From assembly GCA_948144175.1 (NCBI GenBank), contig CANXME010000106.1, forward strand, positions 868,001 to 932,000: a stretch of 64,000 nucleotides of DNA. Reading direction: 5' to 3'. This stretch comes from Closterium sp. NIES-65. Lineage: Eukaryota > Streptophyta > Zygnematophyceae > Desmidiales > Closteriaceae. How positions within the stretch are numbered: position 1 is the stretch's first letter; every line of letters begins with the position of its first letter. Of the stretch, positions 1-64,000 are shown one piece after another. The notes beneath the pieces were generated by a model. It made no database searches. It was given only the letters and a program-made list of their open reading frames with translations, and was not told where the DNA came from. Both the position numbers and the translations under genes were made by a program.

Positions 1-1726
1 TGGTGGAATAGACCCTTGAGTAGAGGGTTCATCCCGTCGAGCTGGATGCCTGCTACATGTCCGGGGCGGCTCAATGCGTCTGCTTTGTTGTGTAGCCCGG
101 GCTTGTAGACGATGTCGTAGTGGAAGTGAGTTTCCAGGAAGTCCAACAACCGCACCTGTCGTCGTGAGAGCGTCGGTTGCGACTTCAGGTATTTGAGACT
201 GCAGTGGTCAGTATAGACTGTAGTCTTGGCTCCCTCTAGGTAACACCTCCACACCTTGAAGGCTATGACTATCTCAAAGGCTTCCTTGTCGTGAATGGGG
301 TAGTTTAGTTCTGCTCCATGTAGCTTCTTACTGAGGTAGGCGATGGGCTGCAAACCGCGTCCGTGATCCTGCATTAGTACTGCTCCGACCGCTTGGTCAC
401 TAGCGTCTGCTTCCACCACGTAGTCCTTGTCTGAATCCGGCAAGGTGAGTACTTGCGCTATAGTCAGTGCTGTCTGTAGTTGCTCCATGGCTTGCTGGTG
501 AGGGGTATCCCATTCGTAGGGCGTATCCTTTTTCAGTAGGTCGGTCAATGGCGCTGCTCTCTTAGCGTACTATGGCACGAACCTGTTGTAGTAGTTGGCG
601 AAGCCTAGGAACTGCTGCAACTCCTTTACGTTCTCTAGTACTTTCCACTTTTTGACGGCTTCAATTTTCCGCGGGTCCACGTGTACGCCCTCGGCACTCA
701 CCATGTGCCCGAGAAACTGCACCTTATTCAGGGCGAAGTCGCTCTTCGACAACTTCACGTAGAACTTGTTTTTCCGCAAGATCTCGAACACATTCCGTAG
801 ATGCTCCTCATGCTCCTTCATGTTCTTGGAGTAGATGAGAATGTCGTCCAGGTACACCACCATGCATTCGTCCAGCAGGGGTCGTAGGATGTGATTCATC
901 TCCGCCTGAAATGTTGCGGGTGCGTTGCAGAGTTCGAACGGCATCACCAAGTATTCGTAGGAGCCGTATCTGGTACGGAACGCCGTCTTGTGGATCGAGT
1001 TGTCCGCCATCTTGATCTGCCAGTAACCCGACCGTAGGTCCAGCTTCGAGAAGACTGTTGCTCCACGCAGTTGATCGAGTAGGTCGTCTATGCGCGGTAT
1101 GGGATATTTGTTTTTGACTGTCTGTTTGTTCAGTGCGCGGTAGTCGATGCACATCCGTAGACTGCCATCTGGTTTTGGAGTGAAGAGAACTGGTGCACCG
1201 TAGGGAGAGGTGGATGGGCGGATCAGTTGTCTATCCAGTAGATACTCTATATGTTTTTTCATGTCTGTCAGTTCAGTCGGACTCAGTCAGTATGGTGCAC
1301 GTGAGACGGGTTTCGCACCTGGTTCCTCCACGATCTTGTGCTCGTGGGTGCGTGCTGGAGGTACGCCTGCAGGTAGGTCGTCAGGCATTATATCGTCGTA
1401 TTGCTCCAAGACCTCCTTTACTACTGCAGGTAGCTCGGAACTCGGCTTCTCCTCCTCTGCTGCTGCCATAACCAGTGCTAGGTAACCTGTGTTACTCTCG
1501 TTCACCGTCTGTTCGAACCGTGCCAGTGTCGTATCAAGTACGTCCCCTGTATCCGTCCAGCTTCGCAGTGCTATCTGCTTCCCGTTGTTGTAGATGCACA
1601 CCTTGCTGTTGACCCAATCGATCTCGGGGTTGAACCGCTTCAGGAAATCTCGCCCCGAGATAAAATCTAATCCTTTGATGTTGGTGACTGGTAGCTTCGG
1701 CTTCCACCTCAACGCACCTATATGCA
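1..1726 (-). pseudogene. pol: Gypsy-1 pol segment: end of protease, RT, RNase H (broken)
   Basis: This is the downstream part of a Ty3/gypsy polyprotein. From right to left on the minus strand it holds the end of the protease domain (LGRDFL-like region near 1660), the linker, the RT with YLDD at about 860-870, and RNase H running off the window (DASDQAVGA and TDHCSLKYL motifs around 190-400). Two in-frame stops break it: CGA to TGA just after the RAPY residues (about 1287), and a TAG after NRFVP (570-572). The conserved RT residues PFG read PFE here. The homologous frame of Gypsy-3 (47599-51072) is open across both stop positions, which identifies them as mutations. Confidence 0.9.
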
Positions 1727-1731
1727 GCTGC

Positions 1732-1867
1732 TGTCAGAACATACCTATAGCTTATACTGCTGTGTAGGCTGTAGTGGGGTATCCCATAGGGGGTACAACC
1801 CAGTTAGGGTTTCATATTTGTACTGCTTTCATTCATAGTTCATTCATCCCTGCTTACTCATTTCACA
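1732..1867 (+). repeat. Copia-A 5' LTR
   Basis: 136 bp, starting TGTCAGAAC and ending TTTCACA. It matches 8897-9032 at every base I compared. It contains the core shared by all LTRs of this superfamily (GTAGGCTGTAGTGGGGTA, then a GGGGTACAACCC block) and the telo-box TTAGGGTTT. It must hold the promoter, but I see no strong TATA box; CTTATACTG near 1750 is the closest candidate. Confidence 0.95.
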
Positions 1868-1932
1868 TGGTATAGAGCGGGTTCCCTGTGGAACTCTGCC
1901 TAGGGCCCACCGAAGCGCGCCCCGAGGCGCGC
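1868..1932 (+). promoter_or_regulatory. Copia-A primer binding site and structured leader start
   Basis: The PBS TGGTATAGAGC (1868-1878) starts directly after the LTR. It resembles the plant tRNA-iMet site TGGTATCAGAGC with one base missing. Next comes a hairpin with arms GTTCC (1881-1885) and GGAAC (1890-1894) and a 4-base loop, then the palindrome GGGCCC (1903-1908), then a second hairpin with arms GCGCGCC (1915-1921) and GGCGCGC (1926-1932). The same order recurs in B, C, I and K. Roles in priming, dimerisation or packaging are inference. Confidence 0.75.
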
Positions 1933-2467
1933 TCAACTTTTTTTTTCCGCTATCGAGCGACCCTCCGTGTCGCCTCCCTCCCACACGCGGCCCAGCCGCC
2001 CGCTAAGTCGCGGCCCCAGCCGCCCACTACGATCGCGGCCCCAGCCGCCTGCTCGACGCGGCCCCCCCCCAGCCGCCTGCTCGACGCGGCCCCCAGCCGC
2101 CTGCTCGACGCGGCCCTGCCGCCCACTACGCCGCGGCTGCCGCCTACTACGACCGCGGCCCCGGCCGCCTGCTACGACCGCGGCCCCCAGCCGCCTGTTC
2201 GACCGCGGCCCCGCCGCCCGCTCCTGTCGCGGCCCCCAGCCGCCTGCTCGACGCAGCCCCCGGCCGCCTGCTCGACGCGGCCCTGCCGCCCGCTACGCCG
2301 CGGCCGCCGCCCACTACGATCGCGGCCCCGGCCGCCTGCTACGACCGCGGCCCCAGCCGCCTGTTCGAACCGCGGCCCCGCCGCCCGCTCCTGTCGCGGC
2401 CCCGGCTGCCTGCTCGCACGGCCTCGCCGCCCGCTACTACCGCGGCCCCGGCCGCCTGCTCGACCGC

Positions 2468-2500
<33 letters not shown>

Positions 2501-2781
2501 TACTACCGGGAGCCGAGCCGCCCTGCAGCCGAGCCGCCCGGGAGCCGAGCCGCCCTGCACCCGAGCCGCCCTGTCGCCGAGCCGCCCAGGAGCCGAGCCG
2601 CCCTGCCCCCGAGCTGCCCTACCGCCGAGCCGCCCGGGAGCCGAGCCGCCCTGCACCCGAGCCGCCAGGTCGCTGAGCCGCCTTTCTGCATACCTACTCG
2701 ACCTGCCCTGCCTGGTGAGCACAGTCCCACTGCCACTGCGAGCTCTTTCCCTACTACTTGCACTGCGTCGCTGTCGTCGCC
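1933..2781 (+). repeat. Copia-A GC-rich tandem-repeat leader
   Basis: This is an untranslated leader of about 850 bp made of imperfect short tandem units built on CGCGGCCCC and GCCGCCTGCT, changing to GAGCCGCCC units after 2510. A run of 31 C lies at 2470-2500. Long open frames cross it on both strands, but they encode only low-complexity Pro/Arg/Ala and are not credible genes. The last about 110 bp before the gag ATG closely resemble the same stretch of Copia-I. Confidence 0.85.
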
Positions 2782-5700
2782 ATGGCTACCCCTAGTGTCC
2801 TAGCTTTTGACGCTGAGGGTCGCGCCATTGATTTTGAGGTCTGGTTAAACGACCTGCAGCTGTTCTTACAGTGCGACAGGGCTGACGACCTTTCTCTCTT
2901 TGACCTCACCTCTGGCGCCTCTCCTGCTCCTGCTGCTGATGCTGATCCCGCTGTCCGCTCTAAGTGGGCCACCCGCGATGCTGCTGCACGTCTTGCTGTG
3001 CGTCGCCACCTCCCTACCTCTGAGCGTGCGCACTTTAGTCAGTACAAGAGTGCTCAGACCTTGTACGACGCTGTAGTTGCGCGCTACTCCTCCCCTGCCA
3101 CTGCTGCACTGAGCCGTCTCATGCTTCCCTACCTCTTTCCTGACCTCTCTGCCTTTCCCACTGCCGCTGACCTCATTACGCACCTCCGCACTAGTGACAC
3201 TCGCTACCCGCGCCGCCCTTCCTGCTGAGTTCTGCGCTAAGAACCCCCCCCCCATGTACATCGCTCTCTACTACGTAGTCGCACGCCTCCCTGACTCCCT
3301 TCGCGTCGTCAGGGACCACTTTCTCGCAGTCTGTCCCACCACTCTCACCGTCGACCTCCTCGAGAAGGCCCTCCTTGCAGCGGAGAAGAGCATAGTCGCT
3401 GTAGGTGCTTCTCGTGGTGACCCTCGCACCCCCATCTTTGAGGGGTGCTCTCCTTCCCCCTTGCTGCCCTCTGTTGCCTCTGCTGCTGCTGCCGACCTGC
3501 TTGGTCTTGAGTCGGTCGGCGCGGCGTCTGCCCCTAGTGGGAGACGTCGCTCCAGCAAGGGCAAGGGGGGCAAGGGCGCGGGTGGAGCTGGAGGGGGCGG
3601 TGGCGGTGGCGGCGGTGGCGGCGGAGGGAGTGGGGGTGGCGGCGGGGCTAGTGGCGGGGGTGGTGGTGGTGGTGGCGGCAGCAGCGGCGGAGACGGTGGT
3701 GGTGGTGCCAGCGGTGGTGGTGGAGGCAGCGGCGGAGGTGGAGGCGGCGGAGGTGGAGGCAGTGGAGGCGGCAGCGGAGGAGGCAGTAGTGGTGGAGGAG
3801 GTGGAGCTGGTCGGGGTGGTACCCAGCAGCGTAGCGGCGGTGGTGGTGGCCAGCGCTCGCACCGGCAGCAGCAGCAGCGCTCGCGGGACATCCCTTCGCC
3901 TCAGCAGCTTCGTGAGTGGTACGCTGGGCGTCAGAGGGGTGGGGGTACGGGTCCCTGCACCTACGTTCTTCGTTCCGGCGACCGCGCGGGTGAGCAGTGT
4001 GGGGGTGCCCACGCCACCCAGCGCTGCTTTGGCCGCCTGACGGACGCTTGGCGTCAGCAGTTCCCTGGGGCTAGTGAGATCCCTCGCTGGGATGAGCTTC
4101 TCAGGGCTGGTGTAGCGATCTTTGATCTTGATTTTGATGCTATCCTTACTGCTATGTATGTTGTGGATTATAGTGAGGAGAATGAGGGTTACCGGTGTTT
4201 TCAGCCCGACCCGGGCATTGGTACTGCTGCGCTAGGTGCTTGTGAGGCTGCTGCTCTAGGTGCCAGTGCGTCTGCGCTCTCAGGTACTGGTGAGACTGCG
4301 CTCTCAGGTACTGAGTCGTCCTCGTCCTCCCTCACTTTCACACTTGACTCCGGAGCTTCTCGCTCCTTCTTTCGAGACCGCACTACCCTTTCGCCGCTCG
4401 CCAGGCCGGTTGCGGTCTCCCTTGCTGACCCCTCTGGGGGTCCTGTCCTGTCTCACTTCTCCACTGTCCTCCCGTGTCCGGCTGCCCCTTCGGGCACCCT
4501 GTCGGGTCTGTACCTTCCCTCGTTCTCTACGAACTTGGTGAGTGGAGCGGACCTACAGGATGGGGGTGTTCACCAGTTCACTCCTGCGCGTCAGAGGGTG
4601 ACCCACTGCACGGAGGCTCGCACAGGCCGACACCTGGCCACGTTCTCACGTCGGCCGGGGTCGAGTCTCTACACCCTGACCGTTGAGTCTCCTCCTGTCC
4701 CTGCGTCTGGTCAGGTGGCTGCGTCGGGTCAGGTACTTGCTGCTGCGTCCCGGTCAGGTCCTGAGTCTGCCCCCTGTTCTTGTCGCCTCCTGTCTCACGA
4801 GACTCTCCTGTGGCACCACCGTCTTGGCCACCCCTCCTTGCCCCGTCTTCGGAGCATGGCTTCCCGTGTCCTTGTCTCTGGTCTTCCCCAGTCTCTCCCT
4901 CCTCTCCCCTCCGGGCCAGGACCTTCCTGTGTCCCCTGTGTCGAGGGTCGCCTCCGGGCTACTCCTCACTCCTCCCACTTCCCCCCGACAGAGGCTCCCC
5001 TGCAGACGCTTCACATGGATGTGTGGGGCCCAGCCCCCGTCCGTGGGCAGGGTTACGAGCGCTACTTCCTGTTGGTGGTTGACGACTACTCGCGTTACAC
5101 CACAGTCCTCCCCTTGCGCAGCAAGGGTGCGGTCACTGAGGTGCTGATCGACTGGATCCGCGAGGCTCGTCTCCAGCTCAGGAAGAGCTTCGGCTCGGAC
5201 TTTCCTGTTCTGCGTCTGCACTCTGACAGAGGCGGAGAGTTCTCTTCTCGCCTTCTGCGAGACTACTGTCGTGCACGGGGGATCCGCCAGACCTTCACGC
5301 TTCCGGACTCACCACAGCAAAATGGGATTGCTGAGCGCCGCATTGGCATGGTCATGGATGTCGCTCGTACGTCCATGATGCATGCGGCTGCCCCCCATTT
5401 TCTGTGGCCGTTTGCGGTGAGGTACGCGGCGCATCAGCTCAACCTTCACCCCCGGGTCTCTCGGCCTGCGATGTCCCCAGCCTTGCTGTGGACGGGGAAG
5501 GTTGGCGATGCGTCTGTGTTCCGTGTCTGGGGATCTCGGGCGTTTGTCCGCGACTTGTCTGCGGACAAGCTGTCCCCTCGTGCTGCTCCCTGTGTCTTCC
5601 TTGGCTTCCCCACTGACGCCCCAGGGTGGCAGTTTTACCACCCCTCCTCTCGTCGTGTTCTGTCCTCCCAGGACGTCACGTTCGACGAGTCAGTCCCCTT

Positions 5701-8689
5701 CTACCGTCTCTTCCCCTACCGCACTCCTTCCCTCCCCCCTCCCCCGGACTTCCTTGTGCCGGTTCCCCCCCCGGTAGACCCCCTCCCCCCTCAGGTTCCT
5801 GCCCCCTCAGGTGTGTCCCAGGTAGACGCCGTTGACCCGGTCGAGGTTACTGGTGACTCTGGTGCTGCTGCGGGTGCTGAGCCTGGGGGTGCTGACTCTG
5901 GGGGTGCTGTGCGCGGGGGTGCTGAGCCTGGGGGTGCTACTGCTGGGGGTGCTGGGCCTGAGGGTGCTACTGCGGAGGGTGCGGAGCCTGGGGGTGCTGA
6001 GCCGGGGGGTGCTGTGCCTGGAGGTGCTGGGTCTGGGGGTGCTGGGTCGGGAGCTGCTGAGCCTGGGGGTGCTGAGCTGGGAGCTGCTGAGCCTGGGGGT
6101 GCTGCGTCTGGAGCTGCTGAGCCTGGGGTTTCTCCTGCTGCTGCGTCTCGCCAGGAGCCCCTCTCTCCACAGGAGCTGCGCGAGTGGTTCGCTCGCCGCT
6201 GGAGGCGTGCTGCTGAGTCTGGAGGTGCTGCTGGAGCTGGAGCTGGAGCTTCTTCGACGCTCGGGGGTGCGGGTGCAGCCGGTCCCGGAGCTGCTGGCCC
6301 TGCAGGTCCTCCTGGAGCTGGAGCTGCTGAGGGCGTTCGTGCTGAGCCTGCTGCTGTTGGTCCTGCCGCTGGAGGTGTGGGTGGCGCTGGTGCTGTCGCT
6401 GAGGGTGCTGGTGCTGTCCCTGCTGAGTCTGTAGCTGCCGCGCGGCCTCGGCCGTACTTCGTTCCGCTCCTTCAGCAGGTTCTTGGTCTTTCTCCTCCAG
6501 TAGAGGGTCCACCGCCTGTCCAGTCGCAGCCCCTACTGGAGCCTTCCTCTCCGCTGCCTGCTCCCTCTCCTTACACTGGTCCTACTGGAGGTCTTGCTGA
6601 GCGTCGTGAGCCTGCGTCTCGTCCCGCGTCGCCTGTTCGTGCTGCTCGCGCTAGTGGTCGCAGTTCGCGTCAGCGTCCTCCTCCTGTCCCTGGCACGCAC
6701 CGGATGTCTCTGCGTCCGTCCACTGCTCCTCTGCGTGCCCCTTTGCCTTCTCCTCCTGAGTCCTCACTTCCTGCGCTTGCCGACCCTGAGTCGGACTCTC
6801 TTCGCGCTGCGAGTCCTACTGTCACGCGTCTGCTTGCTACTGTCGTCACTGACCCCTCTTTTGAGTCCACTGCTGCGTCTGCTCTAGTCGCTGAGCTCGT
6901 TGACTTTGCTGCTCGCTGTCGTCTCGACTACGCTGCTAGTCTTGTTGCTGAGTCTGCGTCTGTCTGTCCTCCGTCCGTCGGGGGTGAGTGTGCTCTTGGT
7001 ACGGACGTCCTAGAGGACAGACAGGAGGAGTTACAGTGTCTAGCGGCTGCTTCACCTCATCTCGCGTCTGTACTGCTTGCCCCTGAGGGAGACCCGGATG
7101 CACTAGACATCCCGACTCCGCGTTCTTACGCGGAGGCCGTAGAGGGTCCCTACTCCTCTCAGTGGCAGGCAGCTATGGATGCAGAGATGGCTTCCTGGAA
7201 GTCCACAGGCACCTACGTTGACGCGGTTCCCCCTCCTGGGGCGAACATCGTCAGTGGCATGTGGATCTTCAGGGTGAAGCGGCCGCCGGGCTCTCCACCT
7301 GTCTTCAAGGCACGGTACGTTGCTCGTGGCTTCAGTCAGCGGCAGGGAGTTGACTACTTTCAGACCTTCTCTCCCACCCCGAAGATGACTACTCTTCGGG
7401 TGCTGCTGCACATAGCCGCTCAGCGCGACTACGAGCTTCACTCTCTCGACTTCAGCACTGCGTTCTTGCAGGGTAGCCTGCACGAGGAGATCTGGCTTCG
7501 CCGTCCACCTGGCTTCACTGGGACTTTCCCTCCTGGCACCCAGTGGAGCCTCCGACGGCCAGTCTACGGTCTCCGCCAGGCACCGCGTGAGTGGCACGAC
7601 ACACTGAGGACTACGCTTGCGGCTCTTGGGTTTGCTCCTTCTACTGCTGACCCGTCGCTGTTTCTTCGCACCGACACTTCCCTGCCGCCGTTCTACATCC
7701 TCGTGTACGTCGACGACCTGGTCTTTGCCACAGCGGACACTGCTGGACTCGCCTACGTGAAGTCCGAGCTGTTGAAGAGACACACGTGCACAGACCTGGG
7801 TGAACTGCGCAGCTACCTTGGCTTGCAGATCACTCGGGACAGAGCACGCCGCACCATTACCTTGACTCAGTCACACATGGTGCAGCAGGTCCTTCAGCGC
7901 TTCGGCTTCACGTACTCCTCGCCTCAGGCCACTCCTCTGCCTACTCGCCACTCACTCTCAGCTCTGCCTTCGGATGAGTCCGTAGAGTCGAGTGGTCCGT
8001 ATGCGGAGCTTGTTGGCTGCCTCATGTACCTGATGACCTGCACACGACCTGACCTTGCATACCCTCTGAGCATTCTTGCACGCTATGTTGCTCCTGGGAG
8101 ACACAGACCGGAGCACATGGCTGCAGCGAAGAGGGTATTGCGCTACCTGTGCAGTACGTCAGGCATGGGGCTAGTGCTTGGAGGGCGGGGTCCAGTGGTC
8201 CTTACCGGCCACGCGGACGCGTCTTGGGCTGACGACCAGGCTACGCAGCGGTCGTCACAGGGTTACACCTTCAGCCTTGGTTCCGGCTCTGTCTCGTGGC
8301 GGTCTACTCGCTCGTCTTCGGTTCTCGGCTCCAGTTGTGAGGCTGAGATCTACGCCGGGGCCATGGCTGCACAGGAGCTTCGCTGGCTGACCTACCTGCT
8401 GACTGACCTTGGAGAGCCGCCTCGTTCTCCTCCAGTGCTGTACGTAGACAACAAGGCTATGCTGGCCTTGTGTCGAGAGCAGCGCTTGGAGCACAGAACG
8501 AAGCACATTGCTCTCCGCTACTTCCTTGCTCGTGAGCTGCAGCAGCGTGGTCAGTTGCGACTTGCGTACGTGGCCTCTGAGGCCAACACTGCTGATGTGT
8601 TCACCAAGGCACTTGCGCCTTGTGACCATCAGCGCTTCTGCACCCAGCTGGGTCTTGTGCCTGTCTTGCCTCACTTGCTCTCCTCTTGA
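2782..8689 (+). pseudogene. gag-pol: Copia-A gag-pol polyprotein, one frameshift in gag
   Basis: The start at 2782 (context GCCATGG) matches the start of the intact Copia-I protein. Gag is open to about 3207, where a C-tract (3207-3209) has one extra base relative to copies I and C; the frame then continues open from 3194 to 8689. Numbering that second frame from 3194: Gly-rich tract about 130-215, Cys/His motif C-x13-C-x3-H-x4-C, protease DSGA at 385, integrase D609, D678 and E714 (D-x35-E), a PGGAE-repeat linker about 890-980, RT YVDD at 1505-1508, then RNase H. All catalytic motifs are intact. A programmed frameshift is possible but unlikely, because Copia-I needs none. A sequencing error in the C-tract cannot be excluded. 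Confidence 0.9.
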
Positions 8690-8791
8690 CTTCACTTGTA
8701 CTGTGACATATATATATACCTGCTCTTGCTTGTCTAGCTTTATATATATGTCTGTACTCTTGCTTGTGAACTGGCCTTTGGCCTTGCCCTT

Positions 8792-8833
8792 GTGCTCGGA
8801 CTGTGTGGTGACTTTGTGATCCACCCTGAGCTT
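8792..8833 (+). promoter_or_regulatory. Copia-A conserved 3'-UTR block
   Basis: This untranslated block (TGTGGTGACTTTGTGATCC followed by ACCCTGAGCTT) lies about 100 bases after the pol stop. It recurs almost unchanged in eight elements of this window, including non-autonomous E. Flanking 3'-UTR sequence such as the TATATA-rich stretch 8708-8750 varies more. Its function is unknown; a cis-acting RNA role is inferred from conservation. Confidence 0.7.
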
Positions 8834-8885
8834 TGCTTTGTCTTGCTTGACTGGTCTTGTGACCCCTTGTTCTCCCCCACTTTGC

Positions 8886-8896
8886 CTATGGGGGTG
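8886..8896 (+). promoter_or_regulatory. Copia-A polypurine tract
   Basis: CTATGGGGGTG lies directly before the 3' LTR, where the plus-strand primer is expected. The same sequence precedes the 3' LTRs of B, C, D, E, I and J. Confidence 0.85.
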
Positions 8897-9032
8897 TGTC
8901 AGAACATACCTATAGCTTATACTGCTGTGTAGGCTGTAGTGGGGTATCCCATAGGGGGTACAACCCAGTTAGGGTTTCATATTTGTACTGCTTTCATTCA
9001 TAGTTCATTCATCCCTGCTTACTCATTTCACA
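8897..9032 (+). repeat. Copia-A 3' LTR
   Basis: 136 bp with no difference seen from the 5' LTR at 1732-1867. It is followed by the GCTGC target duplication and then the Gypsy-1 protease frame. Confidence 0.95.
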
Positions 9033-9037
9033 GCTGC

Positions 9038-10014
9038 AGTGATGCTTTGCCGTGGATAGGAAGCTTCGTACCGTCCACCATGGTTGCTGAAAACTGGGTC
9101 TCTTCCGCCTTCTCTCCAATTTTCTCGAATGCTCCGCGGTCACACATCGAGTGAGATGCACCGCTGTCCACCAGTGCCTGGAGGCGTCGCCCATTGCATA
9201 ACAACTCGAGGAGTAGTGGTTTCTGCTGTGCTGAGTAGCCAAAGAGGGTCTTCTTAATAGGATCATAGGGTACATCAAACTTAATACCTTCCCTTTTTCC
9301 TATACCTGACTCAGCGCTTTCCAACTTCACCTGGTGGGTAGGAGGATTTTTCCGAGGCTTGTATAATTTCTCCTTAGCCTGGATGTCTCCTCTAAGCCTT
9401 GGCAGCTGTGTAGGCTTCACCTGTGAGCAACGGGGAGCCTTAACACTGTGCTGCGGGGAGAGAATATTAACGCCACGGAACGCACGACCCTTTTCTACGC
9501 TCCGTAGTACTTTGCCCAACTTCTCAGGTACCTGAATAATTTCTTAAGGCTTTTTCTTGGCCTCTAAACCTCCCCTGAGTTTTTTGAAGGCTTGAAAACC
9601 ACGAGAAGCAATATTCTTCGTTAGAGCATCTTTATAGGATATTTTGAACGAATTCTTACTTTCGTGGGTGTTCGGCTGGAGTTTCCCGGTCGGTGCAGAG
9701 TCTTTCTTCGCGGAGCCTCCATTCGCCTCGACGATTTCCGCTGATGCCGGCTGGTCGTGACGTTTTAGATTTGCGCCATCATTTTCTTATTTTTTCACCC
9801 GCTCCGAAGTCGCCACGTCGTCGCCTTTTCCTGCTTTTCGGATCTTTACGCGATCGCCAGGTCGATCCGCGGCTACTGGCGATTCCCGTTTTTTGACTTC
9901 GGGGGTGCTCCACTGTTTCCGTCCCGGAGTGCGGCACGTGCTTTCTTCATTTTGTAGCACGACAAAAACTGATGTCCTGCTGCGCCGCAAAATTCGCATT
10001 TTGTCGGCTGCTGC
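9038..10014 (-). pseudogene. gag-pol: Gypsy-1 end of gag and start of pol (protease)
   Basis: On the minus strand this segment holds the CCHC zinc knuckle of Gag (C-x2-C-x4-H-x4-C, near 9950-10010), the gag stop TAG (9873-9875), the slippery heptamer AAAAAAC (9888-9894), a basic linker, and the protease with ALVDSGAS at about 9150-9175. The protease continues across the Copia-A insertion into 1-1726. Fragment K separates this segment from the rest of gag (10798-11514). A stop also occurs near 9540 in the pol linker frame, so the copy is not functional. Confidence 0.85.
9888..9894 (-). promoter_or_regulatory. Gypsy-1 -1 frameshift heptamer (A AAA AAC)
   Basis: In gag phase the minus strand reads TCA AAA AAC, the X XXY YYZ form of a -1 slippery site. 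The gag stop TAG follows 12 nt later. Slipping by -1 enters the frame that leads to protease. Gypsy-3 has the same heptamer, phase and spacing (59186-59192). Confidence 0.7.
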
Positions 10015-10797
10015 TGTCAGAATATTATAGCTTACTTATTTGTGTAGGCTATAGTGGGGTATCCCATAGGGGGTACAACCCAACTAGGGTTTCCTATTTG
10101 TACTCACTTCGTTCATAGTTCACTCAATTTCTCTCGTTCACTTCTTCTCATGGTATCGAGCAGGTTCCCCTGTGGGAACTTTGCTTAGGGCCCACCACTT
10201 CGGAAAACTTTTTTTTCTGCCCTAGCGCCCTAGCGCCCACCCTTGCGCCCGCCCTAGCGCCCTAACGCCCGCCCTAGCGCTAGCCCTAGCGCCCGGCGCC
10301 TGCCCTAGCGCCCGTGAGCCGCCCGCGGCCTGCCCGTGAGCCGCCGCCCACGGCCTGCCCTAGCGCCCGTGAGCCGCTCGCGGCCTACCCGTGAGCCGCC
10401 CGCGGCCTGCCCGTGAGCCGCCGCCCGTGAGCGCCGCCCGTCAGCCGCCGCCCGTAAGCAGCCGCCCGTCAGACGCCGCCCGTGCGCCTCCGCCCGTGAG
10501 CCGCCGCCCATGAGCCGCCCACCCGCGCGCCGCCCGACCGTGAGCCGGCGCCGCCCGTGAGCCGCCCACCCGTGCGCCACCAGCCCGCCCGTGAGCCGCT
10601 GGCGCCGCCCGTGCGCCGCCCGTCCGTGAGCCGCCCGCCCGTGCGCCGCCCGTCCGCGAGCCACCCACCCGCCCGTGCGCCGCTCGCGCCGCCCGTGCAC
10701 AGCCCGCGAGCCGCTCGCGAGCAGCCCGCAAGCCGCCCCAGCTGCCCGTGCAGCCGCCCGTGAGCCGCCCCAGCCGCCCGTGAGCCGCCCGCGCGCC
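10015..10797 (+). mobile_element. Fragment K: truncated copia element (5' LTR plus leader only)
   Basis: A 136-bp LTR (10015-10150, TGTCAGAAT to TTCTCA) is followed by a PBS-like TGGTATCGAGC (10151) and a repeat leader of CGTGAGCCGCCCGC-type units ending at about 10797. There is no coding region, no 3' LTR and no target duplication. About 8 bases of Gypsy-1 gag present in Gypsy-2 at the same place (near 37924) are missing, so a deletion probably removed the rest of the element with a little of the host. The LTR is close to that of Copia-J. Confidence 0.85.
10151..10193 (+). promoter_or_regulatory. Fragment K PBS, hairpin and GGGCCC
   Basis: After the PBS comes a hairpin with arms GTTCCC (10164-10169) and GGGAAC (10174-10179) and loop CTGT, then GGGCCC (10188-10193). 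Order and spacing match A, B and C. Confidence 0.7.
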
Positions 10798-11514
10798 GTA
10801 TTTGTCGATATCCATCGGTTCGGCGAACGTTGGGGGTGCCGATCGCTCCGTGCCGAATGTACGGTTCGGCGTGAAGCGTCGTGTTTCGGGTTGACCTCGA
10901 GTCAGCGCGTCGTATCGCTCGGCAGCACGCACGATGTCTCTGTAGCTGTTGTAATTCGCCGCAATCATCTGCCGCCGAATCTCCATTTTTAACCCTTCGG
11001 TATACGCCTGGATTTTTTCGCCTTCGGTCAGGTCGGTGATGCGGTTGAACAGTAACTTCATCTGCAGCGTGTACTGTGTTACACTACTGTATTGCTTGTG
11101 TCGGTGTATCTGCTGCCGCGCCATGTAGGTTGTATTAATTGGTTCGAAACGCTCGATTAAATCTGCCTGAAACTGCTGCCACGTTTTCTCACCGCGGGCT
11201 GCGTTGGTGTAGTAAATCCATTCGAGAGCCGGTCCACGTAACAGTGTCGGTGCGAGCCGAATCCTTGCTGCGTCGTGTTGTGGGGTCGAACAGCCAATGG
11301 CCTCGAAGTAAATTTCGAGGGTGGCCACGAATCGCCGGACGTCGGATCACTTCGCGCTTGGATCGAACGCCTCCGGGAGCCTCGGTCGTGCTGCTTTGAG
11401 GTTCGGCGACAGTGGTGCCATCGGTCCGTGAAATGTCGGTGTCGCCACTGCTGCTGGAGTTGTCGGTGCTGCAGTCCCAACGGTCGCTGCTGCTGCGGTG
11501 GCGAACCCTGGTTG
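10798..11514 (-). pseudogene. gag: Gypsy-1 gag, 5' part (truncated)
   Basis: This is the capsid-like part of a Ty3/gypsy Gag. Typical motifs are LRGPALEWIYY, TWQQFQADLIERF and LTEGEKIQAYTEGL. It keeps the QADLIERFEPI segment that Gypsy-2 has lost. Downstream the frame runs straight into the repeats of fragment K, giving an in-frame gag/leader fusion (10441-11328) that is an accident of the insertion. Upstream, the gag start, 5' UTR and LTR end are deleted: sequence near 11515 jumps from gag into the middle of the LTR. Confidence 0.88.
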
Positions 11515-11815
11515 GATATATATATTCTCGACACAAGGCCCCGTAACCAGGTGTTACGCGAAGGTTCCGCGGGTCGCGTGGCGTCCCGAACAGGTCCTTA
11601 CCGAATTCGGTGGAAGGCAATTCGGTGGCAACCGAAAAGGCCAGAATTCGGTGCACGTAACCTAGCTCGGTGCTATAACTAAAATAAAATATAGGAAAGC
11701 ACCTAGCCTAGGAAATCAAGCAATTCATGCATGCATATGATTATCCTATGCTAGAAATAGCATGATAAAGTAAAGGCAAGCAAGCATAGCTGGCATAAGC
11801 CGTCGTACTCTCACA
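11515..11815 (-). repeat. Gypsy-1 5' LTR remnant
   Basis: About 300 bp, homologous to the inner and distal parts of the Gypsy-2 LTRs (27132-27501 and 38880-39248). On the minus strand it starts TGTGAGAG. The PBS-side end of about 70-80 bp is missing together with the gag start. The junction at 11513-11525 carries a TATATATA run, possibly part of a microhomology repair. Confidence 0.85.
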
Positions 11816-11817
11816 TT

Positions 11818-12690
11818 GGGGAACTGCGCCGCTACCTTGGCCTGCAGATTTTCAAGGACAGAGTCGCTCGCACCATCACTCTGACTCGGTCACACATGGT
11901 GCAGCAGGTCCTTCAGCGGTTCGGGCTTCAAAACTCTTCTCCTACACCCACCCCTCTTGCTGTAGACCACAGACTCACTGGGCCTTTTCCTGACAAGCCG
12001 TTCGAGCCTAGTGGTCCCTACGCAGAGCTGGTGGGCTGCCTCATGTACCTGATGACGTGTACTTGCTCGGACCTCGCCTTCCCTCTTAGCATCCTTTCTC
12101 GCTTTGTTGCAACTGGGAGACACCGTCCTGTTCTCTGGACGGCGGCTAAGAGGGTGGCGAAGTACCTCGACGCGACATCAGACTTTGGGCTTGTACTTGG
12201 AGGGACACATCCAGTTGTACTCACCGGTCATTGCGACTCCTACGCCGACGACGTTGAGACTCAGAGGTCTACGCAGGGTTACTGTTTCAGCCTGGGCTCT
12301 GGAGCTGTTTCGTGGAGGTCCACTCGGTCTTCCTCTGTTGCGACTTCTACCGCAGAGGCCGGGATCTACGCTGGAGCCCTTGTTGCACAGGAGCTACGCT
12401 GGTTGACCTTCTTGCTCACTGACCTTGGTGAGCGGATGAGCTCTGCACCGACCTTGTTTGCTGACAACAAGGCGATGATTCTCCTGTGTCTTGAGCCTCG
12501 AATGGAGAGCAGAGTGAAGCACATTGACGTCAGGTACTTCCTCCTTCGAGAGTTGCAGAGACGCGGACAGACTCGTCTCGACTTCGTGGCCTCCGCAGCC
12601 AACATTGCAGACATCTTCACCAGCCTTGACCACCGCCGGTTTTGTCTGCAGTTAGGCCTCGTTGAGATTGGGTCTAGTAGACTGCAGTAG
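11818..12690 (+). CDS. pol: Copia-D RT C-terminus and RNase H (fragment)
   Basis: This open fragment begins where Gypsy-1 ended (LGELRRYLGLQI) and runs to a TAG. It covers the RT thumb/connection (TLTRSHMVQQVLQRF), the LVGCLMYLMTCT block and RNase H (ADNKAMILL, KHIDVRYFLLREL). Compared with A and I the end of RNase H lacks a few residues between IFT and DHRRF. The sequence is clearly more divergent than A, B, C, H, I and J are from each other, so D is an older or separate subfamily. The upstream part of the element lies left of the window. Confidence 0.85.
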   Translation, partial: GELRRYLGLQIFKDRVARTITLTRSHMVQQVLQRFGLQNSSPTPTPLAVDHRLTGPFPDKPFEPSGPYAELVGCLMYLMTCTCSDLAFPLSILSRFVATGRHRPVLWTAAKRVAKYLDATSDFGLVLGGTHPVVLTGHCDSYADDVETQRSTQGYCFSLGSGAVSWRSTRSSSVATSTAEAGIYAGALVAQELRWLTFLLTDLGERMSSAPTLFADNKAMILLCLEPRMESRVKHIDVRYFLLRELQRRGQTRLDFVASAANIADIFTSLDHRRFCLQLGLVEIGSSRLQ

Positions 12691-12884
12691 TGAGTTCTTG
12701 CCTCTTGTTTGTGTATACCATATATATTAACTTGTACACTCTTGAACTGGCCTCATGGCTCTTTGTTTGTGCTCAGACTGTGTGGTGACGTTGTGATCCA
12801 CCCTGAGCTTTGTTTTCTCTCTTGCTTGTGACCTTAGGCTGCGTTTCTTGTTGCTTGGCATTCCCCACTTAGGCTATGGGGGTG
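12691..12884 (+). other. Copia-D 3' UTR with conserved block and PPT
   Basis: The conserved 3'-UTR block lies at 12770-12812 (TGTGGTGACGTTGTGATCC form). The PPT CTATGGGGGTG (12874-12884) abuts the 3' LTR. No gene is present. Confidence 0.75.
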
Positions 12885-12900
12885 TGTCAAATGTTATAGC

Positions 12901-13024
12901 TGTGAAAGTTTAGAAGAGAGAAGAGAGTTTGACTAGCAGTAGTTGGGATACATATAGCAAACCCTAACAGGGTTGTACTCGCTATAGAGCACCCCACTAC
13001 AGGCTAGATAAGAACATTCTGACA
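12901..13024 (-). repeat. Element E 3' LTR
   Basis: 124 bp, plus-strand start TGTGAAAG and end CTGACA. On the minus strand it has TTAGGGTTTG (telo-box like) and the family core GTAGTGGGGTG. Confidence 0.9.
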
Positions 13025-13120
13025 CACCCCCATAGCCAAAGTGGGGTGTAATCAGCAGAGCAAGCAAGCATAGAACAAGCTCAGGGTGGATCACAATGTC
13101 ACCACACATTCTGAGCACAA
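13025..13120 (-). promoter_or_regulatory. Element E PPT and conserved 3'-UTR block
   Basis: The PPT complement CACCCCCATAG starts at 13025. The conserved block lies at 13078-13120 on the minus strand (TGTGGTGACATTGTGATCC, then ACCCTGAGCTT). Its retention in an element without genes argues for a cis role. Confidence 0.75.
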
Positions 13121-13149
13121 GTACAAGAAGCAACAGTTTAAAAGTTCAC

Positions 13150-14370
13150 AATTATGAGCAAAGCTAGAGCTAATCACAGCGGACAAGTGAGTAGGAGGAG
13201 GAGTTGTGGGGGAGAGAAGATGGGAGGCGACTGCTGACACCGCAGACAAACAGACGAGCTACTGGCTCAGTGGCTACCGGAACAGCGCTCCGGACTACTG
13301 GAGTAACTGGCCCCGCGGCTAATAGTAGCGGCAGACGAGCAACGGACCCACGGGCGACTGGCAACTACCGGAGATTGTAGCCTCCGGACTGCTGCTGCTG
13401 CTGACGACAAGACTGCTGCTTCCACTCAACCTCCCCCCACTGCCCCACACTCTCGGCACACGCCCACTGCTCAAACCCTAGCTCCACTCACACGCACCCC
13501 CCTTAAACCCTAAACCCCAGTCTCCCACTCATCCACCCCCCTCAGCGACAGCTGCAGCAGTGGGAGACGAACGAGGAGGAGGAGCAAAGGGAGGAATGCA
13601 CAACTGCCACCCCCATACTCGCCACCCCCTACTCGCCACCCCCCAAACCCTAACACTGGCAGGGCGGGATGGCGGGTAGGGAGGTTACGGGGGAGGGGGG
13701 GGGGGGGGGGGGGACCGACGCGCGGCCTCCAAGGGCGCCAAAACAGGCGGCAGAAGGGGCAGCGCTCGCCCCCACCCCCACGTCGCCCCTCCCGTCCACG
13801 GGAAAAGGGGGGGGGAGGGGGGGGGGGGGGGGGGGGGGGGCGGTGCACGTGCCCCCTGGTGCGCCGCGGCTGACGACGAGGCATGGCCGGGGCGGGGCCA
13901 GGGCCGCAAGTGGCGGCGACGGGGCTGCTGGCGGCGACGACGGGGCCGATGCGGGCGGGGAAGGGGTCGCTGCGGGCGGCGACGGGGCCCCTTTGCGCGG
14001 TGACGGGGCCGCTGCGGGCGGCAACGGGCCGATGTGGGCGGCGACGGGGCCGCTGCGCGCGGCGACGGGGCCGCTGCGGGTGGCGACGTGGACGACGCGC
14101 GGGTCCCCGTCGCCCGTCGCAGCGTCTCCCGAGGGCGACGCGCCGAGTGACGGGGCAGAAGCCCGCCGCGCGCCTCGGGGCGCACAGCGGGCAGAGAACC
14201 GCCGCGCGCCTCGGGGCGCACGGCGGGCAGAAAACCGCCGCGCGCCTCGGGGCGCACGGCGGGAAGAAAAAAACAGCCGCACGCCACGGGGCGTGCGGCA
14301 CAGAGAGTAGCAGTAGCATTTGCAGCGGAAGCAACGAGGTGGTGAGCCCACCCACAGGATCGATCCAAGG
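13150..14370 (-). repeat. Element E leader and low-complexity interior
   Basis: A G/C-rich interior with G-runs at about 13688-13713 and 13806-13842. GGCGACGGGGCCGCTGCG-like units fill about 13900-14090, and a roughly 36-bp tandem unit (GCGCGCCTCGGGGCGCAC core) is repeated about four times at 14157-14275. No credible gene. Confidence 0.8.
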
Positions 14371-14392
14371 GGATCGACCTGCTCTGATACCA
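14345..14392 (-). promoter_or_regulatory. Element E PBS and adjacent hairpin
   Basis: On the minus strand TGGTATCAGAGC directly follows the LTR. Then comes a hairpin with arms of 7 bases (plus strand TCGATCC 14360-14366 and GGATCGA 14371-14377) and a 4-base loop. It occupies the same place as the GTTCCC/GGGAAC hairpin of other copies although its sequence is different. The later palindrome is degenerate (GGGCTC). Confidence 0.75.
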
Positions 14393-14516
14393 TGCGAAAG
14401 TTTAGAAGAGAGAAGAGAGTTTGACTAGTAGTAGTTGGGATACATATAGCAAACCCTAACAGGGTTGTACTCGCTATAGAGCACCCCACTACAGGCTAGA
14501 TAAGAACATTCTGACA
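14393..14516 (-). repeat. Element E 5' LTR
   Basis: 124 bp, nearly identical to 12901-13024; followed by the ATAGC target duplication. Confidence 0.9.
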
Positions 14517-14606
14517 ATAGCCTCTAATGGGTCATGCTATATGGGGTACAAATAGTTAGGGTTAGGCATTTGTACCCCAACCCAATCAATCCAACTCATT
14601 TCCGCA

Positions 14607-15400
14607 GTGTTAAGTTTCTGAGAAGTTCTTGTACCAAAAATGAATGGTCCAGTACTTTTGTCTCTGTTTGGTACATCTACACAGTATTTGGGCAGGGCCT
14701 ATGTTAGAGGTCTTAGCGAAGGATCGCTCAGAGTTGATCGCAGGGTAATGTTGCAGCGGAAATAGTGACCTCAGGTCAGAGTGAATGTAAATGACTCAGA
14801 TTGATAACAGCATGCATACATTGGGTTTATATAGGATATACAAAGGAATACGAAACGACCTAGACTAGGCATATATTTTAAGGGGTACATTTTCTTATTA
14901 CAGCGAAGTTCAAACCGTGCAGCGCGGGAATGGGGGCAGGGTGGGGGACGGGGGGAAAGAGGGTAGGCCAGGGCCTCAGAAGTCAGGATTTTAACCCTGG
15001 TTTTCTGATGTTTTGGATGTTTTTTTGAAGTTGTTGGGCTGAGAATAGCCCTTAGGATCTTTCCAAGACTAAACTCTGAGTGAAGATGTTGTAATTGCTG
15101 AAGCGTTTTAATGGCAAGTGTTGAACCACCTTTCGCTAGTATGTGAGGGCAAGATAGATTGATTATAAGAAAATAATTCAAGCTTTTATAAGATTACAAG
15201 GAATATGAAAGGGTGTAACTAATAACTGTTTTACTGTTGCTGTTGCGGTTCGATATAGTGACGACTCGGGCAACTGCTCAGTATCGAGTCAATTGTTTGT
15301 CCTTGCTGTCGCGCTGTATTTGTCAGGTCAAAGGTCGCTGACCTTTGACTTTTGCGTAACCTCCAGCAGTTACTTTTCTTCTCAACCTCCGATGGTTGAC
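14607..15400. other. Unassigned stretch, possibly an LTR of fragment F
   Basis: Sequence of lower GC with no credible gene. On the minus strand there are two TATA-like sites (CCTATATAAACCC near 14825 and TATAAAAGC near 15185) and several small inverted repeats. The clearest has perfect 10-bp arms GTCAAAGGTC and GACCTTTGAC around a 3-base loop (15327-15349). Minus-strand TATA boxes next to minus-strand copia fragment F suggest a 3' LTR, perhaps from TGCTGGAGG (about 15380) to CGCTGCAACA (about 14750). No second copy is visible to prove it; it could be host flank. Confidence 0.35.
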
Positions 15401-16457
15401 TCGTCGATGCTTCGTTGTATTTTGCTTCTTCATGGCGGCTATCGCGAGGAGGATCCGCAGTGAGGTGTGGCGGCTAACCGGCGCGAACGTTTCGGTGAAA
15501 GTCCCGTCCGTGCTCTTGATCGAAGCCACATACAACCCAGCGTGCTTTGAACTTGTCAATGGTGCCGTCTGCTTTGGTTTTCACACGGAACACCCATTTT
15601 TCCGTGAGAATTGTCTTGTTGCGTGCCACGCCGATGGGAACAATTTTCCAGGTGTTGCGTTCTTCCAGCGCCTTTAACTCCCTGTCCATGGCTTTGCGCC
15701 CCCCTAAAGCCTGCTGAACCGTGGCAGGCTCCTTAGGAGGCGCCGTGCCGTGGACTGCGGTGACAAGGCCAAGTATTTGGAGTCCACTCTGTGAGTAGCA
15801 GGGGAGATTTGCGTCCGCGGGATAAGCTGCTTCGTCTCCTACTTCTGGATCAGGTAAGAAATTGGGTCCTATGCGTTCTGCTTCGTTGGTGTTGACTCGG
15901 GCGGGTGTAACGTAACCAGTGTCGGCGAAGTCGTAGAAGACTTTTGCGTTGATGCTTTCGCGAGGGTTGTCGTCGTCCATTGGGATGTCCACCGAACAGT
16001 AGGGAACAGGTCCGGCTCCGTCCATGTTCTGCTCGTCCAAGTCAGCTTCATCTTCTGCCGAAGCGAAGGCTCGGTTCCCACGACATCCGCCTGTGACGTC
16101 CCGTGAGGTTTCCAAGTTGTACGGGTACGTCGGAAGGGTGAGGCGTTCGTAGAAAATGACATCACGTGCTACCACTGTTTCCTTTGTGTTGATGTCGAAA
16201 ATCTTCCATGCGTTATAATGTTTTTCGATGCCCAGGTGTAGTCCCCATTGCGCGCGTTGGGAGAATCGACCGGCACGTGCAACTGGGGGTCGGTACTGTA
16301 CCATGCAGCTGAATACTCGTAACATTTTTGTGTTGCCCAATTTTCTTGTCCACAGCAGATGCGGTGATGCGTTGTTCGGGAGCGATGACGACGAAAGCAA
16401 GTTGTCCAGCATGACAGTCTGGTCCATCGCCTCAGGCTTTGGCCGATGACAGGGCAA
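15400..16457 (-). pseudogene. pol: Fragment F: copia of another lineage, integrase end to start of RT
   Basis: The minus frame (15474-16457) covers the integrase C-terminal region (LRVFSC, GIEKHYNAWKIFDI, TKETVVARDVIFYE), an acidic linker rich in D/E, and the RT start (ALEERNTWKIVPI, KWVFRVKTKADG, FKARWVVCGF). A frameshift near 15475-15490 moves to a second frame with ETFAPVSRHTSLRILLAIAA. It then stops matching copia at about 15420. It lacks the GC-rich composition and PGGAE linker of the main superfamily, so it is a distinct lineage, also seen at 40132-40679. The right edge abuts the truncated Copia-G. Confidence 0.8.
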
Positions 16458-16563
16458 CGTCCATGGACAGGGCCGCGAGTGGTACTTTCTGCTAGTTGTT
16501 GACGACTACTCGCGTTACACCACGGTCTTCCCCTTGCGCAGTAAGGAGAAGGTCCCTGATGTT
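16458..16563 (+). pseudogene. pol: Copia-G integrase, first piece
   Basis: It encodes GQGREWYFLLVVDDYSRYT and the following FPLRSK motif, the start of the integrase core of the main superfamily. A TAG-containing frame and the truncated left edge show it is broken. It ends in ATGTT (16559-16563), the target duplication of Copia-B, and continues at 23662. Confidence 0.8.
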
Positions 16564-16689
16564 TGTCCAACTTATATGCTATAGTCCGTGTAGGCTGTAG
16601 TGGGGTAGATAATATGGGGTACAACACTTTTAGGTTTTCCTACTTGTACCCACTCGTTTCCTAGTGCATTCATTCCTCGTTCTTTCACA
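16564..16689 (+). repeat. Copia-B 5' LTR
   Basis: 126 bp, TGTCCAACTT to CTTTCACA. It carries the family core GTAGGCTGTAGTGGGGTA and a degenerate telo-box (TTTTAGGTTTT). Confidence 0.95.
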
Positions 16690-16732
16690 TGGTATAGAGC
16701 AGGTTCCCTAGTGGGAACGTTTCCTAGGGCCC
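16690..16732 (+). promoter_or_regulatory. Copia-B PBS, hairpin and GGGCCC
   Basis: PBS TGGTATAGAGCAGG, then arms GTTCCC (16703-16708) and GGGAAC (16713-16718) around TAGT, then GGGCCC (16727-16732). Confidence 0.75.
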
Positions 16733-16739
16733 ACCAAAA

Positions 16740-17563
16740 AGCGATTTTTTTTTTCTTGCCTGGAGCGCGCTTCGCCCCTGCCCGAGTCGCGCCCCTTGTG
16801 CCTGCCCTCCCGTCGCGTCCCCTGCCCTTAGCGGCCCGTCGCGCTCTCTTACGGCCCCGTAGCGGCCCCTCTTACGGCCCCTCGCAGCCCCTTCGCGGCT
16901 CCCTCGCGGCCCCTCCGCGGCCCCTCTCACGGCCCTTCGCGGCCCCTTCGTGGCCCCTCGCGGCCCCTTCGCGGCCCCGTCGCCGCCCTTCGCGGCCCCA
17001 TCGCCTCCCTTCCCGGCCCCGTCGCCGCCCTTTGCGGCCCATCTCGGCCCCTTCTCGGCCCCGTCGCTGCCCTTCGCGGCCCCTCACAGCCCCTTCTCGG
17101 CCCTGTCGCCGCCCTTCGCGCCCCCTCACGGCCCCGTCTCGACCCCGTCGCCGCCCTTCGTGGCCCCTTCACGGCCCTTCGTGGCCCCTTCGCCGCCCTT
17201 AGCGGCCCCTTCTCGGCTCCTCTGCGGACAGCAGCAGCCGCCGACAGCAGCAACCGCCGCCGCCGCCGACAGCAGCAGCCGCCGCCACCGCTGCCGTGAC
17301 AGCCGCCGCCGCCACTGCCGAGGCCGCAGCCGCCGCAGCCGCCGACAGCAGCAGCCACCGCAGCCGCTGCCGTGACAGCCACCGCCGCCGCTGCCGGGGC
17401 CGCAGCCGCCGCCGCCGCCGACAGCGGGAGCCGCCGCCGCAGTTGCGGCCCTGTCCCTGCCGACGCACCTCGGCCCTGCCCCACCACTTGTGGACCTCTA
17501 CCCCTAAGAGCACCGCCGAGCCGCGCCTGCTGCTACTGCTACTAGCCTGCTGCTGCTGCTGTC
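16740..17563 (+). repeat. Copia-B GC-rich leader
   Basis: After a T-tract come tandem units of the CGGCCCCTTCGCGGCCCC type (about 16850-17215), then a CAGCAGCCGCCGCCG-rich part to 17450. Open frames here are low-complexity. The gag ATG follows at 17564. Confidence 0.85.
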
Positions 17564-20500
17564 ATGGCAACCCCTAGCGTTCTCACATTTGATGCTGAGG
17601 GTCGGGCTGTCGACTTTGATGTCTGGGTCGATGATCTGCAGCTTTTCCTGCAGTGCGATAGGAAAGACGGTCTCTCACTATTCGATCTCATGTCTAACGC
17701 CTCTCATGCCCCTACTACCGATGCTGACAGCACTGTTCGCTCCAAGTGGGCCACACGCAATGCTGCTGCCTGTCTTGCTGTGCGTAGTCACTTGCCGTCC
17801 ACTGAGCGCGCGCACTTTAGTCAGTACAAGAGTGCTAAGACCTTGTACAACGCTGTAGTTGCACGCTAGTCTTCCCTTGCCACTGTTGCCCTACCATCAT
17901 GCTTCCGTACCTGTTCCTTGACCTCGCCGCCTTTTCCACAGTCGCTGACCTCACTACGCACCTTCGCACTAGTGACACCCGCTACCGCGCTCCGCTTCCT
18001 GCTGAGTTATGCGCCAAGAACCCCCCCCCCCCCCCCATGTACATCACCCTCTACAACATAGTCACCCGGCTCCCTGACTCCCTTCGCTCGGTCAGGGACC
18101 ACTTCCTCTCTGTTTGCCCCACCACACTCACCGTTGACCTCCTTGAGGAGCGCCTCCTGGCACCTGAGAAGAGTATAGTCGCTGTAGGAGCCTCTCGTGG
18201 TGACCCTCGTGCCCCCTTCTTTGAGGGGTGCTCCCCCTCCCTCCTTTTGCCCTCTATTGCCTCTACTGCTGCCGTCGACTTCGTTGGCACCGAGTCGGTC
18301 GGCGCTGCGTCTACCCCTAGCGGGAGACGCCGCACCGGCAAGGGCAAGGGGGGCAAGGGCGCTGGAGGAGCTGGCGGGGGCGGTGGAGGTGGCGGTGGAG
18401 GCGGCGGAAGGAATGGGAGTGGCGGTGGGAGTGGTGGCGGGGGTGGGGGCTTCGATGGCGGCGGTGGAGGCGGAGGCGGCGGCTGCGGTGGCGGTGGGAG
18501 CGGAGGAGGAGGCGGTGGCGGCAGTGGCGGAGGTGGCGGCGGCTTTGGTGGTGGTCAGCGCCAGCAGCAATAGCGCACTCGTGAGACCCCGCCCCCCCAG
18601 CAGCTTCGTGAGTGGTACGCTGCGCATCAGCGGGTTGGGGGTGCTGGTCCTTGTGCCTACGTCCTGCGTATCTGCGACCGCACAGGGGAGCAGTGCGGTG
18701 GCCCGCACACTACCCAACGCAGCTTCGGCCACCTGATGGACGCTTGGCGTCTCCAGTTCCCTGACGCCACAGAGATCCCCCGCTGGGGCGAGCTGCTTAG
18801 GTCGGGGGTTGCTATCTTTGATCTGGATTATGAAGCTATTCTTGCTGCCATGTATGTTGTGTCTACTAGTGATGAGGGTGTCTGTTACCTGTGTGTTCCG
18901 CCTGACCCGGGCATTGAGGCTGCTGCTTTAGGTGCTGGTGAGGCTGCTGCTCTAGGTGCTCATGCGTCTGCTGCCCCAGGTGCTGGTGAGTCTGCTCTCT
19001 CAGGTACCACGTCAGCTCAGGCCTTACACACCTTCACCCTTGACTCGGGTGCTTCCCGCTCCTTCTTTCGAGACCGCACCACCCTCACGCCGCTTAGTCG
19101 GCCAGTTGCGGTCTCCTTGGCGGACCCCTCTGGGGGTCCTGTCCTTGCCCACTTCTCCACTGTCTTACCGTGTCCGGCGGCCCCCTCTGGCACCCTGTCA
19201 GGTCTCTACCTCCCCTCGTTCTCTACGAACTTGGTGAGTGGTGCTTATCTACAAGATGGGGGGGTTGACCAGTTCACTCCTGCGAGTCAGCGGGTGACCC
19301 ACTGTATGTGTGCTCGGACGGGCTGACACTTGGCCACGTTTACCCGTCAGCCGGGGTCGAGCCTGTACACACTGACTATTGAGTCTCCTCCGGTTGGTGT
19401 GTCTGGTCAGGTAGCTGTGTCGGGTCAGGTGTTTGCTGCAGCGTCCAGGTCTGGTCTTGAGTCTGCTCCCTGCTCGTGTCGTCTCCTCTCCCACCGGACC
19501 CTCCTCTGGCACCACCGCCTTGGTCACCCCTCCTTGCCTCGTCTCCGAGGCATGGCCTCACGTTACCTTGTCTATGGTCTTCCCCGGTCCCTCCCTCCCC
19601 TCCCTCCCGGGCCTGCCCCTACCTGCGTTCCCTGCGTCGAGGGGCGGCAGCGCGCCGCTCCTCACTCCTCCGAGTCTCCTCCGACAGAGGCTCCGCTGCA
19701 GACTCTTCACATGGACGTGTGGGGCCCCGCACGCGTCTGTGGCCAGGGTCACGAGCGTTACTTCCTGTTGGTGGTTGATGACTACTCCCGTTACACCACG
19801 GTTTTCCCCTTGCGCAGCAAGGGTGATGTCACTGAGGTGTTGATCGACTGGATCCGCGCAGCTCGTCTCCAGCTCAGAGAAAGTTTCGGCTCGGACTTTC
19901 CTGTTCTGCGTCTGCTCTCTGACAGAGGCGGAGAGTTTTCCTCTACCCTTCTGTCGTGCACAGGGCATCCGCCAGAGGTTTACGCTTCCGGCCTCTCCAC
20001 AGCAAAATGGGATTGCTAAGTGCCGCATTGGCATGGTCATGGACGTCGCTCGTACGTCCATGATTCATGCGGCTGCTCCCCATTTTCTGTGGCCGTTCGC
20101 GGTTCAGTACGCGGCGCATCAAATCAACCTTCAGCCCCGGGTCTCCTTGCCGGAGACCTCCCCTACTCTGCGGTGGACGGGGAAGGTTGGCGATGCGTCT
20201 GCGTTTCGTGTCTGGGGATCTCGGGCTTTTGTCCGTGAATTGTCTTCGGACAAGCTGTCCCCCCGTGCTGTTCCGTGCGTCTTCCTTGGCTTCCCCCCTG
20301 ACGCGCCTGGTTGGCAGTTTTACCACCCCACCTCGTGCTGTGTTCTGTCCTCCTAGGACGTCACGTTTGACGAGTCAGTTCCTTACTGCCGTCTCTACCC
20401 CTACCGCACTGCGCCCCTCCCCGTGCCGTCGCTCTTCCTTGCACCAGGTCCCCCTCTGGTAGATCCCCTTCCCCCTAAGGGTCCTGCCCCCTCAGGTGTG

Positions 20501-23339
20501 TCCCACATAGACGAAGTCGAGCCTGTCGAGGTAGCTGTTGACTCTGGTGCTACTAGGGGTGCTGAGCCTGGGGGTGCTGAGCCTGGGGGTGCTGAGCCTG
20601 GGGGTGTTGAGCTTGGGGGTGCGGAGCCTGAGGGTGCTGGGCCTGCTTGTGTGGAGGTTGGCGGTACTGGGTCTGGAGGTCCCTCGGGTGCTTCGTCCCG
20701 GTAGGAGCTACCCTCTCCACAGGAGCTGCGCGAGTTGGAGGTGCGGCTGGAGCTGGAGGTTCTGCTGGAGCTGGAGGTTTGCTCGGCGCTGGAGCCGTGC
20801 TACTCGAGCTGGAGGTGCAGCTGGAGCTGGAGATTCTGCTGCTTCTGAGGGTGTTGGTGCCATGGGTCCCGGAGGTGCTCGTACTGGAGGTACTGGAGCT
20901 GCTGGGCCTAGGGTTGCTCCTGGTGCTAGAGCTGCTGGCGGTGCTTTTGGAGCGGGTGCTGCTGGAGGTGCTGGAGCTGTGGCTGTTGAGTCTTCCGATG
21001 TTCAGGCTGGAGCTGGAGCTGCAGGGGGTGTTGGCGCTGGAGGTGCTGCTGGCGCTGGTGCTACTGAGTGTGCTGGGGTTGGCGGTGCTGCCGCTGGGGG
21101 TGCTGGTGCTGTCCGTGCTGGCTCTGGAGGCGCTGCGCGGCCGCGGCCGTACTTCGTTCCGCTCCTTGAGCAGGTTCTTCGTCCCCCGCATTCTGCTGGT
21201 CTTGCTCCTTCCTTAGAGTGTCCGCCGCCTGTCCAGTCCGAGTCGCAGTTATAGCCCGCCTCCCCCCTGCCTGCTCCCTCTCCCTACACAGGTCCTACTG
21301 GAGGCCTTGCTGAGCGTCGTGAGCATGCGTCTCGTCCTGCATCACCTGTTCGTGCTGCTCGCACTAGTAGTCGTGTTCCGCGTCCACGTCCTCCTGCAGT
21401 CCCAGGCACACATCAGATGGCACTGCGTCCTTCCTTCCAATGCTCCTCTGCGTCCCATTGCCGTCTCCTCCAGAGTCCTCTCTTCCTGCTCTTGCTGACC
21501 CGGAGTCTGACTCTGCCAGTCCTACTGTCACACATCTTCTGGCTACTGTTGTCACTGACCCTTCCTTTGAGTCCACCGCTGCGTTTGCCCTAGTTGCTGA
21601 GCTTGTCGACTTTGCTGCTCGCTGTCGTCTAGACTACGCCGCTAGTCTTGTTGCTGAGTCTGAGTCTGTCTGTCCTCTGTCCATCGGGGGTGAGTGTGCT
21701 TTTAGCACGGACGTCCTTGAGGATAGGCAGGAGGAGTTCCGCTGTTTTGCTGCTGCTTTGCCTCATCTCGTGTCCATGTTGATTGCCCCTGAGGGAGACC
21801 CGTTGCACCAAACATCCCGACTCCTCGATCGTACGCTGAGGCGATCGAGGGTCCCTACTCCTCACAGTGGCAGTCAGCCACAGGCACCTACGTCAACGAG
21901 GTTTCCCCACCTGGGGCGAGCATCGTCAGTGGCATGTGGATTTTCAGGGTGAAGCGGCCGCCGGGTTCTCCGCCTGTCTTCAAGACGCGTTACGTGGCTC
22001 GAGGTTTAGTTGACTACTTTCAGACCTTCTCTCCCACCCCGAAGATGACCACTCTTCGGGTGCTGCTGCACATAGCCGCTCAGCGCGACTACGAGCTTCA
22101 CTCTTGACTTCAGCACTGCTTTCCTACAGGGCAGCCTGCACGAGGAGATCTTGCTGCGCTGCCCTCCTGGCTTCACTGGGTCGTTTCCTCCTGGCACCCA
22201 GTGGAGCCTCCGACGGCCAGTCTACGGTCTCCGCAAGGCGCCCCGAGAGTGGCACGACACACTGAGGACTACGCTTGCGGCTCTTGGGTTTGCTCCTTCT
22301 ACTACCGACGCGTCACTGTTTCTACGCACCGACACCTCTTTGCCGCCGTTCTACATCCTCGTGTATGTCGACGAATTGGTCTTTGCTACTGCTCACACTG
22401 CTGGACTCGCCCACGTGAAGTCCGAGCTGCAGAAGAGAGACACGTGCATAGACCTGGGTGAGCAGGGCAGCTACCTTGGCTTGCAGATCACCCGGGACAG
22501 AGCACAGTGCACCATTACCCTAACTCAGTCACACATGGTGCAGCAGGTCCTTCAGCGCTTCGACTTCACGTACTCCTCGCCTCAGGCCACTCCTCTGTCT
22601 ACTCGCCACTCGCTCTCAGCTCTGCCTTCGGATGAGTCTGTAGAGCCAAGTGGCCCGTACCCAGAGCTTGTTGGCTGCCTCATGTACCTGATGACCTGCA
22701 CACGACCTGACCTTGCATACCCTCTTAGCATCTTGGCACGCTATGTTGCTCCTGGGAGACACCGACCAGAGCACATGGCTGCAGCAAAGAGGGTGTTACG
22801 CTACTTGTGCAGTACGTCGGGCATGGGGCTAGTGCTTGGAGGGCGGCGGTCAGTAGTCCTCACTGGTCACGCAGACGCTTCTTGGGCTGACGACCAGGCT
22901 ACGCAGCGGTCGTCACAGGGTTACACCTTCAGCCTTGGTTCCGGCTCTGTTTCGTGGCGGTCTACCCGCTCGTCTTCTGTTCTCGGCTCTAGCTGTGAGG
23001 CTGAGATCTACGCGGGGGCCATGGCTGCACAAGAGTTATGCTGGCTCACCTACCTGCTGACTAACCTAGGAGAGCCGCCTCGTTCTCCTCCAGTTTTGTA
23101 CGTAGACAACAAGGCCATGCTGGCCTTGTGTCGGGAGCACAGACTGGAGCAACACATTGCTCTTCGCTACTTCCTTGCTCGTGAGCTACAGCAGCGTGGT
23201 CAGCTGCGCCTTGCTTACGTGGCCTCTCTGGCCAACACTGCTGATATCTTTACGAAGGCACTTCAGCCTTGAGATCATCAGCACTTTTGTTCGATGCTAG
23301 GTCTTGTGCCTACTTGGCCTCACTTGCTCACTTCTTGAC
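17564..23339 (+). pseudogene. gag-pol: Copia-B gag-pol (decayed)
   Basis: Same domain order as Copia-I: Gag, Gly-rich tract, Cys/His motif (last Cys is Ser), protease (DSGA near 19040), HHRLGH zinc motif, integrase, PGGAE-type linker, RT and RNase H. Lesions include TAG at 17867, CAG to TAG at about 18571, TGA near 19324, a deletion/frameshift in integrase near 19950-19960, TAG near 20354 and 20702, further frame changes in the linker and at 21810-22110, and TGA at 23270. The RT active site reads YVDE instead of YVDD (22364-22375), which should abolish polymerase activity. Confidence 0.92.
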
Positions 23340-23431
23340 CTTGCTTGTACTGTCATCTATCTATACCTGCACTTGCTTGTTTACCTTTTAATATAATCTT
23401 GCATGTGAATTGCCCTTGTGTCCTTGAACTT

Positions 23432-23535
23432 CTGCTCGGAATGTGTGGTGACGTTGTGATCCACCCTGAGCTTACTGTGCTTTGCTTGACTGGTCTTGTG
23501 ACCTCTTGTTCCCCCCCACTTTGCCTATGGGGGTG
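23432..23535 (+). promoter_or_regulatory. Copia-B conserved 3'-UTR block and PPT
   Basis: The block TGTGGTGACGTTGTGATCC plus ACCCTGAGCTT lies at 23441-23473. The PPT CTATGGGGGTG ends at 23535. Confidence 0.75.
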
Positions 23536-23661
23536 TGTCAAACTTATATGCTATAGTCTGTGTAGGGTGTAGTGGGGTAGATAATATGGGGTACAACACT
23601 TTTAGGTTCTCCTACTTGTACCCACTCGTTTCCTAGTGCATTCATTCCTTGTTCTTTCACA
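23536..23661 (+). repeat. Copia-B 3' LTR
   Basis: 126 bp, TGTCAAACTT to CTTTCACA; about five substitutions from the 5' LTR. Confidence 0.95.
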
Positions 23662-26600
23662 ATGTTTTGATCCCTTGGATCCGCGCTGTCGGTCTCCAGG
23701 TCCGCGAGCAGCTCGACACGGACCTTCCGGTCATGCGTCTGCACTCTGACAGAGGTGGTGAGTTTGCCTCTGACCTCTTGCGGGACTTTTGTCGTGGGGA
23801 GGGCATCACCCTCTCATTCACGCTTTTGGCCTCTTCACAGCAGAATGAGGTTGCTGAGCACCGCATTGGCTTAGTCATGGAGGTCGCTCGTACCTCCATG
23901 ATCCATGCGGCTGCCCCCCATTTTATGTGGCCGTTTGTGGTCCAGTAGGCTGCGCATCAGCTCAACCTCTGGCCCCGTGTCTCCTTGCCGGAGACTTCGC
24001 CGACTCTGCGTTGGACAGGAGAGGTTGGCGATGCGTCGGTATTCCGGGTCTGGGGCTCTCATGCCTTTGTCCGCGATACCTCCGCGGACAAGCTCTCCTC
24101 CCGCGCCATTCCCTGTGTTTTCCTTGGCTTTCCCCCTGACGCAGCTGGCTTGCAATTTACCACCCCACCTTGCGCCGTGTCATGCCTTCTCATGACGTCA
24201 CATTTTACGAGTCGGTTCCCTTGTACTGTCTCTTCCCCTACCGCACTACCCCTCTCCCCCCCCCCGCCGCTCTTCCTCACTCCAGGTCTCCCTCCGGTAC
24301 ACCCCCTCCTACCTCAAGGTCGTGCTCCCTCAGGTGTGTCTCACGTAGACTTCGTAGAGCCTTTCGAGGTCGCTGTCGACTGTGGAGCTGCTGGGGGTGG
24401 TGCTGCTAGGGGTGCTGCATCTGTGGGTGCTGAGCCTGAGCGTGCGGAGCCTGTGGGTGCTGAGCCTGAGCGTGCGGAGCCTAGGGGTGCTGAGCCTGGG
24501 GTTGCTGAGTCTAAGTGTGTGGAGCATGGGGGTGCTGAGCCTGAGTGTGCTGAGCTTGGAGGTTCTTTGTCTGCTGGAGATCCTACGGGTGCCTCGTCAC
24601 ATCGGGAGCCTCTCTCTCCACCATAGCTATTTGAGTGGTTTGCTCGGCGCTGGAGCCTCCAGAGTGGCGCTGCTGGAGCTGTGGGGGCTGCCGCTAGAGG
24701 CCCTGGAGCTGGAGGCATTGGAGCTGCTGGTCCTGGAGGTGCTGGAGCTGCTGGTCCCGGAGGTGCTCGTACTGGAGGTACTGGAGCTGCTGGAGCCGGT
24801 GGTACTATAGGCGCTTGAGCTGGAGACCATTGAGCTGGAGGCGCTGGAGCTGGAGGTACCGGAGGTACTGGAGCTGCTGGTCCTGGCGGTGATGGAGGTC
24901 CTACGGGTGTCCCGTCACGGCGGGAGCCTCTCTCTCCACCGTAGCTTCGCGAGTGGTTTGCTCGGCGCTGGAGTCTTTGGAGCGGCGCTGCTGGAGCTAG
25001 GTGGGCCTGCTGCTGGAGACCCTGGCGCTGGAGGCACTGGAGCTGCTGGTCCTGGAGGTGCTGCAGGCGTTGGAGTTGGAGGTGCTGTCGCTAGAGGTAG
25101 CGGAGGTGCTGGAGCTGCTGGTCCTGGAGGTGCTGGAGGTGATGGAGCCGCTTGTCCCAGAGGTGCTCCTACTGGAGGTACTGGAGCTGCTGGAGGTGGA
25201 GGTGCTGCAAGAGTTGGAGCTGGAGGCGCTAGAGCCGGAGCTGCAAGAGGGATTTAGCCGCTGGTCCTAGAGGTGCTCGTACTGGAGGTACTGGAGCTAC
25301 TGGAGCTGGTGGTGCTGCAGGCGTTGGAGCTGGAGACTCTGGAGCTGGAGGTGCTGGCGCTTGGGGTGCTGGAGCTATCGGTACTGGTGCTGGAGGCACT
25401 GTGCAGCGGCGACTGTTTTTCGTTCCGTCGTCGCCGTCGTCTCTGCCGCCACCTGGCTCAACACTTCGCAAGGTTCTTAGTCTCCCATCTTCTACTGGCC
25501 TTACTCCTCCCTTGCTGTGTCCGCCGCGTGACCAGTCGCAGCCACAACTACAGCCAGACTCCCCACTGTCTGCTCCTTCTCCTTACACTGAGCAATCAGA
25601 CTCCCTTACAGAGCGTCATGAGCCTGCGTCTAGTCCTGCCTCGCTTGTTCGTGCTCTTCGCACTGGTCTTCGTGTTCGGCGCAAGTGTCCTCCTGCTGTC
25701 CCCGGCACGCACCATATGGCTCTTCGTCCTTCCTCTGTTCCAGAGCGTGTCCCCCTTCTGTCTCCACATGCGTCCTCTCTTGCTAACGGACCGGACCCTG
25801 AGTCTGACTCACTTTGTGCTGCTATTCCTACTATCACACGTCTTCTGGCCACTGTTGTCACTGACCCTTTGTTTGAGTCCACTGCTGCGTCTGCCCTAGT
25901 TGCTGAGCTTGTTGACTTTGCTGCCGCCTGTCGTCTCCACTACGCCGCTAGTCTTGTTGCTGAGTCTGAGTCTGTCTGTCCTCCGTCCATCAGGGGTGAG
26001 TGTGCACTTGGCACGGACGTCCTTGAGGACACGCAGGAGGACTTTGAGTGTTTTGCAGCTGCTGTACCTCATCTCGTATCCATGCTGATTGCACCTGAGG
26101 GAGATCCCGGACGCACCAGACATCCCGACACCGCGCTCTTACGCAAAGGCGATTACGGGTCCTTACTCCTCTCAGTGGTAGACAGCCATGGATGCAGAGA
26201 TAGCATCGTGGAAGTCCACAGGCACTTACGTTGACGCAGTTCCCCCTCCTGCGAGGAACGGAGTCGATGGCATGTGGATTTTCAGGGTGAAGCGTCCGCC
26301 GGGTTGTCCGCCTACCTTCAAGGCTCGTTACGTTGCACGAGGCTTCAGACAGCAGCAGAGAGTTGCCTTCTTCCAGACCTTCTCCCCTACCCCAAAGATG
26401 ACTACACTTCGGGTACTGCTGCACGCCGCCGCTCAGTGTGACTACGAGCTTCACTCTCTTGACTTCAGCATAACTTTCTTACAGAGCAGCCTGCACTAGG
26501 AGATCTGGCTGCGCCGGCCACCTGGCTTCACCTGGTCGCTTCCTGAAGGTACCCAGTGGAGCCTCCGGCGGCCAGTCTACGGTCTCTGCCATGCGCTTCG

Positions 26601-27131
26601 CGAGTGGCATGACACACTGAGGACGACGCTTGCGGCTTTTGGGTTTGCTCCTTCGACTGCTGGCCCGTCGCTGACACTTTGCTGCTGCCGTTCTACAACA
26701 TCGTGTACGTCGACGACTTGATCTTTGCCACAGTGAAGTCGGAGCTGCAGAGGAGACACACGTGCACAGACCTGGGTGAGCTGCGCAGCTATCTTGGCTT
26801 ACAGATCACCTTGGTCAGAGCACGGCGCACCATTATCTTCACTCAGTCACACATGGTGCAGCAGGTCCTTCAGCTCCTCGCCACAGTCCACTCCTCTGCT
26901 TACCGGTCACTCGCTCTCAGCTCCACCTTCGGACGAGTGCGTAGAGCTGAGTGGCCCGTATCTTGAGCTTGTGGGCTGCCTCAAGTACCTGATAACCTGC
27001 ACTCGACCTGACCTTGCCTACCCTCTTAGCATCCTGGCACGCTACGTTGCGCCCGAAAGGCACCGACCAGAGCAGTGGAAGGCCGATAAGAGGGTGTTGC
27101 GCTATTTGTGCAGTACATCGGGCATGGGGCT
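23662..27131 (+). pseudogene. pol: Copia-G integrase to RNase H, second piece
   Basis: It starts with the ATGTT duplication and continues the integrase (VLIPWIR, LHSDRGGEF, QQNEVAEHRIG). A long linker is rich in GAEPE- and GAG-type repeats, followed by RT (FKARYVARGF, FQTFSPTPKMTTLRVL, YVDD near 26706) and the start of RNase H. Stops occur at 23947 (CAG to TAG), near 24625, 24810, 25255 and 26497. A short deletion follows YVDD, where the ADTAGLAY-type residues are missing. It ends in GGGCT (27127-27131), the target of Gypsy-2. Confidence 0.88.
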
Positions 27132-27501
27132 TGTGAGGATCTAGGATCGAGCTCAGAAAAGAGAGTTTGAATTGAATGAATCACCTCGATACAACACGAG
27201 GCTTTATATAGGCTCGACACAAGGCCCAGTAACCAGGTGTTACGCGAAGGTTCTGAGGGTCGCGAAGCGTCCCGAACAGACCCTTCCCGAATTCGGTAGA
27301 AGGCAATTCGGTGGCAACCGAAAGGCCAGAATTCGGAAGACACAACCTTAGCTCGGTGCTATAACTATAATAAAATATAGGAAAGCACCTAGCCTAGGAA
27401 ATCAAGCAATTCATGCATGCATATAATTATCCTATGCTAGAAATAGCACAATAAAGTAAAGACAAGCAAGCATAGCTTGCACAAGCCGTCGTACTCTCAC
27501 G
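27132..27501 (-). repeat. Gypsy-2 3' LTR
   Basis: About 370 bp; the ends pair as TGTGAG and CTCACA. On the minus strand a TATA box TATATAAAGC lies at about 27201-27210. A duplicate is at 38880-39248 and a partial one at 11515-11815. Confidence 0.92.
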
Positions 27502-27520
27502 CGCCCCCCCCCCCTCAAAG
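27502..27520 (-). promoter_or_regulatory. Gypsy-2 polypurine tract overlapping the pol stop
   Basis: On the minus strand CTTTGA is followed by a run of G up to the LTR. The TGA (27515-27517) is the pol stop, so coding end and PPT overlap. Gypsy-3 has the same arrangement at 47589-47605. Confidence 0.8.
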
Positions 27521-30258
27521 CTGGGTGGCGTGAGATACACCCTGCTTGACAAGATAGTCCTTGAGAGCACGGCGTGCGTTGCCCTTATCAGCTTCTGCAA
27601 CTCAACTATCCTCACTGGGGTCATATCCCTTCCAGCGTATCAGGAACTGGAGGGTCTTGCCGCCGTGGCGCCGATGAGTGAGAACACGCTCTACTTCGTA
27701 CTCAGGTTCATCCTGTATGAGAACAGGTGGAGGTGGCGGTAGCTGCCGTCCCTGGAACTGGTGGTTGGGGTCCTTGTAGGGTTTCAGTAGCTGGACATGG
27801 AAAGCGTTGTGAAGCTTCCATGTATCTGGTAAGCGCAAGCGGAATGTTACTGGTGTCACCTGTGCCTCAACGAGAAAAGGACCATAGAAGCGAGGCCGGA
27901 GCTTGGATGGTAGGTGAGACAGGTTCAAGTTGCGCGTGTCGAGAAGCACTTGATCTCTGATTGATACTGAGTGATCACGTTGCTGGCGATTGGCATACTG
28001 CTTCTGGGAGGTCTGCATCGTGGTGAGTCGTCGCTGAGTCCTCTCCCATAGCTGCTGCATGGTGGTGACGAAGTCATGTGCAGCTTGGACATGTGCCTGT
28101 GTGGTTGGCTATTGTGGTGTGAGTGGTTCCCGTCCGTAACACAGGAAGTATGGAGTTTTCCCTGTGGCCGCATGTGACGCATTGTTGTAAGCGAACTCTA
28201 GGGTCGGGAACTATGTGTCCCAGTGATTGATATCATCTTTTTGCACGCTGTGCGTAGTAACTGTTCAACCACTTGATTGAGCCGCTCTGTCTGTCCGTCA
28301 GTCTGGGGGTGGTATGCTAAAGACATTGCCAGTTTTGTCCCTAACAGTCCCATAAGCTCCTTCCAGAACTTACTTGTGAATTTGGGGTCTCTGTCGGAGA
28401 TGAGTGTAGCGGGGATGCCATGGATGGTGATGATGCGGTCGAAGAAGAGGCGAGCAGTTGCTTCAGCTGTAGCTGTGGCGTTGGTCGGTATGAAGTGACC
28501 CATTTTGGAGAACTTGTCGATGACAACAAGGATGGAATCATGTCCCCGTGAGGTCAAAGGAAGTCCTGTGATGAAGTCGAGACTGACGACCTGCCATGGC
28601 TACTCCGGTACGGGTAGAGGTTGAAGTAGCCCTGCTTTTTTCTGCTTGATGCTCTTCATCCGCTGGCACGTGTCGCAAGAGGTGACGAACTGCTGCAGGT
28701 CTGCTGCCATCCCGGGCCAGTAGTAATACTTCGCTATCCCTGCTAACGTCTTGTTGCTCCCAAAATGTCCTGCGTATGGTACGTCGTGAAACTCCTCCAA
28801 TATGATCTGTCGTAGCGGGGCGTAATTCGGTACCCAAATCTTTCCTGAACCCTTCCTTACAGCTAAGTCTTTCTCCCACTGTACTAGCTTCTTGGTCTGT
28901 GCTGTAGCGATCTTTGCATCCACGGAGTACCCATGCTGGAATAGACCCTTGAGTAGAGGGTTCATCCCGTCGAGCTGGATGTCTGCTACATGTCCGGGGC
29001 GGCTTAACGCGTCTGCCTTGTTGTGTAGCCCGGGCTTGTAGACGATGTCGTAGTGGAAGTGTGTTTCCAAGAAGTCCATCCACCGCACCTGTTGCCGCGA
29101 GAGCGTCGGCTGTAACTTCAGGTCTTTGAGACTGCAGTGGTTAGTATAAACTGTAGTCTTGGCTCCCTCTAGGTAACACCTCCACGCCTTGAAGGCTACG
29201 ACTATAGCTAAGGCTTACTTGTCGTTGATGGGGTAGTTCAGTTCTTCTCCATGTAAATTTTTATTGAGGTAGGCGATAGGCTGTAAACCGTTCCCGTGAT
29301 CTTGCATCAGTACTGCTTCGACTGCCTGGTCACTAGCGTCCGACTATGTAGTCTTTCTCGGGGTCAGGTAGGATGAGTACTGGCGCTGTGGTCAGTGCTG
29401 TCTGTAGCTGTTCCATGGCTTGCTGATGAGGAGTATCCCATTTGAAGGGCGTATCCTTTTTCACTAGTTCGGTCAGTGGCGCTGCAATCTTAGCGTACTG
29501 TGGCACGACCTGTTTTAGTAGTTGGCAAAGCCTAGGAACTGCTGCAACTCTTTCACGTACTCTGGTACTTTCCATTTCTTGACGGCTTCGATCTTCCGCG
29601 GGTCCACGTGTACGCCCTCGGCACTCACCATGTGCCCGAGAAACTGCACCTTATTCAGGGCGAAGTCGCTCTTCGACAGCTTCACGTAGAATTTGTTCTT
29701 CCGCAGGATCTCGAACACCTTTCGTAGATGCTCCACGTGCTCCTTCATGTTCTTGGAGTAAAGAAGAATGTCGTCCAGGTACACCACTACGCACTCGTCC
29801 AGCAGGGGTCGTAAGATGTGATTCATCTCCGCGTGAAACGTTGCTGGTGCGTTGCAGAGTCCGAACGGCATCACCAAGTATTCGTAGGAGTCGTATCTAG
29901 TACGGAACGCCGTCATGTGGACCGAGTTATCTGCCATCTTGATCTGCCAGTAACCCGACCGTAGGTCCAGCTTCGAGAATACTGTTGCTCCACGCAATTG
30001 ATCCAGTAGGTCGTCTATGTGCGGTATGGGATATTTGTTTTTGACTGTCTGTTTGTTCAGTGCGCGGTAGTCGATGCACATCCGTAAACTGCCGTCTGGT
30101 TTTGGAGTGAAGAGGACTGGTGCAGCGTAGGGAGAAGTGGATGGGCAGATCAGTTGTCAGTCTAGTAAATATTCGATCTGTTTCTTCATGTCCGTCAGCT
30201 CGGTCGGACTTAATCGGTATGGTGCACGAGAGACGGGTTTCGCACCTAGTTCCTCCAC
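27515..30258 (-). pseudogene. pol: Gypsy-2 pol: RT, RNase H, integrase, chromodomain (broken)
   Basis: From right to left: RT with YLDD (about 29775-29790), RNase H (TDHCSLK-like region near 29130), integrase zinc finger ([15 protein letters not shown] near 28665), integrase core ([18 protein letters not shown] at 28250-28560), GPY-like region and a chromodomain near the end ([30 protein letters not shown]). Stops and frameshifts occur near 28110, 28215, 28605, 29215, 29335 and 29510. The chromodomain suggests integration guided by histone marks, as known for chromoviruses. Confidence 0.9.
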
Positions 30259-30263
30259 GATCT

Positions 30264-30395
30264 TGTCAGAACATATATAGCTTATACTTTTGTGTAGGCT
30301 ATAGTGGGGTATCCCATAGGGGGTACAACCCAATTAGGGTTAGTACTTTTAACCAGTTCATTCATAGTTCATTCATTCTCGTTCATATTTTCTCA
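30264..30395 (+). repeat. Copia-C 5' LTR
   Basis: 132 bp, TGTCAGAACATATATAGC to TTTTCTCA, with the family core and TTAGGGTTAG. Confidence 0.95.
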
Positions 30396-30439
30396 TGGTA
30401 TCAGAGCAGGTTCCCTCGTGGGAACTGTTCCTAGGGCCC
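30396..30439 (+). promoter_or_regulatory. Copia-C PBS, hairpin and GGGCCC
   Basis: PBS TGGTATCAGAGC (30396-30407) is the exact plant tRNA-iMet complement. It is followed by arms GTTCCC (30410-30415) and GGGAAC (30420-30425) around TCGT, then GGGCCC (30434-30439). Confidence 0.85.
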
Positions 30440-30459
30440 ACTGAACTTTTTTTTCCTGC

Positions 30460-31541
30460 CCGGGGCGCCTTCTGCCCCTGCCCGAAGCGCGCTTGAGTCT
30501 CGCCCTTTGCAGCGGCCCGTCGCCGCCCTAGCAGCGGCCCGTTGCCGCCCTTCTCACCTGCGGCCCGTCGCGTCGCCCTAGCAGCGGCCCGCCGCCGCCC
30601 TTAACAGCGGCCCGCAGTCGCCCTTAGCAGCGGCCCGCCGTCGCCCTTAGCAGCGGCTCGCCGTCGCTCTTAGCAGCGGCCCGCCGTCGCCCTTAGCAGC
30701 GGCCAGCCGCCGCCCTAACAGCGGCCCGCCGTCGCCCTTAACGGCGGCCCGCCGTTGCCCTAAGCAGCGGCCCGGTTTCGCCCTTAGCAGCGGCCTGACG
30801 CCGCCCTAACAGCGGCCCGCCGTCGCCCTTAACGGCGGCCCGCCGTCGCCCTAAGCAGCGGCCCGCCGTCGCCCTTAGCAGCGGCCCGCCGCTGCCCTAA
30901 GCAGCGGCCCACCGTCGCCCTTAGCAGCGGCCCGCCGCCGCCCCAGCAGCGGCCCGCCGCGTCGCCCTTTGCAGCGGCCCGTCGCGTCGCCCTTAGTAGC
31001 GGCCCACCGCCAACCCTAGCAGCGGCCCATCGCCGCCCTAGCAGCGGCCCGTCGCCGCCCTAGCCGCCGCCCGACACCGCCCTAAGGCGGCCTGACGCTG
31101 CCCTTCTCCCTGCGGCCCCATCGCAGCCCTACCAGCGGCCCTTTGCCGCCCTCTACTGCAGCCCCTGCCGCCCTCACCTGCGGCCCTGCAGCTGTCACCT
31201 GCGGCAACGCCGCCCTCTACTGCGGCCTAGCCGCCTCTCACCGGCAGCCGAGCCGCCGAGCCGCCCAGCAGCCGTGCCGCCCAACAGCCTAGCCGCCCAG
31301 CAGCCGAGCCGCCCAGCAACCGAGCCGCCAAGCAGCCGAGCCGCTCAGCAGCCGAGCCGCCCAGCAGCCGAGCCGCCCTGCAGCCGAGCCGCTCAGCAGC
31401 CGAGCCGCCGAGCCGCCGAGCCGTCGAGCTGCCGAGCCGCCCTACTTTCGAGCTGCCCGACCTACCGAGTCCGGTGAGCACAGCGCCTCTTTCACTGCAC
31501 TGCCCTCACCCTACTGTTTGCACTACTAGTCGACTGTGTTC
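30460..31541 (+). repeat. Copia-C tandem-repeat leader
   Basis: Roughly twenty imperfect 20-22-bp units of type AGCGGCCCGCCGTCGCCCTT fill about 30510-31080. A second array of 13-bp CAGCCGAGCCGCC units fills about 31240-31440. No gene. The unit sequence is unlike those of A, B, I and K. Confidence 0.88.
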
Positions 31542-34500
31542 ATGGCTACCCCTAGTGTCCTCGCTTTTGACGCTGAGGGTCGGGCCAATGACTTCGAGGT
31601 CTGGGTAGATGACCTGCAGCTGTTCTTACAGTGCGATAGGGCAGACGGCCTTTCTCTTTTTGACCTCACCTCTGGCGCTTCCCCTGCCCCTGCTACTGAT
31701 GCTGACGCCACTGTTTGTTCCCAGTGGGCCACGCGCGACGCTGCTGCACGTCTTGCTGTGCGTCGCCACCTCCCTACCTCCGAGCGTGCACACTTTAGTC
31801 AGTACAAGAGTGCTCAGACCTTGTACGACGCTGTAGTTGCGCGCTACTCCTCCCCTGCCACTGCTGCACTGAGCCGCCTCATGCTACCTTACCTCTTTGC
31901 TGACCTTGCTGCGTTTCCCACAGTCGCTGACCTCATTACGCACCTCCGCACTAGTGACACTCACTACCGCGCTGCGCTTCCTGCTGAATTCTGCACCAAG
32001 AATCCCCCCCCCATGTACATCACCCTCTACTTCATAGTCACCCGACTCCTTGACTCCCTTAGAGTGGTCAGGGACCACTTCCTCGCAGTGTGCCCCACCA
32101 CTCTCACCGTTGACCTCCTCGAGAAGTCCCTCCTAGCGGTAGAGAAAGCATAGTCGTTGTAGGAGCTTCTCGTGGTGACCCCCGCACCCCTGTCTTTGAG
32201 GGGTGTTCTCCCTCCCCCCTCTTGCCCTATGTCGCTTCTGCTGCTACGGCCGGCCTCGTTGGTTTCGAGTCGGTCGGCGCTGCGTCTGCCCCTTCGGGGA
32301 AGCGCCGCACAAGCAAGGGCAAGGGGGGCAAGGGCGCTGGAGGAGCTGGCGGGGGCGGTGGAGGTGGCGGTGGAGGCGGCAGAGGGAGTAGCGGTGGTGG
32401 AGGGAGTGGTGGAGGGGGTGGGGGTACCAGTGGCAGCAGTGGAGGCGGAGGCGGCGGCGGTGGCGGAGGGAGCGGAGGAGGCGGTGGTAGCGGAGGCGGC
32501 GGTGGTAGTGGAGGCGGCGGTGGTGGCGGAGGCGGCGGAGGTGGCGGAGGAGGCGGAGGTGGCGTTGGAGCTGGTCGCGGGTCTACGCAGAGGAGTGGCT
32601 CTGGTGGTGGTCCGCGACAGCAGCAACAGCGTGGTCGCGAGACCCTGTCCCCTCAGCAGCTCCGTGAGTGGTACACTGCACGCCAGCGGGGTGGGGGTTT
32701 TGGTCCGTGCACCTACGTCCTGCGCACCGGCGACCGTGCGGGTGAGCAGCGTGGGGGTGCGCACCCCACCTAGCACTCCTTTGGCCGCTTGACGGACGCG
32801 TGGCATCACCAGTTATCTGAGGCCACAGAGATCCCTTGCTAGAGCGAGCTGTCTAGGGCGGGGGCAGCCATCTATGATCTTGATTTTGATGCTATCTTGT
32901 CTGCTATGTATTCTGTGACTATTAGTGATGAGGGTGACTGTTACCGGTGCTTCCAGCCTGACTCGGGCGTTGAGACTGCTGCTCTAGGTACTGGTGCGGC
33001 TGCTGCCCTAGGTGCTTGCGACGCTGCTGCTCTAGGTGCTAGTGCGTCTGCGTCCTCAGGTACTGGTGAGTCTGCGCTCTCAGGTACTGCGTCGGCTTCG
33101 GCCTCCCTCACCTTCACCCTTGACTCTGGGGCTTCTCGCTCCTTCTTTCCGGACCGCACCACACTCACGCCGCTTAGTCGGTTGGTTGCGGTATCTCTGG
33201 CTGACCCCTCCGGGGGTCCTGTCCTGTCTCACTTTTCCACAGTCCTCCCGTGTCCGGCGGCTCCCTCTGGCACCCTGTCTGGTCTCTACCGCCCCTCGTT
33301 CTCTACGAAATTGGTGAGTGGTGCTGACCTACAGGATGGGGGAGTGCACCAGTTCACTCTTGCGTGTCAGCGAGTGACGCACTGCACAGACACCTGGCTA
33401 CATTTACACGTTAGCCGGGGTCAAGCTTGTACACACTGACCACTGCGTCTCCTCCAGTTGCTGAGTCTGGTAGGGTGTCTGCGTCAGGTCAGGTGTTTGC
33501 TGCAGCGTCCAGGTCTGGTCCTGAGTCTGCCCCCTATTCATGTCGTCTCCTCTCTCACGAGACTCTCCTCTGGCACCACCGCCTTGGTCACCCCTCTCTG
33601 CTTCGGCTCAGAGGCATGGCCTCTCGTCTTCTTGTTTCTGGTCTCCCCAGGACCCTCCCTCCCCTTCCTCGAGGCCTGGCCCTTCCTATGTCCCCTGTGT
33701 CGAGGGGCGCCAGAGGGCTGCCCCGCACTCCTCCCAGTTTCCTCCGACAGAGGCCCCGCTGCAGACGCTTCACATGGACGTGTGGGGCCCCGCCCGCGTC
33801 CGTGGACAAGGTCACGAGTGCTACTTCCTGCTTGTTGTTGACGACTACTCGCGTTACACCGCAGTCTTTCCCTTGCGGAGCAAGGGTGATGTCACTGAGG
33901 TGCTGATCGACTGGATCCGCGCAGCTCGTCTCCTGCTCAGGCAGAGCTTTGGCTCGGACTTTCCTGTTCTGCGTCTACACTCGGACAGAGGCGGAGAGTT
34001 TTCCTCTGGCCTTCTGAGAGCCTACTGTCGCGCACGAGGCATCCGTCAGACCTTCACGCTTCCGGACTCTCCGCAGCAAAATGGGATCGCTGAGCGCCGC
34101 ATTGGCATGGTCATGGACGTCGTTCGAACGTCCATGATGCATGCGAGTGCCCCCCATTTTCTGTGGCCGTTTGCGGTGAGGTACGCGGCGCATCAGATCA
34201 ACCTCCACCCCAGGGTCTCCATGCCGAAGACGTCCCCAGCCTTGCTGTGGACGGGGAAGGTTGGCGATGCATCGGCGTTCCGGGTCTGGGGATCTCGGGC
34301 GTTTGTCCGCGACTTGTCTGCGGACAAGCTGTCCCCTCGTGCTGCTCCTTCCGTCTTCCTGGGGTTCCCCCCTGAAGCGCCTGGGTGGTAGTTCTACCAC
34401 CCCACCTCTCGCCGTGTTCTGTCCTCCCAGAACGTCACGTTTGACGAGTCGGTCCCCTACTACCGCCTCTTCCCCTACCGCACTCCGTCCCTCCCCCCGC

Positions 34501-36196
34501 CCCCGCTCTTCCTTGTCCCAGGTCCCCCCCCCGGTAGACCCCCTTCCCCCTCAGGGTCCTGCCCCTTCAGGTGTGTCCGAGGTAGACGCACTGGAGCCGA
34601 TCGAGGTTACTGGTGACTCTGGTGCTGCTGAGGGTGCTGAGCCTGGGGGTGCTGAGCCTGGGGGTGCTGAGACTCGGGGTGCTGAGCCTGAGGGTACTGA
34701 GCCTGGGGGTGCTGCGACTTGGGGTGCTGAGCCTGGGGGTGCTGAGCCTGGGGGTGCTGCGACTGGGGGTGCTGAGCCTGGGGGTGCTACGCCTGGGGGT
34801 GCTGTGCCTGGGGGTGCTGAGCCTGGGGGTTCTACGCCTGGAGGTCCTCCATGGGGGTTTTTCTCGCCGGGAGCCACTCTCTCCACCGGAGCTGCACGAG
34901 TGGTTTGCCCGGCACTGGAGGCATGCTGCTGGAGCTAGAGGTTCTTCTGCTGCTGAGGGTGCTGGTCCCGCGAGTCCCGGAGGTGCTCGTACTGGGAGTA
35001 CTGGAGCTGCTGGGTCTGCGGGTTTGACTGGAGCTGGTGCTGCTGTGGGAGTTGGTGCTGAGGCTAGAGTCTACGGTCTCCCCCAGGCGCCCCGTGAGTG
35101 GCACGAAACACTGAGGACTACACTTGCGGCTCTTGGGTTTGCTCCTTCTACTGCCGACCCGTCGCTGTTTCTGCGCACCGATACCTCTCTGCCGCCTTTC
35201 TACATCCTCGTGTACGTCGACGACTTGGTCTTTGCCACAGCTGACACTGCTGGACTCGCCTACGTGAAGTCCGAGCTGCAGAAGAGACACACGTGTACAG
35301 ACCTAGGTGAACTGCGCAGCTACCTTGGCTTGCATATCACCCGGGACAGAGCTCGCCGCACCATTACCCTGACTCAGTCACACATGGTGCAGCAGGTCCT
35401 TCAGCGCTTCGGCTTCACGTACTCCTCGCCTCAGGCCACTCCTCTACCTACTCGCCACTCACTCTCAGCTCTGCTTTCGGATGAGTCCGTAGAGTCGAGT
35501 GGCCCGTATCCAGAGCTTGTTGGCTGCCTCATGTACCTCATGACCTGCACTCGACATGACCTTGCATACCCTCTTAGCATTCTCGCACGCTATGTTGCTC
35601 CTGGGAGACACCGACCAGAGCACATGGCTGCAGCGAAGAGGGTGTTGCGCTACTTGTGCAGTACGTCGAGCATGGGGCTAGTGCTTGGAGGGCGCAGTCC
35701 AGTGGTCCTCACTGAGCACGCAGAGGCTTCTTGGGCTGACGACCAGGCTACACAGCGGTCGTCACAGGGTTACACCTTCAGTCTTGGTTCTGGCTCTGAC
35801 TCGTGGCGGGCTACTCGCTCGTCTTCTGTTCTCGGCTCCAATTGTGAGGCTGAGATCTACGCCGAGGCCATGGCTGCACAGGAGCTTTGCTGGTTCACCT
35901 ACCTGCTGACCGACCTTGGAGAGCCGCCTCGTTCTCCTCCAGTTCTGTAGGTAGACAACAAGGCGATGCTGGCCTTGTGTCGAGAGCAGCGAGTGGAGCA
36001 CAGAACGAAGCACATTGCTCTCCGCTACTTCCTTGCTCGTGAGCTACAGCAGTGTGGACAGTTGCGACTTGCGTACGTGGCCTCTGAGGCCAACACTGCT
36101 GATGTTTTCACCAAGGCACTTGCGCCTTGTGATCATCAGCGCTTCTCCACTTAGCTGGGTCTTGTCACTGTCTTGCCTCACTTGCTCACCTCTTGA
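31542..36196 (+). pseudogene. gag-pol: Copia-C gag-pol with frameshifts, stops and RT deletion
   Basis: Gag starts at 31542. A frameshift near 32150 precedes the Gly-rich tract. The Cys/His motif has Arg for its second Cys and is followed by a stop near 32771. Protease (DSGA near 33121), HHRLGH, integrase (33540-34390) and the PGGAE linker are recognisable. A TAG replaces CAG at about 34388. Near 35065 the linker joins directly to VYGL of RT, so the N-terminal half of RT is gone; YVDD remains near 35214. A TAG replaces the Tyr codon before VDNK at about 35948. It cannot make active RT. Confidence 0.92.
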
Positions 36197-36301
36197 TCTT
36201 GCTTGTACTTTTACATATATGTATACCTGCTCTTGCTTGTCTAGCCTTATATATATATATGTGTACTCCTGCATGTGAACTGGCCTTGTGGCCTTGAAAT
36301 T

Positions 36302-36410
36302 GTGCTCGGAATGTGTGGTGACTTTGTGATCCACCCTGAGCTTGCTTTGCTTTCCTTTGCTCGACTGGTCTTGTGACCCCCTGTTCTCCCCCACTTTGCC
36401 TATGGGGGTG
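36302..36410 (+). promoter_or_regulatory. Copia-C conserved 3'-UTR block and PPT
   Basis: The block lies at 36302-36343 (TGTGGTGACTTTGTGATCC then ACCCTGAGCTT). The PPT CTATGGGGGTG ends at 36410. Confidence 0.75.
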
Positions 36411-36542
36411 TGTCAGAACATATATAGCTTATACTTTTGTGTAGGCTATAGTGGGGTATCCCATAGGGGGTACAACCCAATTAGGGTTAGTACTTGTACC
36501 AAGTTCATTCATAGTTCATTCATTCTCGTTCATATTTTCTCA
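36411..36542 (+). repeat. Copia-C 3' LTR
   Basis: 132 bp; three differences from the 5' LTR, all in CTTGTACCAAG against CTTTTAACCAG. Confidence 0.95.
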
Positions 36543-36547
36543 GATCT

Positions 36548-38722
36548 AGTGCTCGTGGGTGCGTGCAGCAGGTACGCCTGCAGGAAGGTCGTCGTGCATT
36601 ATATCCTTGTACTACTCCAGGACCTCTTTCACTGCTGCAGGTAGTTCTGCGTTCGGCTTCTCCTCCTCGGCCGCTGCCATAACCAGTGCTAGATATCCCG
36701 TGTTTCTCTCGTTCACCATTTGTTCAAATCGTGCAAGTGTCGTTTCAGGAACGTCTCCTGTATCCGTCCAGCTTCGTAGTGCTATCCGCTTCCCGTTGTT
36801 GTAGATGCACACCTTCATGTTGACCCAGTCGATCTCGGGGTTGAACCGCTTCAAGAAATCTCGCCCCAAGATGAAATCTAACCCTTTGATGTTTGTGATC
36901 GGCAATGTTGGCTTCCACCTTAGCGCCCCTATGTGCAGCTGCAGTGATGCTTCGCCATAGATAGGAAGTTTCGTACCGTCCACCATTGTTGCCGAGAACT
37001 TGGTCTCCTCGGAAGGTTCCCCAATTTTCTCCAACGTCCTGCGGTCACGTACTGAGTGAGATGCACCGCTGTCTGCCAGTGCCTGGAGGCGTCGTCCTTT
37101 GCATAACACCTCGAGGAATAGTGGCGCCTACTGCACTGAGTAGCCAAAGAGGATCTCATTAATAGGATCATAGGGTACATCAAAGTGAATACCGTCCCTA
37201 TTTCCTATACCTGACTCAACACTTTTTTCTTCTAACTTCACCTGGGGGATAGGAGGATTTTTCCGAGGCTTGTACAACTTCTCATGTGCCTGGAATTTTC
37301 CTCTAAGCCTTGGCAGCTGTGTAGGCTTCACCCGTGGGCAATGGGGAGCCTTAACACTGGGTTGCGGGGAGAGAATATTAACTCCACGGAACGCACGACC
37401 CTTTTCTACGCTCCGTAGTACTTTGCCCAACTTCCCAGGTACCTGAATAATTTCTTAAGGCATTTTCTTGGCCTCTAAATCTCCCCCGAATTTCTGAAAG
37501 GCTTGAAAACCACGAGAAGCAATATTCTTCGTTAGAGTATCTTTATAGGATACTTTTAATGAATTCTTACTTTCGTGGGTGTTCGGCTGGAGTTTCCCGG
37601 TCGGTGCAGAGTCTTTTTTCACGGAGCCTCCATTCGCCTCGGCGATTTCCCCTGATGCTAGCCGGTCGTGATGTTTTAGATTCGGGCCATCATTTTCTCC
37701 TTTCTTCACCCGCTCCGAAGTCGCCACGTCGTCGCCTTTTCCTGGTTTTCGGGTCTTTGCACGATCGCGAGGTCGATCCGCGGCTACTGGCGATTACCGT
37801 TTTTTTACTTCATGGGTGCTCCACTGTTACCGCCCTGCAGTGTCACGCGTGCCTTTTTCATTTTGTAGCACGACAAAAACGGATGCCCTGCTGCGCCGCA
37901 AAACTCGCATTTTGTCGGCTGCTGCTTCACGTCGTATTTGTCGATGTCCATCGGTTCGGCGACCGTGGGGGGTGCCGATCGCTCCGTGTCGAATATACGG
38001 TTCGTCATGAAGCGTCATGTTTCGGGTTGACCACGACTCAATGCGTCGTATCGCTTGGCATCACGCACGATGTCGCCGTAACTGTTGTAATTCGCTGCGA
38101 TGACCTGTCGACGAATCTCCAATTTTAACCCTTCTGTGTACGCATGGATTTTTTCGCCTTCGGTCAGGTCGGTGATGCGATTGAACAGGAGCTCCATCTA
38201 CTGCGTGTGCTGTGCTACACTACTATATGGCTTATGCCGATGAATCTGATGCCGCGCCATGTAGGTCGTATTAAACTGCTGCCACGTTTTCTCCCCGCGG
38301 GCCACGTCAGTGTAATAAATCCATTCGAGTGCCGGTCCACTTAACAGCGTCGCTGCGAGCCAAATTCTTGCTGCGTCATGTGTCGGGGTCGAACAGCCAA
38401 TGGCCTCGAAGTATATTTCAAGGGTTGCCACGAATCGTCGGACGTCGGATTTATTTGTGTTGGGATCGAACGCTTCAGGGAGCCTCGGTCCTGCTGCTTC
38501 GAGGTTCGGCGACAGTGGTGCCATCGGTCCGTGAAATGTCGGTGTCGCCACTGCTGCGGGTGTTGTCGTTGCTACGTTCGCTGCTGCTGCGGTGGTGATT
38601 CCTGGTTGGTGTGTCGGAAGGGCCTCGAGTCGTCGTAGCGCCGCCTGCGTCTGCTCCATGTCGGTGCGGAGGCTCGCGATGTCACTCGTGGTCGCATAGT
38701 TGTCGCCTTCCATGCCTGACAT
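36548..38722 (-). pseudogene. gag-pol: Gypsy-2 gag and protease (broken)
   Basis: Gag starts at 38722 (MSGMEGD). It has a coiled-coil-like N-terminus (LRTDMEQTQAALRRLEAL), a capsid region and a CCHC zinc knuckle (C-x2-C-x4-H-x4-C near 37870-37920). A 33-bp in-frame deletion near 38274 removes residues that Gypsy-1 keeps. A CAG-TAG run gives a stop at about 38198. Gag ends at a TAA (37805-37807) that overlaps the slippery heptamer. The protease (SGASHSV, catalytic D present as ADSG) lies near 37060-37080. Confidence 0.9.
37799..37807 (-). promoter_or_regulatory. Gypsy-2 slippery heptamer with overlapping stop
   Basis: The A AAA AAC heptamer (37799-37805) is kept, but the preceding codon TCA of Gypsy-1 and Gypsy-3 is TAA here (C to A), placing a stop at the slip site. 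Confidence 0.65.
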
Positions 38723-38880
38723 TGCGCATCTGAAAAACCGAAACGAGGGGGAGCGAAAAACACGGAACCGGTTTTACGTACCCGAAATTGATGTTTAACT
38801 GCGTCGCCTCCGCGGTTTTTTGAAGACTCAGTTTTAGCGGTCAAAAAACTTTCGCGTGTAAACGGCTCTGATTACCAAGT
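38723..38880 (-). promoter_or_regulatory. Gypsy-2 5' UTR and primer binding site
   Basis: Next to the 5' LTR the minus strand reads TGGTAATCAGAGCC, the tRNA-iMet PBS with one extra A (38865-38878). About 140 bp of leader precede gag, with no repeats, unlike the copia leaders. Confidence 0.75.
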
Positions 38881-39248
38881 GTGAGGATCTAGGATCGAGC
38901 TCAAAAAAGAGAGTTTGAATTAAATGAATCACCTGGATACAAAATGAGGCTATATATAGGCTCGACACAAGGCATAGTAACCAGGTGTTACGCGAAGGTT
39001 CTGAGGGTCGAGAAGCGTCCCGAACAGACCCTTCCCGAATTCGGTAGAAGGCTATTCGGTGTCAACCGAAAAGCCAGAATTCGGAGCACACAACCTTAGC
39101 TCGGTGCTATAACTATAATAAAGTATAGGAAAGCACCTAGCCTAGGAAATCAAGCAATTCATGCATGCATATAATTATCCTATGCTAGAAATAGCATATA
39201 AAGTAAAGGCAAGCAAGCATAGCTGGCAGAAGCCGTCGTACTCTCACT
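38880..39248 (-). repeat. Gypsy-2 5' LTR
   Basis: About 369 bp, matching 27132-27501 with scattered substitutions. The outer base is altered (plus-strand end ...CTCACT), after which GGGCT follows. Confidence 0.92.
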
Positions 39249-39253
39249 GGGCT

Positions 39254-40000
39254 TGTGCTTGAAGGACAGGGTCGAGTTGTCCTCACTGGAGACGTAGACG
39301 CTTCTTGAGTTGACGACTTGGCTATGCAGTAGTCGTCACAGGGTTACACTTTCAGCCTTGGCTTTGGCTCTGTTTCGTGGCGGTCTACCCGCTCGTCTTC
39401 TGTTCTCAGTTCCAGATTTGAGGCTGAGATCTACGCAGGGGCCATGGCTGCACAGGAGTTACGCTGGCTTACCTACCTGCTGACCGACTTGGGAGAGCCG
39501 CCTCGTTCTCCTCCAGTTCTGTACGTCGTCAACAAGGCCATGATTGCCTTTTGTCTGGAGCATAGACTGGAGCACAGGACGAAGCACATGACTCTGCGTT
39601 AATTCCTTGCTGGAGAGTTGCAGCAGCTTGGTCAGCTTCGTCTTTCTTACATGGCCTCTCGGTCCAACACTGCTGATATCTTCACCAAGGCACTTCAGCC
39701 TTGTGATCATCAGTATTTCTGTACTGTTTTAGGCCTTGTGCTTACTTGGCCTCACTTGCTCACTTCTTGACTTTGCTTGTAATGTGATCTATATACTTAT
39801 ACCTACATGCTTACACTTGCTAGGTTTTGATCACTGTACTGCTTGTTCTCCATTATATAACTCTGCATGTGAACTGGCCTTGTGACCACTTGCTTGTGCC
39901 CAGAGTTTGTGGTGACTTCGTGATCCACCCTGAGTTTGCTTTGCTTTTCTTGACTGGTCTTGTTACCCCTTGTTTCTCCCCCACTTTGCCTATGGGGGTA
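39254..40000 (+). pseudogene. pol: Copia-G RNase H end and 3' UTR, third piece
   Basis: RNase H continues after Gypsy-2 (YTFSLGFGSVSWRSTRSS, EAEIYAGAMAAQELRWLTYLL, TADIFTKAL) to a TGA at 39768-39770. Stops occur near 39307 and 39600, and the VDNK motif reads VVNK, losing a catalytic Asp. The 3'-UTR block is at 39900-39937, and a PPT-like TATGGGGGTA ends at 40000. Confidence 0.85.
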
Positions 40001-40131
40001 TCTCAAATTATAATGTTGCTTGTGTTGTGTAGGCTGTAGTGGGGTAGCCTGTATGGGGTACAACCCAATTAGGGTTAGCACTTGTACCACGATTCTGATC
40101 AATGCATTCTTTCCTGCTCGTTAGTTTCCGA
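40001..40131 (+). repeat. Copia-G 3' LTR (degenerate ends)
   Basis: It starts TCTCAAATT (expected TGTCAAA), carries GTAGGCTGTAGTGGGGTA and AATTAGGGTTAG, and ends near TTTCCGA at about 40131. The exact end is uncertain because the 5' LTR is lost. Confidence 0.65.
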
Positions 40132-40679
40132 TAGTTGAGAGTGGTGCAGGTGATATGTTGAAGCGTTCCCCCAGCTGCTCTGTGTACTTGGAGGCTGACA
40201 GATGAATTGCTTCTGGTGCGTAGGTGATGTTCAATCCCATAAACTGTGTGACGTTGTGGTTGATGGTGATGTCAACGCGCTGTGCCAGATTCTCCTTGAA
40301 CTGATTAAGAAGTTTGTTGCAGGTGCCGGTGTAGAGCAGGTCGTCAACGTAGACAGTCTGTAGGATGTAGTCGGCGTTGAAGTGGAGGCGGTACATTCAC
40401 GGGTCGTGCGGCAGCAGTCTGAAGCCGATTTCCAACAGGATTTTGTGTAGATGCTGTTGCGAGAGACATGGCACCTGCTTTATTCCGTAGAGGGATTTCT
40501 TCAGCTGACAGACCCTGGGGTCTCCTTTTTCGTAGGTGTGCGGCTGCTCCACAAAGATGGTTGCGTCCACCAACGCGTATAAGAACGCGTTCTTGACGTC
40601 GATCCGCCGCAGTGGCAAGTGCTTAGCAGCGGCAATGGCGAGCAAAATCCTGACGGAGGTTAGGGCCTGGCGAGGGTTC
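40132..40679 (-). pseudogene. pol: Fragment F': RT of the second copia lineage
   Basis: Minus strand, right to left: TSVRILLAIAAAKHLPL, RRIDVKNAFLYA, QLKKSLYGIKQ, then in the next frame the YVDDLLYTG active site (about 40345-40355) and the FKENLAQRVDITIN and FMGLNITYAPE regions. A stop lies near 40397-40399. It overlaps fragment F by the LLAIAA region, so F and F' are separate copies. Copia-G's LTR cuts it on the left and Copia-H on the right (GGTTC at 40675-40679 is the likely target site). Confidence 0.82.
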
Positions 40680-40758
40680 TGAGAAATTATGAACGAGGAT
40701 GAATGAACTATGAATGAACTTGGTACAAGTACTAACCCTAATTGGGTTGTACCCCCTA
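40680..40758 (-). repeat. Partial copia LTR, probably the 3' LTR of Copia-H
   Basis: 79 bp whose reverse complement matches the last part of the Copia-C LTR (GGGGTACAACCCAATTAGG onward to the end). The first half of the LTR is missing; at 40759 the sequence switches to Gypsy-4 integrase. Orientation fits Copia-H, whose RNase H resumes at 42925. Confidence 0.75.
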
Positions 40759-40759
40759 A

Positions 40760-42226
40760 TCGGGACTTCAACGTGAGCATGAGCTCTGGTGGCACAAAAA
40801 TGAAATTGTAGTGCCACACGTAGGCAACCTACGGAATGATATCTTGGAGGAAGTGCACGCTACCAAATACGGAGGACACTTGGGGATAAAGAAAACCCGG
40901 TGGGCACTCAGTGACGTATATTGGTGGCCGGGATTGGGCGTGGAAGTCCAGCAGTTTGTAACACGCTGTGACACGTGTGCACGGAACAAGCCTAGCACAC
41001 AACGACCCGGTGGTTTGCTTCAACCACTTGAGATTCCCGACGAGCCATGGGAGAGTGTGTCGATGGATTTCATCACCGATCTCCCCAAGACCCGTGACGG
41101 TCATACGGTGATCTTAGTTTTTGTAGATCGTTTGACTAAGATGGTGCACTTCATGCCCACTACAACTGACGTGTCAGCGGAGGATACGGCCAAGTTGTTT
41201 GTGGCGCACGTTTTCCGTTTGCATGGGTTACCACGTGTGTTAGTGTCCGATAGGGACCCACGCTTCACTAGCCGATTCTGGCAGGAAGTTCTACGGACAC
41301 TTGGGACGAAGCTCAAAATGTCTTCGGCATTCCATCCTCAGACTGATGGACAGACTGAACGAACAAATCGCACACTAGAGCAGATGCTTCGTTCTTTTAT
41401 TGGCCCAACACAGGATGATTGGGACGAGTTGTTGCCCGTCGTCGAGTTTGCGGCGAACAACTCCGTGCATGAAAGCACTCATCAGAAACCATTCATCCTC
41501 AATTGTGGTCGGCATCCCACAACACCAGCTATGCAAGGGATCAACAAGCTGAGGATTCCCGCTGCTAAGGATTTTGTCGGTAAGCAGCATGAAGCACTAA
41601 AGTCTGCTCGCCATTGGCTGCAGCTTGCCCAACAACGACAAAAATCATATGCCGACATGAAACGCCGGGAAGTCTCTTTCAATATTGGAGACAATGTATT
41701 GTTGAGTACGAAGAACATTCGACTCAAAATCCCTGGAGCACAAAAGTTGTTCCCTCGATGGATTGGGCCGTTCGAGGTGATCAAGCGGGTTGGTGAGGTG
41801 GCTTATAAGTTGAAGCTACCTCCAGCATTGCAGATACACAATGTCTTCCATGTGTCTCTGCTTAGTAAGTATATTGCTGAAGGCAAATACCTACCACCAC
41901 CAACCATCGTCCTAGGGGAGGAACTATATTATGAAGTCGACAAGGTGTTGACACACCGGGATCGACAACGCGGCCGTAAAACAATTCGTGAGTTCCTCAT
42001 TCAGTGGAAAGGCTATGGGCCTGAACACAACTCCTGGGAGCCAGAAGAACATCTGACTGAAACAGAAGTTCAGTCCTACATGGAAGACCTGGCTCGACGA
42101 GCAGTCCCACACCCAGCGGATGGTGTTGACCCTGGTCGTAATGTGGTGCGACGTGCTCGAAGTACTCGTCCCCGGAAGCACTCTACGGCAACGAGGACGT
42201 TGCCAACTGGAGGGGGAGGAGTGTAA
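40760..42226 (+). CDS. pol: Gypsy-4 integrase and chromodomain (5' truncated, open)
   Basis: The frame is open from the junction at 40760 (GLQREHELWWHKNEIVVP, a typical lead-in to integrase) to TAA at 42224-42226, so 40811 is not a true start. Domains: H2C2 zinc finger (HATKYGGHLG, CDTCARNKP), core D in SMDFITDLP, D in VSDRDPRFTS and E in TDGQTERTNR, then a GPY/F-like WIGPFEVIKRVG and a C-terminal chromodomain (YYEVDKVLTHR, FLIQWKGYGPEHNSWEPEEHL). All three catalytic acids are present. The last codons are Gly-rich because they cover the PPT. Composition is less GC-rich than the copias. Confidence 0.9.
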   Translation, partial: SGLQREHELWWHKNEIVVPHVGNLRNDILEEVHATKYGGHLGIKKTRWALSDVYWWPGLGVEVQQFVTRCDTCARNKPSTQRPGGLLQPLEIPDEPWESVSMDFITDLPKTRDGHTVILVFVDRLTKMVHFMPTTTDVSAEDTAKLFVAHVFRLHGLPRVLVSDRDPRFTSRFWQEVLRTLGTKLKMSSAFHPQTDGQTERTNRTLEQMLRSFIGPTQDDWDELLPVVEFAANNSVHESTHQKPFILNCGRHPTTPAMQGINKLRIPAAKDFVGKQHEALKSARHWLQLAQQRQKSYADMKRREVSFNIGDNVLLSTKNIRLKIPGAQKLFPRWIGPFEVIKRVGEVAYKLKLPPALQIHNVFHVSLLSKYIAEGKYLPPPTIVLGEELYYEVDKVLTHRDRQRGRKTIREFLIQWKGYGPEHNSWEPEEHLTETEVQSYMEDLARRAVPHPADGVDPGRNVVRRARSTRPRKHSTATRTLPTGGGGV

Positions 42227-42924
42227 CGTATTGCCTAGTCAGCAGCTCCCTGGTTTCCCCTAATCACCTAGCTATGCTAGGCGCGACCTACGCTAGCTAG
42301 AAAGTGTCGAGGGAATTGTGTGTAGGGAAGCTAGAGTGGTTGGGTTGGGTAACATTTGTCACCAACCACCACAAAAGGACAAACCAGGTTGGAAAACGTT
42401 TCAACCCTCACATTGGTTGGAATTCCAACCAACCAGAATTGAGCAGCATTGTTGTTACACCTTATCTTGCAATTGTGTGCAGGTGATCAATGTTCATTGG
42501 TTTATAATATTTCTTTGCCACCTAAGCAACCCCACCTTTGGAGCTCCTCCACCTTGTGGCCATGGAGGAGGAGAAGCTCCCCAAGGAGGTATTGGAAGGG
42601 GTCTGAGCGAGGAGCTCATTCTTGGCATTCCAACTTCCAACAACCCAATATTGGAAATGGGATTTTGCCTAAGTCTTTGCTATTCCCCTCACAACTCTAG
42701 CAAGCCTAGCTCTCACATGTGAAAGTTCTCCAACCAAGGGTTTTCTTAGCTGAGACTCTACTTCTGCTACTACGAGCTTCTACTTAAGAGCTCCACACCA
42801 TCAGCAAAGTGACTATTGATTACGAGGAGTATTTGCGTGTAATTTCAAGATCTTGGACTGCAACTTTATAAACTCTGTTATTTTAAGCCTGCAGCCCGTT
42901 GCTTATAAGGGCAAGGTTGTTACA
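42222..42924 (+). repeat. Gypsy-4 3' LTR
   Basis: 703 bp from TGTAACGTA to GTTGTTACA, with inverted ends TGTAAC/GTTACA. It directly follows the PPT TGGAGGGGGAGGAG. The pol stop TAA lies within its first bases. No partner LTR is in the window, so the limits rest on the terminal repeat, the PPT and resumption of Copia-H. No other gene in it. Confidence 0.8.
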
Positions 42925-45900
42925 GTAGGTGAGCCAGCAAAGCTCCTGTGCAACCATGGCCCCGGCGTAGATCTCAGCCTCACAACTAGAGCCGAGAACA
43001 GAAGACGAGCGAGTAGCCCGCCACGAGACAGAGCCGGAACCAAGACTGAAGGTGTAACCCTGTGACGACCGCTGTGTAGCCTGGTCGTCAGCCCAGGAAG
43101 CGTCTGCGTGCCCAGTGAGGACCACTGGACTGCGCCCTCCAAGCACTAGCCCCATGCTCGACGTACTGCACAAGTAGCGCAACACCCTCTTCGCTGCAGC
43201 CATGTGCTCTGGTCGGTGTCTCCCAGGAGCAACATAGCGTGCGAGAATGCTAAGAGGGTATGCAAGGTCAGGTCGAGTGCAGGTCATCAAGTACATGAGG
43301 CAGCCAACAAGCTCTAAATACGGGCCACTCGACTCTACGGACTCATCCGAAGGCAGAGCTGAGAGTGAGTGGCGAGTAGGCAGAGGAGTGGCCTGAGGCA
43401 AGGAGTACGTGAAGCCGAAGCGCTGAAGGACCAACTGCACCATATGTGACTGAGTCAGGGTAATGGTGCGGCGAGCTCTGTCCCAGGTGATCTGCAAGTC
43501 AAGGTAGCTGCGCAGTTCACCCAGGTCTGTGCGCGTGTGTCTCTTCTGCAGCTCGGACTTCACGTAGGCGAGTCCAGCAGTGTCAGCAGTGGCAAAGACC
43601 AAGTCGTCGACGTACACGAGGATGTAGAAAGGCGGTAGAGAAGTGTCGGTGCGCAGAAACAGCGACGGGTCGGCAGTAGAAGGAGCAAACCCAAGAGCCG
43701 CAAGTGTAGTCCTCTGTGTGTCGTGCCACTCACGTGGCGCCTGGCGGAGACCGTAGACTGGACGCCGGAGACTCCACTGAGTACCAGGAGGGAACAACCC
43801 AGTGAAGCCAGGTGGGCGACGCAGCCAGATCTCCTCGTGCAGGCTGCCCTGCAAGAAAGCCGTGCTGAAGTCGAGAGAGTGCAGCTCGTAGTCACGGTGA
43901 GCAGCAACGTGCACTAGTACCCGAAGAGTGGTCATCTTCGGGGTCGGAGAGAAGGTCTGAAAGTAGTCAACTCCCTGCCGCTGACTGAAGCCACGAGCCA
44001 CGTACCGCGCCTTGAAGACAAGCGGAGAACCCGGCGGCCGCTTCACCCTGAAAATCCACATGCCACTGACGATGTTCGCCACAGAAGGGGGGACAGCGTC
44101 AACGTAGGTGCCTGTGGACTTCCAGGAAGCCATCTCTGCATCCATAGCTGCCTGCCACTGAGAAGAGTAGGCACCCTCTATCGCCTCCGCGTAAGAGCAC
44201 GGAGTTGGGATGTCAAGTGCATCCGGGTCTCCCTCAGGGGTAAGCAGTACGGACCCGAGATTAGGTGAAGCAGTGGCCAGGCACTGGAACTCCTCCTGCC
44301 TGTCCTCAAGGACGTCCGTGCCAAGGGCACACTCAACCCCGACGGACGGAGGACAGACAGACTCAGACTCAGCAACAAGACTAGCGGCGTAGTCAAGGCG
44401 ACAGCGAGTAGCAAAGTCGACGAGCTCAGTGACTAGGGCAGATGCAGCAGTGGACTCGAAAGAAGGGTCAGTGACGTTAGTAGCAAGGAGATGTGTGACA
44501 GTAGGACTGGCAGCACGAAGAGAGTCCGACTCCGGGTCGGCAAGAGTAGGAAGAGAGGACGCATGAAGAGAAGGCAAAGGGGCACGCAGAGGAGCAGTGG
44601 ACGGACGCAGAGACATCTGGTGCGTGCCAGGGACAGGAGGAGGACGCTGACGCGAACCGCGACCACTAGTGCGAGCAGCACAAACAGGCGACGCAAGACG
44701 AGACGCAGGCTCACGACGCTCAGCACGACCTCTAGTAGGACAAGTGTAGGGAGAGGGAGCAGGTAGTGGGGAGGCACGCTCTAACTGTAGCTGTGACGGG
44801 ACAGGCTGTGGACACTCTAAAGAAGGAGGAGGACCTGTAGAAGGTGGAAGACCAAGAACCTGCTGCAGGAGTGGAACAAAGTACGGTCGAGGCCGCGCGG
44901 CGACGCCAGACACAGCAGGGACAGCACCAGCACCCCGAGCAGGAGCACCAGCTCCACCAGCATCTCCAGCAGCACCAGTAGTACCCCCAACAGGACCGCG
45001 AGCAGTAGGCTCAGCACCAACGCCCGCAGCAGCACCAGCTCCAGTCGAACCCGCAGACCCAGCAGCTCCAGTACTCCCAGTACGAGCACCTCCGGGACCC
45101 GCGGGACCAGCACCCTCAGCAGCAGAAGAACCTCTAGCTCCAGCAGCACGCCTCCAGCGCCGGGCAAACCACTCGCGCAGCTCCGGTGGAGAGAGTGGCT
45201 CCCGGCGAGACGAAGCCCCCGGAGGACCTCCAGGCGCAGGACCTCCAGGCTCAGCACCCTCAGGCTCAGCACCACCAGGCTCAGCACCTCCAGGCTCAGC
45301 ACCCCCAGGCGCAGCACCCTCTGTCGCAGCACCCCCAGGCTCAGCACCCCCAGGCTCAGCACCCCCAGTCACAGCACCCCCAGGCTCAGCACCCCCAGGC
45401 TCAGCACCCCCAGGCACAGCACCCCCAGGCTCAGCACCCCCAGTCTCAGCATCCCCAGGCTCAGTACCCTCAGCAGCACCAGAGTCACCAGTAACCTCGA
45501 CAGGCTCGACCGCGTCCACCTGGGACACACCTGAAAGGGCAGGACCCTGAGGGGGGAGGGGGTCTACCGGGGGGGGACCAGGGACAAGGAAGAGCGGGGG
45601 CGGGGGTAGGGACGGAGTGCGGTAGGGGAAGAGGCGGTAGTATGGGACCGACTCGTCAAACATGACGTCCTGGGAGGACAGAACACGGCGAGAGGTGGGG
45701 TGGTAGAACTGCCACCCTGGCGCGTCAGGGGGGAACCCCAGGAAGACGCAAGGAGCAGCACGAGGGGACAGCTTGTCCGCAGACAAGTCGCGGACAAACG
45801 CCCGAGATCCCCAGACCCGGAACGCCGACGCATCGCCAACCTTCCCCGTCCACAGCAAGGCTGGGGAGGTCTCGAGCCTGGAGACCCTGGGGTGGAGGTT

Positions 45901-47186
45901 GATCTGATGCGCCGCGTACCTCACTGCAAACGGCCACAGAAAATGGGGGGCAGCCACATGCATCATGGACGTACGAGCGACGTCCATGACCATGCCAATG
46001 CGGCGCTCAGTGATCCCATTTTGCTGCGGAGAGTCCGGAAGTGTGAAGGTCTGACGGATGCCTCATGCGCGACAGAATGCTCTCAGAAGGCCAGAGGAAA
46101 ACTCTCCGCCTCTGTCCGAGTGCAGACGCAGAACAAGAAAGTCCGAGCCAAAGCTCTGCCTGAGCTGGAGACGAGCTGCGCGGATCCAGTCAATCAGCAC
46201 CTCAGTGACATCACCCTTGCTGCGCAAGGGGAAGACTGCGGTGTAACGCGAGTAGTCGTCAACAACAAGCAGGAAGTAGCGCTCGTGACCCTGTCCACGG
46301 ACGCGGGCTGGGCCCCACACGTCCATGTGAAGCGTCTACAGCGGGGCCTCTGTCAGAGGCAACTGGGAGGAGTGAGGGGCAGCCCTCTGGCGCCCCTCGA
46401 CACAGGGGACACAGGAAGGGCCAGGCCCTTGAGAAAGGGGAGGCAGGGACCTGGGGAGACCAGAAACAAGAAGACGAGAGGCCATGCCTCTGAGCCGAAG
46501 CAGAGAGGGGTGACCAAGGCGGTGGTGCCAGAGGAGAGTCTCGTGAGAGAGGAGACGACACGAATAGGCAGACTCGGGACCAGACCTGGACGCTGCAGCA
46601 AACACCTGACCTGACGCAGACACCCTACCAGACTCAGCAACTGGAGGAGACGCAGTGGTCAGTGTGTACACGCTCGACCCCGGCTGACGGGTAAACGTAG
46701 CCAGGTGTCGGCCTGTGCTAGCCTCTGTACAGTGCGTCACTCGCTGACGCGCAGGAGTGAACTGGTGGACTCCCCCATCCTGTAGGTCAGCACCACTCAC
46801 CAAGTTCGTAGAGAACGAGGAGAGGTAGAGACTAGACAGGGTACCAGAGGGAGCCGCCGGACACGGGAGGATTGTGGAGAAGTGAGACAAGACAGGACCC
46901 CAAGAGGGGTAAGCCAGAGACACAGCAACCGGCCGACTGAGCGGCGTGAGTGTGGTGCGGTCCAGAAAGAAGGAGCGAGAAGCTCCAGAGTCAAGGGTGA
47001 AGGTGAGGGAGGCCGAAGCCGACGCGGTACCTCAGAGCGCAGACTCACCAGTACCTGAGGACGCAGACGCACTAGCACCTAGAGCAGCAGCGTCGCAAGC
47101 ACCTAGGGCAGCAGCCGCACCAGTACCTAGAGCAGCAGTCTCAATGCCCGGGTCGGGCGGGAAACACCGGTAACAGTCACCCTCAT
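42925..47186 (-). pseudogene. gag-pol: Copia-H gag end to RNase H (broken, both ends lost)
   Basis: Minus-strand copia of the main superfamily. The frame is open from about 45993 down to 42930 (integrase end, PGGAE linker about 45230-45480, RT with YVDD near 43600, RNase H cut after CWLTY). Upstream lie the integrase core (MDVWGP, HSDRGGEF near 46090-46326), HHRLGH and protease (LDSGAS near 46990). Stops: CGA to TGA at about 46063, CAG to TAG at about 46333, TCA to TGA near 47034. Gypsy-3 cuts gag at 47187 and Gypsy-4 cuts RNase H at 42924. Confidence 0.9.
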
Positions 47187-47588
47187 TGTCACAGGATCGA
47201 ATTCTCAATCGAAACTTGTCACTAAAACTGAATACAAGGCCTATTTATACTCGGAAAGTACAAGGATAAACGAGATAAAACGAACCTTCGGGAACACACC
47301 CTTCCCGATACTACAATCACAAGTGCGCATAAGCACGCAAGTCTATTGGCACTTGGGATTACGCCCAGATTACACTGTATACACCACTGTCGGCGCTGTC
47401 GGTGCCGTATAATAGGTATGTCGGTGGGAAAAGTAGGAAATAAGAGAAATAAATAGAAGGCTCTAGAAAATAGAATAGTAGGCCGATTGAGATGAGATAA
47501 AGACCAAAATAAAGAGGAGAAAAGGGAGAATAGGATAACGGAAAATTATAATAGTGAGAAAATATTATAACGGGGACGTCCTCTCACA
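47187..47588 (-). repeat. Gypsy-3 3' LTR
   Basis: 402 bp, plus-strand start TGTCACAGG, end CTCTCACA. On the minus strand a TATA box GAGTATAAATAGG lies at about 47240-47252. It is little similar to the Gypsy-2 LTR beyond its ends, although the internal proteins are related. A PPT (G-run with the pol stop) follows at 47589-47605. Confidence 0.85.
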
Positions 47589-47598
47589 CTTCCCCCCC

Positions 47599-50500
47599 TC
47601 AAAGCTGGGTGGTAGAAGTAACACCCTGCTTGACAAGGTAGTCCTGTAGAGGACGGCGGGCGTTATCCATGTCATGTTTAGGTACCCAGGTATCCTCGGA
47701 AGGATCATAGCCTTTCCAACGAATCAAGAGCTCCAAGGCGCCGCTACGTCGTCGTCGGCGCGCCAGAACGACTTCGACTTCGTACTCGGGTTCCCCATTA
47801 ACAATCACTGGCAGTGGCGGCGGCGGCTGGCGACCTTTGAAGACCGTGTTTGGGTCCCGATAGGGCTTGAGAAGTTGAACATGGAAGGCATTGTGAATTC
47901 TCCAGGTAGCTGGTAAACGCAAACGGAAGGTTACTGGAGTGACCTGCGCCTCGACGAGAAAAGGTCCGCAGAAGCGAGGTCGGAGCTTAGACGGAAGATG
48001 GCTAATGTCGAGATTGCGTGTATCCAGAAGAACTTGATCGCCACTCTTGATGGAATGATCATTGCGACTCCGATCAGCGAGCTTCTTTTGTTGTTGCTGG
48101 ATAGTCAGAAGACGTTTATGCGTGCGCTCCCACAATTGGTGCATAGTGGAAATGAAGTCATGTGCGGGTTGTACCGTGGCGGGTACTGTTGGTTTCTGAG
48201 GCGTGAGTGGGTTGCGACCGTAACAGAGGAAAAAAGGAGTTTGCCCTGTTGCGGCGTGCGTGGCGTTGTTATACGCAAACTCGAGAACCGGCAGATGTGC
48301 ATCCCATTTAGAGATATCGTCCTTACACGCTGCTCGCAGAAGCTGTTCGACAATCTGGTTGAGGCGCTCTATCTGACCATCCGTTTGGGGATGATAGGCT
48401 GATGACATGGCGAGTTTGGTCCCCATGAGCGACATGAGCTCCTTCCAGAATTTACTCGTGAATTTCGGGTCTCTGTCGGAGATCAGCGTGGTTGGAATGC
48501 CATGTTGCGAGATGACGTAGCGGAAGAATATTTGCGCTGTCTCCTCGACGCGAGCCGTTGTGTGTGTCGGAATGAAGTGTCCCATTTTGGAGAATTTGTT
48601 GATGACGACTATAATGGCGTCGTAACCAGCTTTGGTAGGTGGTAACCCGGTGATGAAGTCGAGGCTAATCACTTGCCAAGGCTGTTCAGGGACTGGAAGA
48701 GGCTGTAGTAATCCTGCTTTCTTCTGTTTGCTGCTCTTCATCCGTTGGCATGTGTCGCATGAGGTGACGAAGTTTTGTACGTCATCCGCCATGTGGGGCC
48801 AATAATAATGCTTCGCAATACCGGCAAGCGTCTTGTTACTACCGAAATGGCCCGCGTAGAGAACATCATGATATTCTTCGAGCAGTAACTGGCGTAAGGG
48901 AGGGTAATTAGGTACCCATATTTTTGTTGAGCCCTTGCGGTATGCGATGTTTTGATCCCATTGTAGAAGATGGCGCTTTTCTGCTACAGAGACTTCGGGG
49001 TCGATGGTGTATCCATGCGTGAAGAGTCCCTTCAAAAGTGGGTTGATGCCATCGATTTGTAAGGCGGCAACGTGTGCAGGGCGACTCAGTGCGTCTGCCT
49101 TGTTCTTGTGCCCCGGCTTATACACGATGTCGTAATGGAAGTGGGTTTCGAGAAAGTCAATCCACCGGACCTGCCGCCTGGAGAGTGTTGGTTGGGTCTT
49201 CAGATACTTGAGGCTGCAGTGGTCGGTGTAGACAGTCGTTTTTCTTCCTTCGAGATAACACCTCCATGCCTTAAATGCGTTGACGATGGCGAGGGCCTCT
49301 TTGTCATGGATGGGGTAATTGAGTTCTGCCCCGTGAAGTTTTTTACTGAGGTATGCAATGGGTTGCAGTCCCTTCCCTTGATCCTGCATGAGTACTGCGC
49401 CCACTGCTTGATCGCTAGCATCGGCCTCGATGACATAGTCAAGTTCAGTGTCTGGCAGGATAAGAACAGGTGCGGACGTGAGTGCGGTTTTAAGTTGTTC
49501 CACGGCTTCCTGGTGCTTTGCCTCCCATTGATATGGTGTATTCTTCTTCAACAGGTTCGTTAATGGTGCGGCAATCTTGGCGTAGTTCGGTACGAACCGG
49601 TTGTAGTAGTTGGCGAATCCAAGGAACTGTTGTAACTCCTTCACGTTCTCAGGGGTCTTCCACGTTCGCACTGCTTCGATCTTCTTAGGATCCACGTGAA
49701 CTCCTTGAGCGCTCACCATATGTCCAAGGAACTGGACTTTTTTCAACGCAAACTCGCTCTTGGATAGTTTCACGTAGAAGCGTTCTCGTCGAAGAATTTC
49801 AAACACCCGTCGTAGATGCTCAACGTGCTGCTTCATATCTTTCGAGTAGATCAGGATATCGTCCAAATATACCACCACGCACTCGTCCAGAAGGGGCCGA
49901 AGGATGTGGTTCATTTCCGCCTGAAATGTGGCTGGTGCGTTAGTGAGTCCGAATGGCATCACGAGATACTCGAATGACCCGTACCGAGTTCGAAAAGCGG
50001 TTTTGTGGATAGAGTTGTCCGCCATACGAATTTGCCAGTATCCCGATCTGAGGTCGAGCTTGGAGAATACCGTAGCACCGCGAAGTTGATCGAGTAAGTC
50101 GTCGATCCGTGGTATCGGGTATTTAGTTTTTACAGTCTGCTTGTTCAAGGCTCGGTAGTCGATGCACATTCGCAGACTTCCGTCTGGCTTCGGAGTGAAG
50201 AGAACTGGAGCTCCGTACGGCGAAGTCGAAGGTCGAATCAGCCCTTTCTCCAGGAGATACTCTATTTGTTTTTTCATATCGGCAAGCTCTGTCGGGCTCA
50301 GCCGGTATGGTGCTCGAAATGTTGGCTTGGACCCCGGCTCTTCTACGATCTCGTGTTGATGTGTCCGGTATGGCGGTAGTTGATCAGGTAAATCGTCGAG
50401 GAGAACGTCCTGGAACTCTTCAAGAATTTTCTTGGCTGCTGGAGGAAGTTCCTGGGTCTGCTTCTCTCCGTTGTCTGCCTCGTTGACTATCGCCATGAAT

Positions 50501-51072
50501 CCCGCCGTGGTCCGTTTGACGTCCTTTTCAAAGCGTGCGAGTGTCTCGACTGGAATATTTCCCGTGTCGTCCCATTTGGGAAGGCTGGTTTTCCTCCCGT
50601 TGTTGTTGATGTTGGCCGTCTGGTTAACCCAGTTGATCTCGGGGTTGAACTTTTTAAGAAAGTCTCTCCCAAAGATTACGTCGAGTCCTTTGATATTTGT
50701 GACGGGGAGAGCAGGCTTCCATCGAAGGGGTCCAATCAGGAGTAGCAACCGTGTTTCCCCGTAGATAGGTAGCTTACTGCCATCCACCATCGTTGCAGAG
50801 AAGCTTGAGGACTTGATGTCACCTCCGAGTCGATCGATTGCCTTTTTGTCATAGACGCTGTGCGACGCCCCGCTGTCCACGAGTGCTTGGAGGCGCTGTC
50901 CGTTGCAGATCACCTCGAGCAGGAGTGGTGAGCGTTGCTCGGAGTACCCAAAAATAGTCTCATTAATAGGATCATAGGGTACATCCCAATATTCAGTACA
51001 CACCGTGGTTCCACTGCTTTCTTCTGGACAACTAGCTGGCCGGGGCTGCGTGGAGAAAGGCTCTTCTCCAAT
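47599..51072 (-). CDS. pol: Gypsy-3 pol: protease, RT, RNase H, integrase, chromodomain
   Basis: Uninterrupted minus frame from the Copia-I junction to TGA at 47599-47601. Protease LVDSGAS has its Asp at 50875-50877. RT has LVMPFG and YLDD (Tyr at 49867-49869). RNase H shows [11 protein letters not shown] and [10 protein letters not shown]. Integrase has the zinc finger [18 protein letters not shown] and core motifs [20 protein letters not shown] and TDGQIERLN with all three acids. A C-terminal chromodomain ([27 protein letters not shown]) is present. The upstream end of the frame runs into the antisense of the Copia-I LTR, so a Met at 51177 is not real; the true N-terminus is in 58548-59190. 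Confidence 0.93.
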
Positions 51073-51203
51073 TGTCAGATTATTATAGCTGATGCATGTT
51101 TGTAGGCTATAGTGGGGTAGCTCATATGGGGTACAGCTCTCTAGGGTTGTATTTGTACCCAACTCTGACTTAGTCATTTCATTCCTGTTTTCCTTGCTTC
51201 ACA
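51073..51203 (+). repeat. Copia-I 5' LTR
   Basis: 131 bp, TGTCAGATTATTATAGC to GCTTCACA. It has the family core (GTAGGCTATAGTGGGGTA, ATATGGGGTACA) and TCTAGGGTTG. It is identical to 58412-58542. Confidence 0.97.
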
Positions 51204-51300
51204 TGGTATAGAGCGGGTCCTGCCTTTGGACCGTTTTTTTTTTAGGGCCCACCGAAGCGCGCCCCGAGGCGCGCCTTTTTTTAGCGACCCCTCGGGTCGC
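51204..51300 (+). promoter_or_regulatory. Copia-I PBS and structured leader start
   Basis: PBS TGGTATAGAGCGGG; hairpin with arms GGTCC (51216-51220) and GGACC (51228-51232); T-tract; GGGCCC (51245-51250); hairpin GCGCGCC/GGCGCGC (51257-51263 and 51268-51274, loop CCGA); hairpin GCGACCC/GGGTCGC (51284-51290 and 51294-51300). The first hairpin has a different sequence from those of A, B, C and K but the same position. Confidence 0.78.
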
Positions 51301-52295
51301 CTTTTCCCTCGCGGCCCCGCTGTCCCTTAGACGCGGCCCCGCCACCTCTCCTGATCGCGGCCCCGCCGCCTGCTTGACGCGGCCCCGCCACCTCCCCTGA
51401 CGCGGCCCCGCCGCCTCCCCCGACGCGGCCCCGCCGCCTCCCCTGACGCGGCCCCGCCGCCTCCCCTGACGCGGCCCCGCCTCTACTGCCGCGGCCCCGC
51501 CGCCGCCTCTGACGCAGCCCTGCCGGCCCGCCGCTACACCCTACGGCCCGCCGCTGCACCCTACGGCCCGCCGCCTCACCTGACGGCCCCGCCGCTGCTC
51601 CTACCGGCCCGCCGCTGCTCCTGCCGGCCCGCCGCTGCACCTGCCGGCCCGCCGCTGCACCCAGCAGCCCGCCGCTTCACCTGACGGCCCCGCCGCTGCA
51701 CCTGCCGGCCCGCCACTGCACCCTACGGCCCGCCGCTGCACCCTACGGCCCGCCGCCTCACCTGGTCGGCCCGCCACTACACCCTACGGCCCCGCCGCTG
51801 CACCTCCCGGCCCGCCGCTGCACCTGCCGGCCCGCCACTGCACCTGCCGGCCCGCCGCTGCACCTGCCGGCCCGCCGCTGCACCTGCCGGCCCGCCGCTG
51901 CACCTGCCGGCCCGCCGCTGCACCTCCAGGCCCGCCGCTGCACCTGCCGGCCCGCCGCTGCACCTGCCGGCCCGCCACTGCACCGGTCGACCCGCCGCTG
52001 CACCTGACAACCGAGCCGCCCCAGCAGCCGAACCGCCCGGGAACCGAGCCGCCCAACGCCGAGCCGCCCGGGACCCGAGCCGCCCTGCCGCCGAGCCGCC
52101 CGGGAGCCGAGCCGCCCTGCGCCCGAGCCGCCCAGCCACCGAGCCGCCCGGGAGCCGAGCCGCTGTGCACCCGAGCCGCCCGGTCGCTGAGCCGCCTTTC
52201 TGCAGAGCTGCACGACCTGCCCTGCCTAGTGAGCACAGTCCCACTGACACTGCGAGCTCTTTCCCTACTGCTTGCACTGAGTCGCTGTCGTCGCC
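51301..52295 (+). repeat. Copia-I tandem-repeat leader
   Basis: CGCGGCCCCGCCGCCTCCCC-type units (about 51310-51510) are followed by some twenty 20-bp units of type CCGGCCCGCCGCTGCACCTG (about 51590-52000), then GAGCCGCCCGGGA units to 52200. The last 100 bp resemble the end of the Copia-A leader. No credible gene. Confidence 0.88.
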
Positions 52296-55200
52296 ATGGC
52301 TACCCCTAGTGTCCTAGCTTTCGACACTGAGGGTCGCGCCATTGATTTCGAGGTCTGGTTAGACGACCTGCAGCTGTTCTTACAGTGCGACAGGGCTGAC
52401 GACCTTTCTCTCTTTGACCTCACCTCTGGCGCCTCTCCTGCTCCTGCTGCTGATGCTGATCCCTCTGTCCGCTCTCAGTGGGCCAACCGCGATGCTGCTG
52501 CACGTCTTGCTGTGCGTCGCCACCTCCCTACCTCTGAGCGTGCGCACTTTAGCCAGTACAAGAGTGCTCAGACCTTGTACGACGCTGTAGTTGCGCGCTA
52601 CTCCTCCCCTGCCACTGCTGCACTGAGCCGTCTCATGCTTCCCTACCTCTTTCCTGACCTCTCTGCCTTTCCCACTGTTGCTGACCTCATTACGCACCTC
52701 CGCACTAGTGACACTCGCTACAGCGCCGCCCTGCCTGTTGAGTTCTGCGCTAAGAACCCCCCCCCCATGTACATCGCTCTCTACTACGTAGTCGCGCGCC
52801 TCCCTGACTCCCTTCGCGTCGTCAGGGACCACTTTCTCGCTGTCTGTCCCACCACCCTCACCGTCGACCTCCTCGAGAAGGCCCTCCTCGCAGCGGAGAA
52901 GAGCATAGTCGCTGTAGGTGCTTCTCGTGGTGACCCTCGCACCCCCATCTTTGAGGGGTGCTCTCCTTCCCCCTTGCTGCCCTCTGTTGCCTCTGCTGCT
53001 GCTGCCGACCTGCTTGGTCTAGAGTCGGTCGGCGCGGCGTCTACCCCTAGTGGGAGACGTCGCTCTAGCAAGGGCAAGGGGGGCAAGGGCGCGGGTGGAG
53101 CTGGAGGGGGTGGTGGCGGTGGCGGCGGTGGCGGCGGAGGGAGTGGGGGTGGTGGCGGGACTAGTGGCGGGGGTGGTGGTGGTGGTGGTGGCAGCAGCGG
53201 CGGAGACGGTGGTGGTGGTGCCAGCGGTGGAGGTGGAGGCAGCGGCGGAGGTGGAGGCGGCGGAGGTGGAGGCGGTGGAGGCGGCAGCGGAGGAGGCGGT
53301 GGTGGTGGAGGAGGTGGAGCTGGTCGGGGTGGTACCCAGCAGCGTAGCGGCGGTGGTGGTGGCCAGCGCTCGCACCGGCAGCAGCAGCAGCGCTCGCGGG
53401 ACATCCCTCCGCCTCAGCAGCTTCGTGAGTGGTACGCTGGGCGTCAGAGGGGTGGGGGTACTGGTCCCTGCACCTACGTTCTTCGTTCCGGCGACCGCGC
53501 GGGTGAGCAGTGTGGGGGTGCCCACGCCACCCAGCGCTGCTTTGGCCGCCTGACGGACGCCTGGCGTCGGCAGTTCCCTGGGGCTAGTGAGATCCCTCGC
53601 TGGGATGAGCTTCTTAGGGCTGGTGTAGCGATCTTTGATCTTGATTTTGATGCTATCCTTGCTGCTATGTATGCTGTGGATTATAGTGAGGAGAATGAGG
53701 GTTACCGGTGTTTTCAGCCCGACCCGGGCATTGGTACTGCTGCGCTAGGTGCTTCTGAGGCTGCTGCTCTAGGTGCCAGTGCGTCTGTGCTCTCAGGTAC
53801 TGGTGAGACTGCGCTCTCAGGTACTGCGTCGTCCTCGTCCTCCCTCACTTTCACACTTGACTCCGGGGCTTCTCGCTCCTTCTTTCGGGACCGCACTACC
53901 CTTACGCCGCTCGGCCGGCCGGTTGCGGTCTCCCTTGCTGACCCCTCTGGGGGTCCTGTCCTGTCTCACTTCTCCACTGTCCTCCCGTGTCCGGCTGCCC
54001 CTTCGGGCACCCTGTCGGGTCTGTACCTTCCCTCGTTCTCTACGAACTTGGTGAGTGGAGCGGACCTGCAGGATGTGGGTGTTCACCAGTTCACTCCTGC
54101 GAGTCAGCGGGTGACCCACTGCACGGAGGCACGCACAGGCCGACACCTGGCCACGTTCTCGCGTCGGCCGGGGTCGAGTCTCTACACCCTGACCGTTGAG
54201 TCTCCTCCTGTCCCTGCGTCTGGTCAGGTGGCTGCGTCGGGTCAGGTACTTGCTGCTGCGTCCCGGTCAGGTCCTGAGTCTGCCCCCTGTTCTTGTCGCC
54301 TCCTGTCTCACGAGACTCTCCTGTGGCACCACCGTCTTGGCCACCCCTCCTTGCCCCGTCTTCGGAGCATGGCTTCCCGTGTCCTTGTCTCTGGTCTTCC
54401 CCAGTCTCTCCCTCCTCTCCCCTCCGGGCCAGGACCTTCCTGTGTCCCCTGTGTCGAGGGTCGCCTCCGGGCTACTCCTCACTCCTCCCACTTTCCCCCG
54501 ACAGAGGCTCCCCTGCAGACGCTTCACATGGATGTGTGGGGCCCAGCCCCCGTCCGTGGGCAGGGTCACGAGCGCTACTTCCTGTTGGTGGTTGACGACT
54601 ACTCGCGTTACACCACAGTCCTCCCCTTGCGCAGCAAGGGTGCGGTCACTGAGGTGCTGATCGACTGGATCCGCGAGGCTCGTCTCCAGCTCAGGAAGAG
54701 CTTCGGCTCGGACTTTCCTGTTCTGCGTCTGCACTCGGACAGAGGCGGAGAGTTCTCTTCTCGCCTTCTGCGAGACTACTGTCGTGCACGGGGGATCCGC
54801 CAGACCTTCACGCTTCCGGACTCACCACAGCAAAATGGGATTGCTGAGCGCCGCATTGGCATGGTCATGGATGTCGCTCGTACGTCCATGATGCATGCGG
54901 CTGCCCCCCATTTTCTGTGGCCGTTTGCGGTGAGGTACGCGGCGCATCAGCTCAACCTTCACCCCCGGGTCTCTCGGCCTGCGATGTCCCCAGCCTTGCT
55001 GTGGACGGGGAAGGTTGGCGATGCGTCTGTGTTCCGTGTCTGGGGATCTCGGGCGTTTGTCCGCGACTTGTCTGCGGACAAGCTGTCCCCTCGTGCTGCT
55101 CCTTGTGTCTTCCTTGGCTTCCCCACTGACGCCCCAGGGTGGCAGTTTTACCACCCCTCCTCTCGTCGTGTTCTGTCCTCCCAGGACGTCACGTTTGACG

Positions 55201-58200
55201 AGTCAGTCCCCTTCTACCGTCTCTTCCCCTACCGCACTCCTTCCCTCCCCCCTCCCCCGGACTTCCTTGTGTCGGTTCCCCCCCCAGTAGACCCCCTCCC
55301 CCCTCAGGTTCCTGCCCCCTCAGGTGTGTCCCAGGTAGACGCCGTTGACCCGGTCGAGGTTACTGGTGACTCTGGTGCTGCTGCGGGTGCTGAGCCTGGG
55401 GGTGCTGACTCTGGGGGTGCTGTGCGCGGAGGTGCTGAGCCTGGGGGTTCTACTGCTGGGGGTGCTGGGCCTGAGGGTGCTACTGCGGAGGGTGCGGAGC
55501 CTGGGGGTGCTGAGCCGGGGGGTGCTGTGCCTGGAGGTGCTGGGTCTGGGGGTGCTGGGTCGGGAGCTGCTGAGCCTGGGGGTAGTGAGCTGGGAGCAGC
55601 TGAGCCTGGGGGTGCTGCGTCTGGAGCTGCTGAGCCTGGGGTTTCTCCTGCTGCTGCGTCTCGCCGGGAGCCCCTCTCTCCACACGAGCTGCGCGAGTGG
55701 TTTGCTCGCCGCTGGAGGCGTGCTGCTGAGTCTGGAGGTGCTGCTGGAGCTGGAGCTGGAGCTTCTTCGAGCGTCGAGGGTACAAGTGCTGCCGGTCCCG
55801 GAGCTGCTGGACCTGCGGGTCCTCCTGGAGCCGGAGCTGCTGAGGGCGTTGGTGCTGAGCCTACTGCTGTTGGTCCTGCCGCTGGAGGTGTGGGTGGCGC
55901 TGGTGCTGTCGCTGAGGGTGCTGGTGCTGTCCCTGCTGAGTCTGAAGCTGCCGCGCGGCCTCGATCGTACTTCGTTCCGCTCCTGCAGCAGGTTCTTGAT
56001 CTTTCTCCTCCAGTAGAGGGTCCACCGCCTGTCCAGTCGCAGTCTCTGCTGGAGCCTTCCTCTCCACTGCCTGCTCCCTCTCCTTACACTGGTCCTACTG
56101 GAGGTCTTGCTGAGCGTCGTGAGCCTGCGTCTCGTCCCGCGTCGCCTGTTCGTGCTGCTCGCGCTAGTGGTCGCAGTTCGCGTCAGCGTCCTCCTCCTGT
56201 CCCTGGCACGCACCGGATGTCTTTGCGTCCGTCCATTGCTCCTCTGCATGCCCCTCTGCCTTCTCCTCCTGATTCCTCTCTTCCTGCGCTTGCCGACCCT
56301 GAGTCGGACTCTCTTCGTGCTGCCTGTCCTACTGTCACGCGTCTCCTTGCTACTGTCGTCACTGACCCCTCGTTTGAGTCCACTGCTGCGTCTGCCCTTG
56401 TCGCTGAGCTCGTCGACTTTGCTGCTCGCTGTCGTCTCGACTACGCTGCTAGTCTTGTTGCTGAGTCTGCGTCTGTTTGTCCTCCGTCCGTCGGGGGTGA
56501 GTGTGCTCTTGGCACGGACGTCCTAGAGGACAGGCAGGAGGAGTTCCAGTGTCTAGCGGCTGCTTCACCTCATCTCGCGTCTGTACTACTTGCCCCTGAG
56601 GGAGACCCGGATGCACTAGACATCCCGACTCCGCGTTCTTACGCGGAGGCCGTAGAGGGTCCCTACTCCTCTCAGTGGCAGGCAGCTATGGATGCAGAGA
56701 TGGCTTCCTGGAAGTCCACAGGCACCTACGTTGACGCGGTTCCCCCTCTTGGGGCGAACATCGTCAGTGGCATGTGGATCTTCAGGGTGAAGCGGCCGCC
56801 GGGCTCTCCACCTGTCTTCAAGGCACGGTACGTTGCTCGTGGCTTCAGTCAGCGGCAGGGAGTTGACTACTTTCAGACCTTCTCTCCCACCCCGAAGATG
56901 ACTACTCTTCGGGTGCTGCTGCACATAGCCGCTCAGCGCGACTACGAGCTTCACTCTCTCGACTTCAGCACTGCGTTCTTGCAGGGTAGCCTGCACGAGG
57001 AGATCTGGCTTCGCCGTCCACCTGGCTTCACTGGGACTTTCCCTCCTGGCACCCAGTGGAGCCTCCGACGGCCAGTCTACGGTCTCCGCCAGGCACCGCG
57101 TGAGCGGCACGACACACTGAGGACTACACTTGCGGCTCTTGGGTTTGCTCCTTCTACTGCTGACCCGTCGCTGTTTCTTCGCACCGACACTTCCCTGCCG
57201 CCGTTCTACATCCTCGTGTACGTCGACGACTTGGTCTTTGCCACAGCGGACACTGCTGGACTCGCCTACGTGAAGTCCGAGCTGCTGAAGAGACACACGT
57301 GCACAGACCTGGGTGAACTGCGCAGCTACCTTGGCTTGCAGATCACTCGGGACAGAGCACGCCGCACCATTACCTTGACTCAGTCACACATGGTGCAGCA
57401 GGTCCTTCAGCGCTTCGGCTTCACGTACTCCTCGCCTCAGGCCACTCCTCTGCCTACTCGCCACTCACTCTCAGCTCTGCCTTCGGATGAGTCCGTAGAG
57501 TCGAGTGGTCCGTATGCAGAGCTTGTTGGCTGCCTCATGTACCTGATGACCTGCACACGACCTGACCTTGCATACCCTCTGAGCATTCTTGCTCGCTATG
57601 TTGCTCCTGGGAGACACAGACCGGAGCACATGGCTGCAGCGAAGAGGGTATTGCGCTACCTGTGCAGTACGTCGGGCATGGGGCTAGTGCTTGGAGGGCG
57701 GAGTCCAGTGGTCCTTACCGGCCACGCGGACGCTTCTTGGGCTGACGACCAGGCTACGCAGCGGTCGTCACAGGGTTACACCTTCAGCCTTGGTTCCGGC
57801 TCTGTCTCGTGGCGGTCTACTCGCTCGTCTTCGGTTCTCGGCTCCAGTTGTGAGGCTGAGATCTACGCCGGGGCCATGGCTGCACAGGAGCTTCGCTGGC
57901 TCACCTACCTGCTGACTGACCTTGGAGAGCCGCCTCGTTCTCCTCAAGTGCTGTACGTAGACAACAAGGCCATGCTGGCCTTGTGTCGAGAACAGCGCTT
58001 GGAGCACAGAACGAAGCACATTGCTCTCCGCTACTTCCTTGCTCGTGAGCTGCAGCAGCGTGGTCAGTTGCGACTTGCGTACGTGGCCTCTGAGGCCAAC
58101 ACTGCTGATGTGTTGACCAAGGCACTCGCGCCTTGTGACCATCAGCGCTTCTGCACCCAGCTGGGTCTTGTGCCTGTCTTGCCTCACTTGCTCTCTTCTT

Positions 58201-58202
58201 GA
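52296..58202 (+). CDS. gag-pol: Copia-I Gag-Pol polyprotein (intact)
   Basis: 1968 aa; ATG in GCCATGG context. Gag 1-about 430 has a helical N-terminal part, a Gly-rich tract (about 262-355) and a Cys/His motif C392-x13-C406-x3-H410-x4-C415, unlike the usual C-x2-C-x4-H-x4-C knuckle. Protease D522 (DSGA). Pre-integrase zinc motif H679, H683, C716, C719. Integrase D746, D815, E851 (D-x35-E). A linker has PGGAE-like repeats about 1030-1115 followed by a Gly/Ala-rich part. RT YVDD at 1642-1645. RNase H D1812, E1855, D1889. One residue near RT reads APRERHD where other copies have APREWHD. The product would be cleaved into capsid, protease, integrase and RT/RNase H. Confidence 0.96.
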   Translation: MATPSVLAFDTEGRAIDFEVWLDDLQLFLQCDRADDLSLFDLTSGASPAPAADADPSVRSQWANRDAAARLAVRRHLPTSERAHFSQYKSAQTLYDAVVARYSSPATAALSRLMLPYLFPDLSAFPTVADLITHLRTSDTRYSAALPVEFCAKNPPPMYIALYYVVARLPDSLRVVRDHFLAVCPTTLTVDLLEKALLAAEKSIVAVGASRGDPRTPIFEGCSPSPLLPSVASAAAADLLGLESVGAASTPSGRRRSSKGKGGKGAGGAGGGGGGGGGGGGGSGGGGGTSGGGGGGGGGSSGGDGGGGASGGGGGSGGGGGGGGGGGGGGSGGGGGGGGGGAGRGGTQQRSGGGGGQRSHRQQQQRSRDIPPPQQLREWYAGRQRGGGTGPCTYVLRSGDRAGEQCGGAHATQRCFGRLTDAWRRQFPGASEIPRWDELLRAGVAIFDLDFDAILAAMYAVDYSEENEGYRCFQPDPGIGTAALGASEAAALGASASVLSGTGETALSGTASSSSSLTFTLDSGASRSFFRDRTTLTPLGRPVAVSLADPSGGPVLSHFSTVLPCPAAPSGTLSGLYLPSFSTNLVSGADLQDVGVHQFTPASQRVTHCTEARTGRHLATFSRRPGSSLYTLTVESPPVPASGQVAASGQVLAAASRSGPESAPCSCRLLSHETLLWHHRLGHPSLPRLRSMASRVLVSGLPQSLPPLPSGPGPSCVPCVEGRLRATPHSSHFPPTEAPLQTLHMDVWGPAPVRGQGHERYFLLVVDDYSRYTTVLPLRSKGAVTEVLIDWIREARLQLRKSFGSDFPVLRLHSDRGGEFSSRLLRDYCRARGIRQTFTLPDSPQQNGIAERRIGMVMDVARTSMMHAAAPHFLWPFAVRYAAHQLNLHPRVSRPAMSPALLWTGKVGDASVFRVWGSRAFVRDLSADKLSPRAAPCVFLGFPTDAPGWQFYHPSSRRVLSSQDVTFDESVPFYRLFPYRTPSLPPPPDFLVSVPPPVDPLPPQVPAPSGVSQVDAVDPVEVTGDSGAAAGAEPGGADSGGAVRGGAEPGGSTAGGAGPEGATAEGAEPGGAEPGGAVPGGAGSGGAGSGAAEPGGSELGAAEPGGAASGAAEPGVSPAAASRREPLSPHELREWFARRWRRAAESGGAAGAGAGASSSVEGTSAAGPGAAGPAGPPGAGAAEGVGAEPTAVGPAAGGVGGAGAVAEGAGAVPAESEAAARPRSYFVPLLQQVLDLSPPVEGPPPVQSQSLLEPSSPLPAPSPYTGPTGGLAERREPASRPASPVRAARASGRSSRQRPPPVPGTHRMSLRPSIAPLHAPLPSPPDSSLPALADPESDSLRAACPTVTRLLATVVTDPSFESTAASALVAELVDFAARCRLDYAASLVAESASVCPPSVGGECALGTDVLEDRQEEFQCLAAASPHLASVLLAPEGDPDALDIPTPRSYAEAVEGPYSSQWQAAMDAEMASWKSTGTYVDAVPPLGANIVSGMWIFRVKRPPGSPPVFKARYVARGFSQRQGVDYFQTFSPTPKMTTLRVLLHIAAQRDYELHSLDFSTAFLQGSLHEEIWLRRPPGFTGTFPPGTQWSLRRPVYGLRQAPRERHDTLRTTLAALGFAPSTADPSLFLRTDTSLPPFYILVYVDDLVFATADTAGLAYVKSELLKRHTCTDLGELRSYLGLQITRDRARRTITLTQSHMVQQVLQRFGFTYSSPQATPLPTRHSLSALPSDESVESSGPYAELVGCLMYLMTCTRPDLAYPLSILARYVAPGRHRPEHMAAAKRVLRYLCSTSGMGLVLGGRSPVVLTGHADASWADDQATQRSSQGYTFSLGSGSVSWRSTRSSSVLGSSCEAEIYAGAMAAQELRWLTYLLTDLGEPPRSPQVLYVDNKAMLALCREQRLEHRTKHIALRYFLARELQQRGQLRLAYVASEANTADVLTKALAPCDHQRFCTQLGLVPVLPHLLSS

Positions 58203-58411
58203 CTTTACTTGTACTGTGACATATATATACCTGCTCCTGCTTGTCTAGTTTTACATATATGTCTGTACTCCTGCATGTGAACTGGCCTCTGGCCCTGCTC
58301 TTGTGCTCGGACTGTGTGGTGACTTTGTGATCCACCCTGAGCTTGCTTTGCTTTGCTTTGCTTGACTGGCCTTGTGACCCCTTGTTCTCCCCCACTTTGC
58401 CTATGGGGGTG
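58203..58411 (+). other. Copia-I 3' UTR with conserved block and PPT
   Basis: ATATATA-rich stretch, conserved block at 58312-58343, PPT CTATGGGGGTG ending at 58411. Confidence 0.8.
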
Positions 58412-58542
58412 TGTCAGATTATTATAGCTGATGCATGTTTGTAGGCTATAGTGGGGTAGCTCATATGGGGTACAGCTCTCTAGGGTTGTATTTGTACCCA
58501 ACTCTGACTTAGTCATTTCATTCCTGTTTTCCTTGCTTCACA
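58412..58542 (+). repeat. Copia-I 3' LTR
   Basis: 131 bp, identical to the 5' LTR; followed by CCAAT. Confidence 0.97.
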
Positions 58543-58547
58543 CCAAT

Positions 58548-59190
58548 GCCAGGAGTAGAGGTAGTAACCGTACAAGTTGACCCTGAGGGGGTGGATCCGG
58601 TCGAAGCCTGCGATCCACTGGATGCATCCTTGAGGGGTTTTCGGAGTTTCTGCAGCTTCATTTGAACTCCCAGCTGCCTCTTCAGCTGCTTCAGCTCCAT
58701 AGACTTCTTCCCTGGGGACTGGAGAGTCGTCTTGGGCTGGTTCCGGGACAGGACGTTGACGCCGTGAAAAGGTCTACTCCTTTCCACACTCCTTAATTTT
58801 TTCCCCAGCTCCGTAGGCACCGGTACCACTTCTTTAATTGTCTGCTTCCTCTGGAGTTCTTCCCAGAATTTGTTTATGGCTCCGGACCCGCGAAAAACGC
58901 CAGTCTTCATTAAAGCAACTTTGAAAGATAACTTTAACGAATTCTGTTTTTTCCCGGGGTCAAATTGGAGAGTTCCCGTCTTGGTCGAGTCTGTTTTCGC
59001 GGAGGTTTTCTTTTCCTCGGCGAATTCCTCTGACAAATTTCGGTCAAGGGGCTTGGGATTTCGCCCTTGATTCTCCAAATCTCGCGCCCAATGATGTCCT
59101 TCAATTTCGATTCGGTCCAGATTGCGCTGACGCTTTCGGATCTGTTTTTTCTCACCAACACGATCCGCAATCACTGGCGAGATCCGTTTT
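58548..59190 (-). CDS. pol: Gypsy-3 start of pol (basic linker before protease)
   Basis: Open minus frame downstream of the slippery site: KKRISPVIADRVGEKKQIRK, then a basic Lys/Arg-rich linker and LGKKLRSVERSRPFHGVNVLS, which matches the LGKVLRSVEKGRAFRGVNIL-type region of Gypsy-1 (near 9500). It leads across Copia-I into the protease at 47599-51072. No Met is needed if pol is made by -1 frameshifting; a GTG at 59172-59174 is not a convincing start. Confidence 0.75.
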
Positions 59191-59834
59191 TTGACTTTTT
59201 GTTATTAGTTTCGCCACTCCCACGAGCTCGGAATGCCGCACGTGCAGATTTCATGTGAAAACAGTCGACAATCCGATGTCCGTTTCCGACGCAAAATTCG
59301 CAAAGTGTTGTGTTTTTTGCAGGACGTGAACTCGCGTCGAATTTGTCGACTTCTATGGAGTCGGCGAACGTGGTTGAAGCCGAGCGATCCCCTTGTCGTG
59401 ATCCGACGACGTAGGGTCGTCGTGTCCCGGAGTTGACCAAGTCAAAACGCTCCGCGGCCGATACGATTTCGCTGTAGCTACTGCAATTCGCTGGTGCAAC
59501 CTGGCGCCGAATGTCGGTTTTCAGCCCCGCTATGTAGGACTGAATTTTTTCGCCCTCGGTAATGTCGGGAATGCGATTATGAAATTCCTCCATCTGCTGC
59601 GTGTATTGCGCGACACTCCCGTATTGCCTATGGTGATGTAATTTTTCGCGCGCAATATAAGTGGAATAAATCGACTCAAAACGTTTGAGAAGGTCTGCCC
59701 GGAACTGCTGCCACGTGGCTTCGCCCTGGAAAATGCTACTGTTGCTTCCGAGCCACTCGAAAGCTGGACCGCGCATCAACCTTGTCGCGAGACGAATTTT
59801 CTCGCCGTCGTACTCCGTTGTCGTCCATCCGATC
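59171..59834 (-). CDS. gag: Gypsy-3 gag (C-terminal part, 5' end cut by Copia-J)
   Basis: Capsid-like region (TRLMRGPAFEWLGS, TWQQFRADLLKRFES, DITEGEKIQSYIAGL) and a CCHC zinc knuckle CEFCVGNGHRIVDC (C-x2-C-x4-H-x4-C) near 59265-59310, then a basic tail KKSKNGSRQ and TGA at 59171-59173. The N-terminal part lies right of the window beyond Copia-J. Confidence 0.88.
59186..59192 (-). promoter_or_regulatory. Gypsy-3 -1 frameshift heptamer (A AAA AAC)
   Basis: In gag phase the minus strand reads TCA AAA AAC; the gag TGA starts 12 nt after the heptamer. Slipping by -1 enters the pol linker frame. The arrangement is the same as in Gypsy-1 (9888-9894). Confidence 0.75.
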
Positions 59835-59966
59835 TGTGAAAACAAAGAACGAGAATGGAATGACTATGAACGAAGTGAGTACAAATAGGAAACCCTAATT
59901 GGGTTGTACCCCCTATGGGATACCCCACTATAGCCTACAGAAACAAGTAAGCTATAAGTTCTGACA
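59835..59966 (-). repeat. Copia-J 3' LTR
   Basis: 132 bp, plus-strand start TGTGAAAAC, end TTCTGACA. On the minus strand it has GTAGGCTATAGTGGGGTA and AATTAGGGTTTCC (telo-box). Confidence 0.92.
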
Positions 59967-60070
59967 CACCCCCATAGGCAAAGTGGGGGAGAACAAGGGG
60001 TCACAAGACCAGTCAAGCAAAGCAAAGCAAAGCTCAGGGTGGATCACAAAGTCACCACGCATTCCGAGCA
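59967..60070 (-). promoter_or_regulatory. Copia-J PPT and conserved 3'-UTR block
   Basis: PPT complement CACCCCCATAG (59967-59977). Block at 60031-60070 with one change (GCGTGGTGACTTTGTGATCC). Confidence 0.75.
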
Positions 60071-63000
60071 CAAGTTCAAAGGCCACAAGGCCAGTTCACA
60101 TGCAAGATCATATATAGAGATATACAAGAGCAAGAGTATATATATGCGAAAGTACAAGCAAGGTGAAGAGGAGAGCAAGTGAGGCAAGACAGGCACAAGA
60201 CCCAACTGCGTGCAGCAACGCTGATGATCACAAGGCGCAAGTGCCTTGGTGAAGACATCAGCAGTGTTGGCCTCAGAGGCCACGTACGCAAGTCGCAGCT
60301 GTCCACGCTGCTATAGCTCACGAGCAAGAAAGTAGCGAAGAGCAATGTGCTTCGTTCTGTGCTCCAGTCGCTGCTCTCGACACAAGGCCAGCATGGCCTT
60401 GTTGTCTACGTACAGGACGGGAGGAGAACGAGGCTGCTCTCCAAGGTCGGTTAGCAGGTAGGTGAGCCAGCGTAACTCCTGTGCAGCCATAGCCCCAGCG
60501 TAGATCTCAGCCTCACAACTGGAGCCGAGAACAGAAGACGAGCGGGTAGCCCGCCATGAGACAGAGCCGGAACCAAGGCTGAAGGTGTAACCCTGTGACG
60601 ACCGCTGCGTAGCCTGGTCGTCAGCCCAAGAAGCGTCTGCGTGCCCAGTGAGGACCACTGGACTGCGCCCTCCAAGCACTAGCCCCATGCCCGACGTACT
60701 GCACAAGTAGCGCAACACCCTCTTCGCTGCAGCCATGTGCTCTGGTCGGTGTCTCCCAGGAGCAACAAAGCGTGCGAGAATGCTAAGAGGGTATGCGAGG
60801 TCAGGTCGTGTGCAGGTCATCAGGTACATGAGGCAGCCAACAAGCTCTGCAAACGGGCCACTCGACTCTACGGACTCATCCGAAGGCAGAGCTGAGAGCG
60901 AGTGGCGAGTAGGCAGAGGAGTGGCCTGAGGCGAGGAGTACGTGAAGCCGAAGCGCTGAAGGACCTGCTGCACCATGTGTGACTGAGTCAGGGTAATGGT
61001 GCGGCGTGCTCTGTCCCGGGTGATCTGCAAGCCAAGGTAGCTGCGCAGTTCACCCAGGTCAGTGCACGTGTGTCTCTTCTGCAGCTCGGACTTCACGTAG
61101 GCGAGTCCAGCAGTGTCAGCTGTGGCAAAGACCAAGTCGTCGACGTACACGAGGATGTAGAACGGCGGCAGAGAGGTGTCTGTGCGCAGAAACAGCGACG
61201 GGTCGGCAGTGGAAGGAGCAAACCCAAGTGCCGCGAGCGTAGTCCTCAGTGTGTCGTGCCACTCACGTGGCGCCTGGCGGAGACCGTAGACTGGACACCG
61301 GAGACTCCACTGGGTACCAGGAGGGAAGGACCCAGTGAAGCCAGGTGGGCGACGCAGCCAGATCTCCTCGTGCAGGCTGCCCTGCAAGAAAGCTGTGCTG
61401 AAGTCGAGAGAGTGCAGCTCGTAGTCACGGTGAGCAGCAACGTGTAGCAGAACCCGAAGAGTGGTCATCTTCGGGGTGGGGGAGAAGGTCTGAAAGTAGT
61501 CAACCCCCTGCCGCTGACTGAAGCCACGAGCCACGTAACGCGCCTTGAAGACAGGCGGAGAACCCGGCGGCCGCTTCACCCTGAAAATCCACATGCCACT
61601 GACGATGTTCGCCCCAGGAGGGGGAACAGCGTCAACGTAGGTGCCTGTGGACTTCCAGGAAGCCATCTCTGCATCCATAGCTGCCTGCCACTGAGAGGAG
61701 TAGGGACCCTCTATCGCCTCCGCGTAAGAGCGCGGAGTCGGGATGTCTGGTGCATCCGGGTCTCCCTCAGGGGCTAGCAGTACAGACGCGAGACGAGGTG
61801 AAGCGGCGGCCAGACACTGGAACTCCTCCTGCCTGTCCTCAAGGACGTCCGTGCCAAGGGCACACTCACCCCTGACGGACGGAGGACAGGCGGACTCAGA
61901 CTCAGTGACAAGACGAGCAGCGTAGTCTAGACGACAGCGCGCAGCAAAGTCGACAAGCTCAGTGACAAGGGCAGACGCAGCAGACGACTCGAAGGAGGGG
62001 TCAGTGACAGCAGTAGCCAGGAGACGCGTGACAGTAGGACTGGCAGCACGAAGAGCGTCCGACTCCGGGTCGGCAAGAGCAGGAAGAGAGGAAGCAGGAG
62101 GAGAAGGCAAAGGGGCACGCAGAGGAGCAGTGGACGGACGCAGTGACATCCGGTGCGTGCCAGGGACAGGAGGAGGACGCTGACGCGACCCGCGACCACT
62201 AGCGCGCTCAGTACGAACAGGCGACACAGGACGAGACGCAGGCTCACGACGCTCAGTAAGACCTCCAGTCGGACCAGCGTAGGGAGAAGGAGCAGGCAAA
62301 GGGGAGGCAGGCTGTAGCTGTGGCTGTGACCGGACAGGCTGCGGACCCTCTAAGGGAGGAGGAGGAGGTGTAAGACCAAGAACCTGCTGCAGGAGCGGAA
62401 CAAAGTACGGTCGGGGCCGCGCGGCGACGCTAGAAACAGCAGGAACAGCACCAACAGCCCCGGCAGGAACACCCACTCCAGCAGCACCTCCAGCAGCACC
62501 ACCAGAAGCTCCAGAACCTCCAGCCGCAGCACTAGGAGCACTGTCAGTCGTGCCGCCAACGGCAGGCTCAGCGCCAACACCCTCAGCAGGACCAGCTCCA
62601 GGAGAACGCTCAGACTCAGCAGCTCCAGCACCCACAGTACGAGCGCCGGCGGGGCGCACAGCAGCAGTACCCTCTGCACCAGCAGCACGCCTCCAGCGCC
62701 CGGCAAACCACTCACGCAGCTCCTGTGGGGAGAGTGGCTCTCGGCGAGACGAAGCACCCCCAGGCACAGCACCTCCAGGCTCAGCACCCCTAGACACAGC
62801 ACCCCCAGGCTCAGCACCCCCAGGCTCAGCACCCCCAGGCACAGCACCCCCAGGCACAGCACCCCCAGACTTGGCACCTCCAGGCTCAGCACCCCCAGGC
62901 ACAGCACCTCCAGGCTCAGCACCCCCAGACTCGGCACCTCCAGGCACAGCTCCCGCAGCAGCACCAGAGTCACCAGTGACCTCGACAGGCTCGACCGCGT

Positions 63001-64000
63001 CTACCTGGGACACACCTGAAGGGGCAGGACCCTGAGGGGGGAGGGGGTCTACCGCGGGGGGACCAGGTACCAAGAAGAGCGGGGGCGGGGGGAGGGACGG
63101 AGTGCGGTAGGGGAAGAGGCGGTAGTAGGGTACCGACTCGTCGAACGTGACGTCCTGGGAGGACAGAACACGTCGAGAGGTGGGGTGGTAGAACTGCCAC
63201 CCAGGGGCGTCGGGGGGGAACCCCAGGAAGACGCAGGACAGCTTGTCCGCAGACAGGTCGCGAACAAACGCCCGAGATCCCCAGACTCGGAACGCCGACG
63301 CATCGCCAACCTTCCCAGTCCACAGCAGAGCTGGGGAGGTCTCCGGTCGAGAGACCCTGGGGTGGAGGTTGATCTGGTGCGCAGCGTACCTGACCGCAAA
63401 CGGCCACAGAAAATGGGGAGCAGCCGCATGCATCATGGACGTACGAGCTACGTCCATGACCATGCCAATGCGGCGCTCAGCAATCCCATTCTGCTGCGGT
63501 GAGTCCGGAAGCGTGAAGGTCTGACGGATGCCTCGCGCACGACAGTAGGCACTCAGGAGGCCAGAGGAGAACTCTCCGCCTCTGTCCGAGTGCAGACGCA
63601 AAACAGGGAAGTCAGAGCCAAAGCTCCTCCGAAGCTGGAGACGAGCTGCGCGGATCCAGTCGATCAACACCGCAGTGACCTCACCCTTGCTGCGCAAGGG
63701 GAAGACTGTGGTGTAACGCGAGTAGTCGTCAACCACCAGCAGGAAGTAGCGCTCCTGACCCTGTCCACGGACGCGGGCTGGGCCCCACACATCCATGTGA
63801 AGCGTCTGCAACGGGGCCTCTGTCGGAGGAAACTGGGAGGAGTGAGGGGCAGCACGCTGGCGCCCCTCGACACAGGGGACACAGGTGGGGCCAGGGCCCG
63901 GAGGGAGGGGAGGGAGAGACCGGGGAAGACCAGACACAAGGACTCGTGAGGCCATGCCTCTGAGCCGAAGCAGAGAGGGGTGGCCAAGGCGGTGGTGCCA
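60044..64000 (-). pseudogene. pol: Copia-J pol: integrase, RT, RNase H (one premature stop)
   Basis: Minus frame from the window end (WHHRLGHPSL at the edge) through integrase (MDVWGP near 63790, LHSDRGGEF near 63580, QQNGIAERRIG), PGGAE-type linker (about 62760-62950), RT (YVDD near 61140) and RNase H. A single TAG (60311-60313) replaces CAG in FLAREL-Q, about 55 codons before the normal end. The normal TGA after LLSS is changed to TCA, so the rest of the frame runs on to 60044 inside the 3'-UTR block. Compared with A and I it lacks four residues (SPRAAP region) in the integrase near 63235. Otherwise the catalytic motifs are present. Confidence 0.9.

Follow-up and report, generated by a model that had tools for sequence, protein, structure and literature searches.

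What lies behind the hairpin that follows the primer-binding site (PBS) in six copia leaders of a 64-kb stretch of Closterium DNA (the window), and is it tied to the tRNA primer? The leaders (A, K, B, C and I on the plus strand, E on the minus strand) belong to short-LTR Ty1/copia elements. The ORF at 42883-46062 of the window matched a copia-type reverse transcriptase (RVT_2, 3.5e-45), and the bodies of A and I aligned at ~87% to the element carrying it; for A, I, K and E, the Ty1/copia assignment is made through homologous bodies. PF07727 was found in nearly all relatives among the matches listed for a piece of C. Paired TG..CA LTRs and matching 5-bp target duplications delimited five elements, A (GCTGC), B (ATGTT), C (GATCT), I (CCAAT) and E (GCTAT); for K, we saw the 5′ LTR and no 3′ LTR. 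The LTRs of A, K, B, C and I were 67-86% identical pairwise, and E, which is short, is presumably a non-autonomous relative.

In each of the six leaders, the PBS adjoined an LTR end in CA. The 12-nt TGGTATCAGAGC was intact in C (30396-30407, abutting the 5′ LTR at 30264-30395) and in E (14381-14392, minus strand, abutting the 5′ LTR at 14393-14516). A one-base deletion left 11 nt in the other four, giving TGGTATAGAGC in A (1868-1878, 5′ LTR 1732-1867), B (16690-16700, 5′ LTR ~16564-16689) and I (51204-51214, 5′ LTR 51073-51203), and TGGTATCGAGC in K (10151-10161, 5′ LTR ~10015-10150). The LTR-adjacent PBS was complementary to the 3′ end of the initiator tRNA-Met (tRNA-iMet), by which the elements are probably primed. 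The tRNA compared was the land-plant form, taken to stand for the primer in place of Closterium's own gene; ARAGORN identified it as tRNA-Met with a CAT anticodon, and a search of papers for its letters found none.

The hairpins described in the initial annotation were all present, with the arms and at the positions given there. A carried GTTCC-CTGT-GGAAC (1881-1894), K GTTCCC-CTGT-GGGAAC (10164-10179), B GTTCCC-TAGT-GGGAAC (16703-16718), C GTTCCC-TCGT-GGGAAC (30410-30425) and I GGTCC-TGCCTTT-GGACC (51216-51232); the minus-strand hairpin of E, TCGATCC-CCTT-GGATCGA (14360-14377), was flanked by CAGG and CCTG, resembling the antisense T stem. Their recurrence next to the PBS exceeded chance, both against random places and against shuffled leaders. 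With a loop of 3-8 nt and an offset of 0-3, perfect arms of at least 5, 6 and 7 bp occurred at random window places with frequencies of 0.030, 0.010 and 0.004, respectively, and the observed arm was reached by 134 (A), 59 (K), 35 (B), 43 (C), 135 (I) and 6 (E) of 3000 leader shuffles. An arm of at least 5 bp was also absent from all 20 chance PBS 16-mers from viral contigs, a soft control because several of these were near-duplicates and most, by eye, had lower G+C than the leaders. The folding energy of the lone 60-nt leader was unremarkable in five of the six, with equally stable folds in 44 (A), 13 (K), 23 (B), 9 (C), 83 (I) and 1 (E) of 100 shuffles, and these computed energies would count against a strong structure.

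The hairpin had been proposed to be conserved by covariation, its arms changing together. This could not be upheld, as the arms are identical in three of the six leaders (K, B and C). A lacks one C-G pair present in K, and the hairpins of I and E differ from the others and are shifted in register. For A, K, B, C and I, the structure-neutral alignment contained one doubly changed pair, a count matched by 209 of 500 shuffles; after the addition of E there was again one, matched by 235 of 500. Compensatory changes beyond chance are not supported with these five to six related sequences, which give the test little power.

The link to primer annealing, proposed on the same occasion, fared better, on evidence absent from the initial annotation: just past the hairpin, the leader can pair with the primer tRNA a second time. 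This stretch, box 2, starts 24-31 nt past the PBS and is complementary to tRNA-iMet bases 26-34. It reads GGGCCCACC in A (1903-1911), K (10188-10196; an 11-nt match if the following AC is counted), B (16727-16735) and I (51245-51253), GGGCCCAC in C (30434-30441) and GGGCTCACC in E (14341-14349, minus strand), where one G-U wobble occurs in the pairing with tRNA bases 26-34. Within the window, GGGCCCACC occurred four times, only in the leaders of A, K, B and I (1.34 expected; 4 of 100 shuffles reached the count), and TAGGGCCCAC five times, only in the leaders of A, K, B, C and I (0.17 expected). When LTR plus leader of these five were aligned, no more than two invariant runs were of the greatest length, and TAGGGCCCAC was one of them. 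ARAGORN found no tRNA gene in the window to which box 2 could belong, and an Rfam gathering scan of the window gave no match.

The resemblance to the reverse complement of tRNA-iMet, which to judge by the letters extends beyond the 11-12 nt of the PBS, is the new feature of these leaders. It is strongest in E, whose leader followed the order of the tRNA in matching the antisense T arm, then the variable loop, the anticodon arm and finally the D arm. In addition to box 2, CCTGTGGG (14351-14358, minus strand) is complementary to the variable loop and the 3′ anticodon stem, and GCTTCCGCTGC (14322-14332, minus strand) to the D arm. Aligned with antisense tRNA-iMet, the post-PBS leader of E scored 45, against 32 for the best of 1000 shuffles; in the anchored alignment, the score of 45 was reached by none of 2000 shuffles (best 26) and at none of 5000 random window places. 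For the other leaders, the anchored score was reached by 1 (K), 4 (A), 8 (C), 17 (I) and 57 (B) of 2000 shuffles. B, for which 469 of 5000 random places scored equally high, was the one weak leader in this test; in the local test it was A that did poorly (equalled by 97 of 1000 shuffles), and of the exact words that of C was the weakest (117 of 2000). We must also note that the leaders are related, so the six copies are not six tests, and those of A, K, B, C and I possibly amount to a single one.

The trace in E bears on a purely historical reading, in which reverse transcriptase copied past its usual stop into the tRNA, the antisense copy was fixed, and box 2 and the hairpin are functionless remnants by descent. 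The span of the trace, covering most of the tRNA in tRNA order and including a D arm unneeded for docking, fits such an origin, as does the 3′ arm of the E hairpin, which by eye resembles a sense copy of the T arm of the kind that strand switching would leave. Nevertheless, A, K, B, C and I all retain an invariant 10-nt block, although the spacer that separates it from the hairpin has mostly changed and the LTRs have diverged to 67-86% identity, and we regard descent alone as possible but doubtful.

Predicted binding also speaks for a role of box 2. The calculations, purely computational and with an unmodified tRNA, gave leader-tRNA binding that was equalled by none of 100 PBS-kept shuffles for B, C, I and E, by four for A and by five for K. 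When the hairpin was forced, box 2 was predicted to pair with the same nine tRNA bases, 26-34, in all six leaders, and its masking cost a predicted 8.8-14.2 kcal/mol. For A, B and I, the optimum predicted was the complex that contains the hairpin; for C, K and E, it was better than the hairpin junction by 5.0, 1.5 and 2.4 kcal/mol, respectively, and with the hairpin forced K kept only seven PBS bases paired, again by prediction.

With a hairpin between two tRNA-pairing stretches, the arrangement looks less like a structure marked out by covariation than like a site at which the primer docks at two points. We moderately favor a split primer-binding site, in which the hairpin acts as a spacer between the PBS and an anticodon-arm box and which probably derives from a captured tRNA copy. 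The 3′ end of tRNA-iMet would dock on the PBS and the 5′ strand of its anticodon arm (bases 26-34) on box 2, for which these bases would have to be GGUGGGCCC or a sequence pairing equally well. The hairpin would absorb the slack of the leader opposite the tRNA's own T arm, making the complex a four-way junction. Such pairing, if it forms in the particles, could help in selecting the primer or in starting synthesis. The boxes would probably be remnants of a captured reverse-transcribed tRNA copy, of which E retains the fullest trace. More tentatively, the leader might be a working imprint of the tRNA, a full antisense copy gained by read-through, which E would have kept and of which the autonomous elements would have only the two boxes and the hairpin connecting them, and could represent an intermediate in a switch between whole- and half-tRNA priming.

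Dimerisation palindromes are used in retroviruses, and the perfect palindrome GGGCCC, present in five of the six leaders, could likewise join two genomic RNAs, with the hairpin as a neighboring packaging stem. Palindromes PAL1 and PAL2 have been proposed for the Ty1 RNA dimer (PMC5454406). However, conservation includes the TA before and the AC after the palindrome, E has GGGCTC with the tRNA pairing kept through the wobble, no common loop presents the palindrome when the six leaders are folded alone, and the D-arm match of E is left unexplained; a dimerisation signal thus seems unlikely. Still less probable is that box 2 is a present or past second PBS for half a tRNA-iMet, cleaved within the anticodon stem. 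Box 2 does match the tRNA region used by other Ty1/copia lineages, but it is not adjacent to the LTR, the PBS beside the LTR pairs with the 3′ end of the tRNA and not with the anticodon region, and complementarity is patchy beyond base 34, so the 3′ end of a half-tRNA would be poorly paired.

Searches for relatives were largely negative. Exact patterns returned from viral contigs either nothing or 20 chance-like matches, none with an arm of at least 5 bp, box 2 or a T run; the pattern search of genome contigs yielded no further DNA copies, and in the related-locus search patterns matched in three stretches, none confirmed. No candidate came from a protein search with the leader peptide of C. 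With that of E, 2 of 17 candidates, both proteins of Closterium NIES-53 with weak E-values (0.23 and 2.3), carried the peptide encoded from the E hairpin to where box 2 begins, a find that speaks for the docking reading. Neither an anticodon-arm box nor a PBS-adjacent hairpin was described for copia leaders in the portions of the open-licence literature covered (PMC5454406, PMC4974528, PMC4247016, PMC5371799, PMC6317226, PMC10886601).

Extended primer contacts are already known from yeast Ty1 and from retroviruses. In HIV-1, the leader touches its tRNA primer at the primer activation signal and at other places, and a second contact outside the PBS would be common to both systems; HIV-1, however, is a retrovirus using a different tRNA and arm, and we claim no sequence relation. 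An anticodon-arm contact in algal relatives of land plants, if true, would make such docking more widespread and its geometries more varied. The extended tRNA-iMet interaction of Ty1 comprises the PBS, which lies within GAG, and boxes 0 and 1, which target the T and D hairpins, and is backed by mutants (PMC5454406, PMC4974528). The Closterium elements share with it the Ty1/copia affiliation, the tRNA-iMet primer, downstream boxes on inner parts of the primer and leader RNA between them. Further primer complementarity downstream of the PBS is found here as in Ty1, strongest in E and weak in B alone by the anchored test. In contrast to those of Ty1, the shared box falls on the anticodon arm, with clear T- and D-arm matches in E; the PBS abuts the LTR; E shows an antisense trace of nearly tRNA length, which would point to a direct route for the origin of docking sites; and the interaction is predicted from sequence rather than supported by mutants. 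Priming from the anticodon region is described for Drosophila copia and Ty5 and predicted for Osser and Bryco (PMC5371799, PMC6317226, PMC10886601), and PBSs complementary to half tRNA-Met are reported for the plant copia elements Osser, Bryco and part of Gymco-II (PMC6317226). Through the leaders described here, ideas on the change of primer type among copia lineages become open to testing. With Drosophila copia, Ty5, Osser and Bryco they share complementarity to the anticodon region of tRNA-iMet, but in those elements the anticodon match is the PBS itself, whereas here it forms a second site behind a PBS for the tRNA 3′ end.

A second box complementary to the primer, accompanied by an antisense tRNA trace, is a more interesting feature of these leaders (the stretches directly after the primer binding site, PBS) than hairpin covariation. 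Six Ty1/copia elements were compared, A, K, B, C and I on the plus strand and E on the minus strand, and in a self-comparison of the window each PBS directly adjoined a short LTR of ~124–136 bp. Both LTRs and matching 5-bp target duplications were found in A, B, C, I and E (LTR pair identity 100%, 95%, 97.7%, 100% and 98.4%, respectively); of K, the 5′ LTR only was seen. The elements were assigned to copia on the basis of RVT_2 in the ORF 42883–46062; the element carrying this ORF could be aligned with A and with I at ~87%. A piece of the reverse transcriptase region of C, used as the query, matched 7637 proteins, and the best 120 of these were all named Closterium, a zygnematophycean alga (NIES-53, 54, 64, 65 and Yama58-4), many with >90% identity; on this basis, Closterium is the most probable source of the window. 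Element E (12901–14516, minus), whose polypurine tract is similar to that of A, C and I, is presumably non-autonomous, since its 1.6 kb is below the size of a copia polyprotein. One base was absent from four of the six PBSs (1868–1878, 10151–10161, 16690–16700, 51204–51214), at adjacent positions, leaving TATAGAGC or TATCGAGC instead of TATCAGAGC, even in A and I despite their identical LTR pairs. An ATG was formed at the LTR-PBS junction (CATGGTATCAGAG) at 30394–30396 and 14392–14394, opening a frame through the hairpin; E's junction frame was read in two Closterium gene models, with residues altered in the PBS part.

The hairpin within a few bases of the PBS was present on reading back in all six leaders (1881–1894, 10164–10179, 16703–16718, 30410–30425, 51216–51232 and, on the minus strand, 14360–14377). 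Perfect-arm hairpins occurred at random places of the window with frequencies of 0.030, 0.010 and 0.004 for arms of at least 5, 6 and 7 bp; one hairpin of this size is by itself not rare, and leaders folded alone had no unusual stability, E excepted. Chance is an unlikely explanation for hairpins that recur at the same position while their arms come in three or more different sequences; as the copies are related, we assigned this no joint probability. The leader hairpin is real. The initial annotation had also proposed that its arms change together, which, taken as covariation in a formal test, was not supported. The arms are identical in K, B and C, and structure-neutral alignments contained one doubly changed pair of six in five leaders (209/500 shuffles reached this) and one in six leaders (235/500), five to six sequences giving such a test little power. 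In these alignments, the hairpins of I and E are separate and shifted in register, not column-wise variants of that in K, B and C.

As the reference for comparisons, we took what we assume to be the plant initiator tRNA-Met, from which that of Closterium may differ; ARAGORN called it tRNA-Met with anticodon CAT. After its PBS, E follows the reverse complement of this tRNA through the T arm, variable loop, anticodon arm and D arm, in order, interrupted by a few insertions and deletions. Its score of 45 compares with maxima of 32 in 1000 shuffles (local test) and 26 in 2000 (anchored alignment). The whole-length signal was weaker in A, K, B, C and I, where the observed score was reached by 97, 2, 19, 30 and 37 of 1000 shuffles locally, by 4, 1, 57, 8 and 17 of 2000 when anchored, and by 10, 2, 469, 9 and 96 of 5000 random window places. 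The longest word in common with the antisense tRNA was reached in 46, 1, 4, 117 and 11 of 2000 shuffles, and in 6 for E.

The signal common to these five leaders is sharper in the words of box 2, the stretch past the hairpin complementary to tRNA bases 26–34 in the anticodon arm, than over the whole tRNA length. All five occurrences of TAGGGCCCAC lay in leaders (0.17 expected; 0/100 shuffles reached five), as did all four of GGGCCCACC (1.34 expected; 4/100 reached four). Pairwise LTR identity among the five is 67–86%, with 46% of columns invariant, and TAGGGCCCAC is one of two invariant runs of 10 columns in the LTR plus 60 nt of leader. The bodies of A (1732–9032) and I (51073–58542), each with an identical LTR pair, are 97% identical, whereas their LTRs are 67% identical, suggesting that recombination joined the bodies to different LTR-leader units, each of which has the hairpin and box 2. 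Further copies were obtained at the protein level only: the peptide QVDPLGSILWVG, which translates E from the hairpin to where box 2 begins, is contained in two predicted Closterium NIES-53 proteins with weak E-values (0.23 and 2.3), suggesting that E-type leaders recur. As an informal contrast, no box 2 was seen in the leader sequence read from the PBS-like TGGTAATCAGAGCC at 38877 (minus) of a probable gypsy element (27132–39247, minus; LTR-like repeats 38880–39247 and 27132–27500), inside which C is nested.

When A, B and I were co-folded with the tRNA, the predicted complex combined a PBS duplex with the leader hairpin and had box 2 on the anticodon arm, the tRNA T arm still being folded. 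With the hairpin forced, box 2 was predicted to pair with linear tRNA bases 25–33 (standard 26–34) in 6/6 leaders. Forcing had no modelled cost in A, B and I, and cost 1.5 (K), 2.4 (E) and 5.0 kcal/mol (C); in K, the predicted tRNA-paired PBS bases fell to seven. Masking box 2 would cost the complex 8.8–14.2 kcal/mol, and predicted binding was as strong in 4 (A), 5 (K) and 0 (B, C, I, E) of 100 shuffled leaders with the PBS kept. We lean towards a functional reading, in which the primer tRNA would dock on the PBS and box 2 with the hairpin as a spacer. The main rival, that these features are a fossil of a captured tRNA copy with no present function, appears rather improbable to us.

Each of the six leaders had one or more runs of 7–10 T, a U tract in the RNA, no further than ~130 nt from its PBS (1938–1946, 10209–10216, 16745–16754, 30447–30454, 51234–51243 and 51276–51282, plus; 14267–14273 in E, minus), making up seven of the nine runs of at least seven T on both strands of the window. 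By eye, a second GC-rich hairpin stood between box 2 and a T run in A (1915–1932) and I (51257–51274), both GCGCGCC-CCGA-GGCGCGC on the plus strand, and in E (14276–14299, minus; 10-bp stem).

No description of a leader with a second, anticodon-arm contact to its primer was found in the accessible portions of the open-licence literature searched. According to the excerpts available, boxes 0 and 1 of Ty1 base-pair with tRNA-iMet at its T or D hairpins, a contact important for initiation (PMC5454406, PMC4974528); priming from the anticodon region is described for Ty5 and Drosophila copia (PMC5371799, PMC10886601) and predicted for Osser and Bryco from half-tRNA-Met PBSs (PMC6317226). As far as these excerpts go, the leaders studied here would resemble Ty1 in manner, through an extra tRNA contact, and Ty5, Drosophila copia, Osser and Bryco in the tRNA region contacted, from which those systems are described or predicted to prime.
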